Source: a virus. Taken from it: 35,448 nucleotides of DNA. The notes below the pieces were generated by a model, which saw only the letters and a list, made by a program, of their open reading frames with translations, had not been told where the DNA came from and did no database searches. A program made the translations under genes and the position numbers. Shown here in pieces: positions 1 through 35,448 of this stretch. The stretch is from positions 1 to 35,448 of IMG/VR virus record IMGVR_UViG_3300025115_000036; one strand, written 5' to 3'. Positions within the stretch are counted from its first letter, which is position 1. Every line of letters begins with the position of its first letter.

Positions 1-170
1 TAGATTTTAATATTGAACCGCTAGCTGTTAACTTTGATAATCTTCGTCTTATTAATGTTATCAGTGACACAATATCATTGAGTTTCAATACACAATATGG
101 AATTATTATGTTGAGTTCCGAAACAGAAGATATTAAATTAAATTATATTTTAACAACACTTATTAACTAA
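1..170 (+). CDS. C-terminal end of a possible sliding clamp (5' end outside window)
   Basis: An open frame runs from the window edge (first full codon at 3) to a TAA at 168-170 and gives about 55 residues. The tail alternates short beta strands: FDNLRLINV, then SDTISLSF, then a closing LNYIL near the end. This is how the last domain of DnaN/PCNA-type DNA sliding clamps finishes (helix, strand, strand, Y-x-L). A clamp would suit the exonuclease and primase that follow and the gp44-type clamp loader at 25094. The family call is inference from a short fragment; the open frame is directly seen. Its stop overlaps the next start by one base (TAATG), so the two are probably translationally coupled. 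Confidence 0.45.
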   Translation, partial: DFNIEPLAVNFDNLRLINVISDTISLSFNTQYGIIMLSSETEDIKLNYILTTLIN

Positions 171-505
171 TGCAAAAAAATAAAATTACAACTTTGGGAT
201 ATTTTCTTAAACGCATACGGGATAATAAATTTGCTGCAATAAAAATCTGGTCTAAATATGATACAATAGACCCAAGGAAATGGACTGTCTTGGTTGACCC
301 ATCCAAAGCAAATATTTTTATAACCTGTTATGAAAATAAAGACTTTCATGGGGAAAAAATGTTCGAATTTAATGATGGCGGAAGACTTTTTCCAAAAAAT
401 TATTCTCTTAAAACTTCTTCTATGGAAGTTATTGTATTAACTCTTCTTGAAAGGGGTGTGGAACAAATAACAAATAGTGATGAATTCTATAAAGACCCTA
501 AATAA
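170..505 (+). CDS. conserved-looking small protein of the replication block, unknown function
   Basis: A 111-residue protein whose ATG shares its A with the preceding TAA, so it is probably read by coupling. It has a basic N-terminal helix (LGYFLKRIRDNKF), then DPRKWTVLVDPSKANIFITCY, which reads as two beta strands around a conserved-looking turn, and a C-terminal helix. It has no signal peptide, membrane segment or catalytic motif that I recognise. Its place between a possible clamp and the exonuclease suggests a role in replication or early regulation. It does not resemble T4 RegA or gp62 by eye. Function unknown. Confidence 0.75.
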   Translation: MQKNKITTLGYFLKRIRDNKFAAIKIWSKYDTIDPRKWTVLVDPSKANIFITCYENKDFHGEKMFEFNDGGRLFPKNYSLKTSSMEVIVLTLLERGVEQITNSDEFYKDPK

Positions 506-512
506 TAGTATA

Positions 513-845
513 ATGGGCGAGAATTCAGATATTCCCAGCAAAAATGAAACAACAACATCATTCGAAAAGGAACAAATTAAACAACTAATCGAAGATGCTC
601 TAAAAGAAAAAATTGTTGAGGTTAATCGCAAACGTAATCAGCAAATTGACGTTGATAATGCGCTCATTAATTCTATTAATGAATTTTTAGATTGTTTTAT
701 AATTTTAGGATTTGATTTGCACGGGAATCCGCATACAATGTCTTATGCAAAAAATATGAAAGACGCAAGTTCTCTTGTATCTTTACTATTAAAGTTTGTT
801 CCTGCATATATGGCACGCCAAGGATACACAGGAGAAGAATTATAA
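513..845 (+). CDS. small hypothetical protein, possible coiled coil
   Basis: A 110-residue protein. I chose the ATG at 513, seven bases after the previous stop, over an upstream ATG in the same frame at 477 that would overlap the previous gene by 29 bases. Residues about 17-50 are charged and helical (Glu/Lys/Arg-rich). The C-terminal half is more hydrophobic and helical, with LDCFIILGFDLHGNP and then LVSLLLKFVPAYMARQG. No enzyme motif is visible. It lies in the replication block, so an accessory replication or regulatory protein is possible. Function unknown. Confidence 0.65.
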   Translation: MGENSDIPSKNETTTSFEKEQIKQLIEDALKEKIVEVNRKRNQQIDVDNALINSINEFLDCFIILGFDLHGNPHTMSYAKNMKDASSLVSLLLKFVPAYMARQGYTGEEL

Positions 846-880
846 TTAGCATCCTTTCCTTTTGAAGGGAACTATGTTAT

Positions 881-886
881 TATAAT
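881..886 (+). promoter_or_regulatory. possible -10 box before the exonuclease gene
   Basis: A consensus TATAAT ends 5 bases before the ATG at 892, the same geometry as the stronger promoters at 3691 and 26500. No good -35 box sits 16-18 bases upstream. The nearest TTGAAG (862-867) is only 13 bases away, so this site is weak alone and might need a phage activator. Confidence 0.35.
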
Positions 887-891
887 GTATA

Positions 892-1758
892 ATGAATAAG
901 TTTAATCTCCTGATAGATGCTAATAACTTAATACATCGAACATATTGGCAGGCAACGCAGAATGGAAAAGATAAAAATAATATTACTCCGTTGCATATAC
1001 TCTTTACACTAAGAGCTATATATCATTATGCGAGCTTATATGATCCAGAAACCATTTGGGTATGCTGGGATGAAAGAAAAATATACAAACCGACATTTAG
1101 ACAAGAGCTTTTACCCGAATATAAAGGAACTCGTAATAAAGAATATAATAATGATGTATATTCAAATAATAATGAATTGAAAATTGCATTTAAACATCTT
1201 GGAATTCGGAATTTTTATCCATTACAAATGGAAGCAGATGATGCAATTGCATTTCTTTCGAAGAAATTGCAAGGAAAAAAGGTTATCATTTCTGTTGATA
1301 AGGACCTTTTACAGTTAGTTAATGAAGATGTTATATTTTTTAGTGCTATTACCAAAAAAGAAATAACAATTGACAATTTTGAAAAGGAATGTGGTGTAAA
1401 ACCGGTGCAATTTCTCTTATATAAATGTCTTTTAGGTGATAAATCTGATAATGTTCCTGGTGTAAATGGTATGGGGCCGGTAAAAATCAAAAAATACTTC
1501 GAGGGAGATCTTAAATTGACTGAAGAAGCCCTGAAAATCGTGGAATTTAATAAAAATATCTTGGATTTAGATAAATGTTTCAAAGATTCTGCAGAAATAG
1601 CACATTATGAAGAACAATTTACTCAAGAACCCCAGTTAAATTGGAACGAATTTCTTAATTTCTGTGAAAAATATGAATTAAATTCCATTTTAAAACAAAA
1701 AGATTCATGGTATAATATGTTTTTTATGAAGATCAAGTTAAAATCTCTCTTTTCATGA
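892..1758 (+). CDS. 5'-3' exonuclease, RNase H/FEN family (T4 Rnh-like)
   Basis: A 288-residue flap-type nuclease that should remove RNA primers and trim lagging-strand fragments. The acidic metal ligands of the family are all present: D9 in LLIDANNL, D60 in WVCWDE, E114-D116-D117 in MEADDAIA, D136 and D138 in VDKDLLQL, and D183 and D186 in LGDKSDNVPG. The helix-hairpin-helix DNA-binding turn follows at about 188-203 (VNGMGPVKIKKYF). The basic PEYKGTR stretch at 75-81 matches the helical-arch entry seen in relatives. Length is close to T4 RNase H (about 305). Its stop overlaps the primase start (ATGA), so the two form a replication pair. Confident on family; whether its main role is primer removal is inference. 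Confidence 0.93.
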   Translation: MNKFNLLIDANNLIHRTYWQATQNGKDKNNITPLHILFTLRAIYHYASLYDPETIWVCWDERKIYKPTFRQELLPEYKGTRNKEYNNDVYSNNNELKIAFKHLGIRNFYPLQMEADDAIAFLSKKLQGKKVIISVDKDLLQLVNEDVIFFSAITKKEITIDNFEKECGVKPVQFLLYKCLLGDKSDNVPGVNGMGPVKIKKYFEGDLKLTEEALKIVEFNKNILDLDKCFKDSAEIAHYEEQFTQEPQLNWNEFLNFCEKYELNSILKQKDSWYNMFFMKIKLKSLFS

Positions 1759-2789
1759 CACATGAGCAATATTACATATCCAAATTCTTTGAACTAGGCT
1801 TCTATCCCCAATATAATTCATTTAATAACACATATCAATGTGCATGTCCTATATGTAGAGAAGGTAAAAGCCTTCGTAAAAAGAAGAGGTGCTACTTTAT
1901 TCCTGAAAAAAACATAATATATTGTCATAATTGTGGGTGGTCAAGCAAGCCAATCAAGTGGATTTCACAAATAACGGGGCTGCTTCCCAGCCAAATCAAG
2001 GAGGAAATTAATAATACTTGTGATAATTTTGAAGATATATTAAAGGAAGAACCTATTTTGAAACAATTAGAAGTAGATACTCTTCCAAAAAACAGTATAA
2101 ATTTATTTGATCCTGCACAAGTTGCATATTTTAAAGATAATTCAATAGTATTACAAGCACTTGAATATATCAAAAAACGTCGTTTAGATACGGCAATCAA
2201 TAAACCACCCGCATTATATATTTCTCTTGATGATAAATATCAAAAAAATCGTATTATAATTCCATTTTTTAATGAAAATAAAGACATAGAATTCTATCAA
2301 ACACGTGTTTTCCTAGAAAACGATGGTTCAAATATCACCTATTATTCGAAATTAAACAGTAATAAGACATTATTTAACATAGACAATATAGATTTTAATC
2401 AAAAATATGTTTTTATATTAGAAGGGCCATTTGATGCGTTTTTTATTCGTAATAGTGTTGCATTAGCGGGTATAAATAAAGGTTCAAATACACTTACAAC
2501 ACGCCAATCACAGCAATTTAACACAACTTTAAAGTTTCTTAATAAGATATGGATATTTGATTCACAACATATCGATAAAACAAGCTATGTAAAGACAAAA
2601 AATCTACTTGAAATAGGTGAAAATGTCTTTATTTGGCCTAAAACACTCGGCCAAAAGTTCAAAGACATCAATGAATTGTGCGTTTTTGCTAAAAAAGATG
2701 AAATAATACCAGATTTTATTCTAAAAAATACATTTAATGGATTAGAAGGCTTAGTTTTATTGGAAACTATTAACAAGCAACCAATCTAG
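1755..2789 (+). CDS. DNA primase (T4 gp61-like; zinc ribbon plus Toprim)
   Basis: A 344-residue primase that would lay RNA primers for the lagging strand together with a replicative helicase not in this window. The N-terminal zinc ribbon is clear: C31xxC34 (CPIC) and C57xxC60 (CHNC), preceded by C29. The Toprim core begins at about 218 with KYVFILEGPFDAFF, where E223 and D227 are the expected acidic residues; WIFDSQHID at 266-274 supplies a second acidic strand (D269). The classical D-x-D spacing there is not evident, with the next Asp at 274, which may be a phage variant. Length is the same as T4 gp61 (342). The start overlaps the exonuclease stop by four bases. Confidence 0.88.
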   Translation: MTHEQYYISKFFELGFYPQYNSFNNTYQCACPICREGKSLRKKKRCYFIPEKNIIYCHNCGWSSKPIKWISQITGLLPSQIKEEINNTCDNFEDILKEEPILKQLEVDTLPKNSINLFDPAQVAYFKDNSIVLQALEYIKKRRLDTAINKPPALYISLDDKYQKNRIIIPFFNENKDIEFYQTRVFLENDGSNITYYSKLNSNKTLFNIDNIDFNQKYVFILEGPFDAFFIRNSVALAGINKGSNTLTTRQSQQFNTTLKFLNKIWIFDSQHIDKTSYVKTKNLLEIGENVFIWPKTLGQKFKDINELCVFAKKDEIIPDFILKNTFNGLEGLVLLETINKQPI

Positions 2790-2819
2790 ACTTGAAATAG
2801 CCATTAGCAATATGAACGA

Positions 2820-3329
2820 TTAAACCAAATATGTAAATGCTTGATTTACAACAGGTAATGACAGAAATGTTAAAAATCCTCCTAACAAAAAACCTACATA
2901 TTTCAAATGGGCATTGCCCGATTGTGCAAGGAATCCTAACATAGATTCTCTAAATGCTGCTAATTCTGCAGCACATCTTGCAATTTTTGTTTGTTGAGAC
3001 TGTTTTACACGATCCATTATTGTTTCAGGTTCCGCTTTTGAAAGAATTGTCTGAATTGATTGAGGTGTATCACTATTTAAAAATTCTAGAAATTCTGTTG
3101 TTCTGTCGATCCATTCTTTAAGTTGATTTACCATTTGTTGCTCCATATTTGCATGCGCTTGTGCAACAGCAACAGATGGGTCGTCTTGAGCTGTCCCTGA
3201 AGGAGCATCTTTCATATCAAAATCAGTTGGATCTGTTTCTTGGTCTAATTGAGACTCCATAGCGGCTCTTTCAATATCTTCATCAGAAGCTTCAAGCAAT
3301 TTAACAAACTTAGAACGAAATGTATTCAT
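2820..3329 (-). CDS. virion-type protein with a candidate capsid-targeting N-terminus
   Basis: A 169-residue protein read from a late-type promoter whose TAAATA ends 5 bases before its ATG. The N-terminus MNTFRSKFVKLLEA is a short amphipathic basic helix ending in L-L-E at 11-13. This fits the form of T4 capsid-targeting sequences, which the head protease cuts after L/I-x-E. Residues 14-55 are acidic and low in complexity, 60-135 are helical, and the last 30 residues (YVGFLLGGFLTFLSLPVV) are hydrophobic and could span a membrane. Possible roles are an internal head protein, a core component or an injected membrane protein. The targeting function is inference. Confidence 0.7.
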   Translation of the reverse strand: MNTFRSKFVKLLEASDEDIERAAMESQLDQETDPTDFDMKDAPSGTAQDDPSVAVAQAHANMEQQMVNQLKEWIDRTTEFLEFLNSDTPQSIQTILSKAEPETIMDRVKQSQQTKIARCAAELAAFRESMLGFLAQSGNAHLKYVGFLLGGFLTFLSLPVVNQAFTYLV

Positions 3330-3334
3330 AAAAT

Positions 3335-3340
3335 TATTTA
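3335..3340 (-). promoter_or_regulatory. late-type promoter element (GATAAATA)
   Basis: GATAAATA on the minus strand (3342-3335) ends exactly 5 bases before the ATG at 3329. It faces the plus-strand copy at 3351, and together they form a near inverted repeat. Confidence 0.6.
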
Positions 3341-3350
3341 TCGAAATAGT

Positions 3351-3356
3351 TAAATA
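3351..3356 (+). promoter_or_regulatory. late-type promoter element (TTAAATA)
   Basis: TTAAATA followed by five bases and the ATG at 3362. It is divergent from the copy at 3335-3340, only 10 bases away. Confidence 0.6.
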
Positions 3357-3361
3357 ATTAT

Positions 3362-3688
3362 ATGATTAATACATCAAATCCTTATCAATCTGCCTTGATG
3401 CCAAAGGAAATAAACTATGATTTAGAAGTAAGAAACCAAGAAAGACATTATGCGGATGAAGATAAACTTACAAAAGCTCCTAAGATTTTAGTATTTCCAC
3501 TAGACCAATTAACACAGGTATTAAGCAACGCGTTCACTTCTCTTGCTCAAGTTTATAGCTTATTAGATCAAGCTAAACGGAACCCCATTATTAATAAGAA
3601 AGCCATTGAAATGTTACAACAAAAAATTGATAAAATTAATGAATTAATCATTAGTTTACCTCAAGAGCTTGACAATTTGGGAATTTAA
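3362..3688 (+). CDS. small helical protein, probable late or virion protein, unknown
   Basis: A 108-residue protein, mostly helical after residue 45: LDQLTQVLSNAFTSLAQVYSLL, then a basic turn, then KKAIEMLQQKIDKINELI, which suggests a helical hairpin or coiled coil. The N-terminal 40 residues are polar and probably extended. No catalytic motif, signal or membrane segment is visible. The late-type element in front of it suggests expression with the structural genes. The 3' end of this gene contains the TTGACA box (3669-3674) of the promoter for the next gene. Confidence 0.75.
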   Translation: MINTSNPYQSALMPKEINYDLEVRNQERHYADEDKLTKAPKILVFPLDQLTQVLSNAFTSLAQVYSLLDQAKRNPIINKKAIEMLQQKIDKINELIISLPQELDNLGI

Positions 3689-3696
3689 CTTATAAT
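3669..3696 (+). promoter_or_regulatory. consensus sigma70-type promoter, leaderless geometry
   Basis: A perfect TTGACA (3669-3674), a 16-base spacer and a perfect TATAAT (3691-3696). Seven bases later comes the GTG start at 3704, so the expected +1 falls on or next to the start codon. The -35 box lies inside the coding end of the preceding gene. Confidence 0.8.
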
Positions 3697-3703
3697 ATTA
3701 TTA

Positions 3704-4168
3704 GTGAAAAGCATATTTGTTGCAATATTTGTCCTTTTATTATTAAGTGCCGGAATAGCATATGGATTAAAGGAATTATTAACATTTTGGTCAGGATTTT
3801 GTTTAGCAGTAGTTACACAGTTTATTTTAATATATTTGTGGCTTACACATCAATATTTTAAATTGGAACGTTTAAATCGCAATAATTCTGAAGAAATTGA
3901 AAAAATATTAGAACAACAAACAGCATTAGTGGAATGCCCTTGTGGAAAATATACAGCAAAGGAAGTTCTTTTTGTTACAGGTGATAATATTTTTGATTGT
4001 CCTGAATGTAAAAATCAATTTCGTGTAAATATCGACTTAACACCAGTATTAATAACAAATCCAATAAGCGCAGAACGAATATTTTCTGAATTACAAGCAC
4101 AAGCCGAAGCTCAAAAAGAAAGGGAACTTTCAGATAATATACAAGATGAATCAGAATATAAAATTTAA
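3704..4168 (+). CDS. membrane-anchored zinc-ribbon protein, probable early gene
   Basis: A 154-residue protein starting with GTG. Two hydrophobic segments at about 4-20 and 29-47 form a membrane hairpin. A charged linker (51-72) follows, then a treble- or ribbon-type metal site with C78-x-C80 (CPCG) and C99-x-x-C102 (CPEC). The C-terminus is acidic and helical. The arrangement puts the metal site in the cytoplasm if both ends are cytosolic (inference). It follows the best sigma70 promoter in the window, so it is probably made soon after infection. A role in host takeover, membrane attachment of phage complexes or superinfection exclusion is possible, but I do not recognise a family. Confidence 0.78.
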   Translation: MKSIFVAIFVLLLLSAGIAYGLKELLTFWSGFCLAVVTQFILIYLWLTHQYFKLERLNRNNSEEIEKILEQQTALVECPCGKYTAKEVLFVTGDNIFDCPECKNQFRVNIDLTPVLITNPISAERIFSELQAQAEAQKERELSDNIQDESEYKI

Positions 4169-4391
4169 ACTTAAAAAAAATAAGCCATATAGTATGGATT
4201 TAGATGAATTTTCAAGATGGGCGTGTCTTGTTGAAGCAGTTGAAATTATATCTCAAAAAGCGCAAGAACTAAAGGTTTTAAATACAAACCAATGGATAAA
4301 ACCCCTCGCAATTCAGAAGTATATTGATGAAAGATTTCCATCTATGAGACACAATATGTGTATTGAGTATCATCATTTACATCATACCTAA
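4146..4391 (+). CDS. small hypothetical protein overlapping both neighbours
   Basis: An 81-residue frame that overlaps the previous gene by 23 bases and runs 15 bases into the end of the convergent glycosyltransferase gene. The N-terminus is very basic (KFKLKKNKPYS). The middle (DEFSRWACLVEAVEIISQKAQEL) is helical, and the end is His-rich. A second start at 4194 (MDLDEFSRW) would avoid the overlap and give 65 residues; I cannot decide between them. No function is recognised. Confidence 0.55.
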   Translation: MNQNIKFKLKKNKPYSMDLDEFSRWACLVEAVEIISQKAQELKVLNTNQWIKPLAIQKYIDERFPSMRHNMCIEYHHLHHT

Positions 4392-5213
4392 TTCTTGTTT
4401 TATTTCTTTTACACGTTTTGCTGGTAGTTTTCCTTTGAAATGTTTGAATACTTCATCTGTATCTATTTGTAATTCAGAAAACCCAATTAAGTAATTACGA
4501 AAACGGTCTTCTAAAAACAGTGGATATGGTGTGCCACTAGGGCGATTAAATCGATGCATCCATCTTAAAAATGGAAGACATAATGTTTTTCTACCCATTT
4601 TAATATATTTTTTGTGAATGTATCCTTCTTCTCCTCCAAATCCCCTAAATGCTGAATTAAAACCAAGCCAAGCGTGTCTTCTACATGCAAATAATCCCAT
4701 TCCTTGTGCGGGTATTTCGAAAGGTTCAGCATTTTCATCAAGACCTCTTTTATCAGTACTCCATGTACCCCACATATTATCATTCCAAATTAAGTCAAAA
4801 TGTGTGCTAATACTTTTTAAATCATCATATAAGAGGGGGCCTTGAAGCAGATTTCCTTTATCCAATCCAGCATCAAAGAATTCAATTAATTTTTTAATAG
4901 CGCCAGGAACAATTAATATGTGGCAATCAATACACATTACATAAGGTGTTGTTGCATATTCAAATACTTTGTTTTTTATTGTTGTTGATTTGTATTCTGT
5001 AAAAGGAACATATTCAACATTTTGTGATATTGATGCCCAATTAACAATATAATTTTTAAGAGCAACACCATGTGGGCTTGTCGGGTTATTATCAATAACA
5101 AGAAACTTTAAATCATTTGCACATTCGGAATGATACATGCGCAATGCTTGTAATGTAAAGAAAACACCATCATAATCATCATATGTTGGCATCCCAATCG
5201 TTAACTTTGCCAT
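4377..5213 (-). CDS. GT-A fold glycosyltransferase (GT2/GT27-like)
   Basis: A 278-residue protein that would transfer a sugar from a nucleotide-sugar donor, perhaps onto a phage structural protein or a host glycan. It opens with the family-2 strand LTIGMPTYDDYDG (4-16), followed by FLVIDNNPTS (37-46). The metal motif is D96-C-H98 in MCIDCHILI, a D-x-H rather than the common D-x-D. GFGGEEGY (191-198) and the later H220 in LRWMHRFNRP match, in order, the GGEN/E and C-terminal His ligands of polypeptide GalNAc-transferase-type enzymes. There is no signal peptide. It lies 10 bases downstream of the Thr/Ser-rich adhesin gene, a plausible acceptor (inference). Confidence 0.85.
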   Translation of the reverse strand: MAKLTIGMPTYDDYDGVFFTLQALRMYHSECANDLKFLVIDNNPTSPHGVALKNYIVNWASISQNVEYVPFTEYKSTTIKNKVFEYATTPYVMCIDCHILIVPGAIKKLIEFFDAGLDKGNLLQGPLLYDDLKSISTHFDLIWNDNMWGTWSTDKRGLDENAEPFEIPAQGMGLFACRRHAWLGFNSAFRGFGGEEGYIHKKYIKMGRKTLCLPFLRWMHRFNRPSGTPYPLFLEDRFRNYLIGFSELQIDTDEVFKHFKGKLPAKRVKEIKQELGMM

Positions 5214-5223
5214 GAAATAGATA

Positions 5224-7254
5224 CTAGAATTTCAATGTTTTGCAAGCAGAGGTATCACACGGATTGGGGGTTGTTGTTATTCCCTGTCGTGGTATTGGGG
5301 CTGGAGTTGTTGTTGGTGCAGGTGTTGTTGTTGGTGTCGTGGTTGTTATGTCAATTACAGGAGAAAATATATCTATTGGTCCTGGTGTAGTTCTTGGTGG
5401 TTGTGTTGTAACAGTAGTTGTTGTAGGACGAATTGCTGTATTTGAATGAAGTGTTGGTGCTGGTAAACAAGAGTCACAACTATTTGTATTATAAAATGTA
5501 ATTTTATTTAAACCTTGTGTTAATGCTGTTATAATTGCTTGTGTATTAGTATATGTTATTGTATCATTTGCATTTTCAATAGTGACTTTTTCAACATCAA
5601 TATTTGTTTCGGGGTATTCTACAACAATTAATAGTGTTCCTACAGTTCTTGTTTTTAATTCTCCTGTAATACTATCAAAATAATTGTTATCAATAATAAT
5701 TGATTCTTCAGGTTTCAAATAGAAATTAGTTCTATTATCAACCATAAAACGAGAACTACCCACTTGAGAAGTACTACTACTTGATTGTTGCTTTACAATT
5801 TGAATTATAGGCGGTCCTGTTGGTGGAGGGGTTGTTGTAGTAATAGTATCATTAGTAAAGAAAACAGAATTGGTTATTACATCTAATGTAACTTCAACAC
5901 TGTTTTGATTTAGTCGTCGCCAACCATTTTTATCAATGACTTCAAGAGATTTACAAACAATTGGCAAATTGGGGATTGTTTCTGTTACTTGTAATTTATC
6001 ACCCACTTGATATCCTGAAACATCGACAGCATGAAAATTGCTTGGTGTTAAATTAAAATTATCAATAACGTTTCCTGTTTTTGAATCAGTTACAGTATAT
6101 TGGAAAATTTCATTTTGTAAATCATTGTTTGGTTGTTTATATACAAATAATCTTAAGGAAGATAAAGGGGGGGAAGAAATCGTATTAAAATAAGTTACAG
6201 TATTAGTTATTTCCCCCAATTCGACATTAACAAATGGTGTTAATTCAGTACGAATTTCTCCGTTGTCAAAAACTTCTGCTTTTTCAAACCAAGCAGTATT
6301 TGTTACATTAATAAATTCTTTTACTTGAATGATATCCCCAATACTATAATTGGGTAAATTAATGAAGTATTGTTCCCCTTGTCTTAAATTAAATGCAGCA
6401 ATTGTATCAGTTGTTTCAGGGTCTGTTACAAGGTATTGGAAATATTGATCACCCAACTCTTCATTTTCTTCTTTTTGAACAACTAATCTTAAAGAAGACA
6501 AAGATGGAGATGAAAGTGTATTGGAAAATGTAACAGAATTTGTTAATGTACCCAATTCAATTGTTACTGTGTTTGTATTATTCTGTATACTTGCACCATT
6601 ACCATCATATACTGAAATTGTATCAACATAGAAACCCGCAATTGGGGTTTCTGTTATTTTCATATTTGTGCCTATTGGAAAATAAGCAGCATCAACAGCT
6701 CTTGATTCACCTTGTTTTAAATTAAAAATGTTAAGGGTGCGACTATTTGCAACATCTACAACACTAATTTCAAATTCTTGTTCTCCCAATTCTTCATTGG
6801 CAGCTTTTGTTACAATTAAACTAGGCGGCGCAGGAGTAGTGCTTGGTGTAGTGCTTGGTGTAGTGCTTGGTGTAGTGCTTGGTGTAGTGCTTGGTGTTTC
6901 AACAATAATTGTCCCATATAAAAACGATCCAAACTCCCAATTTAAAATTGGGAGTTTGGGTCCAAACTCCCAAGTAGGGAGTCTATCATCATCAATATAA
7001 AAAGGAAAAGCTATATATACACCAGGTGTATTATATGTATATTTCCCACTAAGGACGGTGCCTGATCCGTCAAAGTTACCAATCTCTAGTATTTCTCCGT
7101 CTAGTGTTTCTCCGTCCCCCAAATCAATATAAGCGGTGCCTGTCCCACCATAACCAGAAATAGTTAATGAAAAGGTTACAGTAACTGGGGCATCTGCTGT
7201 TACTACAGTAACGCCATTAATTTTGAAATCTGCAGAAATAATAGTAAATGCCAT
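5224..7254 (-). CDS. large multidomain tail adhesin with Thr/Pro linkers
   Basis: A 676-residue surface protein, probably a tail or baseplate decoration that binds host glycans or receptors. Residues 1-115 form a beta domain with a PKD-like LGDGET at 45-50. A (PSTT)n linker follows at 121-140. Three clearly related units of about 105 residues come next, starting near 148, 258 and 366; each begins like K-E-N-E-E-L-G-[ED]-Q and ends like ITNSVTFSNT. A fourth, more distant unit lies at about 475-590. The C-terminus is rich in TTTP and has two Cys pairs (CDSC and CDTSAC). The repeats resemble prealbumin- or SpaA-like folds of bacterial surface proteins (inference). The coding DNA holds a 12-bp tandem repeat and a 15-bp palindrome, both listed separately. 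No TAAATA element precedes it, so it is probably co-transcribed with the gene at 7257. Confidence 0.82.
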   Translation of the reverse strand: MAFTIISADFKINGVTVVTADAPVTVTFSLTISGYGGTGTAYIDLGDGETLDGEILEIGNFDGSGTVLSGKYTYNTPGVYIAFPFYIDDDRLPTWEFGPKLPILNWEFGSFLYGTIIVETPSTTPSTTPSTTPSTTPSTTPAPPSLIVTKAANEELGEQEFEISVVDVANSRTLNIFNLKQGESRAVDAAYFPIGTNMKITETPIAGFYVDTISVYDGNGASIQNNTNTVTIELGTLTNSVTFSNTLSSPSLSSLRLVVQKEENEELGDQYFQYLVTDPETTDTIAAFNLRQGEQYFINLPNYSIGDIIQVKEFINVTNTAWFEKAEVFDNGEIRTELTPFVNVELGEITNTVTYFNTISSPPLSSLRLFVYKQPNNDLQNEIFQYTVTDSKTGNVIDNFNLTPSNFHAVDVSGYQVGDKLQVTETIPNLPIVCKSLEVIDKNGWRRLNQNSVEVTLDVITNSVFFTNDTITTTTPPPTGPPIIQIVKQQSSSSTSQVGSSRFMVDNRTNFYLKPEESIIIDNNYFDSITGELKTRTVGTLLIVVEYPETNIDVEKVTIENANDTITYTNTQAIITALTQGLNKITFYNTNSCDSCLPAPTLHSNTAIRPTTTTVTTQPPRTTPGPIDIFSPVIDITTTTPTTTPAPTTTPAPIPRQGITTTPNPCDTSACKTLKF
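6836..6897 (-). repeat. tandem 12-bp repeat coding for a Ser-Thr-Thr-Pro linker
   Basis: The unit GCTTGGTGTAGT is repeated exactly four times (6841-6888), with a partial fifth copy to 6897 and a partial copy before it. On the coding strand each unit is one STTP step. The unit is a multiple of three, so copy-number change would alter linker length without a frameshift. Confidence 0.93.
6929..6973. repeat. 15-bp perfect palindrome plus third copy of its arm, inside a coding sequence
   Basis: The arm CCAAACTCCCAATTT (6929-6943) is followed after one base by its exact reverse complement (6945-6959). Two bases later the first 12 bases of the arm recur in direct orientation (6962-6973). A further 6-bp hairpin (6966-6971 with 6977-6982) follows. 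In the protein this gives WEFG at residues 95-98 and again at 106-109. Confidence 0.95.
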
Positions 7255-7256
7255 AA

Positions 7257-8129
7257 TTAACTACAAGTGTATAAGGGTGAATAATTTAAATCTTCATATG
7301 CAATATCTAAAGCAGAATTGCCCTCAATGTGAAAGTTTTTCATGTATAATGTTACTGGTGCCATTGTTGAAGATGATACCGGTGAAGAAAATGAAACACC
7401 AATATATGCATAACTATTATCTTGTGTATATAAATCGATAGCAAAAGATGTTAATAATGTATATGTTGTAGCTGTAGGTGATTTATAATCAATATATAAG
7501 AGATTGCCTTTATTAGCAGTACGAACTCTTATTGTTTGATAATTTGCTTGCGAGGATAAAAAGAAGAAATCACTGTTTATTGAAGATAATTGTTCATTAT
7601 AAAGAACATTATCAAAATCATTCCTAACAATTAAACTGTAAGGCTTAACATTATTATATGTAACACCATCTCTAAGTGTTGAAGACAGAGCGAAAAGACC
7701 AGTTGTATCTATTGCAATTCCTAATAATCCAGATGGATTACAACTAATATCATCTCCAATAAATGGTATACCGTCTTCTGTTAATAAAATTTCACCATCT
7801 TCTGTTAACAAATAATCTAATCCAACACAAGCTTCTTCTAAAAGATATCTTTCATATGTATCTGTTAAAAGAAAATCTCCTGTTTCATCTCTTAAATAAA
7901 CACCATTCATATTAGTACTATATCCGCCATATTGCGCAGGATAAGCAGTTAAATATGGAGTATTTGTAAGAAATGTTGTTAAAATATATTGTGCATTTGG
8001 ATTTCCAGAAGATATAGCAAATTGAAAAGACCATACAACATCATAATTTGTATTATATCTTTTTACCGATTCAATATAACTAAAATATTTTGCATTAGCA
8101 GGTAATGCAATATCTGATGGAAACGCCAT
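7257..8129 (-). CDS. tail or fibre-associated protein with a lectin-like beta fold
   Basis: A 290-residue protein, nearly all beta. The order of strands, with DVVWSFQFAISSG early and TLYMKNFHIEGNS near the end, looks like a concanavalin-type jelly roll used in phage tail proteins for glycan binding (inference). In the middle (about 80-125) is an insert with the acidic repeats DFLLTD, DYLLTEDG and ILLTEDG. The TAAATA 5 bases before its ATG overlaps the stop of the preceding gene. It has no signal peptide. It lies within a run of fibre-type genes and is followed after 2 bases by the large adhesin gene, so a receptor-binding role is likely but unproven. Confidence 0.75.
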   Translation of the reverse strand: MAFPSDIALPANAKYFSYIESVKRYNTNYDVVWSFQFAISSGNPNAQYILTTFLTNTPYLTAYPAQYGGYSTNMNGVYLRDETGDFLLTDTYERYLLEEACVGLDYLLTEDGEILLTEDGIPFIGDDISCNPSGLLGIAIDTTGLFALSSTLRDGVTYNNVKPYSLIVRNDFDNVLYNEQLSSINSDFFFLSSQANYQTIRVRTANKGNLLYIDYKSPTATTYTLLTSFAIDLYTQDNSYAYIGVSFSSPVSSSTMAPVTLYMKNFHIEGNSALDIAYEDLNYSPLYTCS

Positions 8130-8134
8130 AAAAA

Positions 8135-8140
8135 TATTTA
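8135..8140 (-). promoter_or_regulatory. late-type promoter element (TTAAATA)
   Basis: TTAAATA on the minus strand, then TTTTT and the ATG at 8129 (spacer 5). The element contains the TAA stop codon of the preceding gene. Confidence 0.6.
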
Positions 8141-8314
8141 ATTGGTTGAGCTAAAGTAGTTAACCATTTCTTTTAGTTTGGAACACACTTCCAATAACTT
8201 GAAATAATTTTCATGATCAGCAGCTGAAACCTTTACTTTTTGTAAAGTATTATAAATGAAAATAATATCTTCTTCAGTTATGCCCTCAACGACAATTTCT
8301 TTTGGTGTGCTCAC
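8138..8314 (-). CDS. small helical protein between fibre genes
   Basis: A short protein of 58 residues if it starts at GTG 8314, one base after the TAA of the fibre gene upstream. A longer frame would need TTG at 8332 and a 17-base overlap. It has the pattern KEIVVEGITEEDIIFIYNTL, a strand followed by helices, then SAADHENYFKLLEVCSKLKEM, so it is a small alpha/beta or helical protein. It could be an assembly helper for the neighbouring fibres; no family is recognised. Confidence 0.6.
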   Translation of the reverse strand: MSTPKEIVVEGITEEDIIFIYNTLQKVKVSAADHENYFKLLEVCSKLKEMVNYFSSTN

Positions 8315-8315
8315 A

Positions 8316-9470
8316 TTAATATGTATAACCAACCGCCCGAATTGTCAAATCACATGTTGAACTTTCACCAGCAAAAGCGCCACCAGCATAGCATCTCATA
8401 TGTCCTTTTATTTCACCAGAAATAGAACTTAGTGGCAATGTTGCTTGGCCACCAACGCAAAGTGGGCTATATAAAAATGCGCTTGTACCGCGCGCCAACA
8501 TATATTCAGTTGAAGCTAATACACCAGTTGAACCAAGATTTAATAATGTTGGTGCATATGTCAATAAACATTCAACAGGAAAAAATGTGGACGCTCTTCT
8601 TATATTATAATCAATTATCAATCCTTTTGCATTAGCAACAACAGATTGACCTAAAGATGCAGAAGCCGAATTAGTAAAATTAGGGTAAACATCAAACGAT
8701 ATTAATTCATTACTTGAAGATGTTGTATCATTATAAATGGTTAATGGATTAGTGAATAAAACTGTGCCACCATCAATTGTAGCTGTTAATGTTAATTCAG
8801 CACTTAACGCACTAATTGGTGCCCATCTTAGTGTGCCGCTTGAACCACTTGATAAAACACCACTATTTACGGAAGCAGGCCATTTATAACCCTGACTATT
8901 TATGATTAAATTAGCTGGTAGTTGTGCACTTAGTGAATCTGTTTTAACTAAACTTGGTGCACTAAGCGTTAAAGTTGTTGTATTAAGAGCGTTTACAGAA
9001 TCAACATAGATATCTGTTCCAATGTTTATACTTGCACCACTTAAAACAAAACTATCAAAAATGTTAGGATCAAGATTTCCTGCGGATATTACATTAACAA
9101 ATACTTGGTCATTTGTAATACGAATTGTATTATCACCAGCTGTATATAATGAAGCAACATGTCTCCAGTTATTAATATTTGTTGGTGGATGAGTTTCTAA
9201 AATATAAATTCTATTATTGTCTGTATCATGTGCATAATCACCGACAATTGCATTTGTAAACGTCGTAACATCTGCATTGCTTCCAAGATATTTATTTCCT
9301 GTGACACTACCACCCGCAGTTACACCATCACCAACAAACAATCTCTTTATATCTGTCGAATATCCCAACTCTCCTTCTGTTAAAACAATTGAACGACGCT
9401 CTGAATCTGAGCCCCTACGGACAACTAATTTTAACAGTGTATTTTCAAAAATTTCAATTGAATTTGGCAT
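8316..9470 (-). CDS. tail fibre or tropism-type protein A
   Basis: A 384-residue protein. Its N-terminal 65 residues are a recognisable phage fibre attachment module: VVRRGSDSER, then IVLTEGELGYS and RLFVGDG, as in Mtd-type and long-fibre N-termini. The remainder is beta-rich and Ser/Thr/Ala-rich (LSSGSSGTLRWAPISALSAEL at about 205-225) and ends in a compact Cys-containing domain (HMRCYAGGAFAGESSTCDLTIRAVGYTY). It would join the tail at its N-terminus and contact the host at its C-terminus (inference from the family). Its first 65 residues are closely related to those of the next gene, but the C-terminal parts differ. Confidence 0.8.
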   Translation of the reverse strand: MPNSIEIFENTLLKLVVRRGSDSERRSIVLTEGELGYSTDIKRLFVGDGVTAGGSVTGNKYLGSNADVTTFTNAIVGDYAHDTDNNRIYILETHPPTNINNWRHVASLYTAGDNTIRITNDQVFVNVISAGNLDPNIFDSFVLSGASINIGTDIYVDSVNALNTTTLTLSAPSLVKTDSLSAQLPANLIINSQGYKWPASVNSGVLSSGSSGTLRWAPISALSAELTLTATIDGGTVLFTNPLTIYNDTTSSSNELISFDVYPNFTNSASASLGQSVVANAKGLIIDYNIRRASTFFPVECLLTYAPTLLNLGSTGVLASTEYMLARGTSAFLYSPLCVGGQATLPLSSISGEIKGHMRCYAGGAFAGESSTCDLTIRAVGYTY

Positions 9471-9477
9471 TTAATTA

Positions 9478-9483
9478 TATTTA
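9478..9483 (-). promoter_or_regulatory. late-type promoter element (TTAAATA)
   Basis: TTAAATA on the minus strand with a 7-base spacer to the ATG at 9470. Confidence 0.5.
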
Positions 9484-9486
9484 AGA

Positions 9487-10593
9487 TTAGAATGAAAAAA
9501 TTGGTATTGCAAAGCGGTCTATTGTTTTTGCATCTGATGATACATTTGCATTAAAAGCAATAAACCCTGCAGAAGATAAATATACAGTTATAGAAGAAGA
9601 ACCGTTACTAGAAAGAGTTTCAATAACTGTAGCATTTGGTGGTACAGTGCTTAATGTTACTTGATCAGGAGAACCTAAATGTGAAAATGAACCAGTTATA
9701 GTATTTCCACCAGTTAATATTGTAGAAATTGTTGGTCTATAACTAATTACACGCCCAAAAGCATCAACATAATATGTTGCAAGATCATTATCAATATCTG
9801 AAACATTAATTTCATACATTGAAACAACTCCATTAGCATCTTTTGTCAATGTGCTTTCATCTGTATCTGTTAAAATAGTTTCTAATTTAGTTGTAATTCC
9901 GTTTAATTGCAAACCATCACCAATAGCATTTGAATTAAATGATGTATAAACAATAGAATTATCAGGAATCGCTGTTAATTGTAATTGTCCCGAATTAAAC
10001 CCAAAGGAACTTGGACTTACATTCAATGTAATTTGTGATCCTCCACCACCTTGTAATCCATTACCTATTGTGGAACTAGCAATATTTGTTGCTGAAACAG
10101 AATTGCTCGCCAATACTAATTGGGAACCAGATATATCAAAATATGATGGATTTACATTTAAGGTAAGCAACCCACCACTTACTTGAAGGCCGTTCCCTGC
10201 AATAGAAGAATTAATTTGTGTAAATGTTAATGAATTATTTGCAATAGTGACGTTATTATTAACATCATATGTAAATAAGTTAGAATAAACAGGATGTATT
10301 GATTTCCAATTTACAATATTTGAATAATCCGTCCCGCTTAGAGCATAAAGGATATTTTTTGCAACTGCTGTATCTCCTTGTTGTGCATTAATTGTAGATA
10401 GTGTACTATAATTAGAATAAACACCAAGAAACTTATTAGACGCTGCAAGACCCCCGCTTAGTGTACCTGTTCCTACAAACAATCGATTTGTATCAATTGT
10501 ATAACCCAATTCGCCTTGATTTAGAACAACTGTTTTGCGTTGAGTGTCTGTTCCACGGCGAATCTTTAATTTAATAATGGAAATATTTGGCAT
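9487..10593 (-). CDS. tail fibre or tropism-type protein B (paralogue of 8316-9470)
   Basis: A 368-residue protein with the same N-terminal module as its neighbour: KIRRGTDTQRKTVVL, then NQGELGYTID and RLFVGTG (residues 10-42). Residues 119-232 hold about three fibre-type repeats of the form I-x-S-x-I-x-G-x-GLQ, then a Gly-rich turn and LNV-x-PS, as in trimeric phage fibres. The C-terminal region is beta-rich with a terminal DAKTIDRFAIPIFSF. It begins its own unit behind a TAAATA element. Its partner presumably shares the docking site, giving two different tips; whether both are assembled on one particle cannot be told. Confidence 0.82.
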   Translation of the reverse strand: MPNISIIKLKIRRGTDTQRKTVVLNQGELGYTIDTNRLFVGTGTLSGGLAASNKFLGVYSNYSTLSTINAQQGDTAVAKNILYALSGTDYSNIVNWKSIHPVYSNLFTYDVNNNVTIANNSLTFTQINSSIAGNGLQVSGGLLTLNVNPSYFDISGSQLVLASNSVSATNIASSTIGNGLQGGGGSQITLNVSPSSFGFNSGQLQLTAIPDNSIVYTSFNSNAIGDGLQLNGITTKLETILTDTDESTLTKDANGVVSMYEINVSDIDNDLATYYVDAFGRVISYRPTISTILTGGNTITGSFSHLGSPDQVTLSTVPPNATVIETLSSNGSSSITVYLSSAGFIAFNANVSSDAKTIDRFAIPIFSF

Positions 10594-10602
10594 TGATAAA
10601 AT

Positions 10603-10608
10603 TATTTA
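10603..10608 (-). promoter_or_regulatory. late-type promoter element (CTAAATA), longest spacer
   Basis: CTAAATA on the minus strand with a 9-base spacer to the ATG at 10593, the longest of the set. If real, it would give a leader of about four bases. Confidence 0.4.
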
Positions 10609-10619
10609 GGGTTAAATCC

Positions 10620-12356
10620 TTAGTCTGCTATTGTTAATTGTTCCCAGCTAATGGTATTTTCTGTAGTATATCGTTGTAGTGCATTAAAAATAGCCTCTTG
10701 TAAGTTATATAAGTTTTGCACCACTCTATAAAATGAAATAGAATTCAATTCTTCATTTTCATGAAAGAAATAATCATTTGCAAAAAATGCAATTTCTGTC
10801 AAAATTTTCTCATACCCATCAAGATATGGTATTAGATTTTTTGTTTGAACTTTATAATCTTTATCGAATGAATTTATAACATATAATAATTCGTCCAATA
10901 ATTTACCAAAAATTTCATTTAGATGTAGTGCTACATATGATTTACTATCTAACAAATCTGCAATGGTTTTAGTTGTTATATTGACATCAAATAATGTATT
11001 ATGTAATTGAGATACTGAATTTTGTGTAATATAAATACGGCCATAATTATATAAAACCAATGTTAATTTATTATCATTTTCATTAAAGTAAAATTTTGGA
11101 GATAATAATGTTGCAAAATTATTAGATCTTAATCCATTTGTATTCCATTTGAAATTTGTTTTTTCCCACTTTTGATGAATTAAATTCCAAATATATTTTT
11201 GTGGATATAATAATTGATAATTGTTCTCATCAATAATACCAATTGGATATTTCGGATTTGATAAAGACCTTATTTCTATTTTATTATCATATATTACATA
11301 AAATAAATCACAATCATATCTTGTAAATAATGCATCTTTAATAGTTGTATTTGTTACAATATCTGTTTTGTATATGGTATTTATATCTTCTCTTAAATTA
11401 ACAGTAAACAATGCATTAGACGAAGCAATGATAAGATTATCATTAATTGGGTCAATATCGATTGCAGAAAATGAACTAATGCTAAAACTAGATAAATGAT
11501 AGGTTTTTACCGGTTCCCAATTATAACGATTATATATCTGAATTTTTTCATTGGAAACAAATCCTCTGTAATTATTACCTGTTGTGAACTTAATAAATTC
11601 ACCAAAGGTGTTTCGAATTTTATCTTTTAATACAAAAGAATTACATCTATCTCCTTTGTATTGATAGGAATAGATATAATCAGAATCAAGTGCTAATAGA
11701 CTATTTTCATAAGCAAACAATTTTGTATTAGGTACGACACCTATATCATCTGAAATTATTTTTAATTCAGAACCAACATCATAAGCCGCAGAAAGCATAT
11801 AAGAATTAGAAGAAGTTGTTAGAAAGATAGTAATACCATCAGTTTTTGGTACAAATGAATAATCTACAGCTGTTTCAAGAAATGACCATTCCGGTGAATA
11901 AGAAAATGGTTCTGTTTGCATGTATTCTCTTCGTCCAATCAACGATACAGCACTTCCTCCAGAATATTCTGACGAAGATAAACCATAAAAAACACAATTA
12001 CTGAAATCTGCTAATTTATTAAAAATAACCGATTGTTGAAACAATAATAAATTATTGTTTTTTAATTGTTGTGCAATTTTTTGCAATTGCAATTTTGTGA
12101 GAATTTCATTAATTGGCATATTAATAGCAGACAACGAATAAGGAATGATAGGACTGCGATTAAAATGATTTTTGTTTACATAAAATTCGGATAATAGTGT
12201 ATCAACAGTTGATAATTGTTGTGATGTTGTTTTTTTGTTTGTACCAGTCCACACAGAACCGTCGTTTTGAATATTAAAAAATCCAGTATAATTTACACCG
12301 CTTAGTGTAAACGCGTTTCCAATTGTGTGTTTGTAATATAAATTATTTGTAATCAT
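10620..12356 (-). CDS. unknown baseplate or tail structural protein
   Basis: A 578-residue protein of unknown family. The middle (about 150-420) is a long series of short beta strands with aromatic and Asp turns (YIYSYQYKGD, IQIYNRYNWEPVKTYHLSS, DPINDNLIIASSNALFTVN), which looks like a beta-propeller. The C-terminal 100 residues are helical (DSKSYVALHLNEIFGKLLDELL). There is no signal or membrane segment. It starts inside the last codons of the 753-residue gene (14-base overlap), so it is translated by coupling, and belongs with the baseplate block. Function unknown. Confidence 0.72.
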   Translation of the reverse strand: MITNNLYYKHTIGNAFTLSGVNYTGFFNIQNDGSVWTGTNKKTTSQQLSTVDTLLSEFYVNKNHFNRSPIIPYSLSAINMPINEILTKLQLQKIAQQLKNNNLLLFQQSVIFNKLADFSNCVFYGLSSSEYSGGSAVSLIGRREYMQTEPFSYSPEWSFLETAVDYSFVPKTDGITIFLTTSSNSYMLSAAYDVGSELKIISDDIGVVPNTKLFAYENSLLALDSDYIYSYQYKGDRCNSFVLKDKIRNTFGEFIKFTTGNNYRGFVSNEKIQIYNRYNWEPVKTYHLSSFSISSFSAIDIDPINDNLIIASSNALFTVNLREDINTIYKTDIVTNTTIKDALFTRYDCDLFYVIYDNKIEIRSLSNPKYPIGIIDENNYQLLYPQKYIWNLIHQKWEKTNFKWNTNGLRSNNFATLLSPKFYFNENDNKLTLVLYNYGRIYITQNSVSQLHNTLFDVNITTKTIADLLDSKSYVALHLNEIFGKLLDELLYVINSFDKDYKVQTKNLIPYLDGYEKILTEIAFFANDYFFHENEELNSISFYRVVQNLYNLQEAIFNALQRYTTENTISWEQLTIAD

Positions 12357-14604
12357 TATATGTTATGTTATTAACAACAGTCCCAGCTGGTAATACATCT
12401 TTCTTAACAGAATTAATTAATGCAGTTAATTCTGTTTGCAATTCTGTATCAACATCGATGTTTTGCACATCTATATTAATGTAATTTGATTTTGCTTTTG
12501 TATTGAGTGACAAATTATTATAAATTTCTATTGTATCAATTTCATTGCGTTGACCACATGGTACAGTGATGTAAATGTCGTCAATAGTTTCAGTTAATAT
12601 AGAACGTTTAATAGCTAATAGTGTATTACGTGTATAACTTGTATTTACGAGATATACATTTTTACAAAAACCATATGTTGGTAATTGCATATAGTCAATA
12701 ATATTTGTAGATGTTGTATTGTATGTTAAATAAAAATCCCCAGAAAATATCTGTTTATTGGCATATTTTAATGTGCCTACTTTTATTTTTTCTTCAACGT
12801 CTTCTCCAAGAATAATATAAAAATTACCTGTAAATCCATTAAAAGATAAAACAATAGATTCTTGATTATATTTTGATAATGTATATTGTCTTGTTATTGT
12901 TTGTAATTCATTTAGTGAATCATCAAATAATGAAAATGTAATTGTGAGCACATTAAATTCTTTTGTTAATGTAAATTGATTTCCAAACTCATTTGTTAAT
13001 GTTTGAATTGTAAACTCGTCTTCATTTGTTGTAAATCTAAACGCTAATGTAAATTTACTTGTTTCGTTTATTTTTGTAAAATAGTTAATGACATTTTTAT
13101 CAAATAATTCGCAGTAATTTACTGTTTCAATTGTTGGTTCAACGCTAATTCGATCATAAATATATCTCTTATTGGGTTGTATTTTAAGAATTGATGCTTT
13201 GTCAAAGAACGGTTCAGCTTTTAATGCTTCTGCAAGTCCTGTTGTTGCAGCAATATATTGTTCAATGTAATCATTTTCATTTGCATAAACAGCACAAGGA
13301 AGCGTTGCATTTAATGCTTCATATTTAGAAACACGGTCTGGGTAATAATAGCGATCCATCCATATTTTGTTATTTGAATCTGGAGCCCCACTTAACCATG
13401 TACACAAATAATGAACTGTTTGTGTTGAAGGAACATTATCATCTAATTGAAATACTTTATCTGCAAAATATGGTATTGTAAAAGAAGCCGCACCACAATT
13501 AGCAAATGTTGTATTATTAATGTCTAATTCTGTATAAGGAGACAATGTTGATGGCGTAGTAAATAAATTAGTGCCAGGTTTAATAAGAATATCATAATTA
13601 TAAAATACATAATTAAGGCCCAATTCGTTTGTTTGGTAATTAAAAACTGATGTATAATCTCTTTGTTTTTCTACTGTAAGATTATCATCTGCATCGACAG
13701 CTGATAATAAAGAATTTCCCGCAATGTGTGCTCCTAAACGAGAAACTTGATTTTTTAATGCCACTAAACTAACCAAAGAATTGGTTGTATAAGCATTTTT
13801 GAAAAACAAGTAGTTGTTTTTCAGGTTAAACGCGGATTTGCCATCGTTGATGTTAAAATTATTATTATATGTTATATAAGACACACCAGTTTTGCCCATA
13901 TAATCTATTATATTAACATCATCAATTGTAAAAAATCGTGTCAAAATATAATCCGAACTAACCGAATTAATATTTGTTGATGCTACTAGTGCACCGCCTT
14001 GTTTTTCAATAATATAATTTTCACCGCCGCGATTAGCATATAAAAACAATTGATAATAATTATTATCTATTGTATATGGAAATTGATAATTCCACCCCGA
14101 TAAAAATTGTGATTGTACAAACCAGATATTACTGCCACTCTCTGCTAGAACAAACGTTTCACCAGTTTCTTCTTTGAAATATGATATAGTACAATATGTG
14201 TTGTTTACAAATTCAATTAAATATGAATTTGTTTGCGTTGCATCAAAAGAATAATAACCATATTTTAACGCAGAAGTATAATCATCATTGGCTATAAAAG
14301 CATCATCGTTTATAGCTGTAAAATTAATATATTCTTCACCAATTTTTAAATATGAAAAGAGTTTATTATAGGAAATACTAGTATTTCGGTAATCTATATA
14401 ATCTTCTAAATTTAATGGTTGTGTAAGAAAAAATGTATCATAATTCTGCATATGTGCAGAACGAACACCACTTAATGCATCAACAAAATTGAATGAATAG
14501 CCACCAGTAAATACTTTTTTACTCTGTTTGAGATTAATTGTATTTAAATCTAAAACATAACTCTCCGGTTGAAAAGCAGAGAGTTTATTGTTTATTAATG
14601 CCAT
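12343..14604 (-). CDS. unknown large structural protein (753 residues)
   Basis: The largest protein in the window. It is beta-rich throughout and very high in Asn, Tyr, Thr and Phe, and poor in Cys. It begins MALINNKLSAF with no signal. Around 500-640 there is a lectin- or laminin-G-like run of strands (FTLAFRFTTNEDEF, then FNGFTGNFYIILGED), so a carbohydrate-binding jelly roll is possible there (inference). It has its own late-type element 5 bases before the ATG, which overlaps the stop of the preceding gene. It precedes the 578-residue gene with which it overlaps. Probably a baseplate-periphery or tail protein; no family is recognised. Confidence 0.72.
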   Translation of the reverse strand: MALINNKLSAFQPESYVLDLNTINLKQSKKVFTGGYSFNFVDALSGVRSAHMQNYDTFFLTQPLNLEDYIDYRNTSISYNKLFSYLKIGEEYINFTAINDDAFIANDDYTSALKYGYYSFDATQTNSYLIEFVNNTYCTISYFKEETGETFVLAESGSNIWFVQSQFLSGWNYQFPYTIDNNYYQLFLYANRGGENYIIEKQGGALVASTNINSVSSDYILTRFFTIDDVNIIDYMGKTGVSYITYNNNFNINDGKSAFNLKNNYLFFKNAYTTNSLVSLVALKNQVSRLGAHIAGNSLLSAVDADDNLTVEKQRDYTSVFNYQTNELGLNYVFYNYDILIKPGTNLFTTPSTLSPYTELDINNTTFANCGAASFTIPYFADKVFQLDDNVPSTQTVHYLCTWLSGAPDSNNKIWMDRYYYPDRVSKYEALNATLPCAVYANENDYIEQYIAATTGLAEALKAEPFFDKASILKIQPNKRYIYDRISVEPTIETVNYCELFDKNVINYFTKINETSKFTLAFRFTTNEDEFTIQTLTNEFGNQFTLTKEFNVLTITFSLFDDSLNELQTITRQYTLSKYNQESIVLSFNGFTGNFYIILGEDVEEKIKVGTLKYANKQIFSGDFYLTYNTTSTNIIDYMQLPTYGFCKNVYLVNTSYTRNTLLAIKRSILTETIDDIYITVPCGQRNEIDTIEIYNNLSLNTKAKSNYINIDVQNIDVDTELQTELTALINSVKKDVLPAGTVVNNITYNDYK

Positions 14605-14609
14605 ATAAT

Positions 14610-14615
14610 TATTTA
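14610..14615 (-). promoter_or_regulatory. late-type promoter element (CATAAATA)
   Basis: CATAAATA on the minus strand with a 5-base spacer to the ATG at 14604. It contains the TAA stop of the gene at 14613-15119. Confidence 0.6.
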
Positions 14616-15119
14616 TGGACTGGTATTCTCTATAACGTAACCGGTCTCAGTAATATAAACTGATTTAATAGGGTTGGCTTCTTTTGGTAAAACTTGAATA
14701 TTTTGCAATTTCAATTCTTTGATAGCATCATGAAATTCATTGATTTTGTATACGATTGGTTGAGTAAAAGTTTGACAATAACCATTTACATAATCAATAA
14801 CCACATTACATGATAATCTTGAAAAAACGGAATCAGATTGAATATCATAAATATGATTCATTGTTTCTGCATATATAGATGTTATTTTACCTCCAGTTAA
14901 TTCGGCAAAAATACTATCTGTACGATAAAATTTATAAAATCTATTTGCATATGTTTCCGAAATACCATCACCCCAATTTACATGAATATTTTGAATTAAC
15001 GGTACTTCTGGTAAATTTTGTATATTTACATCAAGAATCGTTCGATCATAAAAATACACAGGCAGCTCTGTTGTTGCAGATAAAGAAGTATAAGGAATGC
15101 TATATGTATGTGTATTCAT
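14613..15119 (-). CDS. small PKD-like structural protein
   Basis: A 168-residue beta protein. NWGDG at 48-52, followed about 35 residues later by NHIYDI, matches the WDFGDG...HxY pattern of PKD (immunoglobulin-like) domains. One such domain fills most of the protein. The C-terminal 45 residues (INEFHDAIKELKLQNIQVLP) are partly helical. Its ATG shares a base with the TAA of the upstream gene (TAATG), so it is made by coupling. It probably sits at the baseplate or on a fibre; the function is not known. Confidence 0.68.
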   Translation of the reverse strand: MNTHTYSIPYTSLSATTELPVYFYDRTILDVNIQNLPEVPLIQNIHVNWGDGISETYANRFYKFYRTDSIFAELTGGKITSIYAETMNHIYDIQSDSVFSRLSCNVVIDYVNGYCQTFTQPIVYKINEFHDAIKELKLQNIQVLPKEANPIKSVYITETGYVIENTSP

Positions 15120-15907
15120 TAAAATATTAATTCGTTTGTTGCAGCATCAAATTGTGGTGCAGTTGAAGACAATGGAACATAACCAACACTATTTAAATTG
15201 CTATTATAACTAGTTATTAAAGAATAAGATTCATCATGTGGTGTATAAATTGTAGATTTGATAAAGTCTATATTTGATTTTATATCAATAATATGATGCA
15301 CCATTGATGGTAATTTATTCTGGTCGTTTATAATATAAGACAAACCAAAAACATCATTATTTTCACTATGTGTTAAATTAACAGAAGACGCTTCAATATA
15401 TTGAATGCCATTATTAATTTGAAAGGTTGATGTTATATCAGCATTAGATATAGGCCACAATTGTTCTAATTCATAATTAGAAATGTCAAATTTATAAATT
15501 TTTGGATACAATGTTATATCTGTAGAACTAAGCGGGGTTATTTCTAGTGTATCTAGCAATACAAAATAATAACTAAAATCTTTTTTAACAAAATTGCTTG
15601 GTTTATTAAATGAATGTGTATTATATTGAATAATGTTATTATCTGTTTTAGGTGTTACAAACCCGCCATTTTCATATACCATTTTTTCGATAATAATATA
15701 ATTATCTGTTTTTATGAAAAGAACATCGCTATAAATTTCAAATGATAAAACATTATTATCCAATTCTAATAGAATTTCCGAATCATATTTTTGATTCAAA
15801 AAAGACATTTGTTGTAAAATGGGTAATGCGGTATTATTTTGTATATTTTTGATATACAATATTCCGCTTAATTTTTGTCGCTCAAAATATGTTTGTACAT
15901 TAGTCAT
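15119..15907 (-). CDS. unknown structural protein
   Basis: A 262-residue protein. I chose ATG 15907, which overlaps the previous stop by eight bases; the longer frame from 15916 would need TTG. It is rich in beta strands with many Asn, Ile and Tyr (GILYIKNIQNNTALP, ILLELDNNVLSFEIYSDVLF) and has the PLSST pattern seen in its neighbours. No motif is recognised. It lies within the baseplate-type run, co-transcribed with the 626-residue gene. Confidence 0.65.
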   Translation of the reverse strand: MTNVQTYFERQKLSGILYIKNIQNNTALPILQQMSFLNQKYDSEILLELDNNVLSFEIYSDVLFIKTDNYIIIEKMVYENGGFVTPKTDNNIIQYNTHSFNKPSNFVKKDFSYYFVLLDTLEITPLSSTDITLYPKIYKFDISNYELEQLWPISNADITSTFQINNGIQYIEASSVNLTHSENNDVFGLSYIINDQNKLPSMVHHIIDIKSNIDFIKSTIYTPHDESYSLITSYNSNLNSVGYVPLSSTAPQFDAATNELIF

Positions 15908-17780
15908 ATTCTTCAAAATCTAATTGAAATTCATATTGGTCTGAGAAATAACCACATTCAATAACATCAACACCTGTTTCTGCGCCGCCCAATTCAAATG
16001 CAAAACTAGCAGTTTGTGATGGATATAATGAATCTACTAATCCCCGAATGATAGGTGAATTGTTTGATATACCAGCTTCTTTTAATGTTGTATAATAAAA
16101 CGAAGCAACAGAACCAGAAAAAGCTGATAAATCTGATGAAACAGGGTCTAATAATGGATAATTTTCCAATTCAAAAAACGCTCCGTCCCAAAGAGATACA
16201 TCATAGGTTATAGTAGGAATATCCAATTCTTCATAAGGTTTAAAATACCTCATGAAAAGATAATATGGTAAACTACTTAAAATATAGTTATTTGTATATG
16301 AAGATAATCCAGAACGTATTACATCATCATATGTTGTATTATCATATGTTGTATAATCATATGAAAATCCTTCCGCAAATAATAAATCATAAAATGTATG
16401 ACCATCAAGTAATAATTCTTTTACATATGGCCTATCAGGGTTGTTTTGTTCTATAACTTGTTGAAAATTATTATTATTTTTAATAAGAACAAATTGATTA
16501 CCATATAAATCTGTTTGTAATTGGTCAACATAACCTATATTTGCAAGTGAATTATAATTGCGATTAAGAGAAACATCTGGTACTGTTTGTGATTTGTAAC
16601 CAAATAGAGATGTCTGTAAATTAGTAGTGTTTGGTTGATTGCTTGCTTTGCCTGATGTTATATTTCGTTTGAAAAGAGAATCATCAATAACAAATTTAAA
16701 AACATTTGTATCATTGCCATATAAAGAAGGGTCTGGGAAGACATATAATGAATCAGCTTCAATATAATCTGTGTTAATAAAATAATCATGCGACTTTGAA
16801 TTAATTATCAAAAGGCTTGTATTTACGGGATTAAAATGACCTACTTCGTATTTTGTCTTGAAATTTTGTGATATTACAGATGCGGTTGTTGGCCAATTTC
16901 TATTAATGAAATTACCCGCAGGGTTATCAGCTGTAAATAATTTTTCTAAAACATAATTTTTGTTTGAATTTGTTGATAGATAATAAAAGTCTGTACCAAT
17001 ATATTTTGTTGTTTCTTGTCGTTTGCTATCAAATAATTGGTCTGTTTCTTTATATGTTGCAATAAAAGCTGAAACATCAGAAAAGATGTTTTCGATTAAA
17101 TTTGCATCTGATTCAAGAAAAATGTTTTGTCCGTAGTCTAATGTTTTTCTGCCATAGTCTACATCTGAAGGTGTTTGGTTGAAATAATCTGCTTTGTTAT
17201 CATATAATTCAGAAATTTCAATTTTTAATTTATTTTCAACATTTTCAATTAAAAACGACTGTCCCTTATATGAATGACCATCCAAATATGAAATTATAAC
17301 TTCTTTTAATTTTTTCTCAGCGCCTATATTTGAACCTTTAACTTTTTTACGTGTTAATTCATATTTTATATCTTCCCGAACGTTTTTATAATAATTTATA
17401 ATTTCTATTATTTTTTTGGAATAGAAACCAAGAGCTATATCTAAATCTGCTCTATTTGAAAAATCAATCGAAGATAAAAATCGTCGTTCTGCATTATTTG
17501 TATAATTTAATGTTATTTCTTTAAGAAAATCAACATATCTTGTTTGAATAGTTACATTTTTTGTTTCGGGTGTTGTTGATGAAACGCTATTCCATTCGTT
17601 AATATAAAAGTTATAATAATTTAATAATGCAGAAGTCTCATATACAATATTTTTTGTTATATTAATAAATTCCAAAAAGGAAAATGGTGCGTTTTTATCA
17701 AGTGCATTTATATCTGCAACATTAGAATTAGTAATAGATTGCGGAATGCTTTGAAATCCTCTGTTATAATTAAATGCCAT
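15900..17780 (-). CDS. unknown large structural protein, likely baseplate
   Basis: A 626-residue protein. The N-terminal third is helical and charged (about 25-230), including LDIALGFYSKKIIEIINYY and a very basic TRKKVKGSNIGAEKKLKEV. This is followed by mixed alpha/beta and a beta-rich C-terminus (ASFAFELGGAETGVDVIECG). A late-type element precedes the ATG by 6 bases. It comes two genes downstream of the gp6-type wedge gene, so it may fill the place of a wedge protein such as T4 gp7 or gp8, but I cannot align it with either. Family unknown. Confidence 0.7.
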   Translation of the reverse strand: MAFNYNRGFQSIPQSITNSNVADINALDKNAPFSFLEFINITKNIVYETSALLNYYNFYINEWNSVSSTTPETKNVTIQTRYVDFLKEITLNYTNNAERRFLSSIDFSNRADLDIALGFYSKKIIEIINYYKNVREDIKYELTRKKVKGSNIGAEKKLKEVIISYLDGHSYKGQSFLIENVENKLKIEISELYDNKADYFNQTPSDVDYGRKTLDYGQNIFLESDANLIENIFSDVSAFIATYKETDQLFDSKRQETTKYIGTDFYYLSTNSNKNYVLEKLFTADNPAGNFINRNWPTTASVISQNFKTKYEVGHFNPVNTSLLIINSKSHDYFINTDYIEADSLYVFPDPSLYGNDTNVFKFVIDDSLFKRNITSGKASNQPNTTNLQTSLFGYKSQTVPDVSLNRNYNSLANIGYVDQLQTDLYGNQFVLIKNNNNFQQVIEQNNPDRPYVKELLLDGHTFYDLLFAEGFSYDYTTYDNTTYDDVIRSGLSSYTNNYILSSLPYYLFMRYFKPYEELDIPTITYDVSLWDGAFFELENYPLLDPVSSDLSAFSGSVASFYYTTLKEAGISNNSPIIRGLVDSLYPSQTASFAFELGGAETGVDVIECGYFSDQYEFQLDFEEYD

Positions 17781-17786
17781 TAAAAA

Positions 17787-17792
17787 TATTTA
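17787..17792 (-). promoter_or_regulatory. late-type promoter element (CATAAATA)
   Basis: CATAAATA on the minus strand with a 6-base spacer to the ATG at 17780. It contains the TAA stop of the upstream gene. Confidence 0.58.
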
Positions 17793-19862
17793 TGCGCTGT
17801 ACAATGATAATGAATTATACAGTGTATCTGCTATTAATATTTCAAAAATATCGTTTTCCGCAAAATATTTTTGTCTGTTATATGTTGATAAAACTGTTGT
17901 TAATGAATTATTAAAATCGATTATATTGTTAAACAATGTCCCATCAATTTGTGAATTATATTCGAAAAACACATAAAAATTATCCAAATCATGATATTCA
18001 TAATCCGGTGGCAATATTAATGGCCATCCCCATGTCGTATCATAAGTTGATAATGGAAAACATAAACTACTAAGTGTCGGTGAGGAACTTAATGGTTGAC
18101 GCGTATTAAGAAGGTTATATGTATTACTAAACTTTTCAAGAGCAACAATATCTGTTCCTGCTGTTATTATATAAGTTGCCGTATTAAGTTGATTACCAAG
18201 GTTTTTCCCATATTCTGTTTTAGTAGAATATCCTTTTGGATCAAAATTCTGTGTAAATTGATTGGCTTGCCCAAATAATCTCGCATTACGAACAGATAAA
18301 ATATTAATCAACCTTTTAATTTCAGAAGGACAATTTAAATTGGGTTGGCTATATTGATTATTATATGCATATAACATTTCTGCCATACTTTGCAATGCAT
18401 CAATTTCTGCGGTATCAACAAATTGATTATTATCAACAATGTTTGTTATACGTTCATAAAGTTTTTTACCAAGTGCATTATAATCACTATTAGCATCCCC
18501 AAAAATAGATTTGATGTAATCATCAAATAAAACTGTATCATCTAATAAAAATTCTTGAAATCTTAGTGTTTTAAACACATTTGCCATATCATAATCTTCA
18601 TTAATCTTATATATTTGATAGTAATTGTGGGGATAGATTGTAAATGTAGTTGATACACCACTAATAGTATACGAAACTGAATCAAAATTCGTTATATTGC
18701 CATAAGCAGATAGATAACAACCTGAAATCGCCAGTGTTGTTACATCATCATATTCAAATTCACCCAATATATATCCTCCAGAGCTTAGAGCGTTTAAGTT
18801 ATTTGTGTAAGAAAATGTTGCAGGTAAACTTTGTGTTGCCGTTCTTAGTCCAATGGAAACGGAACTAAGTGTAGGAAAATTCTTTACTGAATAATATTCT
18901 GTATCTTTTACTTTGATAACAAAGGGAATTTTTGTCTTTTTAAATTTATATGGTGTTAAATTAAAACTACTCAAAACACTTCCTTCACCATCTAAACCAG
19001 TTGATGTAATTGAAAAATAATTTACATTGGGGTTTACTGTTATTGTAATAGGAACCACCATTTGTGCAACATTGTGATAATTTGTAACTCCATATTGGTC
19101 AGCAAATAATCTTGTATATACTTGTGTTTTATCAAAAAACATATTTAAATTAACATTGCCTGATAGGTCATCTCTATAATAAACGGTTTCAGTTCCACTA
19201 TGGCCAATAAAAACACTATTTGCTTCAGTTGATAAACAATGAACAATAGTATTTGTATTATCCAATTTTACAAAAATTGGGGAACCAGTAATAGCAATTT
19301 TATCAATTTCATTATACTCATAAGAACCCAATACACTATTATAATCCTTTGTATATAAACAATGATAAAGCAATAAATGATTATATTTAAATGAAGATAA
19401 TGAAAAATAATTTTGTGTATTTGAACTTAAAACATTATAAAAAATATCAACATTTTCAAAATTTTTATTTACTTGTTGGTATAATATTAATCCCTCAGTA
19501 AATTGACCGTTATATGCAGTTAAACAATTACCAGAACTTGTTGAAATTTGTATTGTATTCGGAAAATATTCAAATACTGAAACGCTCGTTGTGTAACTCG
19601 AATATTTTGTCTGATTTACACAATTCGTTACAAATAACTTGACATCATAAACACCAGGATACTTATAATAATGTTCCGCGGTTAAAGATGTGCACACACT
19701 ACCATCACCAAAATCCCAATTAATAATAAGATCACTATAACCTGTTGGTAAAAAAGGAATAAAAGTAAAAGGTGTAATGCTTAAATCGTAAGAAGATAAT
19801 ACCGAATTTCCAGTATAATCATAAACAATAAAAGGAACATATTCTGTAAGAGTACTACTCAT
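17790..19862 (-). CDS. PKD-domain baseplate or tail protein
   Basis: A 690-residue protein from ATG 19862; the frame from 19865 would begin with TTG. The N-terminal part has a textbook PKD domain: INWDFGDGS at 47-55, then YYKYPGVYDVKLFVTN at 65-80. Beta-rich segments continue to about 420. From about 425 the protein is helical (MANVFKTLRFQEFLLDD, then AEIDALQSMAEMLYAYNN) and ends in a mixed domain. PKD domains in phage particles often act as spacers or bind polysaccharide (family knowledge). It overlaps the end of the gp6-type gene by eight bases, so it is made together with a wedge component and is probably attached to the baseplate. Confidence 0.78.
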   Translation of the reverse strand: MSSTLTEYVPFIVYDYTGNSVLSSYDLSITPFTFIPFLPTGYSDLIINWDFGDGSVCTSLTAEHYYKYPGVYDVKLFVTNCVNQTKYSSYTTSVSVFEYFPNTIQISTSSGNCLTAYNGQFTEGLILYQQVNKNFENVDIFYNVLSSNTQNYFSLSSFKYNHLLLYHCLYTKDYNSVLGSYEYNEIDKIAITGSPIFVKLDNTNTIVHCLSTEANSVFIGHSGTETVYYRDDLSGNVNLNMFFDKTQVYTRLFADQYGVTNYHNVAQMVVPITITVNPNVNYFSITSTGLDGEGSVLSSFNLTPYKFKKTKIPFVIKVKDTEYYSVKNFPTLSSVSIGLRTATQSLPATFSYTNNLNALSSGGYILGEFEYDDVTTLAISGCYLSAYGNITNFDSVSYTISGVSTTFTIYPHNYYQIYKINEDYDMANVFKTLRFQEFLLDDTVLFDDYIKSIFGDANSDYNALGKKLYERITNIVDNNQFVDTAEIDALQSMAEMLYAYNNQYSQPNLNCPSEIKRLINILSVRNARLFGQANQFTQNFDPKGYSTKTEYGKNLGNQLNTATYIITAGTDIVALEKFSNTYNLLNTRQPLSSSPTLSSLCFPLSTYDTTWGWPLILPPDYEYHDLDNFYVFFEYNSQIDGTLFNNIIDFNNSLTTVLSTYNRQKYFAENDIFEILIADTLYNSLSLYSA

Positions 19863-21693
19863 CAATTACTTCGATGTTGTTAATTAGGGAATTTGGTCTC
19901 CAAAGATATGGAAACATGAAATAAGGTAGTGTTGTATCTTGATTTACAATTTCAATATCATCATCAGGATATAATGGGTTCCACGCAATAAACGACAACC
20001 CACTAAAAATTACATTTTGTTCTGTATTTTTTGTATAAACTGATTTTACACCATTCAAACTTAGAATTTCTGATGTTAATGATGAAAACAACAATGGGCT
20101 ACTGAGTTCATTATTATCCGCACCAAAAAAATCTCTTATTAAACCTATAACTTGTGATCTTATTGTAAATTTATTAATTTTGCTTTTGTTTTCACGAACA
20201 ATATATAATTTCGTATCTGTAATAATTTCATCTTTATTTAGAACCCCTGTTATATTGTTTGAAAATCCAATATCAAATGTTTTGTAAATGGGATCCCGTG
20301 GGACTACTTCATTTGAAATCATTTTTTTGGGTGTAGCTGTATCAACTATTAATTGTTTAAAACTTGTTGATAGAAATGGAGGGTAGGATTCATCTTCAGT
20401 AATTGTAAATTTCGGAACTACAAAGATATTAATATTATTAAAATCACAACTATCCGCAAAATTAACTGAATTGATTATTGCACGATTTGTTTTACCCGGG
20501 TCAACACAGATATCATAAAAGTATTGAATATAACCATTAATATATGTTTCATTATTAACAACCTTTATTGAATTAATTAGATTTGGAAATGTTTTTTGTA
20601 GAAATACTTCATAATCAGCTTCAGTTACTAATCTTAATTGTGATGAAAAAATTCTCGGAACATTTACTTTTAAATCGTCTACTGTTTCTTCTTCACTTGG
20701 AACAGTAGAATTACTTGTATTTGCAAATGATAAATATGAACTATTTGTCTTGTCTATTAATGTTAGATATTCAATATTTGGTGTAATATCATTATAGATT
20801 TCACTGAATGTTTCAGAAGCAAATCGATTAAGACGATTGCCATTTAATTGCGCTTTATTTATTACACCTTTGAGGTTATCGCTCAAGATATAAAAGACCT
20901 TGACAATATCGTCTTCACTTAGTTTTTTTCCTGATTTACCATTTCCAAACTTAATTTCATAATGTCCGTTTTCATTTAAACGAAGTTCATAAACACGTTC
21001 TGAAGGTTCAGATAAATACAGATTTTCCACTTCTGTATATTCATAATATGTATCTGATGCGGCTTCTTTTACATAAACAGAAATCGTATCACCAGCAATA
21101 AATCGTTGATCTGTTTCATCAACAACATTATCAACTACAACTATTAATGTCTCAAAATCTTCACCTTCTGCTGTATAATTTGGATACTCACCAATTGTAC
21201 CTTGATATAAAATAACTGTATCTGTTAATTCAGTTAAATCTTCTACACTGTTAGTAAGCTTTGTAAATGAATAATCTTTATTAAATGTGTATTGGATGCC
21301 ATCGACAATGAAAAATGAATATTTTGGAATTGTATAATCACCCGCGATAAGATTTGAATCAGCGGAAGCATTTATAGATAACAATGCGGTTTGTTTGCCT
21401 GTTGGTTTATAATTTATGAGACTAATGATTTTATTCATGTTCTCATAAAGGGTTGCTTGATTGAACATTCCCTCTGCAGCTGTATTGTTCAAATAAAATA
21501 ACAATACATGGTATGAATATGCAATTATATCTATAAACGCAGCGAGATTGCTTCCCTCATAATTTTGGTCAGTAAAAGATGAATTATCGTTTAATCGATT
21601 TATTATGAAATCCTTTAATGATAACGCATCAAATGCAACATATGCATCGGAAGGAAGTTGATAATCTGTAAATTGGTCTGTTGTTGTACTCAT
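19855..21693 (-). CDS. baseplate wedge protein, T4 gp6-like
   Basis: A 612-residue wedge subunit, close in size to T4 gp6 (660), which forms the continuous ring around the baseplate hub. The N-terminal block FDALSLKDFIINRLND, then FTDQNYEGSNL and a helical IDIIAYSYHVLLFYLNN (21-70), is typical of gp6/baseplate-J proteins in T4-like phages. A beta-rich middle with YELRLNENGHYEIKFGNGKSG follows, as expected for the J-type domain. It follows the gp25-type gene with a TAATG junction; gp25 and gp6 are direct partners in the T4 wedge, and here they form one unit. Confidence 0.9.
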   Translation of the reverse strand: MSTTTDQFTDYQLPSDAYVAFDALSLKDFIINRLNDNSSFTDQNYEGSNLAAFIDIIAYSYHVLLFYLNNTAAEGMFNQATLYENMNKIISLINYKPTGKQTALLSINASADSNLIAGDYTIPKYSFFIVDGIQYTFNKDYSFTKLTNSVEDLTELTDTVILYQGTIGEYPNYTAEGEDFETLIVVVDNVVDETDQRFIAGDTISVYVKEAASDTYYEYTEVENLYLSEPSERVYELRLNENGHYEIKFGNGKSGKKLSEDDIVKVFYILSDNLKGVINKAQLNGNRLNRFASETFSEIYNDITPNIEYLTLIDKTNSSYLSFANTSNSTVPSEEETVDDLKVNVPRIFSSQLRLVTEADYEVFLQKTFPNLINSIKVVNNETYINGYIQYFYDICVDPGKTNRAIINSVNFADSCDFNNINIFVVPKFTITEDESYPPFLSTSFKQLIVDTATPKKMISNEVVPRDPIYKTFDIGFSNNITGVLNKDEIITDTKLYIVRENKSKINKFTIRSQVIGLIRDFFGADNNELSSPLLFSSLTSEILSLNGVKSVYTKNTEQNVIFSGLSFIAWNPLYPDDDIEIVNQDTTLPYFMFPYLWRPNSLINNIEVIDE

Positions 21694-22181
21694 TATATCA
21701 ATGTATATCCATTATTATTTAATTTACCTTCTAGACTCAATCCATATACATCAAGACTAGGAACATTTATTTGCATGATAATATCATATTGTTGTTCATC
21801 AATATTTGCTTCAACTGAAACATTTTCAATAGTAATTCTTGGTTCCATTTTTGGAAGACGGTCTGTGATGTCATGCCGAATTAATTCTGTTGTATAATTA
21901 TTAACTGGTTCAAATACATAAGATCTTAAATCCATACCAAATAAAGGATTGAGGATTTTTTGGCCGGGTATTGTCAAGAAACAATTTACAATACTATTTT
22001 TAACTGCTTCTACATCATATAACACATCAATATCTTTTAATCTTTCTTGTTTATTAAATTGTGCATTATATGAATATTCTGGTTTTAAATCTAATAGCAC
22101 ATCTTTGTAAAGATATTTCTTTTTTATACTTTGGGCGTCTTTATCAGAAACACCAATAGATTTTAATTTTACATTTGCCAT
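21693..22181 (-). CDS. baseplate wedge protein, T4 gp25-like
   Basis: A 162-residue protein of the gp25/GPW family that connects the baseplate wedge to the sheath. The signature region runs from residue 60: KNSIVNCFLTIPGQKILNP, then FGMDLRSYVFEP, then the E113-P114-R115 triplet in the strand KMEPRITIENVSV. T4 gp25 is 132 residues; here the extra 30 are at the N-terminus. It is the first gene of a minus-strand unit behind a TAAATA element and is divergent from the virion-type gene at 22225. Confidence 0.92.
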   Translation of the reverse strand: MANVKLKSIGVSDKDAQSIKKKYLYKDVLLDLKPEYSYNAQFNKQERLKDIDVLYDVEAVKNSIVNCFLTIPGQKILNPLFGMDLRSYVFEPVNNYTTELIRHDITDRLPKMEPRITIENVSVEANIDEQQYDIIMQINVPSLDVYGLSLEGKLNNNGYTLI

Positions 22182-22187
22182 TAAAAT

Positions 22188-22193
22188 TATTTA
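22188..22193 (-). promoter_or_regulatory. late-type promoter element (TTAAATA)
   Basis: TTAAATA on the minus strand with a 6-base spacer to the ATG at 22181. It starts the gp25-gp6 unit and is divergent from the element at 22214. Confidence 0.6.
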
Positions 22194-22213
22194 ATTGACC
22201 CACTACAAGGTGA

Positions 22214-22219
22214 TAAATA
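22214..22219 (+). promoter_or_regulatory. late-type promoter element (GATAAATA)
   Basis: GATAAATA (22212-22219) with exactly 5 bases to the ATG at 22225. The spacing also supports that start over the TTG at 22195. Confidence 0.62.
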
Positions 22220-22224
22220 ATTTT

Positions 22225-22815
22225 ATGGCTAAGCGTCGTTATTTAAAACTTATTGAAAGCTACATGAAAAAGTTTCAACGTGGCGGATTTGAAGTGGGGA
22301 ATGTTCTGAAATTTAATGATAATTTCAAATCTTCTGAATCATATAAAGTTCTTGGAAAAAATGTTCAAGAATTATTAGACCAAATGATTGATTCTGGATT
22401 ACATGTGAGAGTGGTTGGTATTAGAGATCAAATGCCAACTAGATATCCCGCAAATGCAGATACTGCAGATACGGATGTTATGTTAGATATTGCATTGGAT
22501 AATGGCGGCGGTCGTTATACACATTATGCATCTATTCCCACTGACATTGTCGAACCTGTAACATTTTATCCCAATTTACCGCCAATTCCCGATGCCGCTC
22601 GTAAACAACATCCTGTTGATATTAAACCCAAAGAACTCAAAACAGATGATAAAGCCATTACAAATGTAACAGATAAAGGTGATGGGAAATATACTACATC
22701 TGATTATGTGCTAAAAAATACCAATACAACTATTGATTCAAAACCTGCGACACCATCACAAGAAGTTAATTCATATACAAAAGACTATCTTAAAGGTTTG
22801 AAAGAGTATAAATAA
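22225..22815 (+). CDS. virion-type protein of the internal-protein cluster
   Basis: A 196-residue protein. The N-terminus MAKRRYLKLIESYMKKF is a strongly basic amphipathic helix with L9-I10-E11, which fits the L/I-x-E site of T4-type head protease. It then has an SH3-like beta section (GGFEVGNVLKFNDNF, then VRVVGIRDQMPTRYP and LDIALDNGGGRYTHY). From about 115 it is Pro-rich and then polar and apparently unstructured. I recall this layout from uncultured T4-like phages but cannot name a function. Its stop overlaps the next start by one base. It may package with the head core. Confidence 0.78.
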   Translation: MAKRRYLKLIESYMKKFQRGGFEVGNVLKFNDNFKSSESYKVLGKNVQELLDQMIDSGLHVRVVGIRDQMPTRYPANADTADTDVMLDIALDNGGGRYTHYASIPTDIVEPVTFYPNLPPIPDAARKQHPVDIKPKELKTDDKAITNVTDKGDGKYTTSDYVLKNTNTTIDSKPATPSQEVNSYTKDYLKGLKEYK

Positions 22816-23075
22816 TGAAACCATACACTAAACAAGATCAAAGAAATTTGGCGGATTTATATTCGGAACAATATGATCAATATTCACGCCCGGCGATACC
22901 AACATCAGATGAACAATTTGAAAAATGGTATGAGCAACACCCCGATCCTGAAGGTGAAGATATTGAAATTAAACATATGTTAAAAGCTGCATGGGATGCG
23001 GGTTATGATGTTGGTTATGAGAACGCAACAGTGCAATCACAAGAACATCAATCGATGCATTATCATGAAATTTAA
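22815..23075 (+). CDS. small acidic protein with the shared N-terminal helix
   Basis: An 86-residue protein. It starts MKPYTKQDQRNLADLYSEQYDQ, which matches the D-x-x-L-[AS]-x-x-Y pattern of the four genes after it. The middle is acidic (residues 28-50). The helix LKAAWDAGYDVGYENA (57-72) is a motif common in small phage proteins of unknown function. Its ATG overlaps the preceding TAA by one base. Unlike its neighbours it has no L/I-x-E in the tag region, so if the tag is removed the site must differ. Confidence 0.72.
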   Translation: MKPYTKQDQRNLADLYSEQYDQYSRPAIPTSDEQFEKWYEQHPDPEGEDIEIKHMLKAAWDAGYDVGYENATVQSQEHQSMHYHEI

Positions 23076-23083
23076 GAAATATA

Positions 23084-23106
23084 TTGATATCAAAAATTGA
23101 TATCAA
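23084..23106. repeat. two copies of the palindrome TTGATATCAA
   Basis: Perfect 10-bp palindromes at 23084-23093 and 23097-23106, 13 bp apart from start to start, in the gap after the gene at 22815. They look like adjacent sites for a dimeric DNA-binding protein. Confidence 0.85.
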
Positions 23107-23119
23107 AGGGGGGATAAAA

Positions 23120-23167
23120 TATAGGCTCTAGAGGCTATATATGCGATTATAGGTTCTAGAGCCTATA
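23120..23167. repeat. pair of 20-bp near-palindromes forming a larger inverted repeat
   Basis: TATAGGCTCTAGAGGCTATA (23120-23139) and TATAGGTTCTAGAGCCTATA (23148-23167) are each close to palindromic and centred 28 bp apart. Their outer arms, 23120-23131 and 23156-23167, are perfectly complementary over 12 bp. Confidence 0.9.
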
Positions 23168-23177
23168 ATATTTTTCA
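23120..23177 (+). terminator. possible intrinsic terminator
   Basis: The 12-bp stem formed by 23120-23131 and 23156-23167 is followed by a T-rich tract (AATATTTTTC to 23177). This could end transcripts from the 22225-23075 unit just before the late-type element at 23187. The loop is 24 nt and the stem is only moderately GC-rich, so a protein-binding role is an equal alternative. Confidence 0.45.
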
Positions 23178-23186
23178 ATTAAATAC

Positions 23187-23192
23187 TAAATA
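23187..23192 (+). promoter_or_regulatory. late-type promoter element (CTAAATA)
   Basis: CTAAATA, then TTTTT and the ATG at 23198 (spacer 5). The spacing favours 23198 over the internal ATG at 23222. Confidence 0.6.
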
Positions 23193-23197
23193 TTTTT

Positions 23198-23593
23198 ATG
23201 AATACATTTCATAATAAAAGCATGAAAGATAATGATGCTCTTGCAAAAGCATATATTGCAATAACAGAAAATGTTAATGATTCAAGACAAGCAATCGAAC
23301 AAGAAGATATGCCTGATTGGGTTAAAAGAAAAGAACAGCGTGATTTAATAAACCAAAACCCAGAAATACCTGAATCAGAAACACCTGAAGATGCTGATCT
23401 TGAAGAGGAAGAAACAAATATTTCCGATACTACACGTTTAGAATGGTTGGCTAATCAAGGATTTTGCTGGCGCGATGCTGATAAAATATACCCTGAATGG
23501 GTAATACCCCCACGAACGGAATGGTTATATTCTAATGTATCAGAGTGGAGAGAAATGATTGACAGTGCAATGCAAGAAGATAAGGTATTTTAA
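23198..23593 (+). CDS. small protein with the shared N-terminal helix (DTxRLEWL type)
   Basis: A 131-residue protein. The tag-like part is KDNDALAKAYIAITEN (10-25), with I22-T23-E24 in the position expected for head-protease cleavage. A second ATG at 23222 would start exactly at this tag; I kept 23198 because of the promoter spacing. The middle (35-75) is acidic and low in complexity. The C-terminal half has SDTTRLEWLANQG and SEWREMIDSAMQ, the same ends as a small module frequent in phage proteins of unknown role. It is followed after 12 bases by the next member of the cluster. Confidence 0.75.
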   Translation: MNTFHNKSMKDNDALAKAYIAITENVNDSRQAIEQEDMPDWVKRKEQRDLINQNPEIPESETPEDADLEEEETNISDTTRLEWLANQGFCWRDADKIYPEWVIPPRTEWLYSNVSEWREMIDSAMQEDKVF

Positions 23594-23594
23594 T

Positions 23595-23600
23595 TAAATA
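23595..23600 (+). promoter_or_regulatory. late-type promoter element (TTAAATA)
   Basis: TTAAATA with a 5-base spacer (ATAAC) to the ATG at 23606. It begins immediately after the stop codon of the gene before. Confidence 0.6.
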
Positions 23601-23605
23601 ATAAC

Positions 23606-24277
23606 ATGAGCAATTATAAAAAAGATGCACAATTAATTTCTGAAAGATATTCAAAAATATACACAGAAGATCACGGACCAGATTTTCCTTTCGAAACATT
23701 GTCCGATGGGGAACTTATACGTTTAGCTAACCAATATGGAATTGAAGAAGAATTGGTTCAAGATGGAGAAGGCGGTGTTGCTAATCGAGATGAAGTAATT
23801 GCAAGATTGCGGGAGGTTGAAGCAGCAGATATCGCAGATATTAATGGTTTAAATCATGCAATGGAAGATGAAGAAACGTCTTTTGAACAAGAAGAAGGTT
23901 TTGACCCTGAAAGTACATCGTTAGAAGGTCTTCAAAAACGATATAATCGCGCCCATCGAATACTTTCTTTTGGAAAAGTAAAAAGAGCAAATACCTATGC
24001 AGCTCGGATGCCCGACGGCCGTTTTTTCTTTGTTGTCGCCGTCACAACACCAGGCAGTCAGGGTACAACATATGTTTTTGCTGAAGATGAAAATGGTAAT
24101 ACAGTTACCGGAGATATGCAAAGTGTTCTTCAAGATTTAGTTTATGATTATCATTTGGATAAAACAGTACCCGAAATAACTTCAAACACATCCACAGCAG
24201 AAGGGGAATCAATGGAGCCAGAATATGTAGGTGAAAATGAACCTCCAGCACCTGCAACAAGCAGATATATACAATAA
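23606..24277 (+). CDS. SAP-like domain protein with the shared N-terminal helix
   Basis: A 223-residue acidic protein. Residues 5-21 (KKDAQLISERYSKIYTE) match the tag pattern; I11-S12-E13 is an L/I-x-E match, and Y-T-E is at the usual end. Residues 31-72 read as a SAP-type helix-extended-loop-helix: LSDGELIRLANQYGI, then NRDEVIARLREVE, a fold that usually binds DNA. A second domain at about 110-175 is beta-rich (KRANTYAARMPDGRFFFVVAV). The last 40 residues are disordered and acidic. A DNA-binding internal head protein is a reasonable reading (inference). Its TAA overlaps the next ATG by one base. Confidence 0.78.
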   Translation: MSNYKKDAQLISERYSKIYTEDHGPDFPFETLSDGELIRLANQYGIEEELVQDGEGGVANRDEVIARLREVEAADIADINGLNHAMEDEETSFEQEEGFDPESTSLEGLQKRYNRAHRILSFGKVKRANTYAARMPDGRFFFVVAVTTPGSQGTTYVFAEDENGNTVTGDMQSVLQDLVYDYHLDKTVPEITSNTSTAEGESMEPEYVGENEPPAPATSRYIQ

Positions 24278-24305
24278 TGCAAAAAAAAGATCAAGAACTA
24301 TTAGC
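24277..24305 (+). repeat. direct repeat at the 5' end of two genes, copy 1
   Basis: This stretch, from the ATG to codon 10, matches 24726-24754 at 28 of 29 bases, including an unbroken 23 bases. It encodes MQKKDQELLA in both genes. Synonymous sites are conserved too, which points to recent duplication or recombination. Confidence 0.93.
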
Positions 24306-24720
24306 CAAAGCATATGAACAAATACTTTCTGAAAAATTAAATTGGAAAGGAGCACTGGCGGCTGGGCTTATGGGTGCAACAGCAATGGGTGCTGTAAGTT
24401 GTAATCGTGATCAACTTCCACAAAATACAAACAATTTTGTCCAACAAAGAATCGAAGCAATTCAAAAAAACATGCCTGAAACAAAAGGTGAATATTATAA
24501 AGGGGGCATAGAAATTCATGATTATTTAGAAATTCTTAGTGATCTTTCCCAGGACGAAATAAACAAAATAAATTCTATTGCAAGAACATTAGGACCAGAT
24601 AAAGCCGAAGCATGGTTAATTAATATTGCAAAACAAAAACATAATGAACAACAATCCCCGCAACAATCTTCACAATCAACCATAAAAAAAGGAACATATA
24701 TAGGATCGGATTGGGAATAA
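24277..24720 (+). CDS. small protein with the shared N-terminal helix and a lipoprotein-like segment
   Basis: A 147-residue protein. Its tag MQKKDQELLAKAYEQILSE ends with L17-S18-E19, the best head-protease match in the cluster. Directly after it come K20 and K24, a small-residue hydrophobic run (GALAAGLMGATAMGAV, 25-40) and A-V-S-C42. That looks like the charged region, hydrophobic core and lipobox of a lipoprotein signal, but buried behind the tag. The remainder is polar and helical (IEIHDYLEILSDLSQDEINK) with a Gln/Ser-rich tail. The alternative is a simple membrane-inserting segment. Function unknown. Confidence 0.75.
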   Translation: MQKKDQELLAKAYEQILSEKLNWKGALAAGLMGATAMGAVSCNRDQLPQNTNNFVQQRIEAIQKNMPETKGEYYKGGIEIHDYLEILSDLSQDEINKINSIARTLGPDKAEAWLINIAKQKHNEQQSPQQSSQSTIKKGTYIGSDWE

Positions 24721-24725
24721 AAACA

Positions 24726-24754
24726 ATGCAAAAAAAAGATCAAGAACTGTTAGC
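24726..24754 (+). repeat. direct repeat at the 5' end of two genes, copy 2
   Basis: Second copy of the 29-base element at 24277-24305, with a single A-to-G difference at the 24th base. Sequence similarity drops right after it. Confidence 0.93.
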
Positions 24755-25097
24755 TGAATTATATGATGATATGTATACTGGAGATGATAAATTTTCAGAA
24801 GGCTTAAAATATCGATTTTATGATTTTATAGAAGGTTATTTTAACACAAGAAATTATTCCCAAATTAAAAACATGGATGAATTACTACAAGATATGAAAT
24901 CTTATTGGGATTCAATGCATGGTGGGGAAACATATAAAGCTTCATCTGGCGGAACAACAACTGTGATAAAACCAAATCCGAGAGATGTAAAAAATCCATT
25001 TAATCCGCTATTTTTTGATCGCAGTGGTAATAAACCCAAACCACCTAGAAAATCTTGGGACAACCCTGATGATCCGAATTATTTTAAGAGAAACTAA
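24726..25097 (+). CDS. small protein with the shared N-terminal helix
   Basis: A 123-residue protein. I chose ATG 24726 because the tag MQKKDQELLAELYDDMYTGD begins there; an upstream start at 24711 would overlap the preceding gene. After the tag there is an aromatic helical stretch (GLKYRFYDFIEGYF) and a Pro/Asn-rich basic C-terminus that ends KSWDNPDDPNYFKRN. L9-A10-E11 fits L/I-x-E but lies earlier than in the sister protein. The last four bases (CTAA) are shared with the stop codon of the convergent clamp loader gene. Confidence 0.75.
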   Translation: MQKKDQELLAELYDDMYTGDDKFSEGLKYRFYDFIEGYFNTRNYSQIKNMDELLQDMKSYWDSMHGGETYKASSGGTTTVIKPNPRDVKNPFNPLFFDRSGNKPKPPRKSWDNPDDPNYFKRN

Positions 25098-26023
25098 ACC
25101 TTTTCTAAATTAATCCAACAAGCAAAGCAATTAATTTCTTTATCTAAAATAAACTGCGCCTTGAAAAGATGATCAGCAATTATAGCTATCATTTCTTTCT
25201 TTTTCAAATCATTCAAAGGCTGTTCATATAGATAATTCAGAAATTCTGTCATTAAATTATCATAATCTCCTTGAAATTCTTCTTCATGTTCAATTAGATA
25301 TTTCCTTAATTCTAATGAACTTTTATCTTTTATACATTGTAAAATCTTTTCTAGTAATTGTTTACTAACATATATGTTAAGTATATCTAGACTTCCACTA
25401 ATACTATTTTTCTGAAGTTCGTTTATAATTGATCTAATATCAGGAAACTTCAATTTTATTAATTCAACAAATTTAGATTTTTGTTCTGAATTAATTTTTA
25501 TATTTTCTTTTGCTAGTATTTCATAACATCTTTTTACAGTTTGTTTTAAATCTGGTTTAAGTTCTATAGCTTGACATCTTGATTGAAGAGCGGGAATAAT
25601 CTTGTGTTTATGATTTGCTGTTAATATGAATCGTGTATACTTGGAATATGTTTCCATCATATTACGCATTGCAGCTTGTGCTTGGGCTGTTTGCGCATCC
25701 ATTTCATCACATATAATTACTTTAACCTTTCCATCAAATGATTTTGTTTGTGCAAATCCCGCTATTTTTGTTCTTATTGTATCAATACCATTTTCATCAG
25801 ATGCGTTGATATAGAGGTAATCACATTTAAGAATGTCATTAACAATTATTTTTGAAGCGCAAGTTTTCCCAATTCCTGGTGATCCCGCGAATAATAAATG
25901 GGGAATTTCACCTTTAGAAATACACTCTAATAAAACTGCTTTAGAACGTTCATCAATGATTAAATCATTTAATGTCTGTGGTCTATATTTTTCTACCCAG
26001 AGCCCTTTGAAATCTAATGACAT
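25094..26023 (-). CDS. sliding clamp loader ATPase, T4 gp44-like
   Basis: A 309-residue AAA+ ATPase of the RFC small-subunit type that opens and loads the sliding clamp. It starts with the typical WVEKYRPQTLNDLI. Walker A is GSPGIGKT (47-54), Walker B is VIICDE (102-107), sensor 1 is T-A-N at 135-137, and the trans-acting S148-R149-C150 is present. The C-terminal helical collar follows. Length matches T4 gp44 (319). It lies two bases after the dUTPase gene and shares its promoter. AGGA lies 9 bases before the ATG, one of the few Shine-Dalgarno-like sequences here, but it is also coding sequence of dut. The small partner gp62 was not found in this window. Confidence 0.92.
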   Translation of the reverse strand: MSLDFKGLWVEKYRPQTLNDLIIDERSKAVLLECISKGEIPHLLFAGSPGIGKTCASKIIVNDILKCDYLYINASDENGIDTIRTKIAGFAQTKSFDGKVKVIICDEMDAQTAQAQAAMRNMMETYSKYTRFILTANHKHKIIPALQSRCQAIELKPDLKQTVKRCYEILAKENIKINSEQKSKFVELIKLKFPDIRSIINELQKNSISGSLDILNIYVSKQLLEKILQCIKDKSSLELRKYLIEHEEEFQGDYDNLMTEFLNYLYEQPLNDLKKKEMIAIIADHLFKAQFILDKEINCFACWINLEKV

Positions 26024-26025
26024 TT

Positions 26026-26493
26026 TTATCTTCCTGTTGAACCAAATCCACCTTCGCCTCTAGTAGTTTCATCTACAGTATCTGTAAATTCGAAAGAAGC
26101 ATCATAATTTTTCTCAATTTTAATTTGTGCAATTCTATCTCCTTTTTTAACTTGATAACTACTTGCAGAAAAATTATAGAGTTTTACTCCCATGTCGCCC
26201 CTATAAAAATTGTCCAATTCCCCCGGATGAATTCTCAAATCATGTTTGAATGCCAATCCACTTCGACCTCTAAAAACTAATCCATATCCTGGGGTAATAT
26301 AAGCAATTTTTAACCCAACAGGGACAACTGCTTTGCCAATTTTAACTGGTGTTACAAAACCTCCACCCATAGCTTCTGAACCAGGAATTAATGTATCTCC
26401 ACATGCATAAATATCCCAACAATTATCTCCTTCGTGTGCTTGTGTTGGCAAAATAGCATCTGGATGTATTTTAATAAGTTTGATTTCTACCAT
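26026..26493 (-). CDS. dut: trimeric dUTPase
   Basis: A 155-residue dUTP diphosphatase that converts dUTP to dUMP, keeping uracil out of phage DNA and feeding dTMP synthesis. All five motifs are visible: I, GDNCWDIYA (22-30, D27); II, GRSGLAFKH (76-84); III, GELDNFYRGDMGV (91-103); IV, KKGDRIAQI (116-124); and V, the P-loop-like RGEGGFGSTG (145-154). Motif I has Cys-Trp where most enzymes have Gly-Tyr or Ala-Tyr, and motif III has Leu in place of Ile before Asp. Length is typical for trimeric enzymes. It is the first gene of the dut-clamp loader unit, with a sigma70-type promoter ending 6 bases before its ATG. Confidence 0.93.
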   Translation of the reverse strand: MVEIKLIKIHPDAILPTQAHEGDNCWDIYACGDTLIPGSEAMGGGFVTPVKIGKAVVPVGLKIAYITPGYGLVFRGRSGLAFKHDLRIHPGELDNFYRGDMGVKLYNFSASSYQVKKGDRIAQIKIEKNYDASFEFTDTVDETTRGEGGFGSTGR

Positions 26494-26499
26494 ATAACT

Positions 26500-26527
26500 A
26501 TTATAAAGGGCGTTCTTTTCTTTTCAA
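26500..26527 (-). promoter_or_regulatory. sigma70-type promoter of dut, leaderless geometry
   Basis: On the minus strand TTGAAA (26527-26522), 16 bases, then TATAAT (26505-26500), and the ATG of dut 6 bases further. The expected +1 falls on the A of the ATG. The -35 box abuts the divergent late octamer at 26528. Confidence 0.75.
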
Positions 26528-26535
26528 TATAAATA
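26528..26535 (+). promoter_or_regulatory. T4-type late promoter, full octamer TATAAATA
   Basis: The exact T4 late consensus TATAAATA, with a 5-base spacer to the ATG at 26541. With T4 spacing the first transcribed base would be the A of the start codon. Confidence 0.75.
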
Positions 26536-26540
26536 ATTCT

Positions 26541-27002
26541 ATGGAAGATAATTTCTTAGATAATATTGTGGATGATATTGTAAATCAATTACAAAACACA
26601 ACACAAGAAGTTAAGAAGCAATCTAGAGAACTTAATATTACACCTGATAATGTTGAACAGTTTCTTATTGATAATGCATCTAAATTAATTCAACGTGCGG
26701 TTGATGCTACGGAAGATATTGATGCAACAGATCCAGAGGCTGCAGAAGCTCTTGCAGAATTAATCAAAGCATCTAGTGCGGCTATTGATGCGTTGAATAA
26801 GTTGTATATTTCTCGTGAAAAAAACAGAACTTCCCAAAAGCTTAAGAAAATGGAAATAAAAGCAAAAGAAAGACTTGCTATTGGAGGGGATGAAAAAACC
26901 CGAATTACCTTTTCTCGTGAAGAAATTCTGAAACATCTTTTTGCACAACAAGAATCAACACTGCGGATTGATTCTCCTAAAAAAATTATTGATGTCGATT
27001 AA
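26541..27002 (+). CDS. possible small terminase subunit (T4 gp16-like)
   Basis: A 153-residue, wholly helical protein with an acidic N-terminus (MEDNFLDNIVDDIVNQL). The middle DPEAAEALAELIKASSAAIDALNKL (about 64-88) resembles in pattern the central coiled coil of T4-type small terminases, and it is followed by a basic helix (KNRTSQKLKKMEIKAKERL). Length is near gp16 (164). A small terminase would recognise or regulate DNA entering the packaging motor; the large subunit is not in this window, which weakens the call. Its TAA is shared through a TTAA with the convergent gene. A generic head or tail assembly protein is the alternative. Confidence 0.55.
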   Translation: MEDNFLDNIVDDIVNQLQNTTQEVKKQSRELNITPDNVEQFLIDNASKLIQRAVDATEDIDATDPEAAEALAELIKASSAAIDALNKLYISREKNRTSQKLKKMEIKAKERLAIGGDEKTRITFSREEILKHLFAQQESTLRIDSPKKIIDVD

Positions 27003-27979
27003 CTATCAATAGGTTCTTTTTTAACCTCTTCACCAGAACCTAATTGGCCTTTAACTGTGTGTAATTTAAACTTCTTATCTTTATCTTTACTTGGAATTTT
27101 TAGCTCGGCTTTGCGACGTTCTTCACTGTCGTAGGTATTGCCTAAAACATCCGTTTTTATTGTTACCCTTTGCGTATCATCGCAAGTAAGAATTCTTTCG
27201 AGTAGAACCTTGCCTGTCGTATTTGGATTCTTTTCTGAGTCATACGCATTAATTTGTTTTTTGAAATCATATAAACGAAATGTCTCCCCTCCAAGAAATT
27301 CTTTTACTAATTCAAATATTTGTTTTGAAATTTGTTTTATAGTCAAATCAAACCCAACATCTTTCACTAGATAATTTCCATGTGGATTATAATTATGATC
27401 GGTTTGTGATTCATTAGAAATTCTTAAAAATGGTTTTTTATCAACAATGGGCAATGTATTATCGGTTATTGTTGCAGTGTTCATATTATCAGTAAAAATA
27501 TCTTGTGTAACACGAGTTAAACCTTTTAAATTGTTTTGCATAAATTTAGGCAGTTTATTATATACATCTGTGTTTATATTAAGAGCATATTTACCAGTTG
27601 CAAAAACCGGAACAGAAGAGTTATCTGTCCCTGTATTACCTGTAACGCCCATTATATCGGGGGATTTTTTCCAATATGGTTTTGATAAATTATTAGTATA
27701 TTCAATAACTTTCAATACAAGGGGACCATTTAATAATTGTTCTGTAAAATACAAAATTGTGTATTCATCTAATTTAGGGCCCAATTCTTCTAATTTGTCA
27801 ATAAACACCTTAAGTTGATCTAATCCTAACTCATATATTTTTTTGTATTCTTCGGTTATTTCTTTGTCTTCGTCTGTAAAGTTTCCCAGTATGCTCAAAT
27901 TGCTTATTAATTTTTCAACTTGAGATTTTGTTCTTTCTACAACTCTAAGATTTTCTATTTTATTATCTTTAATCAACAT
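26999..27979 (-). CDS. unknown protein of the baseplate hub region
   Basis: A 326-residue protein starting 11 bases inside the end of the hub gene, so it is read by coupling. The N-terminal 90 residues are helical and charged (KIYELGLDQLKVFIDKLEELG), the middle is mixed, and residues 215-250 are again helical (IKQISKQIFELVKEFLGGETF). The end is Lys/Glu-rich. There is no signal, membrane segment or enzyme motif. The position after the hub gene suggests a hub component or assembly factor. The ending TTAA gives stop codons to both this gene and the opposite one. Confidence 0.65.
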   Translation of the reverse strand: MLIKDNKIENLRVVERTKSQVEKLISNLSILGNFTDEDKEITEEYKKIYELGLDQLKVFIDKLEELGPKLDEYTILYFTEQLLNGPLVLKVIEYTNNLSKPYWKKSPDIMGVTGNTGTDNSSVPVFATGKYALNINTDVYNKLPKFMQNNLKGLTRVTQDIFTDNMNTATITDNTLPIVDKKPFLRISNESQTDHNYNPHGNYLVKDVGFDLTIKQISKQIFELVKEFLGGETFRLYDFKKQINAYDSEKNPNTTGKVLLERILTCDDTQRVTIKTDVLGNTYDSEERRKAELKIPSKDKDKKFKLHTVKGQLGSGEEVKKEPIDS

Positions 27980-29510
27980 CGTCGCTTATATCTGTGTTTG
28001 GACCTGTATACGTTTTTACAGCTATTATATTATTACTATAAGATTCATAAAAGAAATCATGTTTTATAGTTGTAACAAACCACCTACCAATCATTTTTTT
28101 ATCCACTTCTGCTTTATCATTTTTAGGCTTTACAACATCGACAAAAACACCAGATTGTCTTTTTACATCACCAATGATTGGAAATTCAATTTGCATATTG
28201 TAAAATACAAACATGTTTATCATTTCTGCGGTTACAATATTTGCAGATTTTTCTGGATGAAATGGCAGGTTATATGTCTTAAAAATGTTTATTTTCTTTT
28301 GTTTATTTAATGGTAAAAATGGTTTTGGTTTACCACCTATACACGAAAAGACATCCACAAATTTTGTTTTCCATTGTTCCTTTAAATCTTTTAATCTTAT
28401 TTGTGTTGAAATGTGTTCACCAAGAACCGGGTCATATCCATGAACAATTGAATTTAAGAAAAATGTATTTGAATAGTCTGTCATCGGTGTACTAAATTTA
28501 CAGCCTTGAATAAACCCAGTAAACGTTGTAAATTCTGCATCTGGCGGCGGATTGTTTGGATTAGGTTCTATTTTATTTGTCATATCACCTAAAAGAAAGG
28601 CTTCTTTTGCTAATTCTTTATTCTTTTTATAAAAACTTTTAGACAAAGGTAATAAATTATATTTTTTTGCTATCCTATCATAATTCAAAATGCCTCTTAC
28701 TGGAAGCCCGTCATCAATATAATAATATATCTTAAGCAAATAATAAATTAAATCTACATATTTAAAAGAAACTGGCGGAATAATATACTCTGGATTTATA
28801 TCAATTTCGTGGTCTCCGTATTCAAATTCTCCAATAACCTCCTCACCAATCTTTTCTTTAATGATATCTTCTATAATTTTGCCAACCTTTCCTTTAAATT
28901 TGACACCTTGCGGAATTGATTCGTTTAATAGTTGATAGTTTTTATCAATTAATTGGTAACATTTTAAGTTATCCATTCGATTTCCTCTTTTTACAATTGG
29001 AACCTCGTCTTTAATAATAAATTCATATTCTAATTTTTGTTCATCTTTTGCATTATCAGGTTTTAATGCAAATCTAAATAAATCTCTCCCATCTCCACGT
29101 TGCAAATAATTACTTTCTGCATAGTCTAATGGATTAACCACCATTATCATTGCGTCCGTTAAAAAAGGATTAAAAATGTTATCTGTGAAACTAACACCTT
29201 TTACTGCAACACGGGAAAATCCAATATCTTGCCCATCAGCGTTCGTAACAGAATAGATGTATTTATATTGGACCTCATTAATTTGTGTTGGGGAATAATC
29301 GATTGCAGATGAAATATTGCCTACAGGTTTTCCACCCATAAGTGTTTTACCTTGCAAATTACTGGAACCGCCACCTGAACCTCCTCCACCAAACCCCATA
29401 TTTAAGTTTAATGGTATGAGTTCTCCTGTTACACTTGGTGATACAACGGAAAAAGCAGAAAGATTTGTGGAACTTAGTGAACTTAAAACTGTACTAATAG
29501 TGTCGGCCAT
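27969..29510 (-). CDS. baseplate hub protein (gp27/VgrG-type, tentative)
   Basis: A 513-residue protein. After a Ser-rich start there is a Gly-rich loop (GFGGGGSGGGSS, 39-50). The body alternates beta barrels: QYKYIYSVTNADGQDIGFSRVAVKGVSFTDN, and near the end QIEFPIIGDVKRQSGVFVDVV followed by GRWFVTTIKHDFFYESYSNN. Together these look like the tube-like domains of hub proteins such as gp27 and the N-terminal part of VgrG (inference). The central region contains helices with Tyr-rich faces (LIYYLLKIYYYIDDG). The neighbours, gp53-type upstream and tube-junction protein beyond, fit a hub. No lysozyme domain is visible. Confidence 0.65.
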   Translation of the reverse strand: MADTISTVLSSLSSTNLSAFSVVSPSVTGELIPLNLNMGFGGGGSGGGSSNLQGKTLMGGKPVGNISSAIDYSPTQINEVQYKYIYSVTNADGQDIGFSRVAVKGVSFTDNIFNPFLTDAMIMVVNPLDYAESNYLQRGDGRDLFRFALKPDNAKDEQKLEYEFIIKDEVPIVKRGNRMDNLKCYQLIDKNYQLLNESIPQGVKFKGKVGKIIEDIIKEKIGEEVIGEFEYGDHEIDINPEYIIPPVSFKYVDLIYYLLKIYYYIDDGLPVRGILNYDRIAKKYNLLPLSKSFYKKNKELAKEAFLLGDMTNKIEPNPNNPPPDAEFTTFTGFIQGCKFSTPMTDYSNTFFLNSIVHGYDPVLGEHISTQIRLKDLKEQWKTKFVDVFSCIGGKPKPFLPLNKQKKINIFKTYNLPFHPEKSANIVTAEMINMFVFYNMQIEFPIIGDVKRQSGVFVDVVKPKNDKAEVDKKMIGRWFVTTIKHDFFYESYSNNIIAVKTYTGPNTDISDDVD

Positions 29511-29892
29511 ATAATTCTATTTGTTTTGTTAATTCATTATGAACAAGAAGTCGACCTGCTTCTGTCAAATATTTCAATTGTGTTCCACCATTCACCCAAA
29601 AAAGGTCCACTATTTTTTCTTTATTTAAAAGAAATAAAATCCACCAACTTTTCAAATCATTATAAATTCGATAAGATAAAAGAGGCAACGCTGTTCTCGA
29701 TTCTACATAATAATGTTGTAATATATCTGAAGATATATCTGTTGGTAATTCTATTTTTTTGAGAATATTATAAAAATAGAAATTTTTATCATTATTTGTT
29801 TTTTGATAAATTTTAAAAATTCTCTCATAATTTAGAATTTCTAATTCTTCTAAACTTGAAACATCATTTTGAAATTGTCCTAATTTTTTCAT
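29494..29892 (-). CDS. baseplate wedge protein, T4 gp53-like
   Basis: A 132-residue protein. The recognised piece is HYYVESRTALPLLSYRIYND, continuing LKSWWILFLLNK; T4 gp53 has the same order (YYI, then P, then IYG, then a Trp-rich helix ending LLxxN). In T4, gp53 binds gp6 and the sheath-proximal wedge. The protein is shorter than T4 gp53 (196), lacking a long C-terminus, as is common in distant relatives. It starts by TAATG overlap with the upstream gene and overlaps the hub gene by 17 bases. Confidence 0.72.
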   Translation of the reverse strand: MKKLGQFQNDVSSLEELEILNYERIFKIYQKTNNDKNFYFYNILKKIELPTDISSDILQHYYVESRTALPLLSYRIYNDLKSWWILFLLNKEKIVDLFWVNGGTQLKYLTEAGRLLVHNELTKQIELYGRHY

Positions 29893-30671
29893 TAAAGAGA
29901 TTGTGTAAGAAAGTTGCTAACTTCGATAGTCAATGATGTAAACGTCATATTTACTTCAAAAGCTTCAGGAACAATTTTGCCTTCAATCATTCTTTTTGTT
30001 CCTTTTAATTTAACATTAAATGATGATGCATATGCCCATTCCATCCAACGATAGCCAGGCACACGAACTTTAAATAAACGCGGCGGATCTATTGTTGCGG
30101 CAGATTTACGATGTGGTCTGCAAATATCGGTTAATTTAGTTACCAATTCATAATTTCGTTTCCATTCATCTTCAGTAATAGTGTTAATTAAATTAAACGT
30201 AACATTTAATGGTTCGTCTGTGTTTTCATATTGATAAAATTTTGGGACTTCTAAATATGACCCTGGATTACCTTTAAAAAAAGCAGCACCTTGTGAAACT
30301 AAATTTGCCATTGAATCTGCCAACGTTTTTGCACCACCTAAAAGTTCCGCACCTGGCATATCCCCTGCATTACCCGCAATTCCCCCCGAATATGTTTCGC
30401 TAAAATTATTTTGAAATCCTCTAACACTATCATCAAAATATGGAAAAATAAAATCATCTTCTTTTGTTGCTTGATACATCCTTTCATAAAAAGTTTTAGG
30501 ATCTGTTTTAAACAAGTTTATATAACCTTGTATAGATTGCATAATTTGATTTGTATTAATAAGATAGGATGTAGCATATACAGCGGGAGCCTTTTTTCTT
30601 AAAGAAGAGTCTCTTGGTACCACTGTCCAATCATATCCATTTACAACATTATATGACTTAGATTCCGCCAT
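29892..30671 (-). CDS. tail tube-baseplate junction protein (gp48/gp54-type)
   Basis: A 259-residue protein with ATG at 30671; the codon before it is TTG. The C-terminal 60 residues hold the clearest match to tube-type junction proteins: PPRLFKVRVPGYRWMEWAY, then a basic MIEGKIVPEAFEVNMTF and TSLTIEVSNF. The middle (100-150) is Gly/Ala-rich and may be flexible. In T4, gp48 and gp54 close the hub and start the tube. It lies between the probable tape measure and the gp53-type gene. The assignment is by pattern, not by full alignment. Confidence 0.65.
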   Translation of the reverse strand: MAESKSYNVVNGYDWTVVPRDSSLRKKAPAVYATSYLINTNQIMQSIQGYINLFKTDPKTFYERMYQATKEDDFIFPYFDDSVRGFQNNFSETYSGGIAGNAGDMPGAELLGGAKTLADSMANLVSQGAAFFKGNPGSYLEVPKFYQYENTDEPLNVTFNLINTITEDEWKRNYELVTKLTDICRPHRKSAATIDPPRLFKVRVPGYRWMEWAYASSFNVKLKGTKRMIEGKIVPEAFEVNMTFTSLTIEVSNFLTQSL

Positions 30672-30677
30672 CAATAA

Positions 30678-30683
30678 TATTTA
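30678..30683 (-). promoter_or_regulatory. late-type promoter element (TTAAATA)
   Basis: TTAAATA on the minus strand with a 6-base spacer to the ATG at 30671, 2 bases after the TAG of the tape-measure gene. It supports 30671 as the start. Confidence 0.58.
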
Positions 30684-30685
30684 AG

Positions 30686-32728
30686 CTATGCCATTGAATA
30701 TGGGGATTCGGCATAAGATATCCTATCATTTGCGTTTATAGGTAATGTGGGAGAATCCATAGTATTCATTGGTATGTTAGCAACTTGTGTATTTGTTTGT
30801 GGTGTTGTACTTACTGGTTGTTTTGATATAGCTCCAACGAGTTGTTTATTACCATACACAATAGCATTGTAAATATTTTGTAACAATTTGACATTCATAA
30901 ATTGAAGTTTATTCAAATTATGTAATGCACTTAATGAAGAATCAGATGGTTTTGCTTGGCCCCCTTGTCTTCGAGCAGCCTCTTGTTTTTTTCTTGCTTC
31001 TTCTTGTCTTTTATATTTTTCAGCCCACATTTCTCTCTGTTTTACTGTACCAAAAGCAGCAGTAACAACAGAATCTTCTTCACTCCCTTTAATAAATGCC
31101 CGACGCATTTCTTCATTTTTATACTCAGTATTTATTGAAGCTATTTCAGCAAGAGCCGCTATTCTTCGGTCGCGCAATTCTTCATCAAAACCTGGCATTT
31201 TCCATGCGGGGGGTTCTGTTTGGTCTTTAAGAGCAAATGTAGGCATTATTGGTGTTTGCGGCTCTGTTTGGTCTTTAACAGCTGGCTTTAGCCATTCTGG
31301 CATTATTGGTGTTTGCGGTGCAACAGGAGGTGTTATTGATGTTGCTACCGCAACTTGTGCAACAGAAGGAGAAGGTGATGGAGAAGGAGTTGGTGAAGGT
31401 GTAGAGGTTGCTTTTTTTTCTGCTTCTTTGGCTACTGCGGGTTCTGATTTCTTTTGTTCTTCTTTTGGTGCGCCTTCTTTACTATCTTCATCAGATATTA
31501 TACCAAAAAATTCTAATGGTTTCCTTAATGCCCATGGTAAATCATTTAATTTCTTTTTAATCCAATCTTTTACTTTTTGTATCCAAGAAACCTTGGAAGG
31601 TTTCCCTTTTCCTTTTTCTTCTTTTTCATTAAACAAACTTAAAAGTGTTTCAAATCCATATACAAGAGCACCACCACCAGGTGCAAAAGTAATTAACCCA
31701 TTAATTAATTCTCTTAGACTATATAAAACATTACCAGATTTCAAAGCTTGCCATGCTTTGCCCCATCTTATAAAGGTGCCAATTATAGGCATATATGGTG
31801 CCGCTTTCATATATTTACGACCAATCCATGTTCCTATTTGTTTTAGAATATCTAATTTTGCTTTAGATTTTTCACTGCCTGTTTTACCAGCAGTTTTCAT
31901 ATCTAGCCAAGCATTTAATGCATCAAATCCTAATACTAGTGGAATAGCTACAACTGTACCACCTGGTATTAAATTCAATAATCCACTTAAACCCGCCAAA
32001 ATTTCAATCACCCCGCCTGTGACATCACCACTTTTAAATCTTGCAATGGCAAATCCAACAGATAATATACTTCCTATTAATGGGATTTTTTTAAGAATTT
32101 TTAATAGCGGGGTAAAGAATTTGCCCATTTTTAAAAGCATTCCACCAAGTTTTGTTCCTTTTAATAGCCCCATTGCCATTTTACCCGCGCCGCCAATCAT
32201 AGACATAAATCCTTTTGTTAAGCGCTGAAATAATAACATAGAAGCTTTTAACCCAACTTTTGATAGCATTTTCATACTACCTCTTAAAGCATTATCATTC
32301 ATCATTCCATATATTGCTGCTGTGATGCCTACAACAAGTAAACCAGTTGCAATTTTGAATAATGAAAGAGGTTTTTTGGTATCTATTTTTTCTTTGAATT
32401 TATCAATTGGAGATTGTTTTTTTGCTGTTGTTGTAGCTAATTGAGATATTTTTGTTAATTTGGTATCTTCTTTATATTTCTTTTGAACTTCAAAAAATTG
32501 TGTAAAGAGTATGTTCGCAATGTTTATTAAACGAGATTTTTCATTACTTTCGAGAGCTGGTTTAACTTTTTCCTTTTTTGATTTTTGGATAAAAGAAGAA
32601 CCTTCATTTGAAGGAATCACACCTTTAGGTACACCTTTATCAGCATTTTCAGGTGTATTATTATCAACAACCTTTATAAAACGACTAAATAAATCGTCTT
32701 TATTTCCATTATTTTCATCTCGTGGCAC
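30686..32728 (-). CDS. probable tape measure protein with duplicated hydrophobic module
   Basis: A 680-residue protein from a GTG. It has an N-terminal polar region (1-120), a membrane-type helix (LFKIATGLLVVGITAAIYGM, 123-142), Met/Gly/Lys-rich helices (150-215), and two related modules, at 215-276 (IPLIGS, KSGDVTGG, NLIPGG) and at 313-366 (MPIIGT, KSGNVLYS, FAPGGG). A Pro/Thr/Ser linker with TPSPTPSPSPS follows, then the repeat PQTPIMP-x-DQTEP and a helical C-terminus. This composition and the position near junction and hub genes fit a tape measure that may also insert into the host membrane. T4 gp29 has 590 residues. It could instead be another hub or pilot protein. Confidence 0.65.
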   Translation of the reverse strand: MPRDENNGNKDDLFSRFIKVVDNNTPENADKGVPKGVIPSNEGSSFIQKSKKEKVKPALESNEKSRLINIANILFTQFFEVQKKYKEDTKLTKISQLATTTAKKQSPIDKFKEKIDTKKPLSLFKIATGLLVVGITAAIYGMMNDNALRGSMKMLSKVGLKASMLLFQRLTKGFMSMIGGAGKMAMGLLKGTKLGGMLLKMGKFFTPLLKILKKIPLIGSILSVGFAIARFKSGDVTGGVIEILAGLSGLLNLIPGGTVVAIPLVLGFDALNAWLDMKTAGKTGSEKSKAKLDILKQIGTWIGRKYMKAAPYMPIIGTFIRWGKAWQALKSGNVLYSLRELINGLITFAPGGGALVYGFETLLSLFNEKEEKGKGKPSKVSWIQKVKDWIKKKLNDLPWALRKPLEFFGIISDEDSKEGAPKEEQKKSEPAVAKEAEKKATSTPSPTPSPSPSPSVAQVAVATSITPPVAPQTPIMPEWLKPAVKDQTEPQTPIMPTFALKDQTEPPAWKMPGFDEELRDRRIAALAEIASINTEYKNEEMRRAFIKGSEEDSVVTAAFGTVKQREMWAEKYKRQEEARKKQEAARRQGGQAKPSDSSLSALHNLNKLQFMNVKLLQNIYNAIVYGNKQLVGAISKQPVSTTPQTNTQVANIPMNTMDSPTLPINANDRISYAESPYSMA

Positions 32729-32733
32729 ATAAT

Positions 32734-32739
32734 TATTTA
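32734..32739 (-). promoter_or_regulatory. late-type promoter element (TTAAATA) before a GTG
   Basis: TTAAATA on the minus strand with a 5-base spacer to the GTG at 32728. The spacing picks out the GTG rather than an out-of-frame ATG two bases upstream. It overlaps the stop of the upstream gene. Confidence 0.6.
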
Positions 32740-33483
32740 ACTATTATGTGCGGTTTCAAAAAATGATGGGTCAATATCTATCGTATCATTTTCAACGGTG
32801 AGATATTTTAATTCAATTTCACGCAATTTTTCGATATAATTGATAACCTGTTTGTTTAATGAAAGGGGAAGTTTCTCAATAATCTTAATTTTTTGAGGTG
32901 TATTCAAGTCTTTAAAATTAAGTTTTTCGTTATCAAATTCAACAGAATCAATATATTTGATAATTTCATGAATATAAATAGCACTAACATTATCACTCAA
33001 TTTATTATCTTTTTGTTGCTCAACCAAATCTTCACATTTGGAAATAATTTTGCTTTCAGTATCTAATGTTGGAATACTACAATTAATTGTAATGCCATAT
33101 TCTTCAAATTTGGGTTCTGTTTCAACAGAATATACATCTACTTTAATAGCTTCCACTATTTCTTTCAAGTTATAAACTTTGTCGTCTTGTTTAAGTTCTG
33201 CACCTAATGCATTTATTCTTAATTGAATAACAATAGGAATCCTGTCCATAACAAAAAACGTTTCCTCAGGACCGTTTTCAACAATTATATCATTTAATAA
33301 TCTTGTAAAGCGAACAGCGCCAGTTGGCCCATCTGCTAAAGAAGCAATAAGATTTTTTTGTTGACCAAGACTTAGTGGTTTAAATTTCAAATTTTTCTTT
33401 AATCTGGGAACAAAAATGCTTACTTTATTAGTATTCAGCGCTTCAATTTTTTCGAAAAAGGCATTAATTGTTGGATTACTCAT
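32737..33483 (-). CDS. baseplate hub assembly protein, T4 gp26-like
   Basis: A 248-residue protein from ATG 33483, four bases after the preceding stop; the frame from 33516 would overlap it. The N-terminal VSIFVPRLKKNLKFKPLSLGQQKNLIASL (about 21-49) has the strand-strand-helix of the T4 baseplate-protein family (PF12322), in which a basic turn and F-x-P-L are kept. The remainder is helical, with KIKIIEKLPLSLNKQVINYI and a final acidic tail. Proteins of this group help the hub assemble and may not be in the finished particle. Confidence 0.68.
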   Translation of the reverse strand: MSNPTINAFFEKIEALNTNKVSIFVPRLKKNLKFKPLSLGQQKNLIASLADGPTGAVRFTRLLNDIIVENGPEETFFVMDRIPIVIQLRINALGAELKQDDKVYNLKEIVEAIKVDVYSVETEPKFEEYGITINCSIPTLDTESKIISKCEDLVEQQKDNKLSDNVSAIYIHEIIKYIDSVEFDNEKLNFKDLNTPQKIKIIEKLPLSLNKQVINYIEKLREIELKYLTVENDTIDIDPSFFETAHNS

Positions 33484-33487
33484 AACA

Positions 33488-34291
33488 TTAATTATTACTT
33501 GGGATTTGTAATGCACTATTTTCTTCTTTCATTTCATCTGTATATAAGCGACTATAAACTAATAATTCTTTAAAAGGCCTTTCAATTATGAAATTTGAAT
33601 TTAATTTTCGGGATAGTGTATAAATTAATTCGTAAAAATAATCTAATGAATATCCCGAATACATCCCTTTTAAAAATAAAAATGCTTGTGGGCTGAGAAA
33701 ATTAATTGTAAACGGGTTTCCACCTAAACTAGTAGTTGGATTAATTAAAACTGCTTCATATTTCATTAATTGTTCTTCCGCATATTTTACAATTACATTA
33801 TAAGCTTTCGCTGGTAATTGATTAATAATAGTTTCTCTTTCTGTATGTGTTATATCATTTAAATCAATAGTTTCCCCTGAAGATAATATTATTGATTGTA
33901 TTGTGTGTGTATAAATATCAGCAGGTTTTAAAATGAAAGAATGGGGCAAATCAAAAATATATGTAATACCATCATCCATTATTTTATATTTTGCATTAAT
34001 TTCACCTAAATTGAAAATGGATTTTAATAATAAATCTGCATTTATTGTTACATTATGTGTCTCTGTAACCAAATCTAGTGTATCACTGACACACAATTCA
34101 TATAATTTTATTAATGCATAACACTTTTCAATAACATTATATTTATAGGACTCTATAATAAAATTATCAAAAAAATCACAAACATATTCATTTGTGGAGA
34201 AATTACACAATTTTGTTAATTTTATTAAATTATTAAATGTAAATTCTCTTAAAACTAAATTGTTTTTATAAGGTGTTACTAGGCAATACAT
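33488..34291 (-). CDS. baseplate hub assembly chaperone-type protein (gp51/gp26-like)
   Basis: A 267-residue protein, mainly helical, with an N-terminal LVTPYKNNLVLREFTFNNLIKL and a middle DITHTERETIINQLPAKAYN. The C-terminal end DYFYELIYTLSRKLNSNFI, then FKELLVYSRLYTDEMK, is like the C-terminal end of T4-type hub assembly proteins such as gp51 (pattern recognition). It begins 26 bases inside the upstream gene and sits directly before the gp26-type gene, and the two probably act together. No slippery sequence was seen at either overlap. Confidence 0.6.
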   Translation of the reverse strand: MYCLVTPYKNNLVLREFTFNNLIKLTKLCNFSTNEYVCDFFDNFIIESYKYNVIEKCYALIKLYELCVSDTLDLVTETHNVTINADLLLKSIFNLGEINAKYKIMDDGITYIFDLPHSFILKPADIYTHTIQSIILSSGETIDLNDITHTERETIINQLPAKAYNVIVKYAEEQLMKYEAVLINPTTSLGGNPFTINFLSPQAFLFLKGMYSGYSLDYFYELIYTLSRKLNSNFIIERPFKELLVYSRLYTDEMKEENSALQIPSNN

Positions 34292-34979
34292 AAGAAGAAT
34301 TATTCATTTGTGGGATAGGTATTGGAGTTACTGGTGGATTTAAATAACTCGCGGAAAAGTTTGAGGCGCTTTTGCTGTTTTTCTCTGGTAATTGTTCATA
34401 ATTTTCACATAAAAATGAAACTGTTTTTACAATAAAATCTGTATTTGTGTAGTTTAAGGCTGCACCACCTTCGGTATTTACAGGAACACATTTATGAAAT
34501 CTATAACCTTTTCTAAAATTTCCATCATTACCATATTGTTTTATAGTAATAGTTGCTTTTAATTTTGTCAAAACTAAGCCTTCAATACCCACAGCAATAA
34601 TCCAAGGTCTAAATACAAAGTGTTCAATATCTTCATGAGTTTCAAGAAAATTAATTGTAAATAACCTACTGCTAAAATCTGCCCTATTATTCAATGCATA
34701 TCCTGGCAAAAACCCCCCTGAATTTTCAAAATTAACCGGAAATACAGTTAATGTTTCACTAGGAATGGTGATTTCTTGTGCTACTAATATATTTCCTTCA
34801 CCTATATAATCATCAATTTCTTTTACTAATCCCCACTTTTCTTTTGCATTTCCTACAGCACTAGCTATATCACTGCCACTTACACCAGAAATATCGACTG
34901 TCCAAAAAACAGGTAATGGTAAAAGTAATGCGTCGTCTTTTGAAAAACGATCAAGGAAGTTTTGTACATGGTTAGCCAT
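34266..34979 (-). CDS. tail tube-like or tube-junction protein (gp54-type, tentative)
   Basis: A 237-residue beta-rich protein. The section SRLFTINFLETHEDIEHFVFRPWIIAVG (about 105-132), then ATITIKQYGNDGNFRKGYRFHKCVP and IVKTVSFLCENYEQL, has the strand order of tail-tube-fold proteins. It is followed by a Pro/Asn/Ser-rich tail. The neighbouring upstream gene is the tail tube itself, so this may be a tube initiator or a second tube-type protein. It has its own late-type element. Confidence 0.6.
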   Translation of the reverse strand: MANHVQNFLDRFSKDDALLLPLPVFWTVDISGVSGSDIASAVGNAKEKWGLVKEIDDYIGEGNILVAQEITIPSETLTVFPVNFENSGGFLPGYALNNRADFSSRLFTINFLETHEDIEHFVFRPWIIAVGIEGLVLTKLKATITIKQYGNDGNFRKGYRFHKCVPVNTEGGAALNYTNTDFIVKTVSFLCENYEQLPEKNSKSASNFSASYLNPPVTPIPIPQMNNSSYVLPSNTL

Positions 34980-34986
34980 CTGTTAT

Positions 34987-34992
34987 TATTTA
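34987..34992 (-). promoter_or_regulatory. late-type promoter element (TTAAATA)
   Basis: TTAAATA on the minus strand with a 7-base spacer to the ATG at 34979, in the 30-base gap after the tube gene. Confidence 0.5.
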
Positions 34993-35009
34993 ATGGCTAA
35001 TTTTGTTTA

Positions 35010-35448
35010 TTAATTATTTGAATGAAGCAAATTAGCAAAATCATCATAAAAATGATATGCAAAGGTCACTGTAAAGTTCTTAACTTCACCAGTACCATCA
35101 GCAATCGCATAATCAATGGGTGAAATATCTCGAATGGACACTCCTATCAAATCGATTAATCTTACTGGTACTAATTTTCTATCAATTACTTCAAGAGAAA
35201 TGATATTTCCCCTTCCCGGCATACCATATTCACCAGTTGATGATACATCATTAAAAACTACACGAGAAGCCGCTTCTAATTTTGTACGAAGTTCAACTTT
35301 TTCGTCGTGATAAAATTCAATTGAATATGATTCAGATCCAGTATATGTTGCTTTACCTGGTACATTAAATTGAAGACCAAAATAATTAACTGGTTTATTT
35401 TCAATAGCACGACCTGGTAAAGTTGCTGTTCTTGCATAAACTAATTCT
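35010..35448 (-). CDS. tail tube protein, T4 gp19-like (5' end outside window)
   Basis: The frame stays open from the stop at 35010 to the window edge (145 codons seen), so the apparent ATG at 35222 is internal. The visible part starts RTATLPGRAIENKPVNYFG, then LQFNVPGKATYTGSESYSIEFYHDE and VELRTKLEAA. This is the characteristic tube-protein sequence of T4-like phages: a LPG-R loop, strand-P-G turn, beta strand, then helix. It ends in paired beta strands and FYDDFANLL. The tube protein forms the inner tail channel through which DNA passes. Confidence 0.82.
   Translation of the reverse strand, partial: ELVYARTATLPGRAIENKPVNYFGLQFNVPGKATYTGSESYSIEFYHDEKVELRTKLEAASRVVFNDVSSTGEYGMPGRGNIISLEVIDRKLVPVRLIDLIGVSIRDISPIDYAIADGTGEVKNFTVTFAYHFYDDFANLLHSNN

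Follow-up and report, generated by a model that had tools for sequence, protein, structure and literature searches.

TAAATA boxes placed at start codons as candidate T4-type late promoters of leaderless mRNAs in an uncultured phage lineage

Late transcription in T4 is a textbook model of gene expression that is coupled to replication and activated by a sliding clamp. The DNA studied here, called the window, is the whole 35,448-nt stretch of the viral record IMGVR_UViG_3300025115_000036 (G+C about 30%), and it raises the question of what TAAATA, the core of the T4 late promoter, does a few bases before its start codons. In T4, the late octamer TATAAATA occupies -13 to -6, as stated in the available part of PMC1524935 and compatible with that of PMC2988020, so that a 5-nt spacer between box and gene sets +1 on the A of ATG.

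An earlier note had listed 15 such hexamers; each was verified at its coordinate and strand, and the spacer tally was reproduced from the start codons (5 nt in nine cases, 6 in three, 7 in two and 9 in one). The boxes at 3335..3340 (minus strand; spacer 5, ATG 3329, 169-aa gene; box in 3/3 orthologues) and 3351..3356 (plus strand; spacer 5, ATG 3362, 108-aa gene; 1/1) stand back-to-back, with divergent start codons 32 bp apart. The box of the gp25-like baseplate wedge at 22188..22193 (minus; spacer 6, ATG 22181; 56/61 orthologues) likewise has a divergent partner at 22214..22219 (plus; spacer 5, ATG 22225; 52/53, with spacer 5 in 51), the start codons being 43 bp apart. Also on the minus strand are the boxes at 8135..8140 (spacer 5, ATG 8129; 2/2), 9478..9483 (spacer 7, ATG 9470; 2/3), 14610..14615 (spacer 5, ATG 14604, gene 12343; 32/34), 17787..17792 (spacer 6, ATG 17780, gene 15900; 44/45), 30678..30683 (spacer 6, ATG 30671; 13/25), and 34987..34992 (spacer 7, ATG 34979, weak tail-tube match; 2/5). 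The weakest case lies at 10603..10608 (minus; spacer 9, ATG 10593; 1/3), and the box at 32734..32739 (minus; spacer 5, GTG 32728) is not conserved, since 0/5 orthologues carry it. On the plus strand, the orthologue comparison found none for the genes that follow the boxes at 23187..23192 (spacer 5, ATG 23198) and 23595..23600 (spacer 5, ATG 23606). Exactly 1/15 boxes, as claimed, is part of the full octamer TATAAATA, at 26528..26535 (plus; hexamer at 26530, spacer 5, ATG 26541; 33/34).

TAAATA is not over-represented in the window as a whole (82 copies vs. 108 expected from shuffles); its special feature is its position, not its overall abundance. When start codons were picked blindly by an unbiased first-ATG caller (39 window genes), 14/39 genes had a box at a spacer of 4-9 nt, where 0.27-0.32 are expected (p 9e-20), and spacer 5 alone gave 8 genes vs. 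0.05 expected (p 8e-16); the 15th box gene has a GTG start and stands outside this count. The claim of a frequency far above chance therefore holds, also against the shuffled controls that had been called for: the strictest, column shuffles that preserve the base composition at each position, gave a mean of 2.1 and a maximum of 7/39 in 2000. Among 67 non-redundant relatives, 276/769 genes carry the box vs. 5.2 expected, with a sharp peak at 5-6 nt (134 genes at 5, 111 at 6), and the long relatives G003 and G005 have it at spacer 5 in 31/250 and 58/333 genes. Spacers of 7-9 nt make up about a quarter of the pooled set (48/182 boxes) and need leaders of 2-4 nt or a shifted +1.

The box genes had been described as virion-type, a label that stands for the gp25-like and the tail- or baseplate-like genes and does not for several genes of unknown function. 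That replication genes lack the box was confirmed in the window, where clamp loader, dUTPase, rnh-like exonuclease, and primase have none at 4-9 nt, and in two long relatives, where 0/24 replication genes carry it vs. 15/28 virion genes (hand tally, Fisher, p 9e-6), the lateness of the latter being taken from homology. In G003, gp23, gp6, gp15, and gp17 have no box at the first ATG, though they are late genes. Gene by gene, the box recurs where the same transcription units begin, and operon-internal genes lack it (orthologues with box: 17790, 0/54; 26999, 0/18; 27969, 0/25; gp6, 6/62), as does dUTPase (0/35), these counts being drawn from related, non-independent sequences. The idea that downstream genes are read by coupling agrees with the gene layout: 17/22 box-less window genes abut or overlap the gene upstream vs. 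0/14 box genes. At divergent junctions of at most 45 bp, both boxes are present in 23/43, the shortest measuring 24 bp.

The reported lack of Shine-Dalgarno sequences was upheld. Such words precede 1/39 window genes vs. 2/39 in the control stretch, and no enrichment was found in the upstream stretches of the relatives (G003, 17 vs. 21 in the control; G005, 23 vs. 15); under the identical test, the T4 late stretch gives 32 vs. 3. Between box and gene, no leader containing a ribosome binding site was found, the spacers being mainly 5-7 nt and Shine-Dalgarno words at background. No stop interrupts the first codons in any row tested, and variation is highest at the third codon position in 4/5 genes, with a tie in the fifth; the start codons of the box genes thus look real.

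The bases past the box give a partly independent, supporting sign of where +1 may lie. A pyrimidine occupies -1 in 88/100 spacer-5 genes vs. 270/491 box-less genes, and a pyrimidine-purine step falls 5-6 nt past the box in 15/23 spacer-7 and 7/11 spacer-8 genes, compared with 91/491 and 143/491 box-less genes at the matching distances and 141/575 boxes far from genes. This step suggests leaders of 0-3 nt. Spacer-6 genes show no single step (10/34 at nt 6, 18/34 at nt 7) and spacer-9 genes show none (3/10 and 4/10). The initiator argument is supporting and not decisive, because -3 and -4 are also pyrimidine-rich past the box (61/100 and 76/100) and canonical leadered T4-type promoters have the step at nt 6 in just 22/61.

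The early genes may be arranged in a similar way. In the window, dUTPase has a candidate early promoter on the minus strand, TTGAAA-16-TATAAT-6-ATG (-10 at 26500..26505, start 26493), whose candidate -35 (26522-26527) adjoins the divergent late box at 26528-26535; the rnh-like exonuclease has a candidate -10 TATAAT at 881..886 (plus; spacer 5, ATG 892), and a single TTGACA-16-TATAAT lies at 3669..3696 (plus; spacer 7, putative start GTG 3704). In G003, TATAAT stands 6-8 nt before ATG in 21/234 genes; those listed include five replication homologues, and some have TTGA[AC] 16-17 bp upstream. Because of this spacing, the early units of G003 seem to be leaderless too. The layout looks like that of sigma-70, with a shift of about one base relative to the late box, as expected if both put +1 at the start codon.

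The group itself is a large uncultured lineage, a far relative within the T4 superfamily. G003 and/or G005 carry homologues of T4-type core genes (gp6, 13, 15, 17, 18, 19, 20, 21, 23, 25, 32, 41, 43-47, 55, 61, uvsW, and uvsX), and the G003 capsid protein reaches at most 34% to phage records among the matches listed. The search for late sigma factors proposed in the earlier note succeeded in part: gp55 homologues were found in relatives, and gp33 was not detected. gp55 (phrog_234) is present in 10/18 records searched, among them each of the four that reach 177 kb, with E down to 3e-27 (7e-25 in G003, where the Pfam sigma region 2 match is weak, below the cut-off); it was not found within the window fragment itself. 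The gp45 sliding clamp (phrog_223) was found in 3/18 records, G005 not being among the three and most of the 18 being fragments, and gp33 (phrog_254) in 0/18 at E up to 1, a small divergent protein that the HMM may miss. By sequence only, the gp55 C-termini read SLDFLYEAND in T4, KLEYFM in HTVC008M, and, e.g., PPDEENSFED or PPDEENDY in the group; 1/7 printed relatives ends in DEEDDLYNQ, and P-SSM2 gp55 is also without an obvious epitope match. The gp43 ends are LFDLFSK in G003 and LDELFS in G005. The T4 clamp epitope is thus not clearly recognisable at the C-terminus of the group's gp55, and the activation step may for that reason differ from that of T4. The promoters themselves appear to be of T4 type in their TAAATA core and in their late, not early, placement, whereas T(-13) and A(-12) of the octamer are weak or not conserved. 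They also appear to have no conserved -35 element, at least 5/6 letters of TTGACA occurring in 0/14 box genes of the window, 4/57 of G003, 5/84 of G005, 4/21 of G012, and 10/259 of other relatives, as raw counts without a chance level.

Other readings of the box have to be weighed against these data. TAAATA is a common word at this base composition, with its 82 copies, and could be thought to meet start codons by chance or A+T-richness; this is extremely improbable given a shuffle maximum of half the observed count, enrichment p values of 1e-74 in G003 and 5e-100 in G005, and the recurrence of the box gene for gene among as many as 61 orthologues. The boxes could also be ordinary leadered late promoters, as found in T4, P-SSM2, Syn9, Melnitz, and Mosig, before mis-called genes whose true starts lie 15-30 nt downstream. 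We hold this to be very unlikely: the first codons contain no stops and vary in a codon-like way, Shine-Dalgarno words are not enriched in the upstream stretches of the group, second codons like GCA or AAT occur often, and among the rows listed the usual offset between orthologues is 0 or 3 nt.

Alternatively, TAAATA might act in the mRNA as a translation signal, an A/U-rich enhancer for ribosomes that ignore Shine-Dalgarno pairing, with the promoters elsewhere. The background level of Shine-Dalgarno words and the tight position relative to ATG would suit such a signal, and there are hosts with ribosomes that dispense with Shine-Dalgarno pairing, namely Bacteroidia (PMC9976891, in the part available). 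It is nevertheless unlikely: the hexamer coincides letter for letter with the T4 late core, most coupled genes and the replication genes lack it while being equally in need of translation, and some genes of G003 have TATAAT in a sigma-70 layout at 6-8 nt instead. That the boxes are real start-proximal late promoters served by another sigma factor or a phage polymerase would fit the failure to find gp33 in 18 records, the unclear clamp epitope, and the absence of gp55 from the window fragment; it is quite unlikely in view of the gp55 homologues of the relatives and of a box that matches the core of the T4 gp55 site.

The leaderless reading of the earlier note is supported, and we consider it highly probable that the boxes are late promoters of the gp55 type from which leaderless mRNAs start, the downstream genes being translated by coupling. 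From what is seen in the sequence, i.e., the box, its position, class specificity and conservation, the missing Shine-Dalgarno words, and the gp55 gene of the relatives, we infer recognition by gp55, the exact +1, and leaderless translation. With phage gp55 as its sigma factor, the host RNA polymerase would read TAAATA as a T4-type core, and the placement of the box would make transcription begin on the start codon's first base or 1-3 nt before it. In each late unit, the leading gene would hence be translated from a leaderless mRNA whose 5'-terminal AUG is recognised with no Shine-Dalgarno pairing, and translation would pass on to the genes behind it through stop/start overlap. Both starts, of transcription and of translation, would be fixed together by a single short block (box, 5 nt, ATG), and two such blocks could fit back to back in 24-34 bp. 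A box fused to the start codon implies that promoter and translation start may evolve as one 14-bp unit, which would allow very compact divergent junctions and let the promoter be used to call start codons in such genomes.

Several features are shared with T4 late promoters: the TAAATA core, the scarcity of -35 matches, an A+T-rich stretch past the box, the placement at late virion genes, and the presence of gp55 in relatives, three of which also have gp45. In the stretches tested of T4, Syn9, P-SSM2, C48C1, Melnitz, and Mosig, the box lies mainly 15-35 nt upstream (15-34 nt in T4), vs. mainly 5-7 nt before ATG here; unlike T4, the lineage is putatively without a leader and lacks Shine-Dalgarno sequences, a detected gp33, and a clear C-terminal clamp epitope on gp55. 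A similar design is seen in the cultured ocean Pelagibacter phage HTVC008M, where 11 genes have TAAATA at a spacer of exactly 5 nt from ATG, including the annotated DNA end protector, head closure, tail tube cap, and baseplate wedge, as well as non-virion genes, e.g., 2OG-Fe oxygenase and CsgF, and where a back-to-back box pair lies 26 bp apart. It differs in having 10 further genes with the box 18-36 nt upstream, 8 of them with a Shine-Dalgarno-like word, and in its wide use of such words (82/175 genes vs. 17 in the control). In an 8-taxon tree, HTVC008M clusters with Melnitz and Mosig, apart from the lineage, and it seems to have reached the box-at-start design independently. A broader reading, which we put forward tentatively and rate at somewhat below even, is that the lineage dropped leaders and Shine-Dalgarno sequences altogether, early, middle-like, and late units all starting at the start codon with the promoter choosing it, that the gp55 clamp tether was reduced or lost, and that HTVC008M, on another branch, is partway, which would make this a convergent, repeatable change in T4-type phages. 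Late-promoter prediction failed in pelagimyophages, according to the accessible part of PMC7029224, and a start-fused box may partly account for this, at least in HTVC008M. With its host, this phage forms a cultured pair in which the strength of leaderless translation can be addressed, a point that matters because a high output is required of head and tail genes.

The cyanophages P-SSM2 and Syn9 share the box, but mainly 15-34 nt upstream in the stretches tested. In the portions available, the late promoter consensus of S-PM2 is NATAAATA (PMC2984593) and the late promoter of Aeh1 is CTAAATA (PMC1524935). By box letters alone, within that portion, Aeh1 resembles the lineage in keeping TAAATA with a -12 that is not T4-like. 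The classic leaderless phage mRNA is that of lambda cI from the maintenance promoter. Phage transcripts are often leaderless, as the part of PMC5312081 at hand states. Such mRNAs likewise start at AUG; here, a whole late-promoter class would do so across a lineage.

The late-promoter core TAAATA (hereafter, the box) is not over-represented in the window, which is a 35,448-base fragment of a virus record and has about 30% G+C: 82 copies are present versus 108 expected, and the signal is therefore positional. The earlier note had described 15 such hexamers, separated by spacers of 5 to 9 nt from start codons, and had proposed leaderless late mRNAs. We checked every position and found all hexamers and spacers as written; the observation is upheld, with stronger support than the sequence alone could have offered. 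Using blind first-ATG starts, the box is found at spacers 4–9 in 14 of 39 genes (0.3 expected), while a column-shuffle control gave a mean of 2.1 and a maximum of 7 in 2000.

Window matches in PHROG include baseplate wedge and hub proteins, a clamp loader, a dUTPase, an exonuclease and a primase; gp6, gp25, gp44 and the other T4 gene numbers are labels that we assigned from these matches and from homologues in relatives. A family 2 glycosyltransferase (Pfam E 5e-7) is located at 4377-5213, where the structural block ends. Among the matches listed, identity to phage records does not exceed 37.7% for the clamp loader and 30.7% for gp6, and reaches at most about 33% for the polymerase and 34.1% for the capsid of G003, a long relative from the same uncultured T4-superfamily lineage. 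Closer kin are abundant in IMG/VR (the best 80 of 145 loci for gp6, 25 loci for gp44). From 106 sequences, 38 were dropped as redundant, and 67 relatives plus the window were retained, genes less than 40–100 nt from contig ends being omitted from scripted counts. In these relatives, 276 of 769 genes carry the box at spacers 4–9 (5.2 expected), i.e., 134 at 5, 111 at 6, 13 at 7, 14 at 8 and 4 at 9. These counts include G016 (locus L104), a distant clamp-loader match that we exclude as a group member and that displays no box enrichment (3 pattern matches versus 4 in the control; 0/112 genes at spacers 4–9). The clearest evidence comes from orthologues. Counted over related sequences, so that trials are not independent, the box precedes 52/53 of those of gene 22225, 51 of them with spacer 5, as well as 44/45 of 15900, 33/34 of 26541, 32/34 of 12343 and 56/61 of gp25. 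It is absent from orthologues of 17790 (0/54), 26999 (0/18), 27969 (0/25) and the dUTPase (0/35), and is found in only 6/62 of gp6. Conservation does not extend to every window box, as seen at 32734 (0/5), 30678 (13/25) and 34987 (2/5). Footprint profiles were built from box-bearing rows alone, and the invariant box seen there, being so by construction, carries no evidential weight.

Several artefacts could produce such a pattern. Chance or A+T bias is ruled out by the shuffles, the per-position background and the orthologue tests, which settles the comparison with shuffled and random positions that the earlier note had called for. A bias of ORF calling could inflate spacers 3, 6 and 9, where the TAA of the box is in frame, but never spacer 5; moreover, in the 67 relatives, spacer 6 (111) far exceeds spacers 3 (13) and 9 (4), against such a bias. 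The spacer-3 boxes of gp44 (13/45 orthologues) were taken as the stop codon of the upstream gene and not counted as promoters. A general stop-codon artefact is rejected, as box genes seldom abut the upstream gene and many face a divergent one. In the window, 0/14 box genes abut or overlap the upstream gene versus 17/22 of those without box or TATAAT; the contrast is similar, though weaker, in the relatives, with 6/57 box genes in G003, 8/89 in G005 (also long) and 1/21 in G012, versus 76/160 (G003) and 90/231 (G005) genes of the class without either motif. Of 43 divergent junctions no longer than 45 bp, 23 carry both boxes, with start codons as near as 24 bp; the window and its near-copy G001 each figure in this count, as do several orthologues of a single junction.

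Boxes located farther upstream bear on the possibility of leadered transcripts. At the T4-like position (15–34 nt), 7 boxes are found in G003 and 14 in G005, where the background would give roughly 5 and 10, respectively. Elsewhere among the relatives, 61 boxes are positioned 16–30 nt before the first ATG versus 12 at 31–53, an excess that counts against a strictly start-adjacent model. Of these 61, 31 are at exactly 25 nt and 11 also have a near box. In the rows printed, the 25-nt boxes mainly precede gp6, the hexamer lying within the end of the gp25 gene (e.g., L010 near 9980), where we read it as part of a conserved LNNNGY-type coding stretch. The TAAATA about 25 nt before gp6 could be either coding or a second, leadered gp6 promoter, and a few leadered promoters may exist among the remaining far boxes.

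In T4, TATAAATA is described as occupying -13 to -6 (PMC1524935), and the late box as lying roughly one turn of the helix upstream, the -35 region not being conserved (PMC2988020). With the T4 box at -13 to -6, a spacer of 5 therefore makes the A of the ATG the +1 position. A pyrimidine precedes the ATG in 88/100 spacer-5 genes versus 270/491 box-less genes (p 1e-10). At spacers 7 and 8, a pyrimidine-purine step is found 5–6 nt past the box (15/23 and 7/11) and does not track the ATG; it occurs at 141/575 boxes far from genes. This partly independent mark agrees with the predicted +1. On the other hand, -3 and -4 are likewise pyrimidine-rich, no uniform picture emerges at spacers 6 and 9, and leadered T4-type promoters have the step at nt 6 in only 22/61 cases, which counts against the initiator argument. 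We predict a leader of 0–3 nt, and the sequence is best understood as encoding T4 late promoters in a leaderless form.

The translation starts were examined for Shine-Dalgarno-like words. The earlier claim that box genes lack them is borne out: the window is at control level (1 versus 2), and the relatives give 17 versus 21 (G003), 23 versus 15 (G005) and 2 versus 3 (G012). The identical test gave 32 versus 3 in the T4 late stretch, 82 versus 17 in the cultured Pelagibacter phage HTVC008M, 32 versus 4 in Melnitz, 36 versus 1 in Mosig and a weak 11 versus 3 in P-SSM2. A de novo word search recovered these words in T4 and HTVC008M, but they did not rank at the top in G003, G005 or G012. The called starts are probably real, because first codons behave like coding sequence.

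The box also separates gene classes. In G003 and G005, it precedes 15/28 virion or packaging homologues versus 0/24 replication, recombination or nucleotide genes (Fisher p 9e-6, an optimistic value since the two share orthologues), phoH being left unclassified and the duplicated nrdA of G003 counted once. The reported lack of the box at replication genes holds. It is present at phoH in both genomes, and absent at the first ATG of gp23, gp17, gp15 and gp6 in G003. The nrdA-like matches of G003 (C1 3999-5663 and 193362-195026) lie at each end of its 197-kb record, which suggests end redundancy or a repeat.

Late sigma factors, proposed as a check of the system, were found in part. In 18 records, most of them fragments, PHROG searches identified gp55 (phrog_234) in 10, including all four of at least 177 kb, and the clamp gp45 (phrog_223) in 3, while gp33 (phrog_254) was found in none; searching for a C-terminal motif and considering two ORFs of the window also gave nothing for gp33. 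A T4 clamp epitope is not clearly recognisable at the gp55 C-termini of the group, although one of the seven printed finishes in DEEDDLYNQ. In both G003 and G005, gp43 retains a T4-like C-terminal end. Such an epitope loss would be notable if confirmed, given its reported retention in gp55 homologues (PMC2988020). An obvious match is likewise missing in P-SSM2 gp55, and the loss seems less general than it first appeared. In G005, an intein-like insert (Pfam Intein_splicing E 7e-6, below cut-off; Cys first, VYITGN at the end before Ser) splits the gp55 gene (L121:3528-5030, i.e., G005 103528-105030); if real, it would make the late sigma factor dependent on protein splicing.

Other genes could use early and middle promoters. 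For sigma-70 promoters, a 6-nt spacer puts the start site at the first base of the ATG, one base longer than the spacer required for the late box. In G003, TATAAT peaks at spacers 6–8 (21/234 genes, including uvsX, gp43, gp32, gp55 and gp61), and TTGA[AC] lies 16–17 bp upstream of TAWAAT in 9 cases, a sigma-70-like arrangement. G012 has TAAAAT at spacer 6 in 5/40 box-less genes. The de novo search gave no clear early motif in G005, and in the remaining relatives TATAAT is no more frequent at spacers 5–6 (13, 14) than at 2, 10 and 11 (14, 13, 14), with a -35 matching at 5 of 6 positions in 0/32 cases. Early leaderless units would thus be a feature of G003, G012 and two or three window genes rather than an established lineage-wide pattern. 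G003 also carries 23 copies of AGGAAC-N5-TAWAAT, for 0 and 2 matches to control patterns; examples precede 23453-24382, 28761-28982 and 76400-76666. Of 24 GGAAC forms, 8 end 6–9 nt short of a called start, and another 9 lack any such start within 60 nt. (A)GGAAC-N5-TAWAAT may serve as a middle promoter in which an activator box sits immediately above the -10. Window 26493-26541 fits both a predicted early promoter of the dUTPase and a late promoter into 47 bp; the -35 of the former adjoins the TATAAATA box of the latter, and the pair might act as an early/late switch.

Concerning the host, the Bacteroidota promoter type contrasts with sigma-70-like TTGA[AC]-16/17-TAWAAT, and the early promoters of G003 weakly disfavor such a host. 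The window contains no tRNA and no Rfam match. G003 carries a one-piece tmRNA gene (L106:15777-16193, minus strand; RF00023, E 4e-53) encoding the tag AANKVVDFVLPQAEPQFALAA, alongside tRNA-Leu, -Met and -Arg genes (L107). Aligning gp6 with genome contigs revealed no relative, and a back-translated tmRNA-tag pattern gave 0 matches.

Leaderless T4-type late promoters are not described in the titles and abstract openings covered, which were those of open-access journal papers. The word "leaderless" is present in PMC7892664, PMC9516812, PMC7403470 and PMC10986495; in PMC9004378 it occurs once, within a reference title, and prediction of middle and late pelagimyophage promoters is described as unsuccessful (PMC7029224). 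In stretches of about 50 kb each, T4, Syn9, P-SSM2, C48C1, Melnitz and Mosig have the box mainly 15–35 nt upstream, apart from isolated exceptions, among them a spacer-5 case in Melnitz and another in Mosig; the KVP40 and Cr30 stretches compared are non-structural and little informative, and RM378 has no box pattern. The whole genome of HTVC008M has 11 genes at a spacer of exactly 5 (p 6e-13), for instance those at 18392-18916, 18943-19440 and 31132-31575, together with 10 genes having the box 18–36 nt upstream, 8 of them with a Shine-Dalgarno-like word. In an unrooted tree built from six proteins (head, tail and packaging), a single long branch (support 100) unites G003 with G005, and HTVC008M groups with Melnitz and Mosig. 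Because HTVC008M is placed apart, the start-codon-adjacent, leaderless layout probably arose at least twice, on a thin sampling of 8 taxa. At L142:18916-18943 of HTVC008M, divergent DNA-end-protector and head-closure genes carry two late boxes in 26 bp, an arrangement identical to that of the uncultured lineage.
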